64,000 nt of DNA. It comes from Allobrachymonas sp. (lineage in GTDB: Bacteria; Pseudomonadota; Gammaproteobacteria; Burkholderiales; Burkholderiaceae_C). A program made the position numbers and the translations under genes. This document shows positions 1 through 64,000 of this stretch, one piece after another (the stretch's first letter is position 1; each line of letters begins with the position of its first letter). Under the pieces are notes generated by a model, which saw only the letters and a list, made by a program, of their open reading frames with translations, was not told where the DNA came from and ran no database searches. Location of the stretch: contig JAUMWT010000007.1 in the NCBI GenBank assembly GCA_030529505.1, forward strand, positions 33,228-97,227. Direction: 5' to 3'.

Positions 1-938
1 GTCGCTTCTTCTGCTGCTTGGGCAGTGGCGCCGCTGTCGTCAAACACGCCGTCTTCTTCAGGCAGGCCGTGTTCGCGCCACAGGGGCAGGGTGGCCAGGG
101 TGGGCTGGCCGGTCAGCTCTTGCAGGTGTTGCGGGGCAGGGGCCAGCAGGCTGGCGTCGCCCCGGAATTTGTTGAGCACAAAGCCGCGCAGCAGGTGGCG
201 GTCGGCCTCGGGCAGCAGCGCCCAGGTGCCGTACAGATGGGCGAAAGCGCCGCCGCGGTCGATGTCGGCCACCAACAGGCAGGCTGCATCGGCATGGCGC
301 GCCACGCGCAGGTTGACCACGTCGCTGACGCTCAGGTTGATTTCGGCGGGCGAGCCCGCGCCTTCGATCACCATCACATCGTTTTCGGCCCGCAAGCTGT
401 GTAGCGCGGCGCTGATGGCCGGCCACACCCGCTGGCTGCGCGCGCGCCAGGGCAGGGCGCTGAGCGCCGCATCCACCTGCCCTAGCAGCACCACCTGGCT
501 GCGGGTGTCGGCTTCGGGCTTGAGCAGCAAGGGGTTCATGCGCACATCGGGCACGGCGCCCGCGGCCAGCGCCTGAAAGTACTGGGCCGAGCCGATTTCG
601 CCACCCGCACCGCCGTTGATGGGGCTGTCCCAGTCAATCGCAAACGCATGGTCTGTGGGGGCGCTTGGAGCCTGCTCGGCATGGCTGGCAACCTTGCTTG
701 CGCGCATAGCCTGGGCCGCTGTTGCACTCACACCCGCGGCCACGCGGGCGTTGTTGCTCATGTTCTGCGCCTTGAAGGGGGCCACTTTGTAGCCTTGGCG
801 GGCGTACCAGCGGCACAAGGCGGTGGCCAGCCAGCTTTTGCCCGCGCCGCTGGTGCAGCCCAGCACCATGACGCAGGCGGCCAGCGCCCCTGGCTGGCGG
901 GGGGAGGGGGGAAGGGTATCGGCGTTCACGGCCTGCAT
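1..938 (-). CDS. cobQ: Cobyric acid synthase, N-terminal part (runs off the left edge)
   Basis: Glutamine-dependent amidotransferase of adenosylcobalamin synthesis. It amidates four side-chain carboxylates of adenosylcobyrinic acid a,c-diamide to give cobyric acid, in the cytoplasm. About 312 residues are visible and the stop lies outside the window. Recognisable family motifs are the P-loop GCTSGAGKS (27-35), KAQNMSNNAR (56-65), GGEIGSAQ (112-119), NPLLLKPE, VIEGAGSPAEINL and DIDRGGAFAHLYG, all from the BioD-like N-terminal domain. The C-terminal glutaminase domain would lie to the left. The ATG at 936-938 begins MQAVNADTLPPS. Residues 66-111 form an Ala-rich segment between NNAR and GGEIG that is longer than I remember for this family. 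Family call is firm; the insert is my reading of the translation. Confidence 0.93.
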   Translation of the reverse strand, partial: MQAVNADTLPPSPRQPGALAACVMVLGCTSGAGKSWLATALCRWYARQGYKVAPFKAQNMSNNARVAAGVSATAAQAMRASKVASHAEQAPSAPTDHAFAIDWDSPINGGAGGEIGSAQYFQALAAGAVPDVRMNPLLLKPEADTRSQVVLLGQVDAALSALPWRARSQRVWPAISAALHSLRAENDVMVIEGAGSPAEINLSVSDVVNLRVARHADAACLLVADIDRGGAFAHLYGTWALLPEADRHLLRGFVLNKFRGDASLLAPAPQHLQELTGQPTLATLPLWREHGLPEEDGVFDDSGATAQAAEEA

Positions 939-983
939 TGTGCGGGAATTGGCCGCGCGGTGTGGCAGCGGCCATGCTGCCCG

Positions 984-1172
984 AGAGCCTGTTCAGGATT
1001 TCCTCACGGGCGCTTGAAAACGAAAGCGGGCGGTTTGCTGCGTTGCCAATCTTGCCAACCTTGTGTCTATGTTGCGCGAGCGATGCGCTTCGCTCATGTC
1101 CTTTGATGTGCGCCTTGCATCCCATCCCGCACTTTGTCCAATCGCCTCGCGTCGAGATCGTGAACAGGCTCT
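984..1172 (+). repeat. Palindromic MITE-like element, copy A
   Basis: 189 bp copy of the dispersed family. It begins AGAGCCTGTTCA and ends TGAACAGGCTCT, which are exact reverse complements over 12 bases, with weaker complementarity continuing inward. The left arm (CGCTTGAAAA ... GCGGGCGG ... TTGCCAATCTTG) pairs imperfectly with the right arm (TTTGATGTGCGCCTTGCATC ... CCAATCGCCTCGCG). It fills most of the gap between cobQ and the small Trp-rich protein gene. I see no gene in the rest of that gap (939-1352). Confidence 0.85.
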
Positions 1173-1352
1173 GAGGCTGTGAGTGATCGGCCAAATAGGC
1201 GCTCATATTGGGCGTTCACTTTTCACCTGCCGTGCCCGATAATGTGGCCGATCAAGGCGCGCTGGTGATTGATGCATGGCGCGCAAGATCTGGGGCGGGC
1301 CGCAGCCCAAGGGGCAAACGCAGGCCAGCGATGAAATCAGGGAGCATCAAGC

Positions 1353-1595
1353 ATGTACTTTTTGGGAATCGGCGTTTTACTGCTCATCCTCAAACTTCTG
1401 GAAATCGATCCGGTCGCGACTTGGAGTTGGCTTTACGTCCTGGCTCCGTTTGCGCTGGCCGCGCTGTGGTGGGCCTGGGCCGATGCCAGCGGCTACACCA
1501 AGCGCAAAGCCATGGAGAGGATGGACGCCATCAAAGACAAGCGCCTGCAAGAGCAGCGCCAAGCCCTGCACCGCAGCATGCGTGGCCGCCGCTGA
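1353..1595 (+). CDS. Small Trp-rich membrane protein
   Basis: 80-residue protein beginning MYFLGIGVLLLILKLL. It has two hydrophobic stretches (about 2-16 and 25-42), a WSW and a WWAW motif, then a basic, charged C-terminus (KRKAMERMDAIKDKRLQEQR). This matches the small Trp-rich protein family that I know from Comamonadaceae and relatives; its function is unknown. The short polar tail is probably cytoplasmic. It lies 89 bp upstream of dapA on the same strand and could share a transcript with it. The start follows a GGGAGCATCAAGC leader, a usable ribosome-binding site. Confidence 0.75.
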   Translation: MYFLGIGVLLLILKLLEIDPVATWSWLYVLAPFALAALWWAWADASGYTKRKAMERMDAIKDKRLQEQRQALHRSMRGRR

Positions 1596-1684
1596 AGCGG
1601 CGGATTGACAGGCGCTGGCAAATTTACAATTCTGCTTTTCCGCAGCCTCAGCGCTTGCGTTTTTGTGCTTGAAAGACATTCACC

Positions 1685-2569
1685 ATGCATGCAATCACCG
1701 GCAGTATCGTTGCCCTGGTCACCCCTTTTCTTCCTGATGGTTCAGTCGATTACGCGGGCTTGCGCAAGCTGATCGACTGGCACGTCGAGCAAGGCACCCG
1801 CTGCATCGCCGTGGTGGGCACCACGGGTGAAGCGCCCACCGTCACGGTCGAAGAGCATTGCGAAATCATCCGCGTGGCGGTGGAACAAGCCGCCGGGCGC
1901 CTGCCCATCATGGCCGGTTGCGGGGCCAACTCCACGGCCGAGGCGATCAACCTCGCGCGCTTTGCCAAAAGCGTGGGCGCCGATTGCCAATTGCAAGTCG
2001 TGCCCTACTACAACAAGCCCACGCAAGAAGGGCAGTACCAGCACTTCAAAAAAATTGCCGAAACCGTGGGCGACCTGCCCATGGTGCTGTACAACGTGCC
2101 GGGCCGCACCGTGGCCAGCATGGAGCACGACACGGTGCTGCGTCTGGCGCAGATTCCGGGCATCGTCGGCATCAAGGAGGCCACCGGCGATCTGGCCCGG
2201 GCGCAATGGCTGATTCGCGATGTGCCCCAGGGCTTTGCCGTGTATTCGGGCGACGATGCCACCGCCGTGGCCCTGATGCTGTGCGGTGGGCAGGGCAATA
2301 TCAGCGTCACGGCCAATGTGGCGCCCGCCCAGATGCAGGCCCTGTGCCAGGCCGCCATGACCGGCCAGCGCGACGAGGCCATGCGCCTGCAACGGCTGCT
2401 GCTGCCCCTGCACAAGCATTTGTTTGCAGAGTCCAACCCCATTCCCGTCAAATGGGCCATGCAGCGCCTGGGCCTGTGCGGCGGCGGCCTGCGTTTGCCA
2501 CTCACGCCCTTGAGCGCCGCCCACCAGCCTGCGGTCGAAAACGCCCTGAAATCGGCTGGCTTGCTATGA
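1685..2569 (+). CDS. dapA: 4-hydroxy-tetrahydrodipicolinate synthase
   Basis: Condenses pyruvate with aspartate semialdehyde in the first committed step of the diaminopimelate/lysine branch. The 294 residues match the family length. Visible landmarks are GTTGEAPT (45-52), YYNKPTQEG (108-116), the catalytic tyrosine in YNVPGRT (Tyr136), the Schiff-base lysine in GIKEATGDL (Lys164) and YSGDDA. It is followed after 100 bp by bamC on the same strand, the dapA-bamC order known from other proteobacteria. Confidence 0.97.
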
Positions 2570-2669
2570 TGCGTCGTCGCGGCCAGCGGGCTTTGCCGGG
2601 GCCGCTCATTTGTCGGGCTTCTTGTGTTGGCCTGTTGTTGGCGCAGCGCCTGCGCTGCTTGAGAACCGA

Positions 2670-3812
2670 ATGCTTATGAACGCTTTGCGAAAACTCTCCC
2701 TTCTTGGTTTGGCCGCGGCCTTGACGGCCTGTACCGCTACCAGCGGTGGCGGCATCGACTACCGCTCGGCCCGCCGTGGCAACCCGCTGGAAGTGCCGCC
2801 TGACCTGACGCGCTTGAGCAGCGACGGCCGCTACAACGTGCCCGGCAGCGCCAGCGCGGTGGACTATGCCAGCGATAAAAAGACCGAAGGGCAAAGCGTG
2901 GCCACGGCCCTCACCGCTGTGGGCGACGTGCAAATCAAGCGCGACGGCAACCAGCGCTGGCTGGTGGTGCAGCGCACCCCTGCCGAGTTGTGGGAACCCG
3001 TGAAGGCTTTTTGGGAAGACAACGGCTTTGTGCTGGCCGTTGAAGATCGCAAGATCGGCGTGATGGAAACCGACTGGGCCGAAAACCGCGCCAACATTCC
3101 ACTCGATCCCATCCGCGCCGCCTTGGGCCGTGCGCTGGATTCTCTCTATTCCACCGGCCAGCTCGATCGCTTCCGCACCCGGTTGGAGGCCAATGCCAGC
3201 GGCGGCACCGACATCTTCGTGAGCCAGCGCGGCATGGAAGAGGTCTACACCACGCGCGACAAATCCACCACCGCCTGGCAGCCGCGCGCCAACGATCCGG
3301 CGCTGGAAGATGAGTTCCTGCGCCGCATGATGGTGGCGCTGGGCGTGCCGGCCGAGCGGGCCACGGCCTTGATCAAGCAATCGCAAGCGGCTGGCCAAAC
3401 AGGCGGTGCAGCCGCTGCGCCAACGGCCGCACAAGCCGGCGTGCAATACAACGAAGCGGCCCAGGCCCTGCTGCTGACCGACAATTTCGACCGCGCCTGG
3501 CGCCGTGTGGGCTTGTCGCTTGATCGTTCCGGCTTCACGGTAGAAGACCGCGACCGCAGCGCTGCCGTGTATTACGTGCGTTATGTGCCCTTCGTGCCCG
3601 AAAAGAAAGAGCCGACCGGCTGGCTCAGGCGCATGTTCCGCAAAACGCCTGAAGTCAAAGCCGTGCGCTACCGCGTGCAGTTGCAAAGCGTGGGGCAAAA
3701 CCAGGGCGCAGGCACCGCAGTGCGCGTGCAGATGGAAAACGGCCAGCCTGCCAGCGCTGGCGACAGTGCACGCATCCTCAAACTGCTGGCCGAGGATTTG
3801 CGCCGCTCTTAA
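2670..3812 (+). CDS. bamC: Outer membrane assembly lipoprotein BamC
   Basis: Lipoprotein of the BAM complex that folds beta-barrel proteins into the outer membrane. About 380 residues with a short signal peptide ending in the lipobox LTAC, so acylation is expected at the Cys near residue 16-18. It continues with the conserved early motif NPLEVPPDL and two helix-grip domains (about 100-215 and 265-380). ATG codons at 2670 and 2676 are both possible. I use 2670, after GAGAACCG; a longer in-frame start at 2610 would bury the signal peptide. An intrinsic terminator follows at 3867. Confidence 0.92.
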   Translation: MLMNALRKLSLLGLAAALTACTATSGGGIDYRSARRGNPLEVPPDLTRLSSDGRYNVPGSASAVDYASDKKTEGQSVATALTAVGDVQIKRDGNQRWLVVQRTPAELWEPVKAFWEDNGFVLAVEDRKIGVMETDWAENRANIPLDPIRAALGRALDSLYSTGQLDRFRTRLEANASGGTDIFVSQRGMEEVYTTRDKSTTAWQPRANDPALEDEFLRRMMVALGVPAERATALIKQSQAAGQTGGAAAAPTAAQAGVQYNEAAQALLLTDNFDRAWRRVGLSLDRSGFTVEDRDRSAAVYYVRYVPFVPEKKEPTGWLRRMFRKTPEVKAVRYRVQLQSVGQNQGAGTAVRVQMENGQPASAGDSARILKLLAEDLRRS

Positions 3813-3866
3813 TCACCGCCACATTGATCGCATTTGATCGCCCATCCATGCCCTGCATGGTTGAAG

Positions 3867-3898
3867 CAGCCGCCTCAATACATCGGGCGGCTGTTTTT
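3867..3898 (+). terminator. Rho-independent terminator after bamC
   Basis: Perfect 8-bp stem CAGCCGCC (3867-3874) / GGCGGCTG (3886-3893), an 11-base loop, then TTTTTC. It ends the dapA-bamC transcription unit. Confidence 0.8.
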
Positions 3899-3949
3899 CA
3901 TGGGGGCGGGCGAGTCGGTCAATAAAACATCCGTCACGATGAATCCGCC

Positions 3950-4729
3950 ATGAGCATGCGCTTCAAAAGCCTGGGCAGCGGCAGCGCGGGCAATGCCACC
4001 TTGATCGAAGTGGGCGACGGCCTGCGGCGGCGATTCGTGCTCATCGACTGCGGCATGCCCCTGCGCCAGCTGACCGCGCGATTGCAGCAGGCCGGGGTGG
4101 AGCCAGAGCAGCTGGCCGCCGTCTTCATCACGCACGAGCATCTGGATCACACCGGCTGCGCGCAGCAGTTGGTGTTGCGCCATCGCATTCCCGTGTGGAT
4201 GAGCCGGGGCACGCATGTGGGCATGGGCGCGCCCGACTGGCAGGGCCTGCTGCATTACGCGCGCGATGGCGATGTGCTGGACGTGGGCGGCCTGCAACTG
4301 CAGCCGTTTACCGTGCCGCACGATGCGCGCGAGCCGCTGCAACTGCGCTGCAGCGATGGCGACCGGGTGCTGGGCATTGCCACCGATCTGGGCCATGCCA
4401 CGGCCCATGTGCTGGCCAGCTTGCAGCAATGCCATGCTTTGCTGATCGAATCGAATCACGATCCCGAGCTGTTGGCAGCCTCGCGCTATCCGGAATTTCT
4501 CAAGCGGCGCGTGGCTGGCGACCTGGGGCATTTGAGCAATGCGGCAGCCGCGGCCTTGGCACAAGCCCTCAACCACAGCGGCCTGGGGCATGTGCTGGCC
4601 GGGCATTTGAGCGAGCGCAACAACCGCCCCGAGCTGGCCGCGGCGGCCTTGGCCCCTGCCTTGAATCGCGGCCTGGCCGATGTGCAATTGGCCGATGCGG
4701 CAAACGGCAGCGATTGGCTGGGTGTGTGA
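3950..4729 (+). CDS. MBL-fold metallo-hydrolase (YycJ/WalJ-like)
   Basis: 259-residue cytoplasmic hydrolase of the metallo-beta-lactamase fold. The N-terminus RFKSLGSGSAGNATLIE is the typical YycJ-like start. THEHLDHTG (about 63-71) is the HxHxDH metal-binding motif, with later histidines in VPHDA, TDLGHAT and LAGHLSERNNRPE completing a di-metal site. The substrate is unknown; relatives are implicated in nucleic-acid or cell-wall-linked processing. The start could be the ATG at 3950 or the one at 3956. It stands alone after the bamC terminator. Confidence 0.85.
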   Translation: MSMRFKSLGSGSAGNATLIEVGDGLRRRFVLIDCGMPLRQLTARLQQAGVEPEQLAAVFITHEHLDHTGCAQQLVLRHRIPVWMSRGTHVGMGAPDWQGLLHYARDGDVLDVGGLQLQPFTVPHDAREPLQLRCSDGDRVLGIATDLGHATAHVLASLQQCHALLIESNHDPELLAASRYPEFLKRRVAGDLGHLSNAAAAALAQALNHSGLGHVLAGHLSERNNRPELAAAALAPALNRGLADVQLADAANGSDWLGV

Positions 4730-4981
4730 CTGGGGAGCGATTGATGGATGGCGCACACGCGCGGCATCGCGCAGACGTCATCCTTTGTGGGGGCTTTGGC
4801 GCGTGCGGCTGCTTGTGCCTGCCAGCCTCTTTCAAAAAGCGAAGTAAAAGAGTGTGAGCATCTGCAGCGCCAGGCGAGGCGCTTCAGACGGGCGCGCGCA
4901 TGATGCAGATACATTGCCACACATTGCCGCAGCCGCGAAGCGTTGCCAGTGGCGGGGCGCTCTGGCAGCATGGGCGGCCAT

Positions 4982-6478
4982 ATGGATACGCCCCTCAGCT
5001 CTTTTACCGCAACTCCTTCGCCTGCGCCCGTTGCTGCACCTGTTGCAGCAACGCCCGATCTGTTTGAAGAGGTGGAATCATCCGCCGAGGCCATGCAGCG
5101 CCTGTTGCAGCAGCAACAGCAAGAGCACCATGCCATGCCCTATCCCACTTGGGCGGTGCGGCAAGAACGCATCGATCGCCTGCAGCGCATGCTGGAGCAC
5201 AACGCCGACGCTTTTGTGCAAGCCATTGCGCAAGACTTTGGCCACCGCGCCAGGCAAGAAACGCAGTTGGCGGAAATCGACTTCGTGCTGTCTGAAATCA
5301 AATACGTGCAGCGCAAACTCAAAAGCTGGATGCGCGTGCGCCGCGTGCCCACGGCCTTGCCGTTCTGGCCGGCCAGCAACCGCTTGCTGCGTCAGCCGCT
5401 GGGCGTAGTGGGGGTGGTCGCCCCCTGGAACTACCCTTTGCAACTGGCGCTTTCGCCTGCGTTGGGCGCCTTGGCGGCGGGCAACCGGGTGATGATCAAG
5501 CCATCCGAACACACGGGGCGCTTTGCGCAGCTGTTGCGTCAGGCCGTGAGCAATTATTTTTCGCCTGGCGAAATGGCGGTGTTGCTGGGTGGCGTGGAAA
5601 CGGCGCAAGCCTTTGTGCAGCTGCCCTTCGATCATTTGGTGTTTACCGGCTCCACCGCCGTGGGGCGGCAAGTGGCCGAGGCGGCTGCGCGCAAGCTCAC
5701 GCCCGTCACGCTGGAACTGGGCGGCAAATCGCCCGTGCTGATCGACCGCTCGGCTGACTTGGCGCTGGCCGCGCAACGCATCGCCTACGCCAAGCTCTTC
5801 AATGCCGGGCAAACCTGCGTGGCGCCAGACTATGTGCTGGTGCACCGCAGCCAGCAAGAGGCATTCGTGCAAGCCTATTCGCAAGCCGTGCGCCGCATGT
5901 ACCCCAGCATTGCGGGCAATGCCGACTACACCAGCATCATCCATCAGGCGCATTTCAGCCGCTTGCTGGCCCTGCTTGAAGAAGCACACCAGCACAGCGC
6001 GCCCATCGTGGTGCTGGGCGAAACCGAACCGGCCCTGCGCCGCCTGGCCCCTTGCCTGGTGATTGATCCGCCCCTGCACAGCCGCCTGATGCAGGAAGAA
6101 ATCTTCGGCCCGGCGCTGCCGGTGCTGACTTACGACAACACCGACCAGGCGCTGGGCCTGATTCGCAGCTGCGCTGACCCGCTGGCCCTGTACTGGTTCG
6201 GTAACGATGGGCAAGAGCGCGAGCGTGTGCTCAACACCACCTTGTCGGGCGGCGTGTGCATCAACGACTGCCTGTTTCATCTGGCGCAGCAGGCCCAGCC
6301 CTTTGGCGGCGTGGGCGCCAGCGGCATGGGCGCTTATCATGGGGAATGGGGCTTTCGCACCTTCAGCAAGGAAAAGCCGGTGTTCATCCAATCGCGCTTC
6401 AGCCTCACGCAATGGCTGCAAGCGCCGTATGGCAAGCGCTTTGAACAGCTGATGCAACTCAAACGCTTTTTGCCTTGA
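4982..6478 (+). CDS. Coniferyl-aldehyde-dehydrogenase-type aldehyde dehydrogenase
   Basis: NAD(P)-dependent aldehyde dehydrogenase, about 498 residues. Family marks are VAPWNYPLQLALSPALGAL, the cofactor loop VFTGSTAVGRQV, ELGGKSPVLID (general-base Glu) and FNAGQTCVAPDYVLV with the catalytic Cys. The tail GGVGASGMGAYHGEWGFRTF with FSKEKPVF is characteristic of the class-3/coniferyl aldehyde dehydrogenase subgroup. The in vivo substrate cannot be told from sequence. The N-terminal 50 residues are Ala/Pro-rich and a Gln run (QQQQQ) follows. ATG codons at 4943, 4970 and 4982 are all in frame; none has a strong ribosome-binding site, so the start is uncertain. Confidence 0.85.
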   Translation: MDTPLSSFTATPSPAPVAAPVAATPDLFEEVESSAEAMQRLLQQQQQEHHAMPYPTWAVRQERIDRLQRMLEHNADAFVQAIAQDFGHRARQETQLAEIDFVLSEIKYVQRKLKSWMRVRRVPTALPFWPASNRLLRQPLGVVGVVAPWNYPLQLALSPALGALAAGNRVMIKPSEHTGRFAQLLRQAVSNYFSPGEMAVLLGGVETAQAFVQLPFDHLVFTGSTAVGRQVAEAAARKLTPVTLELGGKSPVLIDRSADLALAAQRIAYAKLFNAGQTCVAPDYVLVHRSQQEAFVQAYSQAVRRMYPSIAGNADYTSIIHQAHFSRLLALLEEAHQHSAPIVVLGETEPALRRLAPCLVIDPPLHSRLMQEEIFGPALPVLTYDNTDQALGLIRSCADPLALYWFGNDGQERERVLNTTLSGGVCINDCLFHLAQQAQPFGGVGASGMGAYHGEWGFRTFSKEKPVFIQSRFSLTQWLQAPYGKRFEQLMQLKRFLP

Positions 6479-6517
6479 TGGCCTTGCAATGAATAGGTTT
6501 CTGCTACGCTTGGGCGC

Positions 6518-6748
6518 ATGATGAAGAAGCAAGAATCACACAAAGGCAAGGCGCTGCAGGCGGCGCGATTCAGGGCAATGGGCACAGCCGGAGTGGCCGC
6601 ACTGATCGGTGCTGTGCTGCTGGCGGGCTGTTCCGCTACGGGCACGCACAGGGCCGATCAATCGGCGGGCAATGGCGTGCAGGTGTATGGCGAAATCGAC
6701 CTGGGCTACGGCCATTCGCGTACCCGCACGCGTGTGCAGGGCCAGTGA
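6518..6748 (+). CDS. Small putative lipoprotein, function unknown
   Basis: 76 residues. A basic N-terminus (MMKKQESHKGK) is followed by a hydrophobic stretch ending in LLAGC, a good lipobox with Cys near residue 36. The mature part is only about 40 residues and ends GVQVYGEIDLGYGHSRTRTR. VQVYGEIDLG resembles the first strand of betaproteobacterial porins (typically VTLYGxIDxG). It may therefore be a small outer-membrane lipoprotein or a remnant of something larger. It lies 39 bp after the aldehyde dehydrogenase gene and about 120 bp before tRNA-Lys. No function is proposed. Confidence 0.6.
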   Translation: MMKKQESHKGKALQAARFRAMGTAGVAALIGAVLLAGCSATGTHRADQSAGNGVQVYGEIDLGYGHSRTRTRVQGQ

Positions 6749-6794
6749 GTGAGGATGCGTGCCCACAATTAAATGGCCGGGGCACGCAAAAAAA

Positions 6795-6824
6795 TTGCGA
6801 AGGGTGCAAAAATCGTTGTACAAT
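6795..6824 (+). promoter_or_regulatory. Sigma-70 promoter of tRNA-Lys
   Basis: TTGCGA (6795-6800), an 18-base spacer and TACAAT (6819-6824), in an A-rich stretch about 50 bp upstream of the mature tRNA start. Spacing and position fit a strong housekeeping promoter. Confidence 0.7.
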
Positions 6825-6871
6825 CTCGCGCTTAGCAACACGCTGATTTGTTTTTGAGGCGTGTGCCGAGT

Positions 6872-6947
6872 GGGACGTTAGCTCAGCTGGTAGAGCAGCG
6901 GACTTTTAATCCGTTGGTCGCAGGTTCGAATCCTGCACGTCCCACCA
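6872..6947 (+). tRNA. tRNA-Lys (UUU)
   Basis: 76-nt cloverleaf. Acceptor GGGACGT pairs with ACGTCCC. The D arm is GCTC...GAGC. The anticodon arm is GCGGA-CTTTTAA-TCCGT with anticodon TTT at 6905-6907. The T arm is GCAGG-TTCGAAT-CCTGC. The 3' CCA is encoded. It is a single-gene unit with its own promoter (6795) and terminator (6957). Confidence 0.98.
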
Positions 6948-6956
6948 CCAATACAA

Positions 6957-6989
6957 GGGGTTGATCGAAGGATCAGCCCCTTTTCTTTT
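6957..6989 (+). terminator. Rho-independent terminator after tRNA-Lys
   Basis: Stem GGGGTTGATC (6957-6966) / GATCAGCCCC (6971-6980) with one G-T pair, a GAAG tetraloop and the T-rich tail TTTTCTTTT. Confidence 0.85.
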
Positions 6990-7116
6990 GCCGTTTTGCC
7001 ATTGGGCTACCACGGGGCGGTTGCAGCTACAAGCGGCCTGCTTGCGCAAACGCCGTTGTTCAGGCTAGCCTTCTGCCATTTCTTCTAGACGGACCTTTAG
7101 ACGGACTTTTTGCATC

Positions 7117-8517
7117 ATGCTCAGCACCCACACCCAGCCGATTGCCGCCATTGCCACTGCGCCAGGCCGTGGGGCGGTGGGCATCGTGCGCCTCAGCGGG
7201 CAGGGGCTGGGGCCGCTGGTGCAGGCGCTGCTGGGCCGCACGCTCAAGCCGCGCGAGGCGAGCTACTTGCCTTTTCCTGATGCAGATGGCCAGCCGATTG
7301 ACCAGGGCCTGGCGATTTGGTTTCCCGCGCCGCACAGCTACACCGGTGAAGACGTGCTGGAGCTGCAGGCGCACGGCGGCACTGTGGTGTTGCAACTGCT
7401 GCTGGCGCGCTGCCTGGCGCTGGGCGCTGCGCAGGGCTTGCGCATGGCCGCGCCGGGCGAATTCACGCAGCGCGCTTTTCTCAACGGCAAGCTCGATCTG
7501 GCCCAGGCCGAGGCGGTGTCCGACCTGATCGACGCCAGCACCGAAGCCGCTGCGCGCAGCGCCGGGCGCAGCCTGAGCGGCGCTTTCAGCCGCGAAATCA
7601 CCACGCTGCGCGATGCCGTGGTGCATTTGCGCATGTTGGTGGAAGCCACGCTGGACTTTCCCGAAGAAGACATCGATTTTTTGCAGGCGGCCGATGCCGC
7701 CGGGCAGTTGCAGCGCATTGCCGATCAGTTGCAGCGCATTCGCCAGCAGGCCAGCCAGGGCGCGCTGCTGCGCGATGGCATTCAGGTCGTGATCGCGGGC
7801 CAGCCCAATGCGGGCAAAAGCTCGTTGCTCAATGCGCTGGCGGGGGCGGAGCTGGCCATCGTCACGCCCATTGCGGGTACCACGCGCGACAAGGTGAGCG
7901 AAACCATCCAGATCGAAGGCGTGCCGTTGCACGTGGTAGATACCGCTGGCCTGCGCGATGCAGCGGCTGGCGCCATCGATCCTGTGGAGCAAATCGGCAT
8001 CACGCGCGCCTGGCATGCCATTGCCCAGGCTGATGCCGTGCTCTTCGTGCACGACCTCACGCGCCTGCAACAGGCCGATTACCGCGCCGCCGATGCGCAC
8101 ATCGCCCAGCAATTGGCGGCGCAATTGCCCGCGCGCGTGCCCGTGCTGCACGTGGGCAACAAATGCGATGCGGTGCAGGCCCTGCCCGCAGAAGCGGCGG
8201 CCGATGATTGGGTGAAGCTTTCGGCCCAAACCGGGCAGGGGCTGGACGCTTTGCGCCAACGCTTGCTGCAACTGGTGGGTTGGCAGGGCCGGCCCGAGGG
8301 CACTTTCATCGCCCGCCAGCGCCACGTGCAAGCCTTGCAGCAAGTGGCCCAGCACATCAAGCAGGCGCAGCACAACATGCGGCAGGGCCAAGTGCCGCTG
8401 GACATCTTGGCCGAAGACCTGCGGCTGGCGCAAAACGCGCTCAACAGCATCACGGGTGAATTCACTTCAGACGATTTGCTGGGCGAAATCTTCGGGCGTT
8501 TTTGCATTGGCAAATAA
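7117..8517 (+). CDS. mnmE: tRNA uridine-5-carboxymethylaminomethyl modification GTPase
   Basis: With MnmG, modifies U34 of tRNAs reading NNA/NNG codons, including the tRNA-Lys(UUU) next door. 466 residues with an N-terminal formyl-THF-binding domain ([20 protein letters not shown], about 10-120), a helical domain, and an inserted G domain. The G domain shows G1 GQPNAGKSS (about 226-234), G2 GTTRD, G3 DTAGL and G4 NKCD. The helical domain resumes at the C-terminus and ends in the conserved GRFCIGK, with the catalytic Cys. Length matches the family. It begins 127 bp after the tRNA terminator. Confidence 0.97.
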
Positions 8518-8783
8518 GGTGCTGCTGGCAGGCGCTTGGCCGTTCGGTGGGCAAGTTGGCCGCTGCCATGCCAACAAAAAAGCCCCGTTCTTTCGTCATA
8601 CCTGCCGCGTGTCAGTGGCCAATGGCGTGCTTGCAGGGCGTGCTTTTGAGCCCTCTGATCGAGCCGCAGGCCATCGCTTTGGGAGCTGTCGGGCTCGGCG
8701 GAAAAACGCCTGTGTGGATGCCCAACGAAATCGGCCCCAACAAGCAACTGCTGGAGCCGCTTTTGTTTTTCAGGCGTGTGCTT

Positions 8784-9245
8784 TCAGCTTGGGTCGCCGG
8801 GCATGCTTTGCAAGGCATCGCGCAGCCGCTGGGCGTAGTCTTGCAGCACCTCTGGGCCGGGCTCCTTGCGTTGCCAGTTCAGGCCCACGCCGTCGTTGGC
8901 ATGGCGCGGCAGCACGTGCAGGTGAAAGTGGAAGACGGTTTGCTCGCCCTCTTTGCCATTGGCCTGCAGCAGCGTCAGCCCCGGCGGGTTGAAGGCGATG
9001 CGCACGGCCTCAGCCATTTTTTGTGCAGTCTGCATCACGGCGGCGGCTTCTTCGGGCGTTATTTCAAACAGATTGGTGGCGTGGCGTTTGGTGGCGATCA
9101 GGAGGTGGCCGGGGTTGACCTGTGCAATGTCCATGAAGGCGATCACGAGATCGTCTTCGTACACGCGGGCTGAAGGGATTTCGCCCGCCACGAGGCGGCA
9201 GAAGATGCATTGGCCGGGCGGGGATGTGTCAACGAATTGGGGCAT
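8784..9245 (-). CDS. HIT-family nucleotide hydrolase/transferase
   Basis: 153-residue histidine-triad protein. It has the N-terminal zinc-type CIFCRLVAGEIPS motif, YEDD followed by AFMDIAQVNPGHLLIATKRH, and the catalytic triad HFHLHVLPR (about 103-111). The class hydrolyses nucleoside phosphoramidates or dinucleoside polyphosphates; the specific substrate is not evident. The start ATG is preceded by CAGGAGACCCAGC, a strong ribosome-binding site. It is convergent with mnmE across 266 bp that hold no recognisable gene. Confidence 0.88.
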   Translation of the reverse strand: MPQFVDTSPPGQCIFCRLVAGEIPSARVYEDDLVIAFMDIAQVNPGHLLIATKRHATNLFEITPEEAAAVMQTAQKMAEAVRIAFNPPGLTLLQANGKEGEQTVFHFHLHVLPRHANDGVGLNWQRKEPGPEVLQDYAQRLRDALQSMPGDPS

Positions 9246-9686
9246 GCTGGGTCTCCTGATGGTAGGCGGCGATGATGCGTTTCAAACCGCTTTGCTGCCG
9301 CCGCTGGGCGTAGGCGTTGCGGTGCTCGCAGTTGCCAAGGTGCTGGCATCTTCGCACAGGGCTTGCGGGCTGGGCTTAGGTAAAAGCCCTGCTTGTGTGC
9401 AGCAGGATGTGTGGCGGTGTGTGCCGCGCAGGCGGCAGTTGGCGCCTGCAAGACAGGCTGCGATGAACGGCTATCTTTTGGTCTTGCATGCAGTGGTTTG
9501 CTGCTGCGCGGATGCGCTTTTGGTGATGGGCGCACCTTGGCTGGGGCAAGAGCGGCTGCCCGGGTCGGCGCCGAGCAGCCCGTGCATCGAAGCGGCGCGC
9601 AGGGCCGGTGAAGTCGCAGATCCGTTGGGCAGCGTGGCATCCAGGAATGGATGGAGCACGCTTGCCGCGCTGCGTGAAGGGACGCT
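9246..9686. other. Non-coding gap between HIT gene and uvrA
   Basis: 441 bp. Open frames exist on both strands, but their translations are Arg/Pro/Ala-rich with no hydrophobic pattern, no family motif and no ribosome-binding site. Apart from the HIT ribosome-binding site at its left edge I see nothing functional. Confidence 0.5.
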
Positions 9687-12600
9687 TCACTCCTTGGGCA
9701 GCAGCCGTGCCAGATAACGCCCGGTGTGGCTGTGCGGATTGCGGGCGACTTGCTCGGGCGTGCCTTGGGCGATGACCGTGCCGCCGCCCGATCCGCCTTC
9801 GGGCCCCATGTCGATGAGCCAGTCGGCGGTTTTGATCACGTCGAGGTTGTGCTCGATGATGACGATGGTGTTGCCTGCATCGCGCAGTTGGTGCAGCACT
9901 TTCAGCAGCAGGGCGATGTCGCCAAAGTGCAGGCCGGTGGTGGGCTCGTCCAGGATGTAAAGGGTGCGGCCCGTGTCGCGGCGCGAGAGTTCGTGCGCCA
10001 GCTTCACGCGCTGGGCCTCGCCGCCCGACAGCGTGGTGGCGCTTTGGCCCAGCTGGATGTAGCTCAGGCCCACGTCCATCAGCGTTTGCAGCTTGCGCGC
10101 GATGGGCGGCACGGCCTGCATGAAGTGCAGGGCCTCTTCCACGGTCATGCGCAAAATCTCGGCGATGTTTTTGCCCTTGTATTGCACCTCCAGCGTTTCG
10201 CGGTTGTAGCGCTGGCCGTGGCAGATGTCGCAGGGCACGTACACATCGGGCAGAAAGTGCATTTCGACTTTCACCATGCCGTCGCCCTGGCAGGCTTCGC
10301 AGCGGCCACCGGCCACGTTGAAGCTGAAGCGCCCTGGGCCGTAGCCGCGCTCTTTGGCGGTGGGCATTTCGGCCATCAGCTCGCGGATGTGGGTGAACAA
10401 GCCGGTGTAGGTGGCGGGGTTGCTGCGCGGGGTGCGGCCAATGGGCGATTGATCGACGTTGATGACCTTGTCGAAATGCTCCAGCCCCTCGATGGCATCG
10501 TGCGGCGCGGGCTCGGTGTGGGCGCGGTGAATGGCTTGCGCGGCTGCGGCGTAGAGCGTGTCGTTGATCAGGGTGGATTTGCCCGAACCCGACACGCCCG
10601 TGACGCAGGTGAGCAGGCCCACGGGCACATCGACCGTGACGTTTTGCAGATTGTTGCCACGCGCGCCGCGAATGGTGATTTTTTGCAGGCCGGCGTGTTC
10701 GCTGGCCGCGCTTTGGGCGTCGCCTTGCTCGCGGGCGATGTGTTGCTCAAACACGTTTTTGATGGCGGCTTGCTTGCTGGCGCGCGCCGCCGTTTTTTTG
10801 CTGCGGCTTCGGCGTTCCGCTTGATCGGCTGCCTCGCTGGCCTCGGCCCCCGCCAGCGGCAGCCAGGCCGTGCGCTTTCTGGGCACGGCGATGCCGAGCC
10901 GGCCGCTCAGGTACTGGCCGGTGAGCGATTGCGGGGCGCTCAGCAGCGCTTGCAAATCGCCTTGCGCCATCACCTGCCCGCCGTGCACGCCTGCGCCGGG
11001 GCCCATGTCCACCACATGGTCGGCCGCGCGGATCATGTCTTCGTCGTGCTCCACCACCAGCACGCTGTTGCCCATGTCGCGCAGGCGTTGCAGGGTGCCG
11101 ATCAGGCGGTCGTTGTCGCGCTGGTGCAGGCCGATGCTGGGCTCATCCAGCACATACATCACGCCCGTGAGGCCCGAGCCGATTTGCGAGGCCAGGCGAA
11201 TGCGCTGCGCCTCGCCGCCGCTCAAGGTCTCGGCGCTGCGATCCAGCGTGAGGTAGCCCAGCCCCACATCCACCAGAAAGCGCAGGCGCGCGGCGATTTC
11301 GCGCACCACTTTGTCGGCAATTTCGGCCTTGGCGCCGTGCAGCTGCAAGGTGTCGAAATACTGCTTGGCATCGCCCAGCGTGGCCTGGCCGACCTGGTAG
11401 ATGGCGCGTTGCTGTTCACTCTCGCCCAGCAGCACGTGGCGGGCTTCGCGCCGCAGGCGGCTGCCAGCGCAGGCCGGGCAGGGCGTGGTTTGGCGGTAGC
11501 GTGCCAGCTCCTCGCGCACCACGGCCGAGTCGGTTTCGCGGTAGCGCCGCGCCATATTGGGCAACACGCCTTCAAAGGCATGCTTTTTCTTGACGGTTTT
11601 GCCTGCCTGCGCGCCGCTGCCAAAGGTGTAGGCAAAGGCGATTTCCTCCTCGCCCGAGCCGTGCAGGATGATGTGGCGCACCCGCTCGGGCAGGTCTTCA
11701 AACGGCGCATCCACGCTGAAGCGGTAGTGCTGGGCCAGGCTTTTGATGAGGGCGAAGTAGTACTCGTTGCGCGCGTCCCAGCCCTTGATGGCGCCAGCGG
11801 CCAGGCTGAGCGAGGGAAAGGCCACCACGCGCCCGGCATCGAAGGCATCGATCGTGCCCAGGCCATTGCATTCGGGGCAGGCGCCCTGCGGCGCGTTGAA
11901 CGAGAACATGCGCGGCTCCAGCGCCGAGATGCTGTAGTTGCACTGCGGGCAGGCGTAGCGGGCGTTGAAGAGGTGCTCGGCGCCGCTGTCCATTTCGGCC
12001 ACGATGGCGCGGCCATCGGCCAGGCGCAGCGCGGCTTCGAAGCTTTCGGCCAGGCGTTGGCGCGCGTCGGGCCGCACTTTCAGGCGGTCGATCACTACGT
12101 CGATGTTGTGGCGTTCGTTCTTTTCCAGCGCGGGCAGATCGGCGGCATCCACCACCTGCCCGTCGATGCGAAAGCGCACATAGCCCCGCGCCTGCATCTG
12201 CGCCAGCGTGTCGGCGAATTCGCCTTTGCGTTCGCGTGCGATGGGCGCCAGCAGCATGATGCGAGTTTCTGCTGGCAGGGCCAGGGCGGCATCGACCATC
12301 TGGCTCACGGTTTGCGCTTGCAGGGGCAGGCCGTGATCGGGGCAGTGGGGCGTGCCTGCACGGGCAAACAGCAGGCGCAGGTAGTCGTGAATTTCGGTCA
12401 CCGTGCCCACGGTGGAACGCGGGTTGTGGCTGGTGGCTTTCTGTTCGATGCTGATGGCAGGCGACAGCCCTTCGATCCAATCCACGTCGGGCTTGTCCAT
12501 CATCTGCAGGAACTGGCGCGCGTAGGTCGAAAGGCTCTCGACGTAGCGGCGCTGGCCTTCGGCGTACAAGGTGTCAAACGCCAGGCTGGATTTGCCCGAT

Positions 12601-12806
12601 CCGCTCAGGCCCGTGATGACCACGAGCTGGTTGCGCGGAATGGCCAGGTCGATGTTCTTGAGGTTGTGCGTGCGCGCCCCGCGAATCACGATGTGGGTGC
12701 TGCCCGGCGTGGGTGCGGCGGCTTGCGCTGGGGGCTGTGGCGGGGTGGCCGTGGATGGGGCAGCAGGCTGGTCTGCGGGCTGGATTTTGGCGGCGCTTTT
12801 TTTCAT
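9687..12806 (-). CDS. uvrA: Excinuclease ABC subunit A
   Basis: Damage-recognition ATPase of nucleotide excision repair; loads UvrB on lesions. It has two ABC modules: Walker [10 protein letters not shown] and GVSGSGKST, signatures [12 protein letters not shown] and [12 protein letters not shown], and Walker B-type [10 protein letters not shown] and [10 protein letters not shown]. Zinc modules are CPQCNYS...CPEC and CEACQGDG...CDIC. At 1039 residues it is about 100 longer than the Escherichia coli protein. Part of the excess is a 40-residue Pro/Ala/Gln-rich N-terminal extension. The rest is a charged Lys/Ala/Ser-rich insert at about 645-715 between the two halves. It is transcribed alone and divergently from the symporter gene at 13032. 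Confidence 0.97.
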
Positions 12807-13031
12807 GGCGGTTTCTCAGGTGAACCGGGCATCATAGGGCAAGGGCCTTGGGTTTGTCATGCCGCGCGGCGCTTGCCTGCCAAGGGGTGGGCGGCTTTGC
12901 CAGGCTGGAGTTCACAGGCAGGCTCTTGGTCTGCTTGCCACTCCGCATCTCATGAAGCCTGCGCTGGCAGCCCAATCAGCGCGCGACTACAATTTGCAAC
13001 TTTTTCTTTTGCGATCAAACGCTTATCAACC

Positions 13032-14390
13032 ATGAGTCAAGCAACAAGGCAGCGCGAAGGCTTTTCTTCGGGCTTTGGGGTGCTGGCAGCGACCCTGGCT
13101 TCGGCCGTGGGGCTGGGCAATATCTGGCGCTTTCCGTATGAGGTGGGCAGCGGCGGCGGCGCGGGTTTTTTGCTGATCTATTTGCTGGCGACCCTGCTGG
13201 TGGGGCTGCCCGTGATGATTGCCGAGATCAGCTTGGGGCGCGCGGCGCGTACCGATCCGATCGGTGTCTACCTCAAGCTGGCGCCGCGCACGCCGTGGTG
13301 GATCATTGGCGCCATGGGCCTGCTGGCCGTGGTGCTGCTGCTTTCGTTCTATTCGGGTGTGGTGGGCTGGGTGTTTGCCTATGTGGCCAAAAGCCTGGGC
13401 GGCAGCCTGCTCACGCAAGACAAGGCTGCGCTGGAAGGCGCTTTCACCGGCCTGATCGGCAGCCCCACGGCGGCGCTGGGCTGGCAATGGGCTGCGCTGC
13501 TGTTGTCGGGCATGATTCTGTCTTTGGGCGTGAGCCGGGGCATTGAAGGCGTGACCAAAAAGCTCATGCCCATTCTGTTTGGCTTGCTGTGCGTGATTGC
13601 GGCCACTTCGCTGAGCATGCCGGGCGCGATGGAAGGGGTGAAGTTTCTGTTCGTGCCCGATGTGCGCAAGATCAACAGCGCCGTTATCCTCAAGGCGCTG
13701 GGCCTGGCGTTTTTCAAGCTCTCGCTGGGCGTGGGCGCGATGACGATCTACGGCAGCTATTTCCGCGCCGAGCAGAACATTCCCAAAACCGCGCTGACCG
13801 TGATGCTGGCCGATCTGGCCGTTTCGCTGCTGGCGGGGCTGGCGGTGTTTCCGGCGGTGTTTGCCTTGGGCTTCGATCCGGCCAGCGGCCCGGCCCTGCT
13901 GTTCAACACCATTCCGGCCGTGTTCGCGCAAATGCCGCTGGGGCATTTGATGATGGTGCTGTTTTTCGTGCTGACGGCTTTTGCCGCCATTGGCGCGCTC
14001 TTGTCGATGCTGGAGGTGCCCGTGGCCGTGCTGCGTGATCGCCTGGAGGTGACCCGCAAGCGTGCCACCTGGTTGAGCGTCATCTGCGTGAGCATGCTGG
14101 GCGCGCTGTGCGCCCTGTCTTTCAACACGCTGAGCCACATCAAGCTGCCGGGCGGGATGAATATTTTCGACAGCTTCGACTTTGCCGTGAGCAAAGTCCT
14201 CATGCCGCTGGCAGGCCTGCTCACCAGCCTGTTCGTGGGCCTGCGCTGGGGCAAAGCCGCTTTTGTGCAGGCCAACAGCAACGAGGGGCGGCTGAACAAC
14301 ACGTGTTTGCTCAAGCTGCTGTTTGGCGTGCTGGCGGTGGTGTCACCGATATTGATCTGCGTGATCATGTATGTGGGCTTGCTGGGCTGA
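13032..14390 (+). CDS. Neurotransmitter:sodium symporter family transporter
   Basis: 452-residue inner-membrane transporter of the NSS/SNF family (LeuT fold), expected to co-transport an amino acid with Na+. TM1 carries the hallmark ASAVGLGNIWRFPYEVG sodium/substrate motif, followed by GGGAGFLLIYLLATLLVGLP. About 11-12 hydrophobic segments run to the C-terminus (LLFGVLAVVSPILICVIMYV). The ATG at 13032 (MSQATRQREGFSSG) puts TM1 about 10-15 residues from the N-terminus, as is normal. The open frame continues upstream across the whole uvrA complement, but that part is a shadow. Substrate unknown. Confidence 0.9.
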   Translation: MSQATRQREGFSSGFGVLAATLASAVGLGNIWRFPYEVGSGGGAGFLLIYLLATLLVGLPVMIAEISLGRAARTDPIGVYLKLAPRTPWWIIGAMGLLAVVLLLSFYSGVVGWVFAYVAKSLGGSLLTQDKAALEGAFTGLIGSPTAALGWQWAALLLSGMILSLGVSRGIEGVTKKLMPILFGLLCVIAATSLSMPGAMEGVKFLFVPDVRKINSAVILKALGLAFFKLSLGVGAMTIYGSYFRAEQNIPKTALTVMLADLAVSLLAGLAVFPAVFALGFDPASGPALLFNTIPAVFAQMPLGHLMMVLFFVLTAFAAIGALLSMLEVPVAVLRDRLEVTRKRATWLSVICVSMLGALCALSFNTLSHIKLPGGMNIFDSFDFAVSKVLMPLAGLLTSLFVGLRWGKAAFVQANSNEGRLNNTCLLKLLFGVLAVVSPILICVIMYVGLLG

Positions 14391-14457
14391 GGCGGGGGCT
14401 TGCACGCTGTGTGCTCAGGCCTGATAAATACTCGCCTGTTTTCAAGAGGACGAAGCC

Positions 14458-15156
14458 ATGAACAACCCCCGATCTGCTCGCAGCGCCAGTGCCCGTCGCG
14501 CCACTGACGCAGCGGGCGGCCAGAAATCGCCACGCAGCGCCAAGGCCCAAGCCGCCGCGCAGGCCGAGGCAAAAGCAACGACTGAGGATGCCAGCGGCGT
14601 GCGCGTGCTCAAGAAATACCCCAACCGTCGCCTGTACGACAGCACCAGTTCCAGCTACATCACGCTGGCCGAAGTCAAGGCTTTGGTGATGCGGGCCGAA
14701 CCCTTTGTGGTGCGCGATGCCAAAACGGGCGAAGACCTCACGCGCAGCATCTTGCTGCAAATCATTCTGGAAGAAGAAGCGGGCGGCAACCCCCTGTTCA
14801 CCGAGGCCGTGCTCTGCCAGCTCATCCGCTTCTACGGGCACGCCATGCAAGGTTTTTTTGGCGCGCATCTGGCTGCGCAGATTCAGGGTTTTGCCGATAT
14901 GCAGCAGAAGCTGATGGCAGGCGCACCCACCCTGGGCATGGCAAGCTGGCCGCAAAACCTGCAAGAGATGATGGGCCGCTGTGCATCGTCTGTGTCATCG
15001 GCCCAGGCTTGGCAACAAGCCCAGGCGCGCATGCAAGAGCAGATGCAGCGTCAATTCCAAGCGGGTTTGCAGGGCTGGATGGACGCCTTTCAGCCCCAAG
15101 CCAGGGCCGAAGCGTCACCCCAAGCGCCGGCCAAGCCATCGGCCAAGAAGCGGTAG
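14458..15156 (+). CDS. phaR: Polyhydroxyalkanoate synthesis repressor
   Basis: 232-residue PhaR. In the family this protein binds PHA granules and represses phasin (phaP) transcription. After an Ala/Lys-rich N-terminal stretch of about 48 residues comes the DNA-binding domain VLKKYPNRRLYDS...YITLAEV (about 50-110). Next are the PHB-accumulation regulatory region (SILLQIILEEE...LIRFYGHAMQGFFG) and a Gln/Met-rich coiled C-terminus. AGAGGACGAAGCC upstream of the ATG is a good ribosome-binding site. Its presence implies that the host makes polyhydroxyalkanoate; no pha biosynthetic genes are in the window. Confidence 0.92.
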   Translation: MNNPRSARSASARRATDAAGGQKSPRSAKAQAAAQAEAKATTEDASGVRVLKKYPNRRLYDSTSSSYITLAEVKALVMRAEPFVVRDAKTGEDLTRSILLQIILEEEAGGNPLFTEAVLCQLIRFYGHAMQGFFGAHLAAQIQGFADMQQKLMAGAPTLGMASWPQNLQEMMGRCASSVSSAQAWQQAQARMQEQMQRQFQAGLQGWMDAFQPQARAEASPQAPAKPSAKKR

Positions 15157-15218
15157 GCGGCATTGGCCGCGGTGTTTGCTGCCGCCTGATCTGCGCATGG
15201 CTTGACGAGGAGGCGCTT

Positions 15219-15408
15219 AGAGCCTGTTCACAATCTCCTCGCGGGCGCTTGAAAATGGAAACGGGCGGTCTGCGGCGTTGCAAATCTTGTCAATCATCTT
15301 GAACATGTCGCACGGGCTATGCCCTTCGCTCATATCCTTTGATTTGCGCCTTGCATCCCATCCCGCTTCATTTCCAATCACTTCACGATGAGATCTTGAA
15401 CAGGCTCT
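15219..15408 (+). repeat. Palindromic MITE-like element, copy B
   Basis: 190 bp; among the best-preserved copies. Terminal repeats are AGAGCCTGTTCA at the left and TGAACAGGCTCT at the right. The left arm GCGCTTGAAAATGGAAACGG pairs imperfectly with TCCCGCTTCATTTCCAATCA at the right. The central segment CACGGGCTATGCCCTTCGCT is shared with copy F and, less exactly, others. It occupies half of the gap between phaR and rimO; the rest (15157-15540) holds only the rimO leader. Confidence 0.9.
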
Positions 15409-15540
15409 CAGGCAAAACAACCCCCGCGCCTATTGCGCTGATGCCGTGTGCGTAATTGGCACGGCTTGGCCTATGCTTTGAACATTTTTTGCATTGGAAA
15501 CTTGGCCTTTGACAAGGGCTTGAGCCAGAGGAAACCCCCC

Positions 15541-16935
15541 ATGATCGACACAGCAGAGACAACAACAGCGCCGAAAACAGCCGCGCCCAAAATCGGCTTC
15601 GTCAGCCTGGGCTGCCCCAAGGCGCTGACGGATTCCGAACTGATCCTGACCCAGCTCGCCGCCGAAGGCTACGAAACCAGCAAAACCTTTGCCGGGGCCG
15701 ATCTGGTCATCGTCAACACCTGCGGCTTCATCGACGATGCGGTGAAAGAAAGCCTCGACACCATCGGCGAAGCCTTGGCTGAAAACGGCAAGGTCATCGT
15801 CACCGGCTGCCTGGGCGCACGCGCCGGTCAGGGCGGCGACAGCATGGTCAAAGAAGTGCACCCCAGCGTGCTGGCCGTCACCGGCCCGCATGCCACGCAA
15901 GAGGTGATGGACGCCGTGCACGCCCATTGCCCCAAGCCGCATGATCCCTTCATGGACCTGTTGCCCTCGGCGGGCATCAAACTCACGCCCCGGCATTACG
16001 CTTACTTGAAAATCAGCGAAGGCTGCAACCACCGTTGCACCTTCTGCATCATTCCCAGCTTGCGTGGCGACCTGGCCAGCCGCCCGGTGGGCGATGTGCT
16101 CAAAGAAGCGCAGGCCCTGTTCGAAGGCGGCGTGAAAGAACTGCTCGTGGTGAGCCAGGACACATCGGCCTACGGCGTGGACGTGAAATACCGCACCGGC
16201 TTTTGGGACGGCCGCCCGCTCAAAACCCGCACGCTGGAACTGGTGCAGGCGCTGGGGCAGCTGGCGCAGCGCCACGGCGCCTGGGTGCGGCTGCACTATG
16301 TGTACCCCTATCCGTCGGTGGATGCCATCATCCCGCTCATGGCCGAGGGCTTGGTGCTGCCGTATCTGGACGTGCCTTTCCAGCACAGCCACCCCGATGT
16401 GCTCAAGCGCATGAAGCGCCCGGCCGATGGCGAGCGCAATCTGGAGCGTTTGCAGAAATGGCGCGAACTCTGCCCGCAACTGGTGGTGCGCAGCACCTTC
16501 ATCGCGGGCTTTCCGGGGGAAACGGAAGGGGAGTTCGACCACCTGCTCCACTTCGTGCGCGAAGCGCAGATCGACCGCGCGGGCTGCTTTGCCTACTCAC
16601 CCGTGGCGGGCGCTGCGGCCAACGATCTGCCCGGCGCTTTGCCTGATGCCGTACGCGAAGAGCGACGCGCACGCTTCATGGCCGTGGCCGAAGAGGTATC
16701 GGTGGCCAAGCTGCGCCAGCGCATCGGCAGCACCATGCAGATTCTGGTGGATAGCGCCCCGGGCCTGGGCAAAAAGGGTGGCATGGGCCGCAGCTACGCC
16801 GATGCGCCCGAGATTGACGGCATCGTCAAACTGCTGCCGCCCGAAAAAATCAGCAAAACGCTGAAGGTGGGCGAATTCACCCGCGCCCGCATCGTCGATA
16901 CCGATGGTCACGACCTGGTGGCGCTGCCGATCTGA
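15541..16935 (+). CDS. rimO: Ribosomal protein S12 methylthiotransferase
   Basis: Radical-SAM enzyme that beta-methylthiolates the conserved Asp of ribosomal protein S12. 464 residues. The N-terminal methylthiotransferase domain has [15 protein letters not shown] and [10 protein letters not shown], with the auxiliary-cluster cysteines. The radical SAM CX3CX2C motif CNHRCTFC lies at 162-169. A TRAM domain sits at the C-terminus ([12 protein letters not shown] ... [14 protein letters not shown]). The CPKALTDSE wording separates RimO from MiaB. The start at 15541 (MIDTAETT) follows CCAGAGGAAACCCCCC; an upstream in-frame start at 15448 lacks support. Confidence 0.95.
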
Positions 16936-17039
16936 TCTTGCCGATTGGATGGGTCGATCTGCCCGGAGCGGCTTCATCGGCTCGTGTTCGTGGGCCGCAT
17001 GGATGGGGCGGCCCTGGCCGATATCTGCGGGGGCGGTGC

Positions 17040-17483
17040 TTATCGGTATACCAGTACCGGCAGCGTGGTGTGCGCCAGCACCCTTTGCGTCTCACTGCCA
17101 ACCAGCACCGCACTCCAGCCCGTGCGCCCGTGCGAGGCCATGAGGATCAGGTCGCAGCCTTCGCGCAGGGCCGCGTCGATGATGGCTTGCGCAGGCGTAT
17201 CGCTGGTGACGCTCACCGTGTGGCAAGGCACGCCAGCGGCCTGACAGATCTGTGCGGCCTGGTTCAGGCATTCCTGCGCGAGGCGCTCGGCGCGTTCTTC
17301 CAGTTTGTCGGGCGCGATCAAGTCGTTGAGAAAACCTTCGCCCCCCAATGCCAGCTGGCTGGGCGGCTTGGCATAAAAAACGGTGATGCGGGCCTTGTTG
17401 ACGCGGGCCACCTCGGCGGCGTAGGCCACGGCCTTGTGGGAAAGCCCGGAACCGTCGGTGGGAACCAGAAAGTGTTTGAACAT
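17040..17483 (-). CDS. Universal stress protein (UspA family)
   Basis: 147-residue cytoplasmic Usp-domain protein. FKHFLVPTDGSGLSHKAV is the N-terminal nucleotide-binding strand. SHGRTGWSAVLVGSETQRV carries the ATP-binding Gly-rich motif (G-2x-G-9x-G-S/T type), so this is probably an ATP-binding member. The ribosome-binding site CCGGAGGTTCTGCC is strong. A near-consensus FNR/Anr box lies about 55 bp upstream (17534-17547), which would fit oxygen-limited induction. It is convergent with rimO. Confidence 0.9.
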   Translation of the reverse strand: MFKHFLVPTDGSGLSHKAVAYAAEVARVNKARITVFYAKPPSQLALGGEGFLNDLIAPDKLEERAERLAQECLNQAAQICQAAGVPCHTVSVTSDTPAQAIIDAALREGCDLILMASHGRTGWSAVLVGSETQRVLAHTTLPVLVYR

Positions 17484-17840
17484 GGCAGAACCTCCGGAAA
17501 AAACGGCTGCGCTTGTTGTGGCTGTTGTCGGGTTTGCTGCTCATCAACTCTGCGGAATGCACAGAGCGACTGCAAGGCGCAATCACCAAACGCATGCCTG
17601 CTGCCATCATGCCAGCAATTGCACGAGTGCACACACTTTTTTACATGCGCGTGCTGCGTGGTGTTTGATTCAAAACGCTGGCAAGACTGGGGCAGCCATG
17701 CGCGGGCATGACATGAGTCATTGCAAGCCAACAGCCGCAGCAGCTTTACAGAAAAGCGCGGAATGTCCTGCGGCGGAGTGCCTTGAATATCCTGAATCAG
17801 ATGCCCCGTTTGCGCCTCTTGCACTCAAGACGCGGCCTTT
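17484..17840. other. Intergenic region upstream of the universal stress gene
   Basis: 357 bp between usp and the end of sdaA, both minus strand. It should hold the usp promoter. Apart from the FNR-like box I could not pick a convincing -10/-35 pair, and I see no terminator after sdaA. No gene is supported. Confidence 0.45.
17534..17547 (-). promoter_or_regulatory. Candidate FNR/Anr box upstream of the universal stress gene
   Basis: On the minus strand reads TTGATGAGCAGCAA, matching TTGAT-N4-ATCAA at 9 of 10 fixed positions. Its centre is about 58 bp upstream of the usp ATG. This is a motif match only. Confidence 0.35.
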
Positions 17841-19211
17841 TCAGCACTCCACCCGCTGCACGGTCACGGCCAGGCCGCCCAGCGAAGTTTCCTTGTAGCG
17901 GCTTTGCATGTCATGGCCGGTGGCACGCATGGTCTCGATGGCCTGATCCAGCGAAACCAGATGCACGCCGCTGCCCAGCATGGCCATGGAGCAGGCATTG
18001 ATCGCCTTGGTCGCGCCCATGGCGTTGCGTTCGATGCAGGGCACTTGCACCAGGCCGGCGATGGGGTCGCAGGTCATGCCCAGATGGTGTTCCAGCGCGA
18101 TTTCTGCAGCGTTTTCTACCTCGGCATTGCTGGCGCCCAGTGCAGCAGCTAGTCCCGCAGCGGCCATGGCGGCAGCCGAGCCCACTTCGCCCTGGCAGCC
18201 CACTTCTGCGCCCGAGATGGAGGCGTTGCGCTTGCACAGCGCGCCCACGGCCGCGGCGGCCAGAAAGAAGCGTTGCGTGCCAGCCTCGTCGCCCTGGCGG
18301 CATTCGCGGTAGTAACGCAGCACGGCCGGGATGATGCCTGCTGCCCCATTGGTGGGGGCTGTGACCACGCGGCCGCCTGCGGCGTTTTCTTCGTTCACGG
18401 CCATGGCCCAGGCGCTGACCCAGTTCATGGCCCCTTCGCTGGCGTGCGCTGGGGCGTGGCGCAGGCGCTCGGCCATGCCCGGTGCGCGGCGTTGCACGCG
18501 CAGGCCGCCGGGCAGGGTGCCGGGGGTGTTCAAGCCCCGGTCGATGCAGTCCATCATCACGGCCTGAATGCGGGCAACGAAGGCGCGGCTGGCCGCCTCG
18601 CCATGCAGCGCGCATTCATTGGCCCAGAGCAGATCGGTCAGTTGGCAGCCGTGTTGATTGGCCAATGCCAGCAGCTCGGCCATGGTGGCAAAAGGGTGGG
18701 GCACGTTCTGCTCGGTGCCGCGGCTGCTGCCGATAAAGTGCTCGTCGGCATCCACCACAAAGCCGCCGCCGATCGAATACATCTCGCGGCTGCACAGCAG
18801 TTCGCCTGCGGCATTCCAGGCGCGAAAGCGCATGCCATTGGTGTGCAGGGGCAGTTCTTCGCAGCGGTTGAACAGCAGGTCGCGTGTGGCGTCAAAAGCG
18901 ATTTCATGTTGCGCCAGCAGCGGCAGCCGGCCCGTGCTGCGAATGTGGGCCACGCGCGTGCCGACGCTGGCGGTGTCGATGGCGTCGGGGATCTCCCCGC
19001 ACAGGCCCATCAAAACGGCCACGTCGGTGCCGTGGCCCTGGCCGGTGTGGGCCAGCGAGCCGAAGAGTTCTGCCTCAACGCGCTGAACTTGCTCCAGCAG
19101 GCCATCGGGCAGCTCCAGCACAAAGCGGCGGGCAGCGCGCATCGGGCCCACCGTGTGCGAGCTGCTTGGGCCGATGCCGATTTTGAACATGTCCTGCAAG
19201 CCGATGTACAT
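17841..19211 (-). CDS. sdaA: L-serine dehydratase, iron-sulfur dependent, single chain
   Basis: Deaminates L-serine to pyruvate and ammonia with a [4Fe-4S] cluster. 456 residues combine the beta domain (MFKIGIGPSSSHTVGPM near the N-terminus) and the alpha domain. Alpha-domain motifs are GAEVGCQGEVGSAAAMAA, HHLGMTCDPIAGLVQ, VPCIERNAMGATKAINA and the cluster-ligand cysteines. The start MYIGLQDMF at 19211 follows GGGAGTCAGC; a longer start at 19268 would add 19 non-conserved residues. Single gene, divergent from the nuo operon. Confidence 0.95.
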   Translation of the reverse strand: MYIGLQDMFKIGIGPSSSHTVGPMRAARRFVLELPDGLLEQVQRVEAELFGSLAHTGQGHGTDVAVLMGLCGEIPDAIDTASVGTRVAHIRSTGRLPLLAQHEIAFDATRDLLFNRCEELPLHTNGMRFRAWNAAGELLCSREMYSIGGGFVVDADEHFIGSSRGTEQNVPHPFATMAELLALANQHGCQLTDLLWANECALHGEAASRAFVARIQAVMMDCIDRGLNTPGTLPGGLRVQRRAPGMAERLRHAPAHASEGAMNWVSAWAMAVNEENAAGGRVVTAPTNGAAGIIPAVLRYYRECRQGDEAGTQRFFLAAAAVGALCKRNASISGAEVGCQGEVGSAAAMAAAGLAAALGASNAEVENAAEIALEHHLGMTCDPIAGLVQVPCIERNAMGATKAINACSMAMLGSGVHLVSLDQAIETMRATGHDMQSRYKETSLGGLAVTVQRVEC

Positions 19212-19596
19212 GCTGACTCCCGTAACAAAGCGCGTATGGTAGGGGCATTGCGGAAGGGCGCTGCGCATCGGCAGCGATCAGAGCGTTGATTGGAATGGGA
19301 GGCGGATTGATGCAGAAGCCGCGCTGCCATCTGCCCGGGTCTTTTGACGAAGGCTGGGCCGGGGTGAAAGGGGGCTTGCCAGTACACAGAATCTTTGCGC
19401 GCACGGGCCGATCGCTTTCTGAAAAACGTTAAGATACCCGCCGCGTCACAGCCAGCGAACAAGGGCTGCAGGCGTGGCGATCGGCGTGTGCCGGGCGCAT
19501 CCAGCCAGCCTTGGCAGGCAAATTGCTTCTTTCTTGATCTGTTTTTAGACTTTTGTTTGTGCAGCGCGCCGGGCAATGGCGCAGCGGCAAAAAAAC
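19212..19596. other. Divergent intergenic region sdaA / nuo leader
   Basis: 385 bp that must carry promoters for sdaA (minus) and the nuo operon (plus). TAAGAT at 19430-19435 is a possible -10 for nuo, but no good -35 is at the right distance. I see neither secG nor a tRNA-Leu, which often precede nuoA in betaproteobacteria. Confidence 0.4.
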
Positions 19597-19956
19597 ATGG
19601 ATCTGGCCGAATACCTTCCCGTGCTGCTCTTCATCCTCATCGGTGTGGTGATGGGGGTGGCGCCCTTGGTGCTGGGCTATTTCCTGGGGCCGCAAAAGCC
19701 CGACCCCGAAAAGAATTCGGCCTACGAATGCGGCTTTCCGGCCTTTGACGATGCGCGCATGCAATTCGACGTGCGCTATTACCTGGTGGCCATTCTGTTC
19801 ATTCTGTTTGATCTGGAAGTGGCCTTCCTCGTGCCCTGGGCCGTGGTGCTCAAGGAAATGGGGGGCGTGGCCTTCTGGTCAGGTATGATTTTCCTGCTCA
19901 TCCTCACGGTGGGCTTTGTGTACGAGTGGAAAAAAGGCGCGCTTGACTGGGAATGA
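19597..19956 (+). CDS. nuoA: NADH-quinone oxidoreductase subunit A
   Basis: Membrane subunit of respiratory complex I, next to the quinone/proton-coupling region. 119 residues with three TM helices (about 6-30, 60-82, 88-110). The conserved loop between TM1 and TM2 reads [20 protein letters not shown], with the Cys that accompanies the quinone-site loop in this subunit. The ATG at 19597 (MDLAEYLPV) matches the family start; the ATG at 19576 would add seven residues. First gene of nuoA-N. Confidence 0.95.
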
Positions 19957-20022
19957 TCCCGACCATCAGGCGCAGCGCGCAGCCCTTGGCGGCTTGATGC
20001 GGGCTGATCAACGAGATAGCAC

Positions 20023-20505
20023 ATGTCGATAGAAGGCGTTTTCAAACAGGGATTCATCACCACCAGCTACGACGCCGTGGCCAATTGGGCCAATTCGGGG
20101 TCGCTTTGGCCCATGACCTTTGGCCTGGCCTGCTGCGCGGTGGAAATGATGCACGCCGCAGGCGCCCGCTACGACATTGCCCGCTTCGGCTCGGAAGTGT
20201 TCCGCGCCAGCCCGCGCCAATCGGATTTGATGATCGTGGCCGGCACCCTGTGCAACAAAATGGCCCCGGCCCTGCGCAAGGTGTACGACCAGATGGCCGA
20301 GCCGCGCTACGTGATCTCGATGGGCTCCTGCGCCAACGGCGGCGGCTATTACCACTACAGCTATTCCGTGGTGCGCGGTTGCGACCGCATCGTGCCTGTG
20401 GACGTGTACGTGCCCGGCTGCCCGCCCACGGCCGAGGCCCTGCTGTACGGCCTGTTGCAGCTCAAGCAAAAGATCCGCCGCACCACCACGATCGCGCGCC
20501 CGTAA
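20023..20505 (+). CDS. nuoB: NADH-quinone oxidoreductase subunit B
   Basis: Peripheral-arm subunit holding the terminal [4Fe-4S] cluster N2 that reduces quinone. 160 residues. Cluster ligands are the tandem Cys37-Cys38 in FGLACCAVE, Cys103 in GSCANGGG and Cys133 in VPGCPPTAE. An ACGAGATAGCAC leader supplies a modest ribosome-binding site. It lies 66 bp after nuoA, the widest gap in the first half of the operon. Confidence 0.97.
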
Positions 20506-20532
20506 GCGTGTGAGCCGCACCGAAAGCCCAGA

Positions 20533-21141
20533 ATGACTGCGTTTGCGATTGATCCCTCCGTGATGCAAGCCCGTGTGCAAGAGGCGCTGGGCGATCGTCT
20601 GCGCGAGGCGCGGCTGGCGCTGGGCGAGCTCACCATCGTGGTGGATGCGGCCGACTATCTGGCCGCGGCCATTTTGCTGCGCGATGCGCCAGGCTGCGAA
20701 TTCAATCAGCTCATCGACTTGTGTGCTGTGGACTATTCGCAATACAAGGACGAGCCTTGGCCCGGGCCGCGCTTTTGCGTGGTGCTGCATCTGCTTTCCA
20801 CCACCTGCAACCAGCGCCTGCGCCTGAAGGTGTTTGCGCCAGATGACGAACAGCCCTGCGTGGCCTCGGTCTGCGAAGTGTGGAGCGCGGCCAACTGGTT
20901 CGAGCGCGAAGCCTTTGATCTGTTTGGCGTGGTGTTTGAGGGCCACCCCGATCTGCGCCGCATCCTGACCGATTACGGCTTTGTGGGCCACCCTTTCCGC
21001 AAGGATTTTCCGCTCACGGGCCATGTGGAAATGCATTACGACGCCGCGCAGCAGCGCGTGGTGTACCGGCCGGTGAGCATCGAGCCGCGCGAAATCACGC
21101 CGCGCATCGTGCGTGAACCGGGCTACGGAGGGCTGGGCTGA
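20533..21141 (+). CDS. nuoC: NADH-quinone oxidoreductase subunit C
   Basis: 30-kDa peripheral subunit without a cofactor, packing against NuoD and NuoB. 202 residues. The C-terminal signature is intact: [20 protein letters not shown] then [18 protein letters not shown]. NuoC and NuoD are separate genes here, not fused as in Escherichia coli. nuoD follows after 18 bp. Confidence 0.96.
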
Positions 21142-21159
21142 TGCCCGCAGCGTGCCGCC

Positions 21160-22413
21160 ATGCCTGAAATTCGCAACTACACCATCAACTTCGGCCCGCA
21201 GCACCCGGCGGCGCACGGCGTGCTGCGCCTCATCCTCGAGCTGGATGGCGAAGTCGTGCAGCATGCCGACCCGCACGTGGGCCTGCTGCACCGCGCCACC
21301 GAAAAACTGGCCGAGCACAAAACCTACATCCAGACCCTGCCCTATATGGACCGGCTGGATTACGTCTCGATGATGTGCAACGAGCACGCCTACTGCTTGG
21401 CCGTTGAAAAGCTGCTGGGGGTGGAGGTGCCGATTCGCGCGCAATACATCCGCGTGCTGTTTGCCGAAATCACGCGCATCCTCAACCACCTGATGTGGCT
21501 GGGCTCGCACGGCAACGATCTGGGCAGCACCACCATCCTGATCTACACCTTCCGCGAGCGCGAACTGCTCATGGACATGTACGAGGCGGTATCGGGCGCG
21601 CGCATGCACGCGGCCTACTTCCGCCCGGGCGGCGTGTATCGCGACCTGCCTGCGCGCATGCCCCAGTTCCAGCCCAACAAGCTGCGCACGCAGGCGCAAA
21701 CCGATGCGCTCAATGCCGATCGGCAAGGCTCGCTGCTCGATTTCATTGAGGCCTTTGTCAAAGACTTTCCGCAGCGGGTGGACGAATACGAAACCCTGCT
21801 CACCGACAACCGCATCTGGAAGCAGCGCACCGTGGGCATTGCCACCGTCAGCCCCGAGCGCGCGCTGAACCTGGGCTTTACCGGCCCCATGCTGCGCGGC
21901 AGCGGCGTGGCCTGGGATTTGCGCAAGCAGCAGCCCTACGATGTGTACGACCGGCTGGACTTCGACGTCCCCGTGGGCATCACGGGCGACACTTACGACC
22001 GCTACCTCGTGCGCGTGCAGGAAATGCGCGAATCCAACCGCATCATGCAACAGTGCGTGGACTGGCTGCGCGCCAACCCCGGCCCCGTGATCACCAACAA
22101 CTACAAGGTGGCCCCGCCGCCGCGCGAAGCGATGAAGACCGAGATGGAAGCCCTGATCCATCACTTCAAGCTGTTCTCCGAAGGCATGCACGTGCCCGAG
22201 GGTGAAGCCTACGCCGCGGTGGAGCACCCCAAGGGCGAGTTCGGCATCTACCTGGTCAGCGACGGCGCCAACAAGCCCTACCGCATGAAGATTCGCCCGC
22301 CGGGCTTTGTGCATCTGGCGGCCATGAACGAGCTCACGCGCGGGCACATGCTGGCCGATGCCGTGGCCGTGCTGGGCACGCTCGACATCGTGTTCGGGGA
22401 GGTGGATCGATGA
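21160..22413 (+). CDS. nuoD: NADH-quinone oxidoreductase subunit D
   Basis: 49-kDa subunit that forms the quinone-binding pocket with NuoB. 417 residues. Motifs include [20 protein letters not shown] (with the quinone-site His), [40 protein letters not shown] and the C-terminal DIVFGEVDR. Length is typical for the unfused protein. Its stop overlaps the nuoE start by four bases (ATGA). Confidence 0.97.
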
Positions 22414-22913
22414 TGACATTCTCCGACGCGACCCGCGCCCGCTTCGACCGGGAAATTGCCAAATACCCGCCCGAGCGCAGGCAATCGGCCGTGCTGGCCT
22501 GCCTGGCCATCGTGCAGCAGGAGCAGGGCTACATCAGCGCCGAAAGCGAGCAGGCCGTGGCCGAATACCTGGGCATGCCCAGCATCGCCGTGCACGAGGT
22601 GGCCAGCTTCTACAGCATGTTCAATCTGCAGCCCACGGGCAAGTACAAGCTGACGCTGTGCACCAACCTTTCCTGCCAATTGCAGGGAGCCGGGCAGGCG
22701 CTCAAGGCACTGGAAGAAAAACTGGGCATCCAATTGGGCGAAACCACGGCCGACGGCCTGTTCACCCTGCAGCAGTGCGAATGCGTGGGGGCCTGTGCCG
22801 ACGCGCCGGTCATGCTGGTCAACGATCGCAGCATGTGCAGCCACATGTCGCCGCAGCGCATGCACGAATTGGTGGACGGCCTGCGCGCCGCTGCTGATGA
22901 GGAGGCCGCATGA
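22410..22913 (+). CDS. nuoE: NADH-quinone oxidoreductase subunit E
   Basis: 24-kDa subunit with the [2Fe-2S] cluster N1a, in the NADH-oxidising module with NuoF and NuoG. 167 residues. Cluster ligands are in [11 protein letters not shown] and in [17 protein letters not shown]. Upstream helices include [18 protein letters not shown] and [10 protein letters not shown]. Start at 22410 or 22413. The stop overlaps the nuoF ATG by four bases. Confidence 0.96.
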
Positions 22914-24280
22914 GCGCCGTGGCTGAGGTTTTGGCGCGCTTTGCCACCGATGGCGGCATCAGTTGCCTGCACGATCGCCACATCAACCCGCTGATCTATG
23001 CGGGCCTGAACGGCCGCAACTGGGGCCTGGCCGATTACGAGCGGCGCGACGGCTACGCCGCCCTGCGCAAGGTGCTGGGGGCCGACGGCCAGGGCGGCAT
23101 GACGCAGGAAGACGTCATCACCGAACTCAAGCGCTCGGCTCTGCGCGGGCGCGGTGGCGCGGGCTTTCCCACCGGCTTGAAGTGGAGTTTCATGCCGCGC
23201 CAGTTTCCGGGGCAGAAATACCTGATCTGCAATTCGGATGAAGGCGAGCCGGGCACTTTCAAGGACCGCGACATCCTGCAATACAACCCCCACGCCGTGA
23301 TCGAGGGCATGCTGATCGCCGCCTACGTCATGGGGGCAGCGCAGGGCTACAACTACATCCACGGCGAGATCTTTCAGGTGTACGAGCGCTTCGAGGCCGC
23401 CATCGAGCAAGCCCGTGCGGCGGGCTATCTGGGCCGGAACATTCTGGGCAGCGGTTTCAGCTTCGACCTGCATGCGCACCACGGTTTTGGCGGTTACATC
23501 TGCGGCGAAGAATCGGCCCTGATCGAATCGATGGAAGGCAAGAAAGGCCAGCCGCGCTTCAAGCCGCCATTTCCGGCCAGCTACGGCTTGTACGGCCAGC
23601 CCAGCAACGTCAACAACACCGAAACCTATGCCTCGGTGCCGTGGATCATTCGCCACGGTGGGCAGGCCTACCTGGAAGTGGGCAAACCCAACAACGGTGG
23701 CACCAAAATCTTTTCGGTCTCGGGCGATGTGAATCGGCCCGGCAATTACGAAGTGCCTATGGGTACGCCCTTTGCCACCTTGCTGGAGCTGGCTGGCGGC
23801 GTGCGCGAAGGGCGCATGCTCAAGGCGGTGATTCCAGGTGGCGTGTCTTCACCCGTGCTGCCGGCAGCCACCATGCTGGCCTGCACCATGGATTACGAAT
23901 CCATCGGCAAGGCCGGTTCCATGCTCGGTTCGGGCGCCGTCATCGTGCTGGACGACAGCCGCTGCATGGTGCAGGTGCTGCGCCGCCTGAGCTATTTTTT
24001 CATGCACGAATCCTGCGGCCAATGCACACCCTGCCGCGAAGGCGCGGGCTGGCTCTGGCGCGTGGTCGATCGCATCGAACGTGGCCAGGGTAAGGCGTCT
24101 GATCTGGATCTGCTGGACTCCGTGGCGGGCAATATCCTGGGGCGCACCATCTGTGCCCTGGGCGATGCGGCGGCCATGCCGGTGCAGGGCATGCTCAAGC
24201 ATTTTCGCGAAGAGTTTGTGCATCACATCGAACATGGGCGCTGTGCGGTGCCCGTGGCAGCTGACGAGGCCTTGAGATGA
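22910..24280 (+). CDS. nuoF: NADH-quinone oxidoreductase subunit F
   Basis: NADH-binding flavoprotein (FMN plus [4Fe-4S] N3), the electron entry point of complex I. 456 residues. The NADH/FMN site is [17 protein letters not shown] followed by [14 protein letters not shown]. Other motifs are GAGAYICGEE-like [16 protein letters not shown] and the cluster motif [12 protein letters not shown]. Four-base overlaps with both neighbours point to translational coupling. Confidence 0.97.
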
Positions 24281-26586
24281 TTGAGCTCAATATCGACGGC
24301 CAAAAAGTGCAGGTGCCCGAAGGCAGCATGGTGATTCATGCGGCCGAGCAGGCGGGCATTTTCATTCCGCATTTCTGCTACCACAAGAAACTTTCCATCG
24401 CGGCCAACTGCCGCATGTGCTTGGTGGACGTTGAAAAACAGGCCGACCCGGTACCCGCCTGCGCCACCCCTGTGGTCGATGGCATGGTGGTGCGCACCAA
24501 GAGCGTGAAAACGGTCGAGGCGCAAAAGGGCGTGATGGAGTTTCTGCTCATCAACCACCCGCTGGACTGCCCCATTTGCGACAAGGGCGGCGAGTGCTTG
24601 TTGCAAGACCTGGCCGTGGGCTATGGCCAGAACGGCTCGCGCTACGAAGAAGAAAAGCGCGTGTTCACGCCCAAAGACGTGGGGCCGCTCATCTGCATGA
24701 AGGAGATGAACCGCTGCATCCAGTGCACGCGCTGCGTGCGCTTCGGCCAGGAAATTGCCGGCCAGATGGAGCTGGGCATGACGCACCGCGGCGAGCACAG
24801 CGAGATCGAAGCCTTCATCGGCGCGTCCATCGATTCCGAACTCTCGGGCAATATGATCGACATCTGCCCGGTGGGTGCGCTCACCAGCAAGCCCTTCCGC
24901 TACGCGGCGCGTACCTGGGAACTGTCACGGCGCAAAAGCATCAGTCCGCACGATTCCACCGGCGCGAACCTGATCGTGCAGGTCAAAAACAATCGCGTGT
25001 TGCGCGTGGTGCCGCTCGAAAACGAAGCGGTGAACGAATGCTGGATCGCCGATCGCGACCGCTTCAGCTACGAAGCGCTTAACAGTCCTGATCGCCTCAC
25101 CCAGCCCATGATCAAGCAAGACGGGCGCTGGTTGGAGGTGGATTGGCAAACGGCGCTGGAATATGCCGCCAGCGGCTTGCGCGACATCGCCGAGAAACAA
25201 GGCGCAGCCAGCGTGGGCCTGCTGGCCAGCCCGCACAGCACGGTCGAAGAGCTGTGGCTGGCCAAGCAATTGGTGCAGGCACTGGGCAGCAACAACATCG
25301 ATTACCGCTTGCGCCATGCCGAGTTTGCCGCACCCCAGCCCCAAGCGCGCTGGCTGGGTTTGCCCATTGCCGAACTGTCCCTGCTTGATCGGGCGCTGGT
25401 GATTGGCAGCGATCTGCGCAAAGACCACCCCCTGTTTGCCCAGCGCATCCGCCAGGCTGTGCGCCAAGGCGGCGCGCAGGTGTGCGCACTCACCGATGTC
25501 GCACCCGGCTGGGCCATGCCGCTGCATGCCGTGCTGCAAGCCGATGCGCTGGATTGGACACAGGCGCTGGCCGCCATTGCCGCAGCCGTGGCGGCCGAAA
25601 AAGGCGTGCCGCTGCCTGTGCTTGAAGCGGAGCCGGGCGGTGATGCCAACGCATCTGCCAACGGTTGGGCGCAGCCCAATGCACAGGCGCAAGCCATTGC
25701 GCACGCCCTGCTCACGGGCCGCAAGGCTGCCATTCTGCTGGGCAATGCCGCTGCGCACCACCCGCAGGCCAGCAGCCTGCTGGCGTGGGCACAGTGGATG
25801 GCCGAGCAAACCGGCGCGCGTTTTGGCTACTTGACCGAAGCCGCCAACACCGTGGGCGCGCAGTGCTTAGGCGCCGTGCCGCAGGCTGGCGGCCTGAATG
25901 CCCGCCAGATGGTGCAGGGCACGCTCAAGGCCGCGGTGCTGTTGCAGGTGGAGCCGCAGTGGGATTGCGCCACGGGCGCTGCGGCCGAGCAGGGGTTGCT
26001 GTCAGCCCAAACCGTGATCACGCTCAGCCCCTTCAAAACCAATCTGGAAATCAGCGACGTGCTGCTGCCCATCAGCCCGTTCAGCGAAACCTCGGGCAGC
26101 TTCGTCAATGCCGAAGGGCGCTTGCAGAGCTTTCACGCCGTGGTCAAGCCGTTGGGCGAAACGCGCCCCGCGTGGAAAGTGCTGTGCGCGCTGGCGCGCA
26201 TGCTGGATGCGCCCAATCTGGACTTTGACAGTTCGCAGCAGGTGCTGGCGCGTGCGCTGCCCGGCGTGCTGCACGGCCAGTTCGTGCCGGCCGATCGGCT
26301 GGACAATCGCACCGACGCCGCCATGCGCGTGGGGCGGGCGGCCGAGCGCCCGGTTAGCGCCAGCATTTATCAGTTGGATGCTTTGGTGCGGCGCGCGCCG
26401 GCCTTGCAAGCCACGGCCGATGGCCAGGCGGGGCGGGCCGCTGCGGGGCTGGGTGCGTTTGAAGCGCCGGCAGCCGAGCCAGCAGAGACAAACGCGCCGG
26501 CCGGGCAAGCGGCCTATGCGGCACAAGCCCTTTCGATTCGGGCGGTCGCACAAAGCACGCAAAGCACACAAGGGGGCCAGGCATGA
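24277..26586 (+). CDS. nuoG: NADH-quinone oxidoreductase subunit G
   Basis: 75-kDa subunit carrying several Fe-S clusters. 769 residues. The N-terminal [2Fe-2S] domain has [20 protein letters not shown]. Then come [18 protein letters not shown] and [16 protein letters not shown], the 4Fe-4S ligands, then a molybdopterin-oxidoreductase-like domain without cofactor ([20 protein letters not shown] onward). The last 75 residues are Ala/Gln/Ser-rich and low in complexity. The stop overlaps nuoH by four bases. Confidence 0.95.
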
Positions 26587-27716
26587 AGCAGTGGCTCTAC
26601 ACCTTCGGGCGCGATGGCTGCACGCACTTCGGCCTGGATTGGTGCCTGGCCGATTGGTGGCAGGCCCATGTGTGGCCCGTGGTCTGGATCTTGCTGGGCA
26701 TTGGCCTGGTGGTGGCGCCGCTGTTGGCGGTTGTGGCGTTCATGACGTATTGGGAGCGTCGCCTCATCGCCTTCATGCAAGTGCGCCTGGGGCCTAACCG
26801 GCTGGGGCCGCTGGGCCTGCTGCAACCCGTGGCCGATATCGTCAAGCTGCTGCTCAAGGAGATCATCCGGCCCGACCGATCCGACAAATTCCTGTACTAC
26901 CTCGGCCCCATCATGACCATCATGCCCGCCATGGCGGCGTGGGCAGTGGTGCCCTTTGGGCCCGAGCTGGTGCTGGCCAACATCAATGCGGGCCTGCTGT
27001 ATCTGTTCGCCATCACGGCGCTGGAGGTGTACGGCGTCATCATGGCGGGTTGGGCATCCAACTCCAAATACCCCTTGCTGGGCGCCATGCGGGCGTCGGC
27101 GCAGATGCTGTCTTACGAAATCGCCATGGGCATTTGCATTCTGGTGGTGCTGATGGTATCGGGCAGCCTCAATCTGGGCGTGATCGTGCAGGGGCAAATG
27201 CAGGGCTGGTTTGCCAGCCGTGGGCTGAACTTCCTGTCGTGGAACTGGCTGCCGCTGCTGCCCATCTTCGTGGTCTATGTGATTTCGGCCGTGGCCGAAA
27301 CCAACCGCCACCCCTTCGACGTGGTCGAGGGCGAGGCCGAAATCGTGGCCGGCCACATGGTGGAATATTCGGGCATGGGCTTTGCCCTGTTCTTTCTGGC
27401 CGAGTACGCCAATATGGTGCTGTTCTCGGTCATGGCCAGCCTGCTGTTCCTGGGCGGCTGGGCCGCGCCCCTGGGTTTTGAGCACCTCAGCTTCCTGCCG
27501 CAATGGCTCACGGGTCTCATGAACACGGGCTGGATTTGGCTCGGCCTGAAAACCTTTGTGCTGCTGAGCGTTTTTGTCTGGATTCGCGGCACCTTCCCGC
27601 GCTTCCGTTACGACCAGATCATGCGTCTGGGCTGGAAGATTTTCATTCCGGTCACCCTGATCTGGCTGGTGGTGATTGGCGCATGGATGCAAACTCCCTG
27701 GAGTATCTGGAAGTGA
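26583..27716 (+). CDS. nuoH: NADH-quinone oxidoreductase subunit H
   Basis: Membrane subunit joining the peripheral and membrane arms and forming part of the quinone chamber. 377 residues, eight or so TM helices. Conserved pieces include [59 protein letters not shown] and [18 protein letters not shown]. The N-terminus is about 30 residues longer than usual before the first TM. The stop overlaps a GTG start of nuoI by four bases. Confidence 0.96.
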
Positions 27717-28291
27717 GCAAGCAACCCGATACCCCCACAACGGCAACCCCCGCAGCTTCGGCCACGCCCGTGCTGTTCGTGCCCGATGCGCAGCAGGCGC
27801 GGGCGTTTTCGCTGCGCGATTTCGTCAAGAGCTTTGCCTTGTGGGAGTTGTTCAAGGGCATGTGGCTGACCGGGCGCTACACCTTCAAGCGCAAGTTCAC
27901 GCTGCAATACCCCGAAGAAAAAACGCCGCTGAGCCCGCGCTTCAGGGGGCTGCACGCCCTCATGCGTTACGACAATGGCGAGGAACGCTGCATCGCCTGC
28001 AAGCTGTGCGAGGCGGTGTGCCCGGCGCAGGCCATCCTCATCGAATCGGCCGAAGACGCGCAGGGCAAGCGTTGCACCACGCGCTACGACATCGACCTGA
28101 CCAAATGCATCTACTGCGGCTTTTGCGAAGAAAGCTGCCCGGTCGATTCGATTGTTGAAACGCCGATCTTCGAGTACTGCGGCGAGGAGCGTGGCGACCT
28201 CTACTTCACCAAAGACATGCTGCTGGCCGTGGGCGAGCGCTACAAGGCGCAGATCGATGCGGCCAAAGCGGCCGATGCGCCTTACCGCTAG
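27713..28291 (+). CDS. nuoI: NADH-quinone oxidoreductase subunit I
   Basis: Peripheral subunit with two [4Fe-4S] clusters (N6a, N6b) feeding N2. Ligand motifs are [12 protein letters not shown] and [13 protein letters not shown] choose the GTG at 27713 because it makes the same 4-base overlap (GTGA) with the previous stop as other junctions of the operon. This gives 192 residues with a roughly 25-residue Thr/Ala/Pro-rich leader before [19 protein letters not shown]. An ATG at 27683 is in frame but overlaps nuoH by 34 bases. Confidence 0.93.
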
Positions 28292-28307
28292 AACAGGGGC
28301 TGCCTTC

Positions 28308-28982
28308 ATGATGAACACCATTCAGACCATTCTGTTCTACGTGTTTGCCGCGGTGCTGCTGCTGGCCTCGTTTCGCGTGATCACCTCGCGCAACCCGGTG
28401 CACGCGGCCATGTATCTGGTGCTGGCTTTTTTTCAGGCCGCGGCCATCTGGCTGCTGATTCAGGCCGAATTTCTGGCGCTGACGCTGGTGCTGGTCTATG
28501 TGGGCGCCGTGATGGTGCTTTTCCTGTTCGTGCTGATGATGATTCCGTTCGATGCCGAGACCATGCGCAAAGGCTTCTGGAAGCACTTTCCGCTGGCGGC
28601 GGCCATTGGCCTGGCTTTTGTGGTCGAGCTGGGCGCGGTGTTCATGAGCAACTACCACAAGGTGGTGCAAGCCAAGCCGCCTGTGGGGGCTGATGGGCAG
28701 TTGTTGCCCGCCACCGTGGGCAACACGCAGGCGCTGGGGCAGCTGCTGTATTCGCAGTATCTGTATCCCGTGGAGATTGCCGCCGTGTTGCTGCTGCTGG
28801 CCATCATCGCGGCCATCGCGCTGACCCTGCGCAGCCGCAAAGACAGCCGCTACCAATCGCCGCATTGGCAGGTCAACGTCAAGGCGGCTGATCGCATGCG
28901 CGTGGTGAAGCTGGAGCCTACCCGCGCCGCACCAGCTGCTGTGCCTGAAGAGGCCGCTACCGGGCAGGAGAACGCATCATGA
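28308..28982 (+). CDS. nuoJ: NADH-quinone oxidoreductase subunit J
   Basis: Membrane subunit with five TM helices. 224 residues starting [20 protein letters not shown]. Conserved [17 protein letters not shown] and [18 protein letters not shown] hold the TM3 pi-bulge region used in proton coupling. The last 50 residues are hydrophilic and Ala-rich. The start may be 28308 or 28311. The stop overlaps nuoK by four bases. Confidence 0.95.
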
Positions 28983-29287
28983 GTTTGACGCTGGGCCACT
29001 TCCTGACGCTGGGCGGCATGCTGTTTGCGCTGTCGATCGTGGGTATCTTCCTCAACCGACGCAACCTGGTCGTGCTGCTCATGGCCATCGAGCTGATGCT
29101 GCTGGCCGTGAGCATGAACTTTGTGGCCTTTGCCCATTACCTGGGCGATCTGCACGGGCAGGTGTTCGTGTTCTTCATTCTGACTGTGGCGGCGTCCGAA
29201 TCGGCCATCGGCCTGGCCATTCTCGTGCTGCTCTTCCGCAGCCAGGGCAGCGCGCGGGCGGATGCCATGGGCGAATTGCGGGGGTGA
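28979..29287 (+). CDS. nuoK: NADH-quinone oxidoreductase subunit K
   Basis: Small membrane subunit, 102 residues, three TM helices. The two buried glutamates of the proton path are visible in [13 protein letters not shown] and [18 protein letters not shown] overlap with nuoJ. Confidence 0.96.
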
Positions 29288-31476
29288 TGACGATGGCGCC
29301 AACCCTTTCTCTTTCCGTCTTGCTCACCATCGTGCTGGCGCCACTGGCCGCAGCGGCCACCGTGGGCATTTTCGGCACGGCCGCCGGTGGCCGCCTGCTG
29401 AGCAACAAGGCCGCGCACAGCATCACCAGCGCCTGCGTGGCCTTGGCCTGTGCGCTTTCGTTCTGGGTGCTGTGGCAGGTGGTGCAGGGCGCGCGCTTCA
29501 ACCAAACGGTTTATGAATGGATGCGCGTGGGCGATCTGCGCATGGAAATCGGCTTCATGATCGACGGCATGACGGCCATGATGATGTGCGTGGTGACTTT
29601 CGTTTCGCTCATGGTGCACATCTATTCCACGGGCTATATGCACGGCGATGCGAGCTACAACCGCTTCTTTGCCTACATCTCGCTCTTTACCTTTGCCATG
29701 CTCATTCTGGTGATGAGCAATAACCTCTTCCAGCTCTTCGTGGGTTGGGAAGGGGTGGGCGTGGCCTCTTTCCTGCTGATCGGCTTCTGGTTCGACAACC
29801 CGGGCGCCATCTTCGCCAACAAGAAAGCCTTTTTGCTCAATCGTGTGGCGGATTTGGGCTTCATTTTGGGCATTGGCTTGGTGTTTGCCTATACGGGTAC
29901 GCTCAATTACACCGAAATCTTCGCGCGGCTGGATGCCTTTACGGGCGCGGTGATGCCGGGCCTGGGCTGGTCGATCGTGACCGTTGCGGCCATTTGCCTT
30001 TTCGTCGGCGCGATGGGCAAATCGGCCCAGGTGCCGCTGCACGTGTGGCTGCCCGATTCGATGTTTGGCCCTACGCCCAGTTCGGCGCTGATTCACGCGG
30101 CCACCATGGTGACGGCGGGCATTTTCATGGTGTCGCGCATGTCGCCCCTGTTCGAGCTGAGCGATGTGGCGCTCAACGTCATCCTCACCATCGGCGCGGC
30201 CACGGCCTTCCTGATGGGGCTGATGGGTCTGATCCAGCACGACATCAAGCGCGTGGTGGCCTATTCCACGCTCTCTCAATTGGGCTACATGATCATGGGG
30301 TTGGGGGCTTCGGCCTATCCCATGTCGCTGTTCCACCTGTTCACCCACGCTTTTTTCAAGGCGCTGCTCTTCCTGTCGGCGGGCTCGGTCATCATGGCCA
30401 TGCACCACAACCAGGACATGCGCTACATGGGCGGCCTGCGCAAATACATGCCGATTACCCATTTCGCCTCGCTGGCGGGCACGCTGGCGCTGATCGGCAT
30501 GCCGTTCTTCTCAGGCTTCTATTCCAAAGATGGCCTCATTCTGGCGCTGCATGCCAGCCCGCAGCCCATGGCCAAGCTGGCTTTTTGGGCCGCGCTCTTG
30601 AGCGTGGTCACCACCGCCTTTTACAGCATGCGCGTGTACTTTCTGGTGTTCTGGGGGCGCGAGCGTTATGACGAAAACCCCGATGCCCATCACCACAGCG
30701 GGCATGACGATCATCACGACCACCACGGCGATGGCAAGCCGCACGAATCGCCCTGGATGGTGACGCTGCCGCTGGTGCTGCTGGCGATTCCTTCAGTGGC
30801 GATTGGTTTTGTCACCATGCAGCCGATGGTGTTTGGTGATTTCCTGAAAGACGCCATCCATATCGACGCAGCCCGCCACCCGGCCATGCAGACCGTGGCG
30901 CAAGATTTTCACGGTGCGCTGGGCATGACCTGGCACGGCTTCGTCACCGCGCCGTTCTGGCTCATGCTGGCCGGCGTGGTGGCCGCGGCTGTGCTCTACC
31001 TGGGGCGCAACAACTGGGCCGCGCGCCTGCGCCAGATCTTTGCGCCGCTGGTGCGCGTGCTCGAGAACAAGTATTACCTCGACTGGTTCTATGCCGACGT
31101 GCTGGCGCGCAACGCCTGCCGCCTGGGCGAGGCGCTTTGGCAATATGTCGATAACGCCTGGATGTGGTTTCTGGACCAGGGCATCACGCGCGCCCTGCGT
31201 CATCTGGGCGAAGCGTTGTACCTGCTGGTGGAGCGCCTTTTCGTCTGGCTGGTGGACGATGTGCTGAGCGGCGCAGCGCGCTTTCTGGGCTACTGGCTGT
31301 GGAAGGGTGGCGACCAGGGCATCATCGAAGCGCGCTTCGTCAATGCCTCGTGGCAAACGGTGGGTGCCTGGGCGGCACGCGTGCGCCGCATCCAAACCGG
31401 CTACCTTTATCACTATGCCCTGTTCATGATTCTGGGGCTGCTGGCCCTGCTGACCTGGGCCGTCTGGATCATCTAG
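29287..31476 (+). CDS. nuoL: NADH-quinone oxidoreductase subunit L
   Basis: Antiporter-like proton-pumping subunit at the distal end of the membrane arm, with the long lateral helix. 729 residues from ATG 29287 (TGATG junction). A GTG at 29284 (GTGA overlap) and an ATG at 29293 are alternatives. Signatures are FVGWEGVGVASFLLIGFWF, GKSAQVPLHVWLPDSM, PTPSSALIHAATMVTAG and HDIKRVVAYSTLSQLGYM. A His-rich loop (HHHSGHDDHHDHHGDGKPH, about 467-485) lies between late TM helices. Confidence 0.96.
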   Translation: MTMAPTLSLSVLLTIVLAPLAAAATVGIFGTAAGGRLLSNKAAHSITSACVALACALSFWVLWQVVQGARFNQTVYEWMRVGDLRMEIGFMIDGMTAMMMCVVTFVSLMVHIYSTGYMHGDASYNRFFAYISLFTFAMLILVMSNNLFQLFVGWEGVGVASFLLIGFWFDNPGAIFANKKAFLLNRVADLGFILGIGLVFAYTGTLNYTEIFARLDAFTGAVMPGLGWSIVTVAAICLFVGAMGKSAQVPLHVWLPDSMFGPTPSSALIHAATMVTAGIFMVSRMSPLFELSDVALNVILTIGAATAFLMGLMGLIQHDIKRVVAYSTLSQLGYMIMGLGASAYPMSLFHLFTHAFFKALLFLSAGSVIMAMHHNQDMRYMGGLRKYMPITHFASLAGTLALIGMPFFSGFYSKDGLILALHASPQPMAKLAFWAALLSVVTTAFYSMRVYFLVFWGRERYDENPDAHHHSGHDDHHDHHGDGKPHESPWMVTLPLVLLAIPSVAIGFVTMQPMVFGDFLKDAIHIDAARHPAMQTVAQDFHGALGMTWHGFVTAPFWLMLAGVVAAAVLYLGRNNWAARLRQIFAPLVRVLENKYYLDWFYADVLARNACRLGEALWQYVDNAWMWFLDQGITRALRHLGEALYLLVERLFVWLVDDVLSGAARFLGYWLWKGGDQGIIEARFVNASWQTVGAWAARVRRIQTGYLYHYALFMILGLLALLTWAVWII

Positions 31477-31490
31477 GAGAAACGAGAAAA

Positions 31491-31577
31491 ATGATGGGCT
31501 TTGACATGATGCCGCTGCTGCTGCCAATGCCGCAAGGGCGAGCCTTGCCAGCGATGACGCAGGCCGTCTGGAAATAA
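31491..31577 (+). CDS. Candidate 28-residue small ORF between nuoL and nuoM
   Basis: Starts ATGATG, preceded by TAGGAGAAACGAGAAAA, and ends TAA, 16 bp before the nuoM start. The peptide begins MMGFDMMPLLLPMPQ and ends AMTQAVWK. Its leader resembles the one in front of nuoM (GGGGAGAAAAATAA), so it could be a partial duplication of the nuoM translation start or a real small protein. Composition is Met/Leu/Pro-rich with no recognised domain. Confidence 0.35.
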   Translation: MMGFDMMPLLLPMPQGRALPAMTQAVWK

Positions 31578-31593
31578 TCGGGGAGAAAAATAA

Positions 31594-33066
31594 ATGGGAC
31601 TCTTGAGCTTATTGATCTGGGCGCCAATCTTTGCCGGCTTTGTCATCGTGGCGTTTTCCGGGCAGCGATATGTGCCGGTTGTGCGCTGGGGGGCGCTGCT
31701 GGCATCCATCGTGCTGTTCATCTTGTCGGTGATGGTGTATGCGGACTTCGACAATGCGCAGGCCGGCATGCAGTTCGTGGAATTTGCGCCGTGGATTCCC
31801 TCCATCAACAGCAATTACCACCTGGGCGTTGACGGCCTGTCGCTGTGGCTGGTGCTGCTCAACACCTTCATCACCGTGCTGGTGGTGATTGCCTGCTGGA
31901 ACATCGACTACCGACTGAACCAGTTCATGGGCGCGCTGCTGGCGCTGGCCGGTTTGGTCAACGGCACCTTCCTGGTGCAGGATGCGCTGCTGTTCTACGT
32001 CTTTTTCGAAGCCACGCTGGTGCCCATGTACATCATCATCGGCATCTGGGGCGGGCCGCGCAAAATCTATTCGGCCTTCAAGTTCTTCCTTTACACCTTC
32101 ATGGGCTCGCTCTTCATGATGGTGGCCATGGCCTATCTGTACACGGCCTCGGGCAACAGCTTCGACATCGCCACCTGGCAAAACCTGCCCATTGGCCGCA
32201 CGGCGCAAACCTTTTTGCTGTTTGCCTTTGTGGCCGCCTTTGGCGTGAAGCTGCCCATGTGGCCGTTGCACACCTGGCTGCCCGATGTGCACGTGGAAGC
32301 GCCCACAGGCGGCTCGGCCGTGCTGGCGTCCATCATGCTCAAGCTCGGCGGCTACGGCTTCTTGCGCTTTGCCCTGCCGATTGCGCCCGATGCTTCGCGC
32401 GAATGGGCCTGGCTCATCATCGCCCTGTCGCTGGTGGCCATCATCTACATCGGTCTGGTGGCGCTGGTGCAGCAAGACATGAAAAAGCTCGTGGCCTACT
32501 CCTCGGTGGCGCACATGGGTTACGTTACGCTGGGCATGTTTGTTTTCAGTGCCGAAGGCATTGCCGGTTCGGTGCTGCAGATGCTGGGCCACGGCCTGGT
32601 GTCACCCGGCCTTTTCCTCTGCGTGGGCGTGCTGTACGAGCGCGTGCATTCGCGCCAGATCGCCGATTACGGCGGTGTCACCAACGTCATGCCGCGTTTT
32701 GCCGCACTGGCCATGCTCTTTGCCTTCGGCAACTTCGGCGTGCCGGGCACGGCAGGCTTTGTGGGAGAGTGGACGGTGATCATCGCTGCCGTCAAGGCCA
32801 ACTTCTGGGTGGGCTTGGCCGCGGCCACCTCGCTGATTCTGGCGGCGGCCTACACCCTGTGGATGATGCAGCGCGTCTTCTTGGGGCCGGTGGGCAATGA
32901 CAATGTGCGGGCGCTGAAGGAAATCAATCTGCGCGAAACGGTGTTTCTCGTCATTCTGGGTCTTTCCGTGCTGGGCATGGGCGTGTATCCCAAGCCGATC
33001 ACGGATGCCATGAGCGCATCGGTTGAAAAACTGGTGCAGCACGTGGCCACTTCCAAACTGCAATAA
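31594..33066 (+). CDS. nuoM: NADH-quinone oxidoreductase subunit M
   Basis: Antiporter-like proton-pumping membrane subunit, 490 residues, about 14 TM helices. Key motifs are FYVFFEATLVPMYIIIGIWG (TM5 Glu), FGVKLPMWPLHTWLPDVHVE (TM7 Lys), APTGGSAVLASIMLKLGGYG, QQDMKKLVAYSSVAHMGYV and FGVPGTAGFVGEW. The ribosome-binding site is GGGGAGAAAAATAA. Confidence 0.97.
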   Translation: MGLLSLLIWAPIFAGFVIVAFSGQRYVPVVRWGALLASIVLFILSVMVYADFDNAQAGMQFVEFAPWIPSINSNYHLGVDGLSLWLVLLNTFITVLVVIACWNIDYRLNQFMGALLALAGLVNGTFLVQDALLFYVFFEATLVPMYIIIGIWGGPRKIYSAFKFFLYTFMGSLFMMVAMAYLYTASGNSFDIATWQNLPIGRTAQTFLLFAFVAAFGVKLPMWPLHTWLPDVHVEAPTGGSAVLASIMLKLGGYGFLRFALPIAPDASREWAWLIIALSLVAIIYIGLVALVQQDMKKLVAYSSVAHMGYVTLGMFVFSAEGIAGSVLQMLGHGLVSPGLFLCVGVLYERVHSRQIADYGGVTNVMPRFAALAMLFAFGNFGVPGTAGFVGEWTVIIAAVKANFWVGLAAATSLILAAAYTLWMMQRVFLGPVGNDNVRALKEINLRETVFLVILGLSVLGMGVYPKPITDAMSASVEKLVQHVATSKLQ

Positions 33067-33075
33067 GGGCAGGGC

Positions 33076-34596
33076 ATGATCGACGCAACGAGCTGGGCCG
33101 TGATCGCGCCGGAAGTGGCGCTGCTGAGCATGGCCTGCCTGATAACGCTGGCGGACTTGTGGGTGCGCAGCCCGCGCCGCGCCGCAACGTATTGGCTCAC
33201 GCAAGCCACGCTGCTGCTGCTGGCCCTGTGGCAGGCGCGCTATGCCTTTGCGCTGTTGCCGCCAGCAGCCGCCAAAACGGCCTATTGGGGCTTTGGCAAT
33301 ATGGCGTTGGCCGATGCCTTAGGCAGCACCCTCAAGTGCATGGCCACCCTGGCCCTGATGGCCACGCTGGTGTATGCGCGGCCTTATGCGGCGCAGCGCG
33401 GCATGCTGCAGCGCGGCGGTGAGTTGTTCACGCTCTCGCTGTTTGGCCTGCTGGGCATTTACATCATGGCGTCGGGCAACCACTTTTTGCTGATCTATCT
33501 GGGTCTGGAAATGACCAGCCTGGCCAGCTTTGCCCTGGTGGCCCTGTGGCGCAACAACAGCCTGGCCGCCGAAGCAGGCATGAAGTATTTCATCCTCGGT
33601 GCGCTGGCATCGGGCTTTTTGCTTTATGGCTTGTCGATGGTGTACGGGGCCACAGGCACCATGTATCTGTCGCAAGTGCTGCTGCAAACCATGCAGCAGG
33701 CCGCGCAAACGCCCGTGCTGATGCTGGGACTGGTGTTCATCGTGGCAGGGCTGGCCTTCAAACTGGGGGCCGTGCCGTTTCACATGTGGATACCCGACGT
33801 TTACCAGGGCGCGCCCACGGCGGCCAGCCTGTTCGTGGCCACGGCGCCCAAGCTGGGCGTGTTTGCCGTGCTGCTGCGTTTGCTGGTGGGCGGCCTGCTG
33901 GATTTGGCGCCGCACTGGCAGTTGATGATGGTGGTGCTGGGCGTATGCTCCTTGCTCGTGGGCAACCTGGCGGCCATCATGCAAAGCAATCTCAAGCGCA
34001 TGCTGGCCTATTCCACCATCGCGCAAAACGGCTTCATGCTGCTGGTGTTTGCCGTCAGCCACGTGCATGGCAACAACCACCTGGTGCTTGAGGCCATGTC
34101 GGCCAGCCTGTTCTACCTGATCGGCTACGTGCTGGCCGCGGCTGCGGCCTTCGGCCTGCTCATGCTGCTCTCGCGCGAAGGCTTCGAGTGCGAGAACCTG
34201 CAAGACCTGAGCGGCCTCAACCGCCGCTATCCGCTGTATGCGGGCATCATGAGCCTGAGCATGCTCTCGCTGGCGGGCGTGCCACTCACGGTGGGCTTTT
34301 ACGGCAAGTTTCGCGTGATTCAGGTGCTGCTGGCGGCGCAAACGCCGCTGCACACCATCCTGGCGGTGTTTGCCGTGCTCACTTCGGTCATCGGGGCGTT
34401 TTATTACCTGCGCGTGATCAAGACCATGTACTTTGATGCCGAGCAAACACCGGCCGACGTGCCGCTGGCCGGGCGCTACGACGCGCACGCGGTGCTGAGC
34501 TTGAACGGCGCCTTGCTGCTGGTGCTAGGCGTGCTGCCAGCCGGCCTGCTGCGCCTGTGCGAGCTGGTGGTGCGCCACATGAGCGGCATCAGCTGA
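33076..34596 (+). CDS. nuoN: NADH-quinone oxidoreductase subunit N
   Basis: Third antiporter-like subunit, 506 residues. Conserved FLLIYLGLEMTSLASFALVA, AAEAGMKYFILGALASGFLL, AFKLGAVPFHMWIPDVYQGA and QSNLKRMLAYSTIAQNGFML. Last gene of the operon, 9 bp after nuoM. The Nudix gene follows on the same strand after about 150 bp without an obvious terminator. Confidence 0.96.
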   Translation: MIDATSWAVIAPEVALLSMACLITLADLWVRSPRRAATYWLTQATLLLLALWQARYAFALLPPAAAKTAYWGFGNMALADALGSTLKCMATLALMATLVYARPYAAQRGMLQRGGELFTLSLFGLLGIYIMASGNHFLLIYLGLEMTSLASFALVALWRNNSLAAEAGMKYFILGALASGFLLYGLSMVYGATGTMYLSQVLLQTMQQAAQTPVLMLGLVFIVAGLAFKLGAVPFHMWIPDVYQGAPTAASLFVATAPKLGVFAVLLRLLVGGLLDLAPHWQLMMVVLGVCSLLVGNLAAIMQSNLKRMLAYSTIAQNGFMLLVFAVSHVHGNNHLVLEAMSASLFYLIGYVLAAAAAFGLLMLLSREGFECENLQDLSGLNRRYPLYAGIMSLSMLSLAGVPLTVGFYGKFRVIQVLLAAQTPLHTILAVFAVLTSVIGAFYYLRVIKTMYFDAEQTPADVPLAGRYDAHAVLSLNGALLLVLGVLPAGLLRLCELVVRHMSGIS

Positions 34597-34749
34597 TCAA
34601 GCAGGGCCAGCCGCTGCCCACATGGCACGGGTGGCTTGGTTCCAACGGCCATTGCGGCATGGATGGCATCAGCCGCATTGGCCCGCATCGACTGACCCGG
34701 CGTGCGTCTCATGCCGCGGCCCAACACAGAACAAGCAAACCCCCAGAGC

Positions 34750-35373
34750 ATGAACCAACCCTTTCTCATTCCTCCCTTGCCGCAAACGCTCGAACCGCAG
34801 CCGGCTGATCTGGCCGAACAGGCGCTGCGAAGCGAAGCCGTTTTTCGCGGCCATTTCTTGCAGGTGTGGCGCGATGCGGTGAAGCTGCCCAGCGGTGAAA
34901 CGGCCGGGCGTGAATACGTGCGCCACCCCGGTGCAGTCGTCATCGTGGCGGCCCTGCCCGATGGCCGCTACCTGATCGAATACCAATACCGCCACCCCGT
35001 GGGCCGCGCGATGCTCGAATTCCCTGCGGGCAAAATCGACGCTGGCGAGCCGAGTCTCGCCAGCGCCCAACGCGAACTGCGCGAAGAAACCGGCTTTGTG
35101 GCCCGGCAATGGGCACTGGCCGGGGTGATGCACAACTGCATCGGCTATTCCGACGAACACATCGACATCTGGTTTGCGCGCGATCTGCAATTCGTGGGCC
35201 AGGCGCTGGATGCGGGCGAAGCCCTGCGCCTGTATGCCGCCAGCCTGGATGATTTGCTGCAACGCACCCAGCGCGGCGAGCTGACCGATGCCAAAACCCT
35301 CACAGCCTTGCTGTGGCTGCAACAGGCCGAGCAGGGCGCTTGGCCCTTGCAGTGGCAAGACTTGGATGGATAA
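34750..35373 (+). CDS. Nudix hydrolase, ADP-ribose-pyrophosphatase-like
   Basis: 207 residues. The Nudix box is exact: GKIDAGEPSLASAQRELREE, continuing TGF, which fits Gx5Ex7REUXEEXGU. Upstream EYQYRHPVGRAMLEFPAGKI is typical of the ADP-sugar pyrophosphatase subfamily. Likely hydrolyses ADP-ribose or a related sugar nucleotide in the cytoplasm. The ATG at 34750 (MNQPFLIPPLPQ) is preferred to 34702. Confidence 0.87.
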   Translation: MNQPFLIPPLPQTLEPQPADLAEQALRSEAVFRGHFLQVWRDAVKLPSGETAGREYVRHPGAVVIVAALPDGRYLIEYQYRHPVGRAMLEFPAGKIDAGEPSLASAQRELREETGFVARQWALAGVMHNCIGYSDEHIDIWFARDLQFVGQALDAGEALRLYAASLDDLLQRTQRGELTDAKTLTALLWLQQAEQGAWPLQWQDLDG

Positions 35374-35441
35374 ACGCATCCATCAGTTGAGGGGATTTTG
35401 CTGAGCAGGGCAGCGCAAACGCAACGCCGCCCAACACCGCC

Positions 35442-36437
35442 TCATCGCTCCTGCTGTCCCAGCGCCGCTTGCAACACGGTATCTACCGTACGCTGCACGG
35501 CCGCATCCACATCCTCGGCATCGCAAGCCACCACCTGCCGCTGCGGCATGCTGCGCAGCCAGGTGATTTGGCGCTTGGCCAGTTGGCGCGTGGCGGCAAT
35601 GGCCTTGTCGCGCCATTGGGGCAACGGCTCGTTGTTGTCCAGCGCCTGCCAGGCTTGGCGGTAACCCACGCTGCGTAGCGCCGGCAGGTCGGCGTTCAGA
35701 TCGGCACGTTGGCGCAGGGCTTGCACTTCGTCGATGAAGCCTTGGGCCAGCATGGCATCAAACCGTTGGGCGATGCGAGCGTGCAGCCAGGCGCGGTCGT
35801 TCGGCTCCAGCGAGAGCAACAGATTGGGCGGCGTGGCGGGCAGAGCTTGCGTGCCTTGGGCGTGCCAGTGGCTCATGGGCTGGCCGCTGGCGCGCCACAC
35901 CTCCAGCGCGCGGCCAATGCGCTGGCTGTCGTTGGGCTTCAAGCGGACGGCCGTTTCGGGGTCGATGCGGGCCAGTTCGGCATGCAGAGCGGGCCAGCCG
36001 CGCTCGGCCGCTTCGGCCAGCACCTGGGCGCGCAGGGCAGGGTCGGTTTCGGGTAGGTCGCTCAAGCCCTCGAATAGGGCCTTGAAGTAGAGCATGGTGC
36101 CGCCCACCAGCAGGGGCAAGTGGCCGCGCTGGCGGATGGTGGTGATCAGCTCGCGGGCATCGCGCGCAAACTGGGCAGCGCTATAGCTCTGGGCGGGGTC
36201 GATGATGTCGATCAGGTGGTGCGGCACCGCCGCACGCTCGGCGGTGCTGGGCTTGGCCGTGCCAATGTCCATGCCACGGTAGACCAGGGCCGAATCCACG
36301 CTGATGATTTCGGCCTGCAAGCTCCAGCGTTGCTGCACGTGCTGCGCCAGGTGCAGGGCGGCGGCCGATTTGCCACTGGCCGTGGGGCCGGCCAGCGCGA
36401 TCAGGGGCAGGGCGTTGGGCGCAAATGGGGATGGCAT
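35442..36437 (-). CDS. miaA: tRNA dimethylallyltransferase
   Basis: Transfers a dimethylallyl group to A37 of tRNAs that read codons starting with U. 331 residues. P-loop [11 protein letters not shown] near 17-27, [56 protein letters not shown] and, near the C-terminus, [15 protein letters not shown]. It is convergent with the Nudix gene and divergent from rng. The 246 bp before the rng start hold no gene. Confidence 0.96.
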
Positions 36438-36683
36438 GGCCGGATTGTCGTTCGTTGCGGTGGTGGCGCATCAAAAACAGTGTGAGCAGGCCCGCGGGCT
36501 GCCGCCTTTTTGCCGCCTTGTGGCAGGCAGCAAAGAGCATGGCTGTTCCTTGCAATTGCAGGACCATGGAAAGTGCTATGAGCCAAGGGTATGCCGGGGC
36601 GACACGATGATACGTGCGGATAGCGGCTCCGCGACAAACAAGCGGAGATGGCAGGGCAGGGGATTGGAGCGAGAATAAGCGCC

Positions 36684-38177
36684 ATGCAGCAAGAAATTCT
36701 CATCAACTGGTCGCCCCAGGAAGCGCGCGCCGCCGTGGTGGAGCAGGGCGTGGTGCAAGAAGTCCACATCGAACGCGCCTTGCAGCGCGGGCTGGTGGGC
36801 AATATCTATCTGGGCAAGGTCATGCGCGTGTTGCCGGGCATGCAGTCGGCTTTTGTCGATATCGGGCTGGATCGCTCGGCCTTTTTGCACGTGGCCGATG
36901 TGCCGCAGCCAGCCGCTGCGCCCAGCGCTGTGGGTGAAGAGCCGCCACCGCCCAAGCCGATTGAGCACATGGTGTTCGAGGGGCAAACGCTTATGGTGCA
37001 AGTCATCAAAGACCCGCTGGGCAGCAAGGGCGCGCGGCTGTCGGCCCAGATCAGCATCGCCGGGCGCATGCTGGTGCTGCTGCCGCAGGGCGATGGCGTG
37101 GGCGTTTCGCAAAAAATCGACCTGGAGCAGCGCGAAGCCATCCGCCAGCGCGTGCTGGATGTGCTGGCGGCCCAGCGCACCAGCGGCCAGGGCCTGCCCG
37201 CCTGCGGCTACATCGTGCGCACCAATGCCGAAGACGCCAGCGAGGCCGAGCTGCTGCGCGACATGCAATACCTGCACACCACCTGGGCGGGCATCAAGGA
37301 TGCGAGCTTGCGCCAGGCCGCGCCAGCCCTGCTGCACCAGGACTTGAACCTGCTGCAGCGCGTGCTGCGCGACATGGTGGACGAGTGTGTGCAAAGCATC
37401 CGCATCGATTCGCGCGAGCAGCATGCGGCGCTGCTCGAGTTTGCGCAAACCTATATGCCCGACACCGTTGCCCGCATCGAGCACTACGCGGGCGAGCGGC
37501 CCATCTTCGATCTGTTTGCCATCGACGAAGAAATCACGCGCGCGCTGGGCAGCCGGGTGGGTTTGAAATCGGGCGGCTATCTGGTGATTGACCAGACCGA
37601 GGCGCTCACCACCATCGACGTGAACACCGGCGGCTTTGTGGGCGCGCGCAATTTCGATGAAACCATTTTCAAAACCAACCTCGAAGCCGCCCAGGCCATT
37701 GCCCGCCAGCTGCGGCTGCGCAATCTGGGCGGCATCATCATCGTTGACTTCATCGACATGAGCCTGCCCGAGCACCAGCAGGCCGTGCTGGCCGAGTTGC
37801 ACAAGCAGTTGCAGCGCGACCGCATCAAAACCGTGGTGGGCGAATTTTCTTCTCTGGGCCTGCTGGAGATGACGCGCAAACGCACGCGCGAATCGCTGGC
37901 ACGCGTGCTGTGCGAGCCGTGTGCGGCCTGCGGCGGGCGCGGCCGGCTCAAAACCGCACGCAGCGTGGTGTACGACATCCTGCGCGAAGTCTTGCGCGAA
38001 GCCCGCCAGTTCAACCCGCAAGAAATCCGCGTGATCGCCGCCCCTGCCGTGATCGACCTGCTACTGGACGAAGAAAGCCAGCACCTGGCTGCGCTGGGCG
38101 AATTCATTGCCAAACCCATCGCCCTGCGGGCCGACAGCAGCCTCTCGCAAGAGCAGTACGACATCGTGCTGTTTTGA
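36684..38177 (+). CDS. rng: Ribonuclease G
   Basis: Single-strand endoribonuclease of the RNase E/G family; matures the 16S rRNA 5' end and takes part in mRNA decay. 497 residues. An N-terminal S1 domain (GNIYLGKVMRVLPGMQSAFV...LHVADV) is followed by the catalytic DNase-I-like subdomain. The metal-binding aspartates are in TTIDVNTGGF and IIVDFIDM. The Zn-link CEPCAACGGRGR follows. It lacks the long RNase E scaffold, hence G rather than E. ATG 36684 (MQQEILINW) follows GGAGCGAGAATAAGC; 36648 is a weaker start. Confidence 0.93.
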   Translation: MQQEILINWSPQEARAAVVEQGVVQEVHIERALQRGLVGNIYLGKVMRVLPGMQSAFVDIGLDRSAFLHVADVPQPAAAPSAVGEEPPPPKPIEHMVFEGQTLMVQVIKDPLGSKGARLSAQISIAGRMLVLLPQGDGVGVSQKIDLEQREAIRQRVLDVLAAQRTSGQGLPACGYIVRTNAEDASEAELLRDMQYLHTTWAGIKDASLRQAAPALLHQDLNLLQRVLRDMVDECVQSIRIDSREQHAALLEFAQTYMPDTVARIEHYAGERPIFDLFAIDEEITRALGSRVGLKSGGYLVIDQTEALTTIDVNTGGFVGARNFDETIFKTNLEAAQAIARQLRLRNLGGIIIVDFIDMSLPEHQQAVLAELHKQLQRDRIKTVVGEFSSLGLLEMTRKRTRESLARVLCEPCAACGGRGRLKTARSVVYDILREVLREARQFNPQEIRVIAAPAVIDLLLDEESQHLAALGEFIAKPIALRADSSLSQEQYDIVLF

Positions 38178-38407
38178 ATGCGGGGTGCAAGGCGCCACCG
38201 GGCGTTTGTTGCCCAGGGTGCGCCGCTTGCCCGCCTGCCGCGGCTCTGCTCCTGTGCAGGGGGTTGAGGCGCTTCAACCCGCAATGGCCTGGTGCGCTTT
38301 CGGCGTATTTTTTGGGTGGGTGTTTGGCTCGCCTGCAACTCGGTACGTGATTCGGTTGCTTTCCAAACGGGTACTTACCCTAGAAATGGCGACGATGCAG
38401 CAGTAAA

Positions 38408-38438
38408 TGACAACTTTTTGTGCGAATATAAGTAAAAT
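38408..38438 (+). promoter_or_regulatory. Possible promoter of the chemosensory locus
   Basis: TGACAA (38408-38413), a 19-base spacer and TAAAAT (38433-38438) in an AT-rich island, overlapping the inverted repeat. A similar AGTAAAATT box precedes the next regulator gene (39904). Spacing is longer than ideal, so this is tentative. Confidence 0.3.
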
Positions 38439-38448
38439 TGCACAAAAA
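38415..38448. promoter_or_regulatory. Inverted repeat, possible operator, upstream of the pilG-like gene
   Basis: Perfect 9-bp arms TTTTTGTGC (38415-38423) and GCACAAAAA (38440-38448) separated by 16 bases. The arms flank the putative -10 box about 100 bp before the pilG-like ATG. This arrangement suits a dimeric regulator; none is identified. Confidence 0.4.
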
Positions 38449-38544
38449 CACATAGAATTACCTTTGGATACATAGAGGCTGCTTCAACGTGACCGTGCCA
38501 GCAGTACGAGTACGGATCGGTTCATCGGATACACAAGGGCCAGT

Positions 38545-39510
38545 ATGGTTGACACACCTGACTCTGCAACAGAATCGCAGCAGACGCTGCGGCTCCTGGT
38601 CAAAGGCTTTGCGGGCTTTGACCAGCGCCTGCTTGACGGCGTGGTCAAGCTTTCCAAGCGGCGCAACCCGGCACTCGAATTGGTCGATGCCGTCACGGCT
38701 GCGGGGGTGGACGTCGTCATGGTCGATGGCAAAGACGCGCAAGCCGTGGCCTGGGCGCACAGCCAGCAAACCTGGCTGGCCGGGCAGGCCGTGGTGTGGG
38801 TGGATGCCGAGCACGAACTGCCCGCCAGCCACACCGGGCTCAAGCGCCCCGTGCAGTGGACGAATCTGCCCGTCATCCTGTCGCGGGCGATGGACGATGC
38901 GGCCCATCTCGCAGGGCATGCAGCCGCAGGCTCTGCAGCTGCGGCAGCCGGGGCAAATGCTTCCTCCGGCGCGGCTTCTGCTCCAGCATCTGCATCTGAC
39001 AAGCAATGTCTGGCCGCTGCCGCAGCACGGCTGGAGGCGGGCGCGCATTCTCAGCAGGCATCAGCGGCTCACACCGTGGCGGCACCAGCTGCCGAGCCGG
39101 TGGCTCATGCGCCTGGCATCTCGCCCAAGATTCTGGTGGTGGATGACAGCGCCGCCGTGCGCGGGCACCTGGAATCGGCGCTCAAAGCCGTGGGTTACGA
39201 GGTGACTGCCGTGGACAGCGGCGAAGCCGCCATCATGGCCGTGGGCGCGCGGCCCTATGCCTGCATCCTGATGGACGTGCTCATGCCCGGCATCGACGGC
39301 TACGAAGCCTGCCGCAAGATCAAGGCCATGCCGCTGAATGGGCGCGGCGTGCGGCCAGCCATCGTCATGCTTACCAGCAAATCCTCGCCGTTCGACCGCA
39401 TCCGCGGCAAGATGGCCGGTTGCGATGCCTACCTGACCAAGCCGGTGCAGCGTTCGCACCTGATGCAGGTGCTGGCCGAGCATTGCTTCAAGCATTTGAC
39501 AGCGGCCTGA
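38545..39510 (+). CDS. PilG-like response regulator with extra N-terminal domain
   Basis: 321 residues. The C-terminal receiver (about 193-315) is complete: acidic pair Asp200-Asp201 in ILVVDDSAAVR, phosphoacceptor Asp244 in CILMDVLMPG, switch Thr in VMLTSKSS and Lys299 in YLTKPV. Residues 1-120 form a separate alpha/beta-like domain that I do not recognise. An Ala/Ser-rich linker (about 121-190) joins the two. Receiver type and position at the head of a PilG-PilH-PilI-PilJ-ChpA order suggest the PilG role in type IV pilus/twitching signalling. AAGGG lies five bases before the ATG. Confidence 0.8.
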   Translation: MVDTPDSATESQQTLRLLVKGFAGFDQRLLDGVVKLSKRRNPALELVDAVTAAGVDVVMVDGKDAQAVAWAHSQQTWLAGQAVVWVDAEHELPASHTGLKRPVQWTNLPVILSRAMDDAAHLAGHAAAGSAAAAAGANASSGAASAPASASDKQCLAAAAARLEAGAHSQQASAAHTVAAPAAEPVAHAPGISPKILVVDDSAAVRGHLESALKAVGYEVTAVDSGEAAIMAVGARPYACILMDVLMPGIDGYEACRKIKAMPLNGRGVRPAIVMLTSKSSPFDRIRGKMAGCDAYLTKPVQRSHLMQVLAEHCFKHLTAA

Positions 39511-39663
39511 GAAGCCGTTCAAAACTTCCTCGCGTGCGCTTTTGAGCGATGGTTGTGAGCGGGTCTGCTGCCTTGTCAATCTTGTCAATGGCACAGCCCC
39601 TTTGGCTTCCATCTCCAATCGCCCCATCTCCAATCGCCTCACGAAGAGGTTTTGAACAGGCTC
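39510..39663 (+). repeat. Palindromic MITE-like element, copy C
   Basis: 154 bp, a shortened and more diverged copy. The left end AGAAGCCGTTCAAAACTTCC begins on the last base of the pilG-like stop codon. The right end is TTTTGAACAGGCTCC. CATCTCCAATCGCC is duplicated in tandem near the right end. Following bases up to about 39776 may be another decayed copy, too diverged to call. Confidence 0.7.
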
Positions 39664-39845
39664 CAAGCCTTCCTGTGGCGCACGGGCGCTGCGCCGCGCA
39701 CTCGAATGGCGCTTCGCACTCCCACTTCCCCGCTCCTGCCCAGTCGGCTCGCCTTGGAGTCATGCGCAGGCTCTGAGGGGGTCGTAAAACGTCAAAGTCC
39801 CGGCAAAGCTGTTCGGGGGCTGGTGCCCAGGCGGTGATGCGACAG

Positions 39846-39868
39846 TTATGCAACACTTTGTTGCATAA
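39846..39868. promoter_or_regulatory. Perfect inverted repeat upstream of the pilH-like gene
   Basis: Arms TTATGCAACA (39846-39855) and TGTTGCATAA (39859-39868) with a 3-base centre, about 95 bp before the pilH-like ATG and just upstream of promoter-like boxes. The near-symmetric centre fits a protein-binding operator better than a terminator, as no T-run follows. Confidence 0.45.
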
Positions 39869-39878
39869 ACCCCTTAAA

Positions 39879-39909
39879 TTGTTTCAGGATTACCAAATTT
39901 TAGTAAAAT
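39879..39909 (+). promoter_or_regulatory. Possible promoter of the pilH-like gene
   Basis: TTGTTT (39879-39884), a 19-base spacer and TAAAAT (39904-39909) in an AT-rich stretch. The -10 context TAGTAAAATT resembles that before the pilG-like gene. Tentative. Confidence 0.3.
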
Positions 39910-39961
39910 TCCTGCTCATTTTGTAATAACTCCAATGATCTGATTGTTGAGGAGATGAATC

Positions 39962-40324
39962 ATGTCGCGAAATGTATTGGTGGTTGATGACAGCAGCGTT
40001 GATCGCAGCCGCATGGAAAAACTGATGAACGATGCCGGTTACCTGGTGAGCGCCGCCGTCAATGGCTCGCAGGCCATGGAAATGGCCAAGCGCATCAAGC
40101 CCGACCTGATCCTGATGGACGTGAACATGCCCGAAATGGACGGTTTTGCCGCCACGCGCAATCTGCGCAGCGATCCCGAAACCAAAGAAATTCCGGTCAT
40201 TCTGGTCACTGCCAAAGACCAAAAGGCCGACAAAGCCTGGGGCCAGATGCTGGGCGCCAAGGGCTACGTCACCAAGCCCTATACCGACGAGCAAGTGCTC
40301 AGCGCCGTGCGCGGCGTGATTTGA
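39962..40324 (+). CDS. PilH-like stand-alone response regulator
   Basis: 120 residues, a single receiver domain without an output module. Acidic pocket VLVVDDSSVDR (Asp9-Asp10), phosphoacceptor Asp53 in LILMDVNMPEMDG, VTAKD and Lys105 in YVTKPY. In the Pil-Chp pathway PilH acts with or as a phosphate sink for PilG beside ChpA. The ribosome-binding site GAGGAGATGAATC is strong. Confidence 0.85.
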   Translation: MSRNVLVVDDSSVDRSRMEKLMNDAGYLVSAAVNGSQAMEMAKRIKPDLILMDVNMPEMDGFAATRNLRSDPETKEIPVILVTAKDQKADKAWGQMLGAKGYVTKPYTDEQVLSAVRGVI

Positions 40325-40375
40325 GCCACAGGCAGCGTGGCGTAACAAACGGGACTTGAACAAGAGCGGCGAGAG

Positions 40376-41272
40376 ATGGTTTCAGCAACACAAGCCGATG
40401 CAGGAATCAGCACAGGGGCGGCCGTGCCCCCGCCCGGCATGGTGCTGCCTGTGCAGGCATTGAGCATGGGCTTCGTGCACGAAGCCCTGCCATTGCCCTT
40501 GCACGCATCGCAAGCGCCGCTGGCGGTCGCTCAGGCTGCTGCTCAGGCGGCCGTGCCGTCGTCCATATCGCCCTTGGCTGGGGCGGTGCCTGCCGCCGGG
40601 CAAGAGGCGCCGGGTGCGGGCGCTGCATGGGGCCTGCCTGCTGATGCGCGGCCGGGTGCAGCGCAAACGGATTTTGCCCAGGCGGGCGGCCTGGCTCCCT
40701 TGGCGGCTGCGCCTGCCGCCATGCCGCCAAGCGCGGAGCCTGTGGCGGGCATGGCCCCGTTCGGCCCCGCCGTTTTTGCGCCGGGCGCCGTGGTTGATGA
40801 CACGCAAAGCCGCCAGGGCGTGCGCATTGGCGACGTGGGCGTGATGCTGACTTATGAAGACAGCAGCGAACTCACCGAGATGCCCGAGCTGTACTACCTG
40901 CCCAATGCCCCGGTGTGGGTCAAGGGGCTGGCCAATCTGCACGGCAATCTGGTGCCCGTATTCGACCTGGCCCAATATCTGGGCGTGCAGGCGCAGCCTG
41001 GCGAGCAAGCTGCCGCCGGGCAGGCGGCGGGCGCAAGCAAAACCATGCTGCTGGTGCTGGGGCACGGCGCCGAGGCGGCGGGCGTCGTCATCGATGGCAT
41101 TCCCCAGCGCCTGGTGCCCACGCCGCAGCAGCAAACCGATGCCGATACGGCGCCGGCCCTGTTGATGCCGCATATCCAGGGGGCGTATTTCATCAACGAC
41201 CACTTGTGGTTCGATCTGGACTGCGCCAGCCTGCTCGACATGCTGGAGCAAGCCATGATGCATCAGGCATAA
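40376..41272 (+). CDS. CheW/PilI-type adaptor protein
   Basis: 298 residues. The C-terminal half (about 150-298) is a CheW domain with RIGDVGVMLTYEDSSELTEM, the hallmark VKGLANLHGNLVPVFDLAQYLG, MLLVLGHGAEAAGVVIDGIP and HLWFDLD. It should link the receptor to the histidine kinase. The N-terminal 140 residues are Ala/Pro/Gly-rich and apparently disordered, much longer than in usual PilI; a shorter internal start cannot be excluded. 51 bp after the pilH-like gene. Confidence 0.8.
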   Translation: MVSATQADAGISTGAAVPPPGMVLPVQALSMGFVHEALPLPLHASQAPLAVAQAAAQAAVPSSISPLAGAVPAAGQEAPGAGAAWGLPADARPGAAQTDFAQAGGLAPLAAAPAAMPPSAEPVAGMAPFGPAVFAPGAVVDDTQSRQGVRIGDVGVMLTYEDSSELTEMPELYYLPNAPVWVKGLANLHGNLVPVFDLAQYLGVQAQPGEQAAAGQAAGASKTMLLVLGHGAEAAGVVIDGIPQRLVPTPQQQTDADTAPALLMPHIQGAYFINDHLWFDLDCASLLDMLEQAMMHQA

Positions 41273-41656
41273 GCCATCCATGGCAGCCGAGACAGCGATT
41301 GCATTGAAAACCGATTTGAACGCTGCAGCGCCAACAGCCGCAGCCAGTTGAGTGAAAGGAGACGAACAAGAGCCGCTTTCAATCGTGCAAATGCCTTCCC
41401 TGCAGCAGAGTCTGCTCAAAGTTTTTGATTCGCTCACGCGGAGGATGAAAAGCGCACTGGCCGCCTGGCGCCGGCATGGCGAACAAGCCTGCCTTGGTCG
41501 CTGTGTTGGGCGCGTCTCGCCTGGTTTTTCATTCGGCGCGAGCTGAAAAAAAGACTTTGAGCAAACGCTCGGCGCCCGTGGCGCTGGCATGGTTCTTGCG
41601 AATCAGTTGATGTATTCCCTTTCGTTACAGACAACTTTTTGCAAGGAGGAGAAGGC
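41273..41656. other. Intergenic region with sigma-54 promoter
   Basis: 384 bp between the CheW-like adaptor and the first binding protein. Short open frames lack motifs. The only clear signals are the sigma-54 element at 41585 and the strong AGGAGGAGAAGGC site just before 41657. I did not find an obvious enhancer-binding-protein palindrome upstream. Confidence 0.5.
41585..41599 (+). promoter_or_regulatory. Sigma-54 (RpoN) -24/-12 promoter
   Basis: TGGCATGGTTCTTGC has the invariant GG (41586-41587) and GC (41598-41599) separated by exactly 10 bases. It matches YTGGCACG-N4-TTGCW at nearly every position. The predicted start of transcription is near 41611, about 46 bp before the ATG at 41657. 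Confidence 0.6.
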
Positions 41657-42508
41657 ATGAAAACATCCGTGTTGATCCGTTTGGGTCTCGCTTCTTGGCT
41701 TGCCGCGATCATGGTCTGCCTGTCAGCCTGTTCCGGGCAGGGGGCGTCAACGGCGGCGTCCGCGCCTGTATCAGAAGGGACTGCTTCTGCTGCTGGCAAA
41801 CAGGCCAAAGCGCCTGCCGATGCCCCTGCGTCGCAAAAGCAGATCGTCATCGGCGTGGACGCCTATTCGGTGCCCCTGACCTTCTGGGACGAAAGAACCA
41901 AGCTCTTGTCGGGTTACGACGCGGACATGGCCAGGGAGGCGTTCAAGCGCGCGGGCCTGGCTTACGAATTCAAGGCGATTGTTTGGGCCGACAAGGAAAA
42001 GGAGCTGAAAAGCAAAAACATCGATGTGGTTTGGTCGGGTCTGACCATCACCGACGAGCGCGCGAAGGACTTTGCCTTCTCCGTTCCCTACTACTCCAAC
42101 AGACAGGCCATTCTCGTTCGCGCCGACTCGGCCATTCAGGGCAAAGAGGACCTCAGGGGCAAAGCCATTGGCGAACACAAGGGCAGCCCGAGCAAGGCCT
42201 TCATCCAGTCTCTGGGCCCGGCCAGGCACGAAGAGTATCTGGAATTGCCCGATCTGTTTGCGGCGGTGATGAATGGGCAGATCGACGCGGCCATTACCGA
42301 TGGCGTATTCATTGACTACTACGCGCTGCACACCCCCGGCAAGTTTCGCGTTCTGTCAGACAGCGTGCCGGAAAAAGGTTTTGCCGTGGGCATGGATCCA
42401 GCCAATAAAGAGCTGTTGACCCAAATCAACAAGGCCCTGATGGAGATGGAGGCCGATGGCACCGCCAAAGCCATTTACCGGCAATGGTTTGCTGAAAAAA
42501 GCCAATGA
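41657..42508 (+). CDS. Lipoprotein solute-binding protein, family 3 (copy 1)
   Basis: 283 residues. A signal peptide ends in the lipobox LSAC, so it is predicted to be a lipid-anchored periplasmic protein. The body is a bacterial family-3 (polar amino acid) binding domain: IVIGVDAYSVPLTFWDE, LLSGYDADMAREAFKRAG, DVVWSGLTITDERAKDFAFS, GQIDAAITDGVF. No ABC permease or ATPase gene is nearby. Instead it sits between the CheW-like and receptor genes of a chemosensory locus, which suggests ligand sensing (inference). Strong ribosome-binding site AGGAGGAGAAGGC. Confidence 0.82.
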   Translation: MKTSVLIRLGLASWLAAIMVCLSACSGQGASTAASAPVSEGTASAAGKQAKAPADAPASQKQIVIGVDAYSVPLTFWDERTKLLSGYDADMAREAFKRAGLAYEFKAIVWADKEKELKSKNIDVVWSGLTITDERAKDFAFSVPYYSNRQAILVRADSAIQGKEDLRGKAIGEHKGSPSKAFIQSLGPARHEEYLELPDLFAAVMNGQIDAAITDGVFIDYYALHTPGKFRVLSDSVPEKGFAVGMDPANKELLTQINKALMEMEADGTAKAIYRQWFAEKSQ

Positions 42509-42577
42509 GCTGGGCGGCGCAAGCCGTGAAACCCAGTCTCGGGCTGGCGAGGCTGAAAAAGCCTTGCGCTCCAACGG

Positions 42578-42611
42578 AACATGCAGTGCGCCTCGGGCGG
42601 CTGCATGTTTT
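42578..42611 (+). terminator. Hairpin after the first binding-protein gene
   Basis: Perfect 9-bp stem AACATGCAG (42578-42586) / CTGCATGTT (42601-42609) with a 14-base loop. The TT of the stem runs on into TT, giving a short T-run. It may be a weak terminator or attenuator between the paralogues. The other bases of the 42509-42859 gap hold no gene I can support. Confidence 0.4.
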
Positions 42612-42859
42612 GGATTGGGGGGCGACCCGGATGCGCTTGCGCACCGAGTCAAGGCCGTGGATGCGCGCAGGCGCGCGCCGACAAAGCGGCCAGAAGTATT
42701 GATACGGGCACGGCCTTGGGCCGTGGCGGGGCATTCCGTTTGGCGGGGCCGGCGCCTGCAGGGCGGGCGGCTTCGAATGGCTTGAATGCCTTTTTGAATG
42801 ATGGTTTATTGATCGTGACGAGGGAGACCGCCTTTAAGGTGGAAAAAACGAGGATGAAG

Positions 42860-43711
42860 ATGAAAAAACGTGAACTGGGTCAACTGGGTCATTTGTGCGC
42901 TTCGGCGCTGCTTTCGGCCAGCCTGCTCTTGGGCGGTTGCGGCCCGCAGGGCGAGTCGGCCAAGCCTGCTTCGGGCGCCCAAAGTGCCGGTGCGGCTTCT
43001 GCATCGGCGGCAGCGCCTGTCAGCCGCGACTTCGTGATTGTGGGAGTGGATACCCAATCCACTCCCATGGCGTTTTGGGACAGCCAGACCCGGGCGATCG
43101 TGGGCTATGACGTCGATATGGCCAAAGAGGCGCTCAAGCGCGCCGGGCTGAAGCACGAGTTTGAGGCCATCGACTGGAGCAGGAAAGAAAAAGACCTGCT
43201 GCAGGACAAGAAGATCGACCTGATCTGGTCGAGCATGTCGGTAACGGAGGAGCGCAAGCGCATCTTTGCCTTCTCCAACCCCTACATCAAGAACCAGCAA
43301 GCCATTCTGGTGCGCGCCGATTCGCCGATCCAGGGCAAGGGCGATCTGGGCGGCAAGAAAGTGGCCGTGAACAAGGGCAGCATCGGGGCGAGTCTGGTCA
43401 AACGCCTGAGCGGCGCCGAAGCGCCCGCCAAGGTGGAAGAGTTTGACGTGCGCATCGACATCTTCTCGGCCGTGCTGAGCGGGCAGGCCGATGCGGCCGT
43501 GACCGATGGCGTGGTGGCGAACTACTACTCGGTCAACTCGCCGGGCAAATTCCGCGTGCTCAAAGACAGCTTGCAGGAAGAAGACCTGGCCGTGGCCGTG
43601 CGTCCGGCCGATACCGAGCTGCTCGAAAAGATCAACAAAGCCCTGGCCGACATGCAGGCCGATGGCAGTGCGCAGGCGATCCAGCAGCGTTGGTTTGGCG
43701 GCAGCCAATAA
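42860..43711 (+). CDS. Lipoprotein solute-binding protein, family 3 (copy 2)
   Basis: 283 residues and a clear paralogue of the preceding binding protein: same length, same motif order and the same QAILVRADS and SPGKFRVL segments. The signal peptide ends in the lipobox LLGGC. The domain runs from FVIVGVDTQSTPMAFWD through IVGYDVDMAKEALKRAGL, DLIWSSMSVTEERKRIFAFS and GQADAAVTDGV. ATG 42860 is six bases after GAGG; 42854 is also possible. It ends 54 bp before the receptor gene and is probably co-transcribed with it. Confidence 0.82.
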   Translation: MKKRELGQLGHLCASALLSASLLLGGCGPQGESAKPASGAQSAGAASASAAAPVSRDFVIVGVDTQSTPMAFWDSQTRAIVGYDVDMAKEALKRAGLKHEFEAIDWSRKEKDLLQDKKIDLIWSSMSVTEERKRIFAFSNPYIKNQQAILVRADSPIQGKGDLGGKKVAVNKGSIGASLVKRLSGAEAPAKVEEFDVRIDIFSAVLSGQADAAVTDGVVANYYSVNSPGKFRVLKDSLQEEDLAVAVRPADTELLEKINKALADMQADGSAQAIQQRWFGGSQ

Positions 43712-43765
43712 GCATCGGGTGCGAGATTCATTGCTAAATCATCAGAGTATTTCAGGAGTTTCAAA

Positions 43766-45589
43766 ATGAATGCAGCCTCGATTCGCCGGGCTATTACGGT
43801 TTTGCTGGTATTGATTGTGGTCTCGCTGGGCGCGCTGGGCTTTGCGTTTTATGCGCTGCAAAGGGCCTCGACCAACCTGGAAAACGCCGAGGAATCGCGC
43901 GTGCGCGCCTACCAGCTGATCGCCGAAACGCAGCAAAGTGCGGACGACTTGACGCGTTTGGCGCGCAACTTCGTGGCCACCCTGCACCCCGACTATCTGC
44001 GCCAATACTATGCGGTGCTTGATATTCGTAACGGCCGTATCGCCCGCCCCGAGCGTTATCACGACCTGTACTGGAAGCTGGTGGATCCCAATAATCCGCA
44101 GAAACCCCGTCCCGATACCAACGAGATCGTTTCGCTGACGGAGTTGCTGGAGCAGGCAGGCTTTACCGAGCAGGAGCTGGATCTGGTGCTGGAGTCCGAG
44201 CGCCAGTCCAACACCCTGGCCTTGATCGAGGTGGAGGCCATGAACATGGCCCAGGGCCGTTATCTGGACGCGCAAGGCACCTACGCGCGCCTGGACACGC
44301 CCAACCGCGAGCGTGCCTCGCAGATGCTGTATGACGACAAATACACGCAGGGCATCATTGCCGAAACCAAGCCGCTGGACGAGTTTGCCGTGCTGGTGGA
44401 ACAGCGTTTGGTGAATACGATTGCTGCTGCCAACAAGGCAGAACGTTATGCGCAGCTCCTGTTCTTCGGCCTGATGGTCTTGAGCCTGGTGCTGATTGGC
44501 TTGCTGATCTGGTTCAGTGGCCGCCTCTCGCGCCTGGAGTTGGCCGAAAAAGCCGCCCAGCAGAAAAAGGCCGAAGACGAGAACGAACGCCTCAACAACT
44601 CGGTGATTTCGGTGCTGCAAGCGGTGCACCAGCTCTCCGAGCGTGACCTGACCGTGAAAGCCCCCGTGACCGAAGACGTGATGGGCGCGGTATCCGACTC
44701 GATCAACCAGCTCGCTGGCGAAACCGCGCGCGTGTTGCACGGCGTGACCGGCATTGCCGACCAGGTGGCGCAGGTTTCCACCAACGTGAAGCAGCAGGCC
44801 GACAACGTGGCGCAAACGGCCGAGAAAGAACGCCAGAACGTCAACCAGATGATGAGTTCGCTGCAAACCGCGGTGCAAACCATGGACCGCGTGGCCGAAA
44901 TGGTGGAGAAGAGTAACCAGTCGGCCGAACAGGCCACGCAGGTGACCAACAACGCCTTGAACACGGTAAACGACACCGTGCGCGGCATGGAATCCATTCG
45001 CGCCACCATTGCCGAAACCGAGAAGCGGATCAAGCGCCTGGGCGAACGTTCGCAGGAAATTAGCGGCATCGTGAACCTGATCAACACCATTGCGGAACGC
45101 ACGCACGTACTGGCGCTCAATGCTTCCATGCAAGCGGCGGTGGCCGGTGAGGCGGGCCGTGGCTTCTCGGTGGTGGCGGAAGAGGTTCAGCGGCTGGCCG
45201 AAAGCTCGCGTAACGCCACGCAGCAGATTGCCACGCTGGTGGGCAACATCCAGCAGGAAACGAACGAAACCATCAACACCGTGAACCGCACCATCGGCCA
45301 GGTGGTGGAAGGGTCTGAGCAAGCGCAGGCCGCCGGTGAGCAGATGCGCCGCACGCAGGAAATCACCACCCAGCTCGTATCGCAGGTGCAGGGCATTGCG
45401 CAAGCGTCCGCCCAGCAGAAAGACATGTCGCAGCAATTGCTGCAGGCGGTGCGCCAGATGGGTGACAGCACGCAGCAAACCGCGCAGCAGATTGAGGCGC
45501 AGAACCGCGAAACCGACACCCTGCAGCAAGCTGCTGCGCGCCTGGTGGAATCGGTGAACGTGTTCAAGCTGCCCGAGCAAACCGCCTGA
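43766..45589 (+). CDS. PilJ-type methyl-accepting chemotaxis receptor
   Basis: 607 residues. TM1 is about 9-31 and TM2 about 228-252; they enclose a periplasmic domain of roughly 195 residues. That domain includes the motif LRQYYAVLDIRNGRIARPER. Then come a HAMP-like helix and a long cytoplasmic helical hairpin. Its tip reads NTIAERTHVLALNASMQAAV followed by GEAGRGFSVVAEEVQRLAES, the PilJ-like variant of the chemoreceptor tip. Should drive the ChpA-type kinase encoded next. Adjacent lipoprotein binding proteins may present ligands to its periplasmic domain (inference). Confidence 0.83.
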   Translation: MNAASIRRAITVLLVLIVVSLGALGFAFYALQRASTNLENAEESRVRAYQLIAETQQSADDLTRLARNFVATLHPDYLRQYYAVLDIRNGRIARPERYHDLYWKLVDPNNPQKPRPDTNEIVSLTELLEQAGFTEQELDLVLESERQSNTLALIEVEAMNMAQGRYLDAQGTYARLDTPNRERASQMLYDDKYTQGIIAETKPLDEFAVLVEQRLVNTIAAANKAERYAQLLFFGLMVLSLVLIGLLIWFSGRLSRLELAEKAAQQKKAEDENERLNNSVISVLQAVHQLSERDLTVKAPVTEDVMGAVSDSINQLAGETARVLHGVTGIADQVAQVSTNVKQQADNVAQTAEKERQNVNQMMSSLQTAVQTMDRVAEMVEKSNQSAEQATQVTNNALNTVNDTVRGMESIRATIAETEKRIKRLGERSQEISGIVNLINTIAERTHVLALNASMQAAVAGEAGRGFSVVAEEVQRLAESSRNATQQIATLVGNIQQETNETINTVNRTIGQVVEGSEQAQAAGEQMRRTQEITTQLVSQVQGIAQASAQQKDMSQQLLQAVRQMGDSTQQTAQQIEAQNRETDTLQQAAARLVESVNVFKLPEQTA

Positions 45590-45758
45590 TGGGCCGCGGC
45601 TGACTGGTCTGATTGCAACAGCCTGAAGCGAGGCTGCGGCCCGGTGCCGCAGCCGCATGCGGCGGGCCTGCTGCGTGTGTACGGCTTTCATGGCGTGCAC
45701 GGCAAGCGCCCGGCATGCGCGGGCCTGGCTCCAGCCGCCGTAGAAAGAAAGGCAAACC

Positions 45759-48746
45759 TTGAAGCTCAAAGACTTAATTGATGCGCTGGCCGGGGAGATT
45801 GAAAACATTCGCCCCCAGCTTGACATCAATCTGGACGATTTGCACAAGCTGGGGCTGGACGATACGGGCTTTTTGAACGCCCTGGACCAGTACAGCAGCC
45901 AGGTGCAGCGCATGGGCGAGGCGGTGGAGATGGCGGGCTTTCCGGGCCTGCAGGCCGTGTGCGCCCACGTGCTGGAAAACACCCTGTTGCTGGCCACCCA
46001 GGAAGCGGCCGAGCGCGAACCGGCCATCACCTTCTTGCGCGCCTGGCCCGCGCTGGCGGTGCATTACCTGCAAAACCTGGACGACGCTTCGGCCGCAGCG
46101 GGCCTGCTCGATCATCTGCGGGCTGCGCCGCACCCTCTGGAGGAGGACAGCGCCCTCAAGATCATGCACCAGCTCGGAGCCATGCCTGCGCAGGTCAATC
46201 TGGGCGGCGATGAGTCCAGGCGCCCCATCGTGGCCGTGCCCGAAGACGTGGCGCTGGAAGTGCCCGAAGATGCCGACCAGAAACTGATGGACGGCTTCTT
46301 TCAGGAAGCGCCCGACCAGGCCGCCACGCTGGTGGAACTGGTGGGCAAGATGGCTGCGGGCGAAGCCAGCACCGACGACATTGCCTCGGCCAAGCGCGTG
46401 GCGCACACGCTCAAGGGTTCGGGCGCCATCATCGGCCTGCGTGGCCTGGCCAGCATGGGCCACCACTTTGAAGACGTGCTGGAATATCTGGAAGCGCAGG
46501 GCGGCTACGTGGCCAAGCCCGTGGCTGCGGTGCTGACAGATGGCGCCTACTGCCTGGAGCAGATGGTGGCCTACGTCACCGGCACCGACGAATATCCCCA
46601 GCAGGCGCAAGTCGTGCTGCAAGACGTGCTCGATTTGGCCAACCGCATCGATCGCGGCGAAGAGCTGGAGCACGAAGTGCACCGCGCCACGCATGCCCAA
46701 GCGCATGCCCCCATGCCGACACCCGCTGCCATACCGGTGCACGGGCAGGCCGAGGCTGAAGGGGCCGATACGGCACTGACGGACGATGCAGGAGCGTCCG
46801 CCAGCGGAGATGTTGCGCCTGCTGCCGCTGTTGGCAGCCGCCCGGCTTCCCCGGCGCAAGCACCAGCACGCGCAGTTGCCACTGCATCGGCGGCTGCGGC
46901 CACGCCTGCCAGAAAAGCCATGCCTGCTGCTGCCGCGCTGCGCGTGAGCATGGACCGGATCGAGGAGCTGTTTCGCGTATCGGCCGAAGTTTCGGCACAT
47001 GCGGCCGCAATGGAGGCGCGCATCAAGCAGCTCACCGAACAATCCAAAGACCTGCTGGAGCAGAACCTGCGCGTGCAAAAGCGCCTGTTCGAACTCGAAA
47101 CCGTGGTGGACGTGCGCGCCCTGAGCATGATGCGCGCCCAGGGCGGCCGCGACAGCGATGCGCCGTTCGACCCGCTGGAGATGGATCAGTACAACGAGCT
47201 GCACAGCACCGCCCACGCCTTGGCGGAAGAGGCCAGCGATGCGCGCGCGATCTCGCAGCAGATCGAAGAAGCCATCGCCCAGTTGGCGGGCATGCAAACG
47301 CGCCAGCAACAGCTCTCGCGCGATTTGCAATACCTGGTGATCGGCACGCGCATGACCGAGGTGGGCGTGCTCGAATCGCGCCTGCAGCGCAATGTGCGCA
47401 CCACCTGCCAGGCCACGGGCAAGATGGCCGTGCTCACGCTCAAAGGGGCCAGCACCCTGATCGACAGCGATGTGCTCAACAAGCTGGCCGAGCCTTTGCT
47501 GCACCTGCTGCGCAATGCGGTCGATCATGGCCTGGAAAAGCCGCGCGACCGCGTGAAAGCGGGCAAGTCGGAAGTGGGCAGCATCGTGCTCGACTTTTCG
47601 CGCCAGGGCCAGCAAGTGGTGCTGCGCTGCCAGGACGATGGCGCCGGACTCGATTTGCAGGCGATCCGGCGCCGCGCGCAAGAACGTGGCCTGATCCGCC
47701 CCGGCCAAATCATGAGCGAAGACGACATGGCCCAGTTGATCACGCTGCCGGGCTTTTCCACTCGCGATGCGGTGAGCGAAGTCTCGGGCCGTGGCGTGGG
47801 CATGGACGTGGTGCGCGCCTGGGTTGAGGGCATGAACGGCGTCATCCGCATCAACTCGCAACGCGGCAAAGGCACCACCATCGAACTGCGCTTTGCCGCC
47901 ACGCTCTCGACCCTGCAATCGCTCATCGTGGATGTGGCCGGGCAGTGCTTTGCCCTGCCATCGCTGCAAGTGGAGCAGGCCGTGCCCAAAGGCGCAGGCA
48001 GCTTCGTGCTGGTGGGCAACAAGCTGCAATACCGCTACAACAACCGCATCTTGCGGGCGCTGCATCTGGCCGAAGTCACGGGCCTGGCCATCGATCCCGA
48101 CAAGCCCCTGGCCGATTACGATGCCGTGGTCGTGCGCGTGCAAGACAAGCTCTTCGCCCTGGCGGTGGACCAGCTGCGCGATTCGCGCGACTTGCTCGTG
48201 AAAAACCCCGGCCGCTACGCACGTCACGTGCGCGGCGTGGCGGGCCTGTCCGTATTGGGCGATGGCAGTATTGCCGTGAACCTGGACTTGGTGCAGTTGC
48301 TGGCCGGCTGGAAAGGCAACAGCCACGCGCTCGGCGGGGCCGTGCCCATCGTTAGCCGCAAGGCCGCGAGCAAGCCGCAATTGCCCGGCGTGCTGGTGGT
48401 GGACGATGCGCTGACCGTGCGCAACACCCTGCAGCAGCTGGTGGAAGACGCGGGCTTTCACGTCGAAACCGCGCGCGACGGGCTGGATGCGCTCGACAAG
48501 CTGAGCCATTTCAAGCCGCACGTGGTGCTCACCGATCTGGAAATGCCCAACATGAATGGCGTGGAACTGACGCAAAGCCTGCGCAACCGCGAAGACACCA
48601 AGGCCCTGCCCATCATCATGATCACCTCGCGCTCGCAAGACAAGCACCGCGAGCTGGCGCAAAACGCCGGGGTGGACGCCTACATCACCAAACCCTACAA
48701 CGAAGGCGAGCTGCTCAAGCTGATCCGGCAGAAGATAGCGGCCTGA
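45759..48746 (+). CDS. ChpA/CheA-type hybrid sensor histidine kinase
   Basis: 995 residues. An N-terminal helical region (1-170) precedes one HPt domain with the phosphorylatable His216 in AKRVAHTLKGSG. A Pro/Ala linker follows (310-390), then dimerisation and catalytic domains (HLLRNAVDHGLEKPRDR near 582-598; GRGVGMDVVRAWVEGMNG), then a CheW-like domain (about 715-850). The C-terminal receiver has Asp882-Asp883, phosphoacceptor Asp926 and a YITKPYN Lys. Far smaller than classical ChpA with its many HPt domains. The start codon is TTG, after GAAAGAAAGGCAAACC; the next in-frame ATG would delete 51 residues. Confidence 0.85.
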   Translation: MKLKDLIDALAGEIENIRPQLDINLDDLHKLGLDDTGFLNALDQYSSQVQRMGEAVEMAGFPGLQAVCAHVLENTLLLATQEAAEREPAITFLRAWPALAVHYLQNLDDASAAAGLLDHLRAAPHPLEEDSALKIMHQLGAMPAQVNLGGDESRRPIVAVPEDVALEVPEDADQKLMDGFFQEAPDQAATLVELVGKMAAGEASTDDIASAKRVAHTLKGSGAIIGLRGLASMGHHFEDVLEYLEAQGGYVAKPVAAVLTDGAYCLEQMVAYVTGTDEYPQQAQVVLQDVLDLANRIDRGEELEHEVHRATHAQAHAPMPTPAAIPVHGQAEAEGADTALTDDAGASASGDVAPAAAVGSRPASPAQAPARAVATASAAAATPARKAMPAAAALRVSMDRIEELFRVSAEVSAHAAAMEARIKQLTEQSKDLLEQNLRVQKRLFELETVVDVRALSMMRAQGGRDSDAPFDPLEMDQYNELHSTAHALAEEASDARAISQQIEEAIAQLAGMQTRQQQLSRDLQYLVIGTRMTEVGVLESRLQRNVRTTCQATGKMAVLTLKGASTLIDSDVLNKLAEPLLHLLRNAVDHGLEKPRDRVKAGKSEVGSIVLDFSRQGQQVVLRCQDDGAGLDLQAIRRRAQERGLIRPGQIMSEDDMAQLITLPGFSTRDAVSEVSGRGVGMDVVRAWVEGMNGVIRINSQRGKGTTIELRFAATLSTLQSLIVDVAGQCFALPSLQVEQAVPKGAGSFVLVGNKLQYRYNNRILRALHLAEVTGLAIDPDKPLADYDAVVVRVQDKLFALAVDQLRDSRDLLVKNPGRYARHVRGVAGLSVLGDGSIAVNLDLVQLLAGWKGNSHALGGAVPIVSRKAASKPQLPGVLVVDDALTVRNTLQQLVEDAGFHVETARDGLDALDKLSHFKPHVVLTDLEMPNMNGVELTQSLRNREDTKALPIIMITSRSQDKHRELAQNAGVDAYITKPYNEGELLKLIRQKIAA

Positions 48747-48759
48747 GGTGAATCCGACT

Positions 48760-49242
48760 ATGCAGACATTGAGTTCCCTACCGGTTGCGCCGCACATCGC
48801 CTCGGCCCGCCGCATCGTGCGCGGCAGCTACGTGCTGCTGCGCGCCGACGGCCTGCGCTTGCTCGTGCCGCAGGCCGACATCCAGAACACCGATTACATG
48901 CAGCTGCGCCCCGAACTGATCGAAGGCGAAAGCGGCTTGCTGCACATGCCCGGCAGCGACGATGGCGCGGTGTACGTGGCCATTGCTGCCGACATGCGCC
49001 TGCTGGACGAATGCCCGAGCGACCGCTTCGTGAGCACCCGCTTCAACGGCGGGGTGGACGTGCAGTGGTGCTGGAGCGAAGTGCGCGTGCTGATCGACGT
49101 GCAACTGCCCTGCGAAGCCCTGCCGCCCGTGCTGCTGGCCGAACACACGCCGGTGCGCGAACTGGTGGCCGTGGGCGAAGAATGGGCCTATCTGTGTTCG
49201 GCCGAGAAGATGCAGCAATTTGCGCTCTCGCCCAGAGGCTGA
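48760..49242 (+). CDS. Unknown protein of the chemosensory locus
   Basis: 160 residues beginning MQTLSSLPVAPH; not recognised. The region SYVLLRADGLRLLVPQADIQ looks like the first strands of a CheW domain, but the later CheW signatures are absent. The rest is acidic with several Trp/Cys (VQWCWSEVRVLID). It starts 14 bp after the kinase stop, with GAGGTG as ribosome-binding site; a GTG at 48748 would add four residues. Position suggests a divergent adaptor or a ChpA partner; low certainty. Repeat D begins on the last base of its stop codon. Confidence 0.65.
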   Translation: MQTLSSLPVAPHIASARRIVRGSYVLLRADGLRLLVPQADIQNTDYMQLRPELIEGESGLLHMPGSDDGAVYVAIAADMRLLDECPSDRFVSTRFNGGVDVQWCWSEVRVLIDVQLPCEALPPVLLAEHTPVRELVAVGEEWAYLCSAEKMQQFALSPRG

Positions 49243-49405
49243 GAAGCGGCTCATGATCGCCGCACAGGCGCTTGAGTCATGACCGCAGGCGGTCTGCGGC
49301 GTTGCAAATCTTGTCCATCGCACGGGCTATGCACATCGGTTTGCGCCTTGCATCCCATCCCGTTCCACATTCAATCACCTCGCGGTGAGATCATGAACAG
49401 GTTCT
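49242..49405 (+). repeat. Palindromic MITE-like element, copy D
   Basis: 164 bp. The left end AGAAGCGGCTCATGATC and right end GATCATGAACAGGTTCT are imperfect inverted repeats. The conserved interior reads GCGGCGTTGCAAATCTTGTC then TTTGCGCCTTGCATCCCATC. It exactly fills the space between the previous stop codon and the AAGGA ribosome-binding site (49406-49410) of the next gene. Confidence 0.82.
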
Positions 49406-49418
49406 AAGGACATCTGCC

Positions 49419-50171
49419 ATGAATGAAAAATACCTCCCCTCGGCTCTGCCCGCGTTGCTGGATGCTTTGCCAAGCAACACAGCCAATGCGGCTGATGCAC
49501 CCAATGCCTCAAATGCCTCCAATGCCCCAGCGGATGCAGTCCAGAGCGCCTCGCCAGCACCAGCCGGTTCCAGCTTGCTGGGCGCTGCATCGGCCGAAAT
49601 GCAAGGCAAGGCGTCTGCCTCGTTAACCGAGCCTGGCTCTGCGGAAGAAACGGCGCCTGTTGCAGATGATGCGGCTGCAGCCATGCAGGAGGACGATGCC
49701 CTTTTCGCCCCATCCGCCCCCACGGCCGCTGCACGCATGGTGAGCTACGCCCGCGGCAAGCACGTGGCCTTTGCCCCGCACGCCACGCAGGAACTGATCG
49801 AAAACCCGCGCTGCCTGCCCGTGCCGGGCGGGGCTTATTACGCGCACGGCCTGCTGCACTGGCAAAACCGGCACATCCCTTTCATCGATCTGGAATCGCT
49901 GCTGCAGGCCTACCCGGCCTTTGATCCCCAGGCCCCCGTGCCCTATGCCCTGGTGCTGGCCTACCAAACCGCCCCGCAACAGCCGCTGCAATACGGGGCC
50001 ATCGCCATGACGGACATTCCGTCTTCACAAACCGTGTCGGATGCCGACTTCAGCCCCCTGCCCGGCGACAGTGACATGTGGGTCGAGCTGGCCATTTCCT
50101 GCTTCAAGCAAAACGGGCAAGTCACGCCGATTCTGGACGCTGCCAAAATCTTCAGCCGTTATCACGGGTGA
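49419..50171 (+). CDS. CheW-like domain protein
   Basis: 250 residues. The first 100 are Ala/Ser/Asn-rich (repeated NAADAPNASNASNAP) and probably disordered. The C-terminal 150 form a CheW-like domain: FAPHATQELIENPRCLPVPG, YYAHGLLHWQNRHIPFIDLE, PYALVLAYQT and VTPILDAAKIF. A second adaptor for the Chp-type kinase is the likely role. AAGGA eight bases before the ATG. Last gene of the chemosensory locus. Confidence 0.75.
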   Translation: MNEKYLPSALPALLDALPSNTANAADAPNASNASNAPADAVQSASPAPAGSSLLGAASAEMQGKASASLTEPGSAEETAPVADDAAAAMQEDDALFAPSAPTAAARMVSYARGKHVAFAPHATQELIENPRCLPVPGGAYYAHGLLHWQNRHIPFIDLESLLQAYPAFDPQAPVPYALVLAYQTAPQQPLQYGAIAMTDIPSSQTVSDADFSPLPGDSDMWVELAISCFKQNGQVTPILDAAKIFSRYHG

Positions 50172-50833
50172 GGGAAAGAGGAGAGCGCTATATGGGCAGA
50201 GCGCGCCCCTCGTTTTCGGCCCACTTGTTATCTGGCGATGGCTTCAAGTGGGGTGCTGCAATGGCTGGCGCTGCAACGCGCAGGCGGCAAAGCTCTGGTT
50301 GCTGCCGACGCCGCCACAGCAGGGACTGGGACAAACACTGAGGGCGAATTAAGCCTCTTCATCTTTTCGTCAGGGGCTTTGCTTGCCATCCAAAGAAACA
50401 GCAAGGCGATTACACGTCACGGTCACGGCTTGCGATTGCGTAGATAGCGGTTACGCGCTGTGATTGCTTGATCTGCCGAACGCCACGCCACCGCTTGCGT
50501 AAATGTCAACCAAGCTGTTCTCCTATTCAGTGCCTCATCCATTCTCCAAGCCGTTCCTCCCAGAAACCCCATCCTGCACAGTCAAGCAGCGCAGGGCACG
50601 GAAGGAGCAAAGCGCGTATGAGGCGCGCAGCGCCGATTTCACGCGCGTATCTTCTGGGGCCAAGCTGCGCCGAGCAGTCCGAGCGCAGCGAAGACCTGGG
50701 CAGGGGGTGCCCTTGGGGGTGTCGGGGGCTTTGGGCAAGCAAAGCCCTGACGGAAAAGACAAGTGAAATGGGCTTGTGATGGTTGTATGGCGCGTGCACC
50801 ACATGGCCAGCAACCTGTTGCCGCTGTTGCGCT
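50172..50833. other. Long gap after the chemosensory locus
   Basis: 662 bp between the CheW-like gene and the end of fmt (convergent). Open frames on both strands (for example plus 50503-50766) translate to basic, low-complexity sequence without motifs. No terminator with a clear T-run, no terminal inverted repeats and no tRNA are visible. The stretch near 50575-50700, rich in GCGCAGCGC-type words, looks like decayed or repetitive DNA, but I cannot assign it. Confidence 0.45.
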
Positions 50834-51850
50834 TTACTGTTTGCCACTCGCGCCGGGCGTGGCGGCCTCGGCAGCCCCACCCAGCACATCCCCTTTTTGC
50901 AAGGCAAAGCCGCGCAGCCAGTCGGCCGCGGGCAAGGGCTTGCCGCCAGCGCGTTGCAGGGTCAACAGTTGCAGCACGCCGCCATCGGCCCCGTGGCCGC
51001 AGGCGATGTGGATGCCGTCGCTCACAGCCAGCACTTCGCCAGCCACGGCCTGCTTGGGGCGGGGCAGGGGCGATAGGCGCGCGGCGCGGATTTTGATGGC
51101 ATCGCTGCTGCCTGCGACATGCGTTGCTGCGCCCGGAAAAGGGCTGAAGGCGCGGATGCGCCGTTCCAGCACGGCGGCGGGCTGTGTCCAATCAAGCAGC
51201 GCTTCGGCCTTGGCGATTTTGTGTGCGTAGCTGATGCCCGCTTCGGGCTGGGGCGTGCGCGGCAGGGGGCCGTTTTGCGCCTGTTGCAGGGCCTGCACCA
51301 CCAGTTGGGCGCCCAGGGCGGCGAGTTTGTCGTGCAGGGTGGCGGTGGTGTCATCCGCTGCGATGGGCAGGTCTTGGCGCAGCAACATGTCGCCCGTGTC
51401 CAGGCCCGCATCCATTTGCATGATGGTGATGCCGCTGTGGCTGTCGCCCGCTTCAATCGCGCGATGAATGGGCGCTGCGCCGCGCCAGCGCGGCAGCAGC
51501 GAGGCGTGGATGTTGATGCAGCCCAGGCGCGGCACATCAAGCACCCACTGCGGCAGCAGCAGGCCGTAGGCGGCCACGACCATGATGTCGGGCCGGGCGG
51601 CGAGCAGGGTCTGGCGGGCGGCTTCGGCTTCTTGCGGGTATTTGCCGTCCAGCCGCAGGCTGCGTGGCTGGGCCACGGGCAGGCCGTGCTGCAGGGCGGT
51701 TTGCTTCACGGGCGAGGGCTGCAGTTGCAGGCCGCGGCCGGCGGGGCGGTCGGGCTGGGTCAGCACCAGGGGCACGTCATGGCCCGCTTGCAGAATGTGT
51801 TGCAAGGCGCGCTGGGCGAATTCGGGGGTTCCGGCAAATACAACTCGCAT
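50834..51850 (-). CDS. fmt: Methionyl-tRNA formyltransferase
   Basis: Formylates initiator Met-tRNA with 10-formyl-THF. 338 residues. N-terminal [38 protein letters not shown], the active-site [20 protein letters not shown] and [10 protein letters not shown] are all present. The C-terminal tRNA-binding OB-type domain starts near residue 210. Start MRVVFAG at 51850 fits the family; 51868 adds six residues. The partner gene def is on the same strand but about 620 bp upstream, separated by two repeat elements. Confidence 0.96.
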
Positions 51851-51916
51851 GGTGGCAGTGGGTAGCATCGGGGGCTGGCAGAAAGGGGAGGCTGTAAAAG
51901 AAGGCAGCTGCCCTCA

Positions 51917-52099
51917 AGAAGCTGTTCAAAATCTCATCGCGAGGCGATTGGGCATGGGGCGTGCTGGGCTGCAAGGCGCACATCAAAGTACATGAGTGAA
52001 GGGCATGGCCCGTGCTGTGGAAAAGATCTGTAACGTTGCAGATCGCCTGCTTCCATCATTCAAGCTTCAAGCGTCCGTGAGGGAACTTTGAACCGGTTC
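51917..52099 (-). repeat. Palindromic MITE-like element, copy E (reverse orientation)
   Basis: About 183 bp; the only full copy in reverse orientation. Reading the complement gives the usual order, CTCACGGACGCTTGAAGC ... GCACGGGCCATGCCCTTCAC ... TTTGATGTGCGCCTTGCAG. Ends are AGAAGCTGTTCAAAATCTC at 51917 and TTTGAACCGGTTC near 52099. Lies between fmt and def. Confidence 0.75.
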
Positions 52100-52100
52100 G

Positions 52101-52155
52101 CAGGCGCCTGAAAATGGAGCCGGGCAGTTTGCGGGGCCTTGCGCATCTTGCTCAT
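52101..52155 (+). repeat. Truncated MITE-like fragment beside copy E
   Basis: CAGGCGCCTGAAAATGGAGC and CTTGCGCATCTTGCTCATG match the left-arm interior of the family in the opposite orientation to copy E, but the terminal AGAGCCTGTTC is missing. Probably the remnant of a second insertion. The remaining bases up to def (52156-52474) show nothing recognisable. Confidence 0.5.
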
Positions 52156-52474
52156 GAAGCGGGCGGTGTTTTCATTGTGTATTTCGATTGGTGCTTTCGC
52201 ACCCGTTCGGATCCAAACGCCCCGTGCTGCAGGGCCGTGAACAAGCCTTGCGCTTGCTGGCGATGGGGGGCTTCAAGGCTCTGAAGATCCACAAGCCATG
52301 AAGGGGAGGGCATGTGCGGGGTGGGTCGATCGGCACGGATGGAGGAATCATGCTCGCGCTTTGTTTCCGGCAGATTCCTCCCGCATCTGTGCTTGTATTG
52401 CGCCGCAGTCATCAAGGCGCAGTCATCAAGGGACACGCAGGCTGCGTGGGCAGAACGGCATCCCTTCAGGCGGC

Positions 52475-53002
52475 TCAGGCAGGCGCTTGGGCTTTGCGTG
52501 TGGCTTCGCGCTTGGCCTTGAGCAGCTTGGTTTTGATGCGGTTGCGCTTGAGCGGCGAGAGGTGTTCGACGAAGAGCTTGCCGTTGAGGTGGTCGATCTC
52601 GTGCTGAATGCATACGGCCATCAGGCCCTCGGCCTCGATCACGCGGCTGTTGCCGTTTTCGTCCAGCGCGCGCACGCGTACCCGGGTGGCACGCTCAACG
52701 CCGTCATACATGCCGGGCACGGAGAGGCAGCCTTCGTCTCCGACTTGGCGTTCTTCGTCGAACCATTCGATTTCAGGGTTGATCAGTACCACGCGCTGGT
52801 CGCGGGTTTCGGACACATCCATCACCACCACGCGCTGGTGCACATCCACCTGGGTGGCGGCCAGGCCCACGCCGTTGGCGTCGTACATGGTGTCGAACAT
52901 GTCGCTTACCAGGGCGCGAATGGCGTCATCCACCACTTCTACCGGGCGGGCCACGGTGTGCAGCTTGGGATCGGGGTAAACCAGAATGGGAAGCAGGGCC
53001 AT
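52475..53002 (-). CDS. def: Peptide deformylase
   Basis: Metalloenzyme removing the N-formyl group from nascent proteins. 175 residues with all three motifs: [13 protein letters not shown] and QHEIDHLNG (HExxH metal site). The C-terminal basic tail ([20 protein letters not shown]) is common in betaproteobacteria. Divergent from the LysM-protein gene. Confidence 0.97.
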
Positions 53003-53240
53003 GGATCACTCCAGAATGCGGTGAAGCAATGAAAAACAAACGGAACAAGAATCGATTGCAAAAGCTGCGGGGGAAAGGCGGCAGTTGATATGCAAGGTGG
53101 TGGGCCGCCATCATAACGAGTGCCTGCATGGACTGACTCGGCGGGTTTGTGTCGCAGGGGGCAATCCAATGCCGCGCCAGATGCGCGCATGGACGGGCGT
53201 CCGCAACTGCATAAACGACTCGGTAGCCAGCTTGCGGCTA

Positions 53241-53424
53241 AGAGCCTGTTCACAATCTCCTCACGGGCGCTTGAATGATGGTGAAGATGGAGTCGGGCGG
53301 CCTACTGCGTTGCAAATCTCGTCCATGCACGGGGCTATGCCCTTCGCTCATATCCTTTGATGTGCGCCTTGCAGTCCGTCCTGCCCCTATCCCATCGCCT
53401 CGCGTTGAGAGCGTGAACAGGCTC
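53241..53424 (+). repeat. Palindromic MITE-like element, copy F
   Basis: 184 bp. Begins AGAGCCTGTTCACAATCTCC and ends GTGAACAGGCTCC. Interior CTACTGCGTTGCAAATCTCG, GGGCTATGCCCTTCGCTCAT and GATGTGCGCCTTGCAGTCC agree closely with copies B and H. It lies in the divergent def/LysM-protein region (53003-53625). The rest of that region should hold both promoters: an AT-rich stretch near 53535-53590 includes TTGTTT and TATGCT about 19 bases apart. Confidence 0.87.
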
Positions 53425-53625
53425 CAGGCAATCGCTGAAGCATGCCGATCAAGTCGATCAGGCAATCGCTACAAATTGTCGCCGTTTTTGCATAAACGTG
53501 GCACAGAAAGCACAAAATCCCCCTGCTTGTCGTGGCCAATAGAGCAGAAATACCGGAATTTTGTTTGTAACAGGATTTTGTGCGCTATGCTGTGCGTGTT
53601 GTCTTTCTGCCTATATCTCACGGTC

Positions 53626-54918
53626 ATGATGCACGCAAAACTTCAAAAACAATTGCCCACTGCTCTTCACACAACGGCCAAGGCGCTTGCCTGCGCGGGC
53701 CTGTTGGCTGGCTTTGCGGCGGGCACTTCTGCGCTGGCGCAGCAGTATCCGACGACGCCCCAGCAACGCCAGATCGCCCAGGCCACGGCTGCGCGCGGCG
53801 TGCCGATCAGCGAGCTGGCGCCCAATGCGCCGTCCAAATACGTGGTCAAGCGTGGCGATACCTTGTGGGGCATCTCGGGCAAATTCTTGAAGCGCCCCTA
53901 TCGCTGGCCCGAGCTGTGGGGCATGAACCTGAAGCAGATTCGCAATCCGCACCTGATCTATCCGGGGCAGACGCTGTGGCTGGAGGTGGTGAATGGCCGT
54001 GCGCGTTTGCGCGCGGGGCGCCGCATCAGCAGCGGAACCGGTGGCACCGTGGTGCTGCAGCCGCGTGTGCGCATCGATGATGTGGAGTACCAGCCCATCA
54101 CCACCGTGCCCATGCATTTGATCGAGCCTTTCCTGTCCGAACCGCTGATCGTGGACGCCGATACGCTCAGCAAGGCGCACTGGATCGTGGGCTCCAAAGA
54201 CGGCCGCCAGATCATGGGCACGGGCGATCGCATCTATGCCCGCAGCGGCGATGGCAGCGCCCTGAAGTATCAGGACGATGATGAGGCCAACGTCTATCGC
54301 ATCTTCCGCAATGCCGTGCCAATCAAAGACCCCGTGACGCAAGAGGTGCTGGGCTACGAAGGCCGCTTTGCCGGGCGCGCGCGTCTGGTGCGCTCCGAAA
54401 CGGTGAGCAGCTCGGCCGACGGCGGCAAAGAGGGCATCCCCGAAGCCGCCGCGCTGGATGTGATCGGCTCCAAAGAAGAAATCCGCACGGGCGACCGCCT
54501 GTTGCCCGAGCCCCTGCGCGAAGTGCACAACCACGTGCCGCACGCGCCCACTGCGCCTGTTGAGGGCCTGGTGGTATCGGTCTATGGCGATGCGGTGAAC
54601 TATGTGGGCCAGAACCACATCGTGACCGTGAACAAGGGCACGCGTGATGGCATCGATCACGGCACGGTGCTCTCTCTCATCAGCACGGGCCGCCGCATTG
54701 CCGACAGAACCAATGGCCGCAAGCCGGAAATGGTGAAGCTGCCCGATGAGCGCAATGGACTGCTCTACATCTTCCGCCCCTTCGAGCGCCTGTCTTACGG
54801 CCTGGTGATCGAAATCAAGGAGCCCGTGAAGATCGGCGACCGCGTGGAAGCGCCCGCCATCTTCTCGGATACGACTGCGCCCGAGCAGGAATTGCCGCCC
54901 GCCGGCAAGGCCCGGTAA
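53626..54918 (+). CDS. LysM-domain secreted/periplasmic protein
   Basis: 430 residues. A signal peptide (ALACAGLLAGFAAGTSALA, cleaved before QQYPTT) precedes a LysM peptidoglycan-binding domain: KYVVKRGDTLWGISGKFLKR, then PELWGMNLKQIRNPHLIYPG (about 66-120). The 300 residues that follow are a beta-rich region I cannot name (ends FRPFERLSYGLVIEIKEPVK). Probably acts at the cell wall. Found next to dprA and def, a neighbourhood seen in other betaproteobacteria. No ribosome-binding site decides between ATGs at 53587, 53626 and 53629; 53626 gives the best signal peptide. Confidence 0.8.
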   Translation: MMHAKLQKQLPTALHTTAKALACAGLLAGFAAGTSALAQQYPTTPQQRQIAQATAARGVPISELAPNAPSKYVVKRGDTLWGISGKFLKRPYRWPELWGMNLKQIRNPHLIYPGQTLWLEVVNGRARLRAGRRISSGTGGTVVLQPRVRIDDVEYQPITTVPMHLIEPFLSEPLIVDADTLSKAHWIVGSKDGRQIMGTGDRIYARSGDGSALKYQDDDEANVYRIFRNAVPIKDPVTQEVLGYEGRFAGRARLVRSETVSSSADGGKEGIPEAAALDVIGSKEEIRTGDRLLPEPLREVHNHVPHAPTAPVEGLVVSVYGDAVNYVGQNHIVTVNKGTRDGIDHGTVLSLISTGRRIADRTNGRKPEMVKLPDERNGLLYIFRPFERLSYGLVIEIKEPVKIGDRVEAPAIFSDTTAPEQELPPAGKAR

Positions 54919-55002
54919 GCGGGTGGCGCGCTGCAGCAAAGCGCCGAGCGCCAGAGCAGCAGCGTTTCAGCGGCATTGGGCCTGGGCCGATTCGGGCAGC
55001 AC

Positions 55003-56523
55003 ATGGGCATGACGCGCGAAGAAGTCGCCGCCTGGCTGCAATTGGTGCAGGCCAGGGGCATTGGCAGCGGCACTGCGCGCCGCTTGCTGGCGGCTTTTGG
55101 GCTGCCGCAGCAGATACTGGCCCAAAGTCCGTCTGCCTTGGCGCAGCTGCTGTCGGCCAAGCAGATTGCGGCCCTGCGCACGCCCGATGACGATACATTG
55201 GCCCTGATCGAAGCCACCTGGCAATGGTTGCAGCAGGGCGCGACACCCGCAAGCCTCGTTGGGCAGGGCGATGCGTCCGGCGCGGCCACATCAGCGGCAA
55301 TTGCTTCAAGCAGTGCAGCAACGCTTGCAGCGCACGCGGCATCTGCGTCGGCAGCGCAATCCGGCAGCGCGCAAACTCCCGCGTCTGCGCAGCCACCCCA
55401 ACCACCCTCTCACACGCATTCAGCAGGCGCCTCGGCTCAGCGGCGCCTGTTGACCTTGGGCGATCCGCTCTATCCGCCCTTGCTGCTGCAAATGGCCGAC
55501 CCGCCTGTTTTGCTGTATGCCCTGGGGCAGGTGGATCGCTTGCAGCACCAGCAGCCCTGCATCGCGATGGTGGGCAGCCGCAACCCCACGCCGCAGGGGG
55601 CCGGCAATGCCCGCGCTTTCGGCCGGGCGTTTGCCGAGATGGGCTGGACGGTGGTGTCTGGCCTGGCCTTGGGCGTGGATGGAGCGGCGCACGAGGGGGC
55701 CTTGCAGGCGGCAGAGGGCAGCCGCCCAAATGCTGCGGCCAGGCAGGCCCATGCACGCGGCGGGCTGGCCACCATTGCCGTGGTGGGCACGGGGTTGGAT
55801 CGGGTGTATCCGCGCCAGCATCACGAATTGGCGCACCGCATCGTGCAGCATGGCGTGATCTTGAGCGAAAGCCCCTTGGGCACGCCGCCGCTGTCGCATC
55901 ATTTTCCCAAGCGCAATCGCATCATTGCGGGCCTGAGCCAAGGCGTGCTGGTGGTGGAGGCCGCCCTGCAATCCGGCTCGCTGATCACGGCGCGCCTGGC
56001 GGGCGAGCAAGGCAAGGAGGTCTTTGCCATTCCCGGCTCCATCCATGCGCCGCAGTCGCGCGGCTGCCACGCCCTGATCAAGCAAGGGGCCAAGCTGGTG
56101 GAATCGGCCCAGGATGTGATGGAAGAGCTGCGGCCCATGCTGGCCGCCGGTGAGCAGGCCTGGATGGCCCAGGCAGCCGTTGACGCTGCGGCTGCTGGCC
56201 CTGCGGATGTTCACGATTCATCGGCAGCAGGTGTTGCTGCAGAGGGAGACACAGCCACGGCAGAGGCTGCGCTTGCGATGCCTGCTGCTGGGTCGCCTTC
56301 ATCTGCGGCAAGTGCCCGAGGCTCTGCGGACGATCCACCCGTACAGGGCGAGTCGGGCCTGATCTTGCAAGCGCTGGGGCACGACCCGGCCGGGCTGGAT
56401 GCCCTGCTGGCCCGCACAGGCATGGAAACCGCCACTTTGCAAGCCAAGCTGCTGGAGCTGGAGTTGATGGGACTGGTCGGTCGCCTGCCGGGCGGCCTGT
56501 TTCAGCGCATTGGGGTGGCGTAG
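55003..56523 (+). CDS. dprA: DNA-processing protein DprA
   Basis: Single-strand DNA-binding protein that loads RecA on incoming DNA in natural transformation. About 506 residues, longer than usual. A SAM/HhH-like N-terminus (WLQLVQARGIGSGTARRLLA) leads to the Rossmann-like core: LGDPLYPPLLLQMADPP, IAMVGSRNPTPQGAGNARAF, VVSGLALGVDGAAHEGAL, VVGTGLDRVYPRQHHEL, FPKRNRIIAGLSQGVLVVEA, SGSLITARLAGEQGKEVFAI. A winged-helix DML1-like domain closes it. Ala/Ser/Pro-rich inserts (about 90-145 and 385-445) account for the extra length. Starts at 55003 or 55009 are equal candidates. Confidence 0.93.
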   Translation: MGMTREEVAAWLQLVQARGIGSGTARRLLAAFGLPQQILAQSPSALAQLLSAKQIAALRTPDDDTLALIEATWQWLQQGATPASLVGQGDASGAATSAAIASSSAATLAAHAASASAAQSGSAQTPASAQPPQPPSHTHSAGASAQRRLLTLGDPLYPPLLLQMADPPVLLYALGQVDRLQHQQPCIAMVGSRNPTPQGAGNARAFGRAFAEMGWTVVSGLALGVDGAAHEGALQAAEGSRPNAAARQAHARGGLATIAVVGTGLDRVYPRQHHELAHRIVQHGVILSESPLGTPPLSHHFPKRNRIIAGLSQGVLVVEAALQSGSLITARLAGEQGKEVFAIPGSIHAPQSRGCHALIKQGAKLVESAQDVMEELRPMLAAGEQAWMAQAAVDAAAAGPADVHDSSAAGVAAEGDTATAEAALAMPAAGSPSSAASARGSADDPPVQGESGLILQALGHDPAGLDALLARTGMETATLQAKLLELELMGLVGRLPGGLFQRIGVA

Positions 56524-56689
56524 AGCCTATGGCCCCGTGCTGGGCTTTCTGCCTGTTCTCAGGCGACCTTGTTTGCAGAACGCTGCTGTGTTTAGTCGAA
56601 TGCAGTTGGCGCAGCCGAAAGATTGACATCTGCGTAGCAGCGCAGAAACCATACAGCGGCTTGTCTGGTCGATGATTGGGGGAGCAGGC

Positions 56690-57649
56690 TCAGGCGTCAC
56701 CGCTTTGCTGCATGGCCGCACGTTGGCGCGCGGTGAACAGGTCGTAGGTGTTGATGCCGCGCAGTTCCAGAATGGTGTTGCGCACGGCGGCTTCGACCAG
56801 CACGGCCAGGTTGCGCCCAGCCATGACCTGGAGCAGGGTTTTGCGAATGGGCAGCCCCAGCACGTCTTGATGCAGCGGCTGGGTGGGAATGCGCTCGTAA
56901 TCGCCGGAGCTGCTTTCCAGCCGCATCAGGTGAACGATCAGGCGCAGTCGCATGTGGCGGCGCACGGCGGCTTCGCCAAAGATGGCGCGAATGTCCAGCA
57001 GGCCGATGCCGCGGATTTCGAGCAGGTTTTGCAGCAGTTCGGGGCAGCTGCCTTCGATGCTGTTCTGGTTGACGCGCTGCAAGTCCACCACGTCGTCGGC
57101 CACCAGGCCGCTGCCGCGCGAAATCAGCTCCAGGCCCAGCTCGCTTTTGCCAATGCCAGAGTCCCCCGTGATGAGCACGCCCAGACCCAGAATGTCCATG
57201 AACACGCCGTGCATGCTGGTGTGCTCGGCAAAGTGGCGCGAGAGGTGGGCGCGCAGGGTGTCGATGACGAGGGCGGCACGCTCGGGCGTGACGAACAGCG
57301 GAATCTGCGCCTGATCGGCCATGTGCAGCAGGCCGGCCGGGGGCTGCTGGGCATCGGCCACGATGATGACGGGGGGAGCCAGTTCGATGATGCGCTGGAT
57401 GCGGCGCTGCATGGCGTCGGCGTCGGGCTTGGCTGAGAGGTAGGCGATTTCGCGCTCGCCCAGCACCTGGATGCGGTGGGGGTGGATGTAGTTGAGGTAA
57501 TCCACCAGGTCGGAGCCCGATCCGGCCGCGCGCACGGCCGGTTCATGGAACTGGCGATCGCTTGCGTTTTGGCCGGCGATCCAGTGCCAGTCGAACTTGT
57601 TTTGATGTGTTTGAAACAGCGTATGGGCGGTGATGGCCTTGGGTTGCAT
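56690..57649 (-). CDS. hprK: HPr kinase/phosphorylase
   Basis: Phosphorylates and dephosphorylates HPr at the regulatory Ser. In betaproteobacteria it is part of a regulatory, sugar-transport-free PTS. 319 residues. [20 protein letters not shown] holds the catalytic His; [15 protein letters not shown] is the P-loop; VADDVVDL and the HprK signature [16 protein letters not shown] are present. Start [12 protein letters not shown] at 57649; an upstream in-frame ATG at 57715 adds 22 unlikely residues. Same strand as ptsN and hpf. Confidence 0.95.
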
Positions 57650-57825
57650 GGCAGATCGTGATGTGGTTGGGGCAATGCCTGCCATTCTTGCGCAAAACGG
57701 CGTGCAAGCAGCCACAAATGCGTAGAGAAAACACCCGATCTTGCGTTAATCGAGCATCAGTTGAAGCAGGGAGGCTGTTGAATCGTTGCGCGCAAACGCG
57801 ATGGCTGGCAAGGCGTGGATGGCCA

Positions 57826-58026
57826 AGAGCCTGTTCAAAATTTACTCGCGGGCGGCTTGATTGATGGCAACAGGTGGTGGCTGGCACCGTTGCCAATTGG
57901 GTCTGGCCGTTTGTGTCGCAGGAGCCATGCACTGCGCATCATGTACGCCATGCAGATTGATGGCGGCTTGGGCTTCCATTTCGCTTCCTGCCCCGTCGCC
58001 TTACGCCAGGATCTTGAACAGGCTCT
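57826..58026 (+). repeat. Palindromic MITE-like element, copy G
   Basis: 201 bp, the longest copy. Ends are AGAGCCTGTTCAAAATTTAC and GATCTTGAACAGGCTCT. The interior is more diverged (CGCGGGCGGCTTGATTG; GGCTTCCATTTCGCTTCCTG). It lies between hprK and ptsN. The 176 bp between it and hprK show no gene. Confidence 0.75.
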
Positions 58027-58378
58027 CGGCTGCCAATGGGCCGGATCAAGAGCTGGCAACACGGATTGTTGTGGGTGTGCGTGCCGGGAAGTGTTGCGCG
58101 GGGTAGCCGATATCAGAGCAATATCAGGTCGATGGCTGGGTTGATGGCAGAAGGGGCTGCGGCATCAGAAAAGAAAACCGCGCCAGAAAGCAGGGCGTGG
58201 CGCGCGCAGAAGCAGATGGCAGAAAAGGGTGCGCAGCCGGTGAGGGAGGCAAGGGGCGTGGATGCTGGCGGGTGTGCACCTGCGTGTGGGCAAGCGGGTG
58301 TGTGAGCGAAGCGGCACGAAGGAGCTGCAGGGCAGCGCAGAAACAGATGGTGGCGCAGCAGCGGTTTGGGGTAGCGAA
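58027..58378. other. Gap between repeat G and ptsN end
   Basis: 352 bp, purine-rich on the plus strand with repeated GCAGAA/GGCAGA words. No gene motif, terminator or repeat end is visible. Confidence 0.4.
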
Positions 58379-58846
58379 TCAAGCCGTGGCCATGGGCTGC
58401 CAGGTTTGCACGAGGGCGTGCAGCTCAGCTGCGTCGTGCGTGTTCATCAAACGCTTGCGCACATCGGGGTCGCTGAGCATTTCGGCAATCTCGGCAAGGA
58501 TCTCGAGATGCTTTTGCGTGGCGGCTTCGGGGACGAGCAAAAAAATCAGCAGCCCCACAGGCTGTTCGTCGGGGGCGTCGAAAACGATGGGCTTGGCCAG
58601 GCGAAACAAGGCGGCCATGGGTGATTTGAGGCCCTTGATGCGGCCGTGCGGAATGGCCACGCCATGCCCCAGGCTGGTGGAGCCCAGGCGTTCGCGGGCG
58701 AAAAGGCTGTCGGTGATGGTGGCGCGGCTGAGGTTGTGCAGTTGTTCGAACAACAAGCCGGCCTCTTCAAAAGCCCGCTTTTTGCTGGTGGCTTCTACAT
58801 CAACGAGAACCTGCGTGGCAGGCAAAATGGCGGCAAGACGATTCAT
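58379..58846 (-). CDS. ptsN: PTS IIA-like nitrogen-regulatory protein (EIIA-Ntr)
   Basis: 155 residues of the mannitol/fructose IIA fold. In the PTS-Ntr phosphorelay (EI-Ntr, NPr/HPr) it regulates potassium and nitrogen-related targets and transports nothing. The phosphorylated His67 is in GHGVAIPHGRIKGL. Other landmarks are RERLGSTSLG and LLIFLLVPEAATQKHLEIL. It is usually encoded with rpoN and hpf; here hpf lies 670 bp upstream on the same strand and rpoN is absent from the window. Confidence 0.95.
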   Translation of the reverse strand: MNRLAAILPATQVLVDVEATSKKRAFEEAGLLFEQLHNLSRATITDSLFARERLGSTSLGHGVAIPHGRIKGLKSPMAALFRLAKPIVFDAPDEQPVGLLIFLLVPEAATQKHLEILAEIAEMLSDPDVRKRLMNTHDAAELHALVQTWQPMATA

Positions 58847-59259
58847 AGGGAAAACACCAATACAGAATGTAGATTATGTGCACAAATCCTTCTGCTTCCT
58901 AGTGGAAACCCTAAATCCCACCCATTTTCTGGGTTTTATTGCAGGGCCGGGCGCTTGTTATCGCGGTTCTGCTGTCAATCGGATGCGTTTCTGCCGCTTG
59001 GGTGCCGGTGGGCCAGTCATTGATCATTGCGACGGTTGGTCGGGTGCTCTGGTGGCTATCGCGTTTTTCGTCATTGCTTGGGATCAGGATGGGATCGGGG
59101 TGAATTTTTATTACCCTGCCGATCTGGTGGCTGTGCATGGGTGGAGTGCGCTTGCTGTCTCTGCGCTGTGGTTTTTTGGGCTTTGTCCCCGGGGTTGGGG
59201 GCGATCCGTTTGCTGTCAGCAGCATGGGGCCCCATGAAAAACACCCGGCGCTTGGTGTA
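58847..59259. other. Gap upstream of ptsN
   Basis: 413 bp up to repeat H. The part next to ptsN (58847-58940) is AT-rich and likely holds a ptsN promoter on the minus strand (candidate TAATCT near 58872-58877), but no convincing -35 was found. The remainder has no gene I can support. Confidence 0.4.
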
Positions 59260-59423
59260 AGAGCCTGCTCAAAATCTCCTCGCGGGTGCTTGAAAATGGA
59301 TGCGGGCGGGCCTGCTTCGTTGCAAATCTCGTCCATAGCACGAGCTATGCACTGCGATTTGCGCCTTGCATCCCATCCCGCCCCATATCCAATCGCTTCA
59401 CGATGAGATTTTGAACAGGCTCT
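59260..59423 (+). repeat. Palindromic MITE-like element, copy H
   Basis: 164 bp, well preserved. Ends AGAGCCTGCTCAAAATCTCC and GAGATTTTGAACAGGCTCT. Interior GCTTCGTTGCAAATCTCGTC, CACGAGCTATGCACTGCG and GATTTGCGCCTTGCATCCC. It separates hpf from ptsN. Confidence 0.9.
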
Positions 59424-59516
59424 AAGCGGCCGGGTGCTGTTGTTATTGGGAAAACTGCCGCCGCTTGACCAAGCTGGGTGTTTGACAGCGGCGGCAGGGC
59501 TTGTTGGCAAAAAGAA

Positions 59517-59864
59517 TCAGGCGTCTTCCAGATCGTGCGAGAGGCGCTTTTGTCCTACGGCGTGGTGGGATTGCAGCTTGTCTTTGTAGCGGATGATCTG
59601 GCGGTCGAGTTTGTCGATCAGTTCATCAATGGCTGCGTACATGTCTTGATGGCTGCACTCGGCGTGCAGGTCGTTGCCTTTGACTCCCAGCGTGCATTCG
59701 GCGCGCTGCCGGCGCTCTTTTTCTTTCTGGTTTTCGATGCTCAACAGCACGCGGGCATCTACCACTTGGTCGAAACGGCGAGTGATGCGCTCCAGCTTGC
59801 TGGTGACGTAGTCACGCAGGGCCGGGGTCACTTCCAAATGGTGTCCACTGATGGTCAGATTCAT
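59517..59864 (-). CDS. hpf: Ribosome hibernation-promoting factor, short form
   Basis: 115 residues of the HPF/YfiA family. Binds the decoding centre of the 30S subunit and inactivates ribosomes in stationary phase. Begins [20 protein letters not shown], then [19 protein letters not shown] and the acidic/basic helix [20 protein letters not shown]. The AGGAGGATTT ribosome-binding site fixes the start. The C-terminal dimerisation domain of long HPF is absent. Genetically linked to ptsN and hprK as in other proteobacteria. Confidence 0.95.
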
Positions 59865-60002
59865 AAATCCTCCTGAGGCGTTGAGGGATGTCATCAACCA
59901 TTGGCGCGGGCGCAAGCCGTTGCCAACGACCTGCGGCAGTCGATTCAACTGCAGCCCAAGCACTATGCAGGGCTTTGCGAAAAAAATCAAGCCAGCCGGG
60001 TG

Positions 60003-60130
60003 ATTGCTCTTGATATCTTCACGGGCGCTTGAATCACGAGCGCGGTCGGCCTGCTGCGTGGCGCATCTTGCCCGGCACGCGCCATGCCCCTCAAGCCATG
60101 CCCTTCAATTTGCGCTGGGCATGGCATCCT
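60003..60130 (+). repeat. Degenerate MITE-like element, copy I
   Basis: Diverged partial copy: TCACGGGCGCTTGAATCACG, GGCCTGCTGCGTGGCGCATC, and CAATTTGCGCTGGGCATGGC correspond in order to the family's left arm, centre and right arm. The AGAGCCTGTTC end is eroded and the right end is lost. Confidence 0.5.
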
Positions 60131-60135
60131 CTCTT

Positions 60136-60154
60136 CCAGTCCAGTCCAGTCCAG
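60136..60154 (+). repeat. Short tandem repeat CCAGT
   Basis: Three perfect CCAGT units plus a fourth reading CCAGC, right after degenerate copy I. The other bases of the hpf/aroC divergent region (59865-60497) show no gene; the promoters of both genes are expected there. Confidence 0.6.
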
Positions 60155-60497
60155 CCCAATCCAACCCAATCGATCCGCGTTGGGATCGTTTACAGCTTTC
60201 TGCAGAAGATGCCTCTTCGGCAACAGCCGTTTTTGCCCGTTTGCCCCCAGTCGCTGCGGCGCTTGCCGGGACGGCGGGGAATGCGCGTGTTCCGCGCAAG
60301 GGCTGCGCCATCCGATGAGCAACCTGCTGTTGGGGCGGCCATTTGCCATCCATTTGCCAGCCATTGCCAGCCGTGCGCGCAAACCATGCGCCGGATGCGA
60401 CAGAACACAGGCGGCAGGCTATCAATCATTGCCTGATGTGGCCTGATGGCGCGGGGCCCAAGCCATTGCAGCGTGGCCATCCCGCATAATCCGGGGC

Positions 60498-61598
60498 ATG
60501 AGCGGCAACACACTCGGCACCCTTTTCGCAGTCACCAACTTCGGTGAATCCCACGGCCCGGCCATTGGCTGCGTGATCGATGGCTGCCCGCCCGGCCTGG
60601 CGCTGTCGGCCAGCGACATCCAGCCCGATCTGGATCGGCGCCGCCCCGGCACCAACCGTTACGTCACGCAGCGGCAAGAGGCGGATCAGGTCGAAATCCT
60701 CTCGGGTGTGTACGAAGGCCGCACCACCGGCACGCCCATTGCCTTGCTGATTCGCAATACCGACCAGCGCAGCAAGGATTACGGCGACATCTTGCGCACC
60801 TTTCGCCCCGGCCATGCCGACTATGGCTACTGGCACAAATACGGCATTCGCGATCCGCGCGGCGGCGGGCGCTCGTCTGCGCGGCTGACCGCCCCCACAG
60901 TGGCCGCCGGAGCCGTGGCCAAAAAATGGCTGGCCGAAATGTACGGCGTGCAGTTTCGCGGCTGCATGACGCAGCTGGGCGAGCTGCCCATTGCGTTTGA
61001 GGGCTGGGAGCACGTGCCGAACAACCCTTTTTTCGCCCCCTGTGCCGATGTGAGCGCGCTGGAAGCCTATATGGATGCCCTGCGCAAATCGGGCGACAGC
61101 TGCGGCGCCATCCTGCGCGTGCAGGCCACGAAGCTGCCACTGGGTCTGGGCGAACCGATTTACGACCGGCTGGATGCCGATATCGCGCATGCCCTGATGG
61201 GGCTGAATGCCGTCAAAGGCGTGGAAATCGGCGATGGCTTTGCCTGCGTGGCGCGCCGCGGCAGCGCGCATGGCGATTCGCCCACGCCGCAGGGCTTTGC
61301 CAGCAACCGCGATGGCGGCATCGTCGGCGGCATCAGCAATGGGCAGGATATCGAGGTGCGCCTGGCCATCAAACCCACCAGCTCGATTTTGTTGCCGCGC
61401 GACTCGATTGATTTGGATGGCCAGCCCGCCGTGGTGCAAACCAAGGGGCGGCACGACCCTTGCGTGGGCATTCGCGCCACGCCCATTGCCGAGGCGCTGC
61501 TGGCGCTGGTGGTGATGGAACACGCCTTGCGCCGGCGTGCGCAGTGCGCCGATGTGCGCGTGAGCACGCCTGATGTGGCGCGGCTGGGTGGCGGCTGA
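60498..61598 (+). CDS. aroC: Chorismate synthase
   Basis: Last step of the shikimate pathway: EPSP to chorismate with reduced FMN. 366 residues. The three family signatures are visible: [38 protein letters not shown] and the C-terminal [20 protein letters not shown], plus [18 protein letters not shown]. Length is normal. Divergent from hpf. Confidence 0.98.
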
Positions 61599-61626
61599 AA
61601 GCGCAGAGGGCTTTAAAAACGGCCTG

Positions 61627-61815
61627 AGAGCCTGTTCAAGATTTCCCCGCGGGCGCTTGAAAATGGAAGCGGGTGGTCTGCTGCGTTGCAAATCTTGTCA
61701 AGCACTTTGCTCATCTTGCACGGGCCATGCACTGCGCCACGTGCAAAGATGTGCGCCTTGCATCCCGTTCCGCTCCATTTCCAATTACTTCACGATGAGA
61801 TCTTGAACAGGTTCT
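61627..61815 (+). repeat. Palindromic MITE-like element, copy J
   Basis: 189 bp, well preserved. Ends AGAGCCTGTTCAAGATTTCC and GAGATCTTGAACAGGTTCT. GCGCTTGAAAATGGAAGCGG (left) pairs imperfectly with CGCTCCATTTCCAATTACTT (right). GTGCGCCTTGCATCCCG in the right arm is shared with copies A and B. It lies between the convergent aroC and phoR genes; the rest of that gap (61599-61983) holds nothing else visible. Confidence 0.9.
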
Positions 61816-61983
61816 GAGAAGTGTTGGCGTGAACAACAAGGGCGTGTGCGAGGCACAAAGCACGACAAGCTGGCGCGGCGGGTGTGCCTGCCGTTTCAAG
61901 GCGACAGATGCGCGGGATTGCGGTTGATGAAAAACGGCATCTGTGCGGCGCAATGCAATGCAGTGGGAAAGGCCGCCGCCCCA

Positions 61984-63411
61984 TCAAGTGTTCGCCGCCT
62001 TTGCGGCTTGCAGGCTCTGGCCCGCGTGCGTGTCGATGCCTGGATCGCCCGGCCCATGCAGCAGGCGCTGCGGGGGAAAGACCAAGGCAAAGCAGGAGCC
62101 GCGGCCCACTTCGCTGTCGATTTCGAGCGTGGCCTGGTGGCGCTGCGTCACGTGCTTGACGATGGCCAGCCCCAGGCCCGTGCCGCCGGTTTCGCGTGAT
62201 CGGCTTTTGTCCACCCGGTAAAAACGTTCGGTGATGCGCACCAGATGCTCGCGCGCAATGCCGGGACCGGTGTCGCTCACGGCTATGCGCAGGCTGCCAG
62301 TTTCGGTTGGTGTGGCCTGCAAGGCGATGTGCCCGCCCGCCGGGGTGTAGCGCACGGCATTGCTCAGCAGATTGCTGATGGCGCTGCGCAGTTCGCCGTG
62401 GCTGCCCATGATTTGCAGATCGGCATCCATCTGGTTGGCCAGCGTGATGTGGTGGGCCGCCTGGGGCTGGCCCGCAGCGTTGGGGTTGTGGCCCAGCACG
62501 CGCGAGAGCGATTGCGCATCGCGCACGCATTGCTGCAGCAAGTTGACAAGGGAGACGTGCTCGCTCGTATCCGGCGGCGGGCTGCCTTCCAGGCGCGAGA
62601 GCATGAGCAGATCGTCCACCAGCAACTGCATGCGCTGCGCCTGGTCGGTCATCAGGTGCAGGTAGCGTTGGCGCTCTGCTTCGCTCAGCGGCAGGCTTTG
62701 CAGGGTTTCGACAAAACCCATCAATACGGTCAGGGGGGTGCGGATTTCGTGCGAGACGTTGGAGACGAAGTCGCGGCGCATGCGCTCGGTTTGCTCCAGC
62801 AGGGTCACGTCGCGCGAAAGCAGCAGGCGCTTGCCCTCGCCAAAGGCAAAGGTCTGCACCGAAACCTTGACCGGGTGCTGCGCCGTGTGCTTGCGCCCGT
62901 GAATGGCGATGCCCTGTTCGCCCGGGCCGCGCAGCCAGTAGCTGACGAATTGGGGATCGCGCACCAGATGGATGATTTGCTGGTTCAGGTCTTGCGGATC
63001 GTTGAAGCCGAAGTGCTCGGAAGCGATCAGGTTGAACCACTCCATATGCCCCTGTTCATCGAGCAGAACCACGCCGATGGGCAGGGCCTGAATGGCATCG
63101 AGAAAGGCCTTGAGTTTTTCTTGCACCAGCGCGGTTTTGCGCATCTGCTTGCGCCGCGTGGCCAGGCTGGCGTCGGCAAAGTCTTGCCAGGGCTGAGGCA
63201 GGTGCGGCGGTTCGGCCCCATCGCCTTGCTGCAGCCAGCGCAGCAAGCGCGCGCCGAGCGTTGCGTTGCGCGCGATCCAGGCGCTGCTGCCCAGCACGGT
63301 GGCCAGCAGCAGCCAGAAGGCGGCGGCCTCGTGCCCGCGCTGGCGCAGCAGCAGGCAAACGCACAGGGCCAGCGCCTGCATGGTGAAAAGCCCGATGGTT
63401 TTGCTGTTCAT
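61984..63411 (-). CDS. phoR: Phosphate-regulon sensor histidine kinase PhoR
   Basis: Inner-membrane kinase that phosphorylates PhoB under phosphate limitation. 475 residues. Two N-terminal TM stretches (about 10-22 and 30-47), a PAS domain (about 97-205, beginning LKAFLDAIQALPIGVVLLDE), then the H-box SNVSHEIRTPLTVLMGFVE with His221. The N-box NLLSNAVRYTP, G1 SDTGPGIA and G2 GTGLGLAIVKHV follow. The C-terminal 30 residues are non-conserved. The gene starts 48 bp after the phoB stop, same strand. Confidence 0.94.
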   Translation of the reverse strand: MNSKTIGLFTMQALALCVCLLLRQRGHEAAAFWLLLATVLGSSAWIARNATLGARLLRWLQQGDGAEPPHLPQPWQDFADASLATRRKQMRKTALVQEKLKAFLDAIQALPIGVVLLDEQGHMEWFNLIASEHFGFNDPQDLNQQIIHLVRDPQFVSYWLRGPGEQGIAIHGRKHTAQHPVKVSVQTFAFGEGKRLLLSRDVTLLEQTERMRRDFVSNVSHEIRTPLTVLMGFVETLQSLPLSEAERQRYLHLMTDQAQRMQLLVDDLLMLSRLEGSPPPDTSEHVSLVNLLQQCVRDAQSLSRVLGHNPNAAGQPQAAHHITLANQMDADLQIMGSHGELRSAISNLLSNAVRYTPAGGHIALQATPTETGSLRIAVSDTGPGIAREHLVRITERFYRVDKSRSRETGGTGLGLAIVKHVTQRHQATLEIDSEVGRGSCFALVFPPQRLLHGPGDPGIDTHAGQSLQAAKAANT

Positions 63412-63459
63412 GGCGATGCGAGAGGTTGCAGCAGATGGCGCTGTGCTTGAAGCCGTGAC

Positions 63460-64000
63460 TCAATCCGGCCGGGCCGTGAGGCGGTAGCCTGTGCCGCGCA
63501 CGGTCTCGATCATGCTGCCCGCTTCGCCCAGGGCTTCGCGCAGGCGTTTGATGTGCACGTCCACCGTGCGTTCTTCGATGTCGGCGTCTTCGCCCCATAC
63601 GTGCTGCAGCAGTTGCGCGCGGCTGTGCACGCGCTCGGCATGCCGCATGAAGTGGTGCAGCAGCTTGAACTCGGTGGGCCCCAGTTTGAGCGGTTGGCCC
63701 GCGTATTCGGCGCGGTGGGTGCTGGCGTCGAGCGAGAGTGTGCCCAGCGTCAGCACGGCGTTTTCGGGCGCAGCCTCGGGCGCGCTGCGGCGCAGCACGG
63801 CGCGGATGCGCGCCAGCAGCTCCTTGGTGGAAAAGGGCTTGCTGATGTAGTCGTCGGCGCCGGCGTCCAGCCCGGCCACGCGGTCGTTTTCTTCGCTGCG
63901 GGCGGTGAGCAGGATGATGGGCGTGGCCCTGGTGCGCGCATCACAGCGCCAGCGTTGGGCCAGGGCAATGCCGCTGTCGCCGGGCAGCATCCAGTCCAGC
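63460..64000 (-). CDS. phoB: Phosphate-regulon response regulator PhoB, C-terminal part (runs off the right edge)
   Basis: OmpR-type regulator; 180 residues are visible. The window edge cuts the receiver just before the LDWMLPGDSG motif, whose Asp is the expected phosphoacceptor. Then come TPIILLTARSEENDRVAGLD and DDYISKPFSTKELLARIRA (switch Thr and Lys). The winged-helix DNA-binding domain runs from LTLGTLSLDASTHR to VDVHIKRLREALGEAG and RGTGYRLTARPD. Operon with phoR. Confidence 0.94.
   Translation of the reverse strand, partial: LDWMLPGDSGIALAQRWRCDARTRATPIILLTARSEENDRVAGLDAGADDYISKPFSTKELLARIRAVLRRSAPEAAPENAVLTLGTLSLDASTHRAEYAGQPLKLGPTEFKLLHHFMRHAERVHSRAQLLQHVWGEDADIEERTVDVHIKRLREALGEAGSMIETVRGTGYRLTARPD

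Follow-up and report, generated by a model that had tools for sequence, protein, structure and literature searches.

Short inverted-repeat elements with a common hairpin core in Allobrachymonas and other Burkholderiales

Intergenic elements and their boundaries

The window, a 64,000-nucleotide stretch of contig JAUMWT010000007.1 of Allobrachymonas sp. (assembly GCA_030529505.1), holds ten short elements with terminal inverted repeats (TIRs; copies A–J), a truncated copy adjoining E and a possible right-half relic (Table 1). All ten were recovered by an nhmmer profile (E 6.6e-57 to 8.3e-13), a recovery that is partly circular because the 37 own-genome copies in the profile include nine from the window (A–H, J); copy I and the fragment next to E were left out of it. 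Independent counts confirmed the dispersed palindromic family described in the first-pass annotation: the end motif AGAGCCTGTTCA (≤2 mismatches) was counted 23 times, a number that none of 100 shuffles reached (expectation 3.5), and the genome contains at least 123 matches to a 20-mer of the core (reversed control, 0) and at least 220 end matches (reversed control pattern, none).

Table 1. Element copies in the window, with corrected boundaries
Feature	Position	Strand	Remarks
MITE copy A	985..1171	+	187 bp; flanks CGA / TGA
MITE copy B	15220..15407	+	188 bp; query copy; flanks TTA / TCA
MITE copy C	39511..39663	+	153 bp; left flank TGA = stop codon of predicted gene 38545-39510
Possible right-half relic	39674..39774	+	borderline profile match, E 0.01
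MITE copy D	49243..49404	+	162 bp; left flank TGA = stop codon of predicted gene 48748-49242
MITE copy E	51918..52099	-	182 bp; opposite orientation
Truncated copy adjoining E	52098..52245	+	first annotated as fragment 52101-52155; profile search
MITE copy F	53242..53424	+	183 bp
MITE copy G	57827..58025	+	199 bp; interior diverged
MITE copy H	59261..59422	+	162 bp; TSD TAA / TAA
Degenerate copy I	60005..60195	+	profile search
MITE copy J	61628..61814	+	187 bp; TSD TGA / TGA; locus L012

The window copies are 153–199 bp long, hence of no universal fixed length, and as TIR elements under 500 bp they conform to type II miniature inverted-repeat transposable elements (MITEs). Their compact cores (72–75 nt) differ in length by single bases, which is ill-suited to a conserved reading frame, and the elements are probably non-coding. 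The positions first assigned to copies A–J held in outline, with boundaries one base too wide and the opposite orientation of E overlooked; both copy I and the fragment are indeed elements, but the former reaches approximately 60195 and the latter is a longer, truncated copy. The boundaries AGAG...CTCT were rejected, as the first A and the last T are part of a target-site duplication (TSD). The corrected ends are GAGCCTGTTCA...TGAACAGGCTC, in this genome GAG..CTC inside CTNAG with end identity spanning more than 7 bp, and shifting one base inward reveals a 3-bp duplication, TNA, in the flanks. Its middle base matches in 27 of 35 own-genome copies (shuffled mean 8.8, maximum 19) and the whole triplet is identical in 17 of the 35 (shuffled mean 4.7, maximum 13). 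The earlier statement that no consistent TSD is obvious is superseded; the duplication escaped notice through the one-base error in the boundary and because it survives intact in few window copies, namely H (TAA) and J (TGA).

The elements had also been described as palindromic from end to end, which applies mainly to the ends and the core. Inner arms pair weakly (0.53 with their own partner vs 0.43–0.44 crossed), so the palindrome consists mostly of ends and core. Folding of the + strand (60 shuffles per copy) lies far below chance in A, B, C, F, H, and J (z -4.7 to -7.1), is weaker in E (z -2.5) and G (z -2.4), and is not clearly below chance in D (z -0.3) or in I (z -1.7, with the coordinates of the first-pass annotation).

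Insertion sites and a probable IS5-family partner

The window copies were first described as all intergenic; insertions are mostly between genes, with the refinement that C and D abut a predicted upstream gene, whose stop codon is the TSD. Gene context was scored with gene calls predicted by a codon-usage script, not annotation, for 154 elements delimited by a lax end rule, some of whose ends may be wrong (144 pass the strict rule). After exclusion of sites scored inside a predicted gene (21/76 and 19/78), insertions at stop codons are enriched about 3–4-fold (17/55 vs 9.6%; 14/59 vs 6.4%), where duplication of TAA, TGA, or TAG restores the stop. Orientation relative to genes has no clear bias (44 co+, 29 co-). 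An orientation-specific RNA role, for which these counts had looked suggestive, was rejected, since the lean is not repeated in Tibeticola (7 co+, 10 co-).

The genome encodes a resident IS5-family DDE transposase associated with MITE-like TIRs. PF01609 and PF13340 gave 11 and 8 matches, respectively, and the transposase scored 148 bits with the NCBIfam model transpos_IS5_3 (cut-off 110). Transposase pieces are flanked on the left and right by ends like GARCCTGTTCACGATCTT and by TNA-like flanks, and the first bases of MITE and insertion sequence (IS) are identical at 17 of 18 positions (by eye). In this assembly the IS is mostly cut off by contig ends; one copy with both ends seen (L213) is split by a MITE at 1339-1511 with the TSD TCA. 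Resident IS5-family elements with similar ends were found in four of six hosts, namely this genome, Tibeticola, C. denitrificans, and genome G088. In G088 the contiguous identity between MITE and IS ends amounts to only about 9 bases (by eye). For hosts G144 and G145, the search for this transposase family gave no more than 39–40-residue pieces, or none at all. Across the hosts compared, the overlap spans approximately 9–17 contiguous bases (by eye). The partner presumably belongs near the IS1031 group of the IS5 family, of which a TNA duplication is a defining trait. The first-pass annotation had proposed a search for an IS with the same terminal repeats, and this IS5-family element answers to that description.

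Same-genus relatives have shorter gaps at E, F, G, and H, as judged from gap lengths, and a profile search of the syntenic relative stretches (L262–L267) gave no element match. By these two signs, four orthologous sites carry no element in the relatives, and element positions are not common to the same-genus genomes. The family is thus neither confined to the window nor held at conserved positions without empty sites. A search of plasmids and phages at blastn sensitivity found no match. One core was located on a viral-classed contig.

Shared ends, the TNA duplication, high copy number, element-free relatives, and a MITE within an IS support the original proposal of mobilisation in trans: the elements are apparently type II MITEs moved by the resident IS5-type transposase, as far as sequence comparison can tell.

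A hairpin core shared by elements with unlike ends

Across Burkholderiales, elements with unlike ends (GAGCCTGTTCA, GGCAACGC, and others; duplications TNA or YTAR) have an imperfect hairpin core of 74 nt in common. In the commonest layout, 44-74-43, this core occupies the centre of an approximately 161-bp element. Between end classes the core is 0.86 identical, compared with 0.39/0.40 for the inner arms and 0.52/0.48 for the ends; the closest cross-class pair agrees at 73 of 74 core bases with arms at 0.44/0.42. Within classes and across genomes, cores are 0.85–0.90 and the adjacent arms 0.55–0.70 identical, and near-identical cores occur in different genera. Ends of the same class bound 138 of 173 core matches under the strict rule, compared with 0/164 and 1/161 at shifted places; the lax rule (28% mismatches) finds both ends at 150/173 vs 28/164 and 29/161, and thus admits many chance matches. 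A pattern scan of a contig collection identified at least 113 stretches with the core; a contig scan with the own-genome core variant, which is one base short of the relatives' core, found none.

Duplication length depends on end class, as scored on the 144 elements passing the strict end rule. The TNA class has a 3-bp duplication in 35 of 67 copies (shuffled mean 12.0) and a 4-bp duplication in 0, two other classes have 4-bp duplications in 20/49 and 15/26 copies (shuffled means 4.2 and 2.3), and the two copies of the GGGCCTG class have no 3- or 4-bp flank identity. For IS5, PyTAPu is given as the target site (PMC5493358). On a poorly resolved core tree, end class changes label 21 times; strongly supported branches force just one or two end changes per class, and each end class may have a single origin.

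Pairing within the core covaries, with 97.9% of cells paired and 59 double-change cells vs 11.5 after shuffling. A U-G pair at columns 16-61 is constant in 67 of 70 cores, and unpaired core stretches are likewise conserved. Without the pair 16-61, 13 GT and 8 AC cells remain, which is no clear wobble asymmetry and, together with the absence of a clear orientation bias, speaks against a role as RNA from one strand. Rfam matched a tRNA alone in the window at the gathering score, and nothing in L001, L066, L074, and L079 at E 0.1.

The core pattern was not found in five IS stretches of four hosts; by this and by the 17 of 18 end bases shared in the own genome, MITE–IS similarity is limited to the TIR. 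The leader of the Tibeticola IS (GCGGCCTGCTGCGTTGAA) resembles the left half of the core at 16 of 18 positions (by eye). Thirty further IS5-family loci were scanned for the core; ends were recognised in about 20, and one motif with three mismatches was flagged (L283), a negative outcome that is not clean for loci with unrecognised ends. The scan missed the Tibeticola leader because it misplaced the ends of locus L268, the same IS as L242.

Related systems and competing explanations

The elements resemble type II MITEs as PMC10969869 outlines them (<500 bp, TIRs, direct repeats, non-coding, mostly intergenic), where IS similarity is confined to the TIR and TIRs define the link to an IS; they differ in that the interior is conserved across unlike TIRs and partners. 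With IS5-family ISs they share TIRs, 3- or 4-bp duplications, and partner transposases, but they have no transposase of their own, and their core was not detected in any of the ISs examined. We found no description of the family in open-licence literature; the Polaromonas JS666 genome paper, which PMC10969869 cites for MITEs, may contain an earlier one.

Neisseria likewise belongs to the Betaproteobacteria. Its Correia/NEMIS elements, as portrayed in PMC2229807, are TIR elements of approximately 105–155 bp with a stem-loop and an internal IHF site proposed to aid transposition, but have 24-bp TIRs and 5'TA3' ends instead of GAGCCTGTTCA, GGCAACGC, and TNA/YTAR; membership was rejected, as the ends here are GAG..CTC inside CTNAG. 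ERIC/IRU elements are also small, present in many copies, and proposed to act via a folded transcript, an effect that for ERIC depends on orientation, of which there is no clear bias here; ERIC membership was rejected on its TA termini and 7-bp TIR, in contrast to GAG..CTC and identity over more than 7 bp (PMC2229807). The pneumococcal RUP likewise has TIRs resembling an IS (IS630-Spn1) and inserts in ISs, inactivating transposase genes, as the MITE in L213 apparently does, but RUP uses TA targets and an IS630-type partner (PMC2229807) whereas the elements here fit the IS5 family, with more than one partner type per core.

We consider a MITE moved by an IS5-family partner, together with the shared core, the best account (probability about 0.8 for both parts jointly). 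An IS5-family transposase would cut and paste the MITEs in trans. Ends differ by class and fit different IS5-family transposases, from which we infer that a MITE lineage would have changed its transposase and kept the core; the end differences may have arisen via gradual co-evolution or recombination. Because the core was not found in the ISs examined, its general use as a binding site for transposase is unlikely. Core DNA, extruded or bent as a hairpin, could help both ends of so short an element to meet, and we put an action at the DNA level at slightly less than even odds; a role in RNA processing or transcript neutralising is less probable. Tentatively, and with somewhat more doubt than belief, the core hairpin might be the true unit of selection, with ends repeatedly taken from the host's IS5-family transposases and its mid-position in an element of about 161 bp aiding transposition.

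The core could instead be functionless, if one MITE had spread recently among genera, its ends had changed fast, and template-switch (quasipalindrome) correction had kept the stem palindromic. Near-identical cores in different genera would fit such a history, as would transfer of elements that look mobile and the core on a viral-classed contig. The unequal rates of core and arms within classes do not, and correction would not conserve unpaired stretches or the U-G pair; we regard this as improbable, if a serious competitor. About equally improbable is that the element is mainly a regulatory hairpin acting in the transcript, as a terminator or a site for RNase III or RNase E, and retained because of what it does to adjacent genes. 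The covarying stem, the enrichment of stop codons among insertion sites, and the precedents proposed for Correia/NEMIS and ERIC (PMC2229807) lend this some plausibility; positions not shared by same-genus genomes, the lack of a clear orientation bias, and the absence of Rfam matches count against it.

A type I MITE, in which the core is leftover interior of an IS5-family deletion derivative, would account for the otherwise unexplained Tibeticola leader, but is hard to reconcile with five IS stretches lacking the core pattern and with likeness to the IS over only some 9–17 contiguous end bases, and is quite unlikely. Integron attC sites and REP/RAYT palindromes are, in outline, imperfect conserved hairpins in clusters, and to that extent alike; REP palindromes have neither TIR nor TSD and depend on a RAYT transposase. 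REP/RAYT membership was rejected on the TIR and TSD present here. Either system is left a very slim chance by duplications whose length (3 or 4 bp) follows end class, by ends common to DDE transposases, and by dispersed insertions missing in relatives.

The usual view treats a MITE as the derivative of a single transposon, identifiable by its ends. In the present elements conservation lies in the interior, and the ends fit different transposases with different target duplications; the same hairpin within such elements is not predicted by that picture. Both a change of transposase in a non-autonomous element and a hairpin core aiding the movement of very short elements become testable. Insertion at a stop codon is a simple, harmless way of landing at a gene. 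If the core hairpin is indeed the unit of selection, one MITE lineage would outlive its transposases by switching them.

Element copies and their target duplications

A profile built from 37 copies of the Allobrachymonas genome itself (9 of them in the window) recovers all window copies A–J of the small palindromic element, and the end motif occurs 23 times in the window vs. 3.5 expected, above chance; the family described in the first-pass annotation is thus real. The profile search also altered its copy list in two places, as copy I reaches about 60195 and the presumed fragment at 52101–52155, a genuine family member, is a truncated copy adjoining E. E is in the opposite orientation, and E and this truncated copy abut in opposing orientations, one having apparently landed beside or in the other. 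The end-to-end palindromy ascribed to each copy held in part: by plus-strand folding, A, B, C, F, H, and J lie far below shuffled sequences, E and G less so, and D and I not clearly. The proposed genome-wide search for further copies was positive. Across the 100 contigs of the assembly (2.39 Mb at 83.5% completeness), copy B as query has at least 40 near-full-length places (best 40 of 236 candidates scored), and a 20-mer from the core (the 74-nt imperfect hairpin in the middle of the elements) and an 18-mer from the end have 123 and 220 matches, respectively, with 0 for either reversed control.

Shifting the boundary inward by one base gives corrected ends GAGCCTGTTCA...TGAACAGGCTC within CTNAG and brings out a TNA target duplication where no consistent one had been noted. 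Among 37 inspected copies of this genome, 35 have both ends at ≤3 mismatches; the middle TNA base is identical on both sides in 27 of these (mean 8.8 and at most 19 in 10,000 shuffles), the whole triplet in 17 (mean 4.7 and at most 13 in shuffles). The end class sets the duplication length, 3 vs. 4 bp: copies with GAR..TGTTCA-like ends have 3-bp duplications in 35/67 and 4-bp duplications in none, 4-bp duplications accompany GGCAACGC ends in 20/49 and GGATGCTC-like ends in 15/26 copies, and two GGGCCTG-ended copies have neither.

In a set of 154 elements, 44 adjoin a predicted gene exactly at its stop codon, 3 were scored within a gene, and 21 are unclear; in Tibeticola, 9/29 are at stops. Modelled empty sites outside genes contain a stop in 17/55 cases for TNA vs. 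9.6% of comparable nearby sites (p = 9e-6) and in 14/59 for YTAR, the 4-bp target, vs. 6.4% (p = 1.6e-5). On insertion at a stop codon, the duplication restores the stop. Orientation relative to genes showed no clear preference in the 154-element set or in Tibeticola. At locus L057 (genome G023), a GGCAACGC-class element lies within an apparent tRNA gene of a tRNA array, where ARAGORN gives 13 tRNAs, none at 1195–1665.

An IS5-family partner and shorter sites in relatives

The search for an insertion sequence (IS) with the same terminal repeats led to an IS5-family element in the same genome, sharing 17 of its first 18 bases with the MITE. There are 11 DDE_Tnp_1 and 8 DUF4096 stretches, 14 of the 19 by our count <300 bases from a contig end, the pattern expected of a collapsed repeat. 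The transposase piece at L198 scores above the NCBIfam IS5_3 cut-off, and GARCCTGTTCACGATCTT-like ends with TNA-like flanks stand directly outside the left and right transposase pieces. Four of six hosts searched have a resident IS5-family element whose ends resemble the local MITE ends; G144 yielded only 39–40-residue pieces of the searched transposase and G145 nothing of it. Transposases related to that of Tibeticola are present in 86/250 family genomes. Compared by eye, the transposase leader at the right end of the Tibeticola IS agrees with the core's left half at 16/18 bases. The frame at L200, close to a contig start, has an IS5-family transposase as its C-terminal part; neither Pfam nor NCBIfam gives a match to its roughly 130 N-terminal residues.

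Positions and properties of IS5-family elements and associated features
Host or locus	Feature	Position or length	Ends or flanks
Allobrachymonas (own genome)	IS5-family element		like MITE ends
Tibeticola, L242	IS5-family element	about 1,171 bp	like MITE ends there; TTAA
C. denitrificans, L238	IS5-family element		like MITE ends there
G088, L240	IS5-family element		resemblance shortest of the four hosts
L213	one IS copy, split by a MITE	906–1921	both ends present
L213	MITE within the IS	1339–1511	TCA on each side
L200	331-aa frame	74–1069	
Window	E and truncated copy	51918–52245	
L057	element in apparent tRNA gene	about 1430–1660	

Six same-genus genomes match the window at 51–62 kb and were compared at E, F, G, and H by gap length. 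These orthologous gaps, suggested as a place to look for empty sites, are shorter in relatives: about 640 bp vs. 30 (L264) at E, about 860 vs. about 230 (L263) at G, 713 vs. 215 (L263) at H, and 482 and 487 vs. 92 (L266) and 76 (L267) at F, where the remaining four genomes lack an adjoining gene as well. A profile search of the six stretches found no element. End matches occur in 2/9 same-genus genomes, the present one and G007, whose copies (L186, L190, L192, L196) have similar ends (GAGCCTGTTCACAATCTC) and a different interior, with hairpins containing CATTGCGAGGAGCG..GCGACGCGGCAATC.

Like ends, duplications, the partner IS, relatives without the element, and one insertion into the partner all support a MITE mobilised in trans, as first proposed, which the IS5-family transposase would move. 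Every feature tested fits a type II, IS5-dependent MITE. Correia and ERIC elements were rejected, as their ends and target differ.

A conserved hairpin core under different ends

The interior occurs in relatives with other ends. The core 20-mer (≤2 mismatches) is found in 28/120 family genomes, and a scan of named genomes gave at least 113 stretches; among these, the records named to genus are of Burkholderiales genera. Of 189 core matches, 173 remain once those truncated by a locus end (16, counted without de-duplication) are set aside. Under a strict rule, 138 of the 173 have ends of one class on both sides, another 29 are flanked on a single side, and the last 6 not at all, vs. 0, 29, and 135 at places shifted by +600 bp (n = 164) and 1, 15, and 145 at −600 bp (n = 161). 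Compact elements measure exactly 161 bp in 59/105 cases (range 158–164) and in 28/29 cases in Tibeticola (30 loci read, one without ends), where 4-bp duplications are identical in 23/29. Longer versions (L033, L048, L060, L081, L135, L145, L164, L173) have an inverted-repeat span of about 259–283 bp; in the first three the core is off centre, next to a second hairpin-like stretch. One core copy is on a viral-classed IMG/VR contig (L184), possibly an inter-host vehicle, or else host DNA. The first 75 bases of a public Xylophilus contig (L141) are poly-C followed by sequencing-library adapter-like sequence, presumably a Nextera end.

Among 77 elements with a 74-nt core, identity across end classes is 0.86 for the core, 0.39 and 0.40 for the inner arms, and 0.52 and 0.48 for the ends; inside classes, between genomes, it is 0.85–0.90 for the core and 0.55–0.70 for the inner arms. 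The closest cross-class pair differs at 1/74 core bases, with arm identities of 0.44 and 0.42.

Across 70 distinct cores, 97.9% of the cells at the 16 predicted pairs are paired (91.3% in shuffles), with double changes in 8 pairs vs. 3.6 shuffled and in 59 cells vs. 11.5. This signal is lost when the pairing partner is slid, a comparison biased towards the core structure, which was predicted from the same alignment. Covariation is mostly in the apical stem, with rare double changes in 3/11 basal pairs. Palindrome correction alone could maintain a stem, but unpaired core stretches are conserved too, which argues against it. The central hairpin may act at the DNA level; a role at the RNA level is less favoured because position within the element is nearly fixed, orientation to genes is free, and relatives do not share insertion sites.

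End classes, duplication lengths, and resident ISs differ, and therefore one core rides on elements fitting different transposases. The ends around it may have changed, once or repeatedly, through recombination or slow co-evolution, and the short core tree accommodates either route. In the part of the literature searched, we found no published description of a conserved core under changing ends. What appears to be new in this family is that the core is conserved while the ends change.
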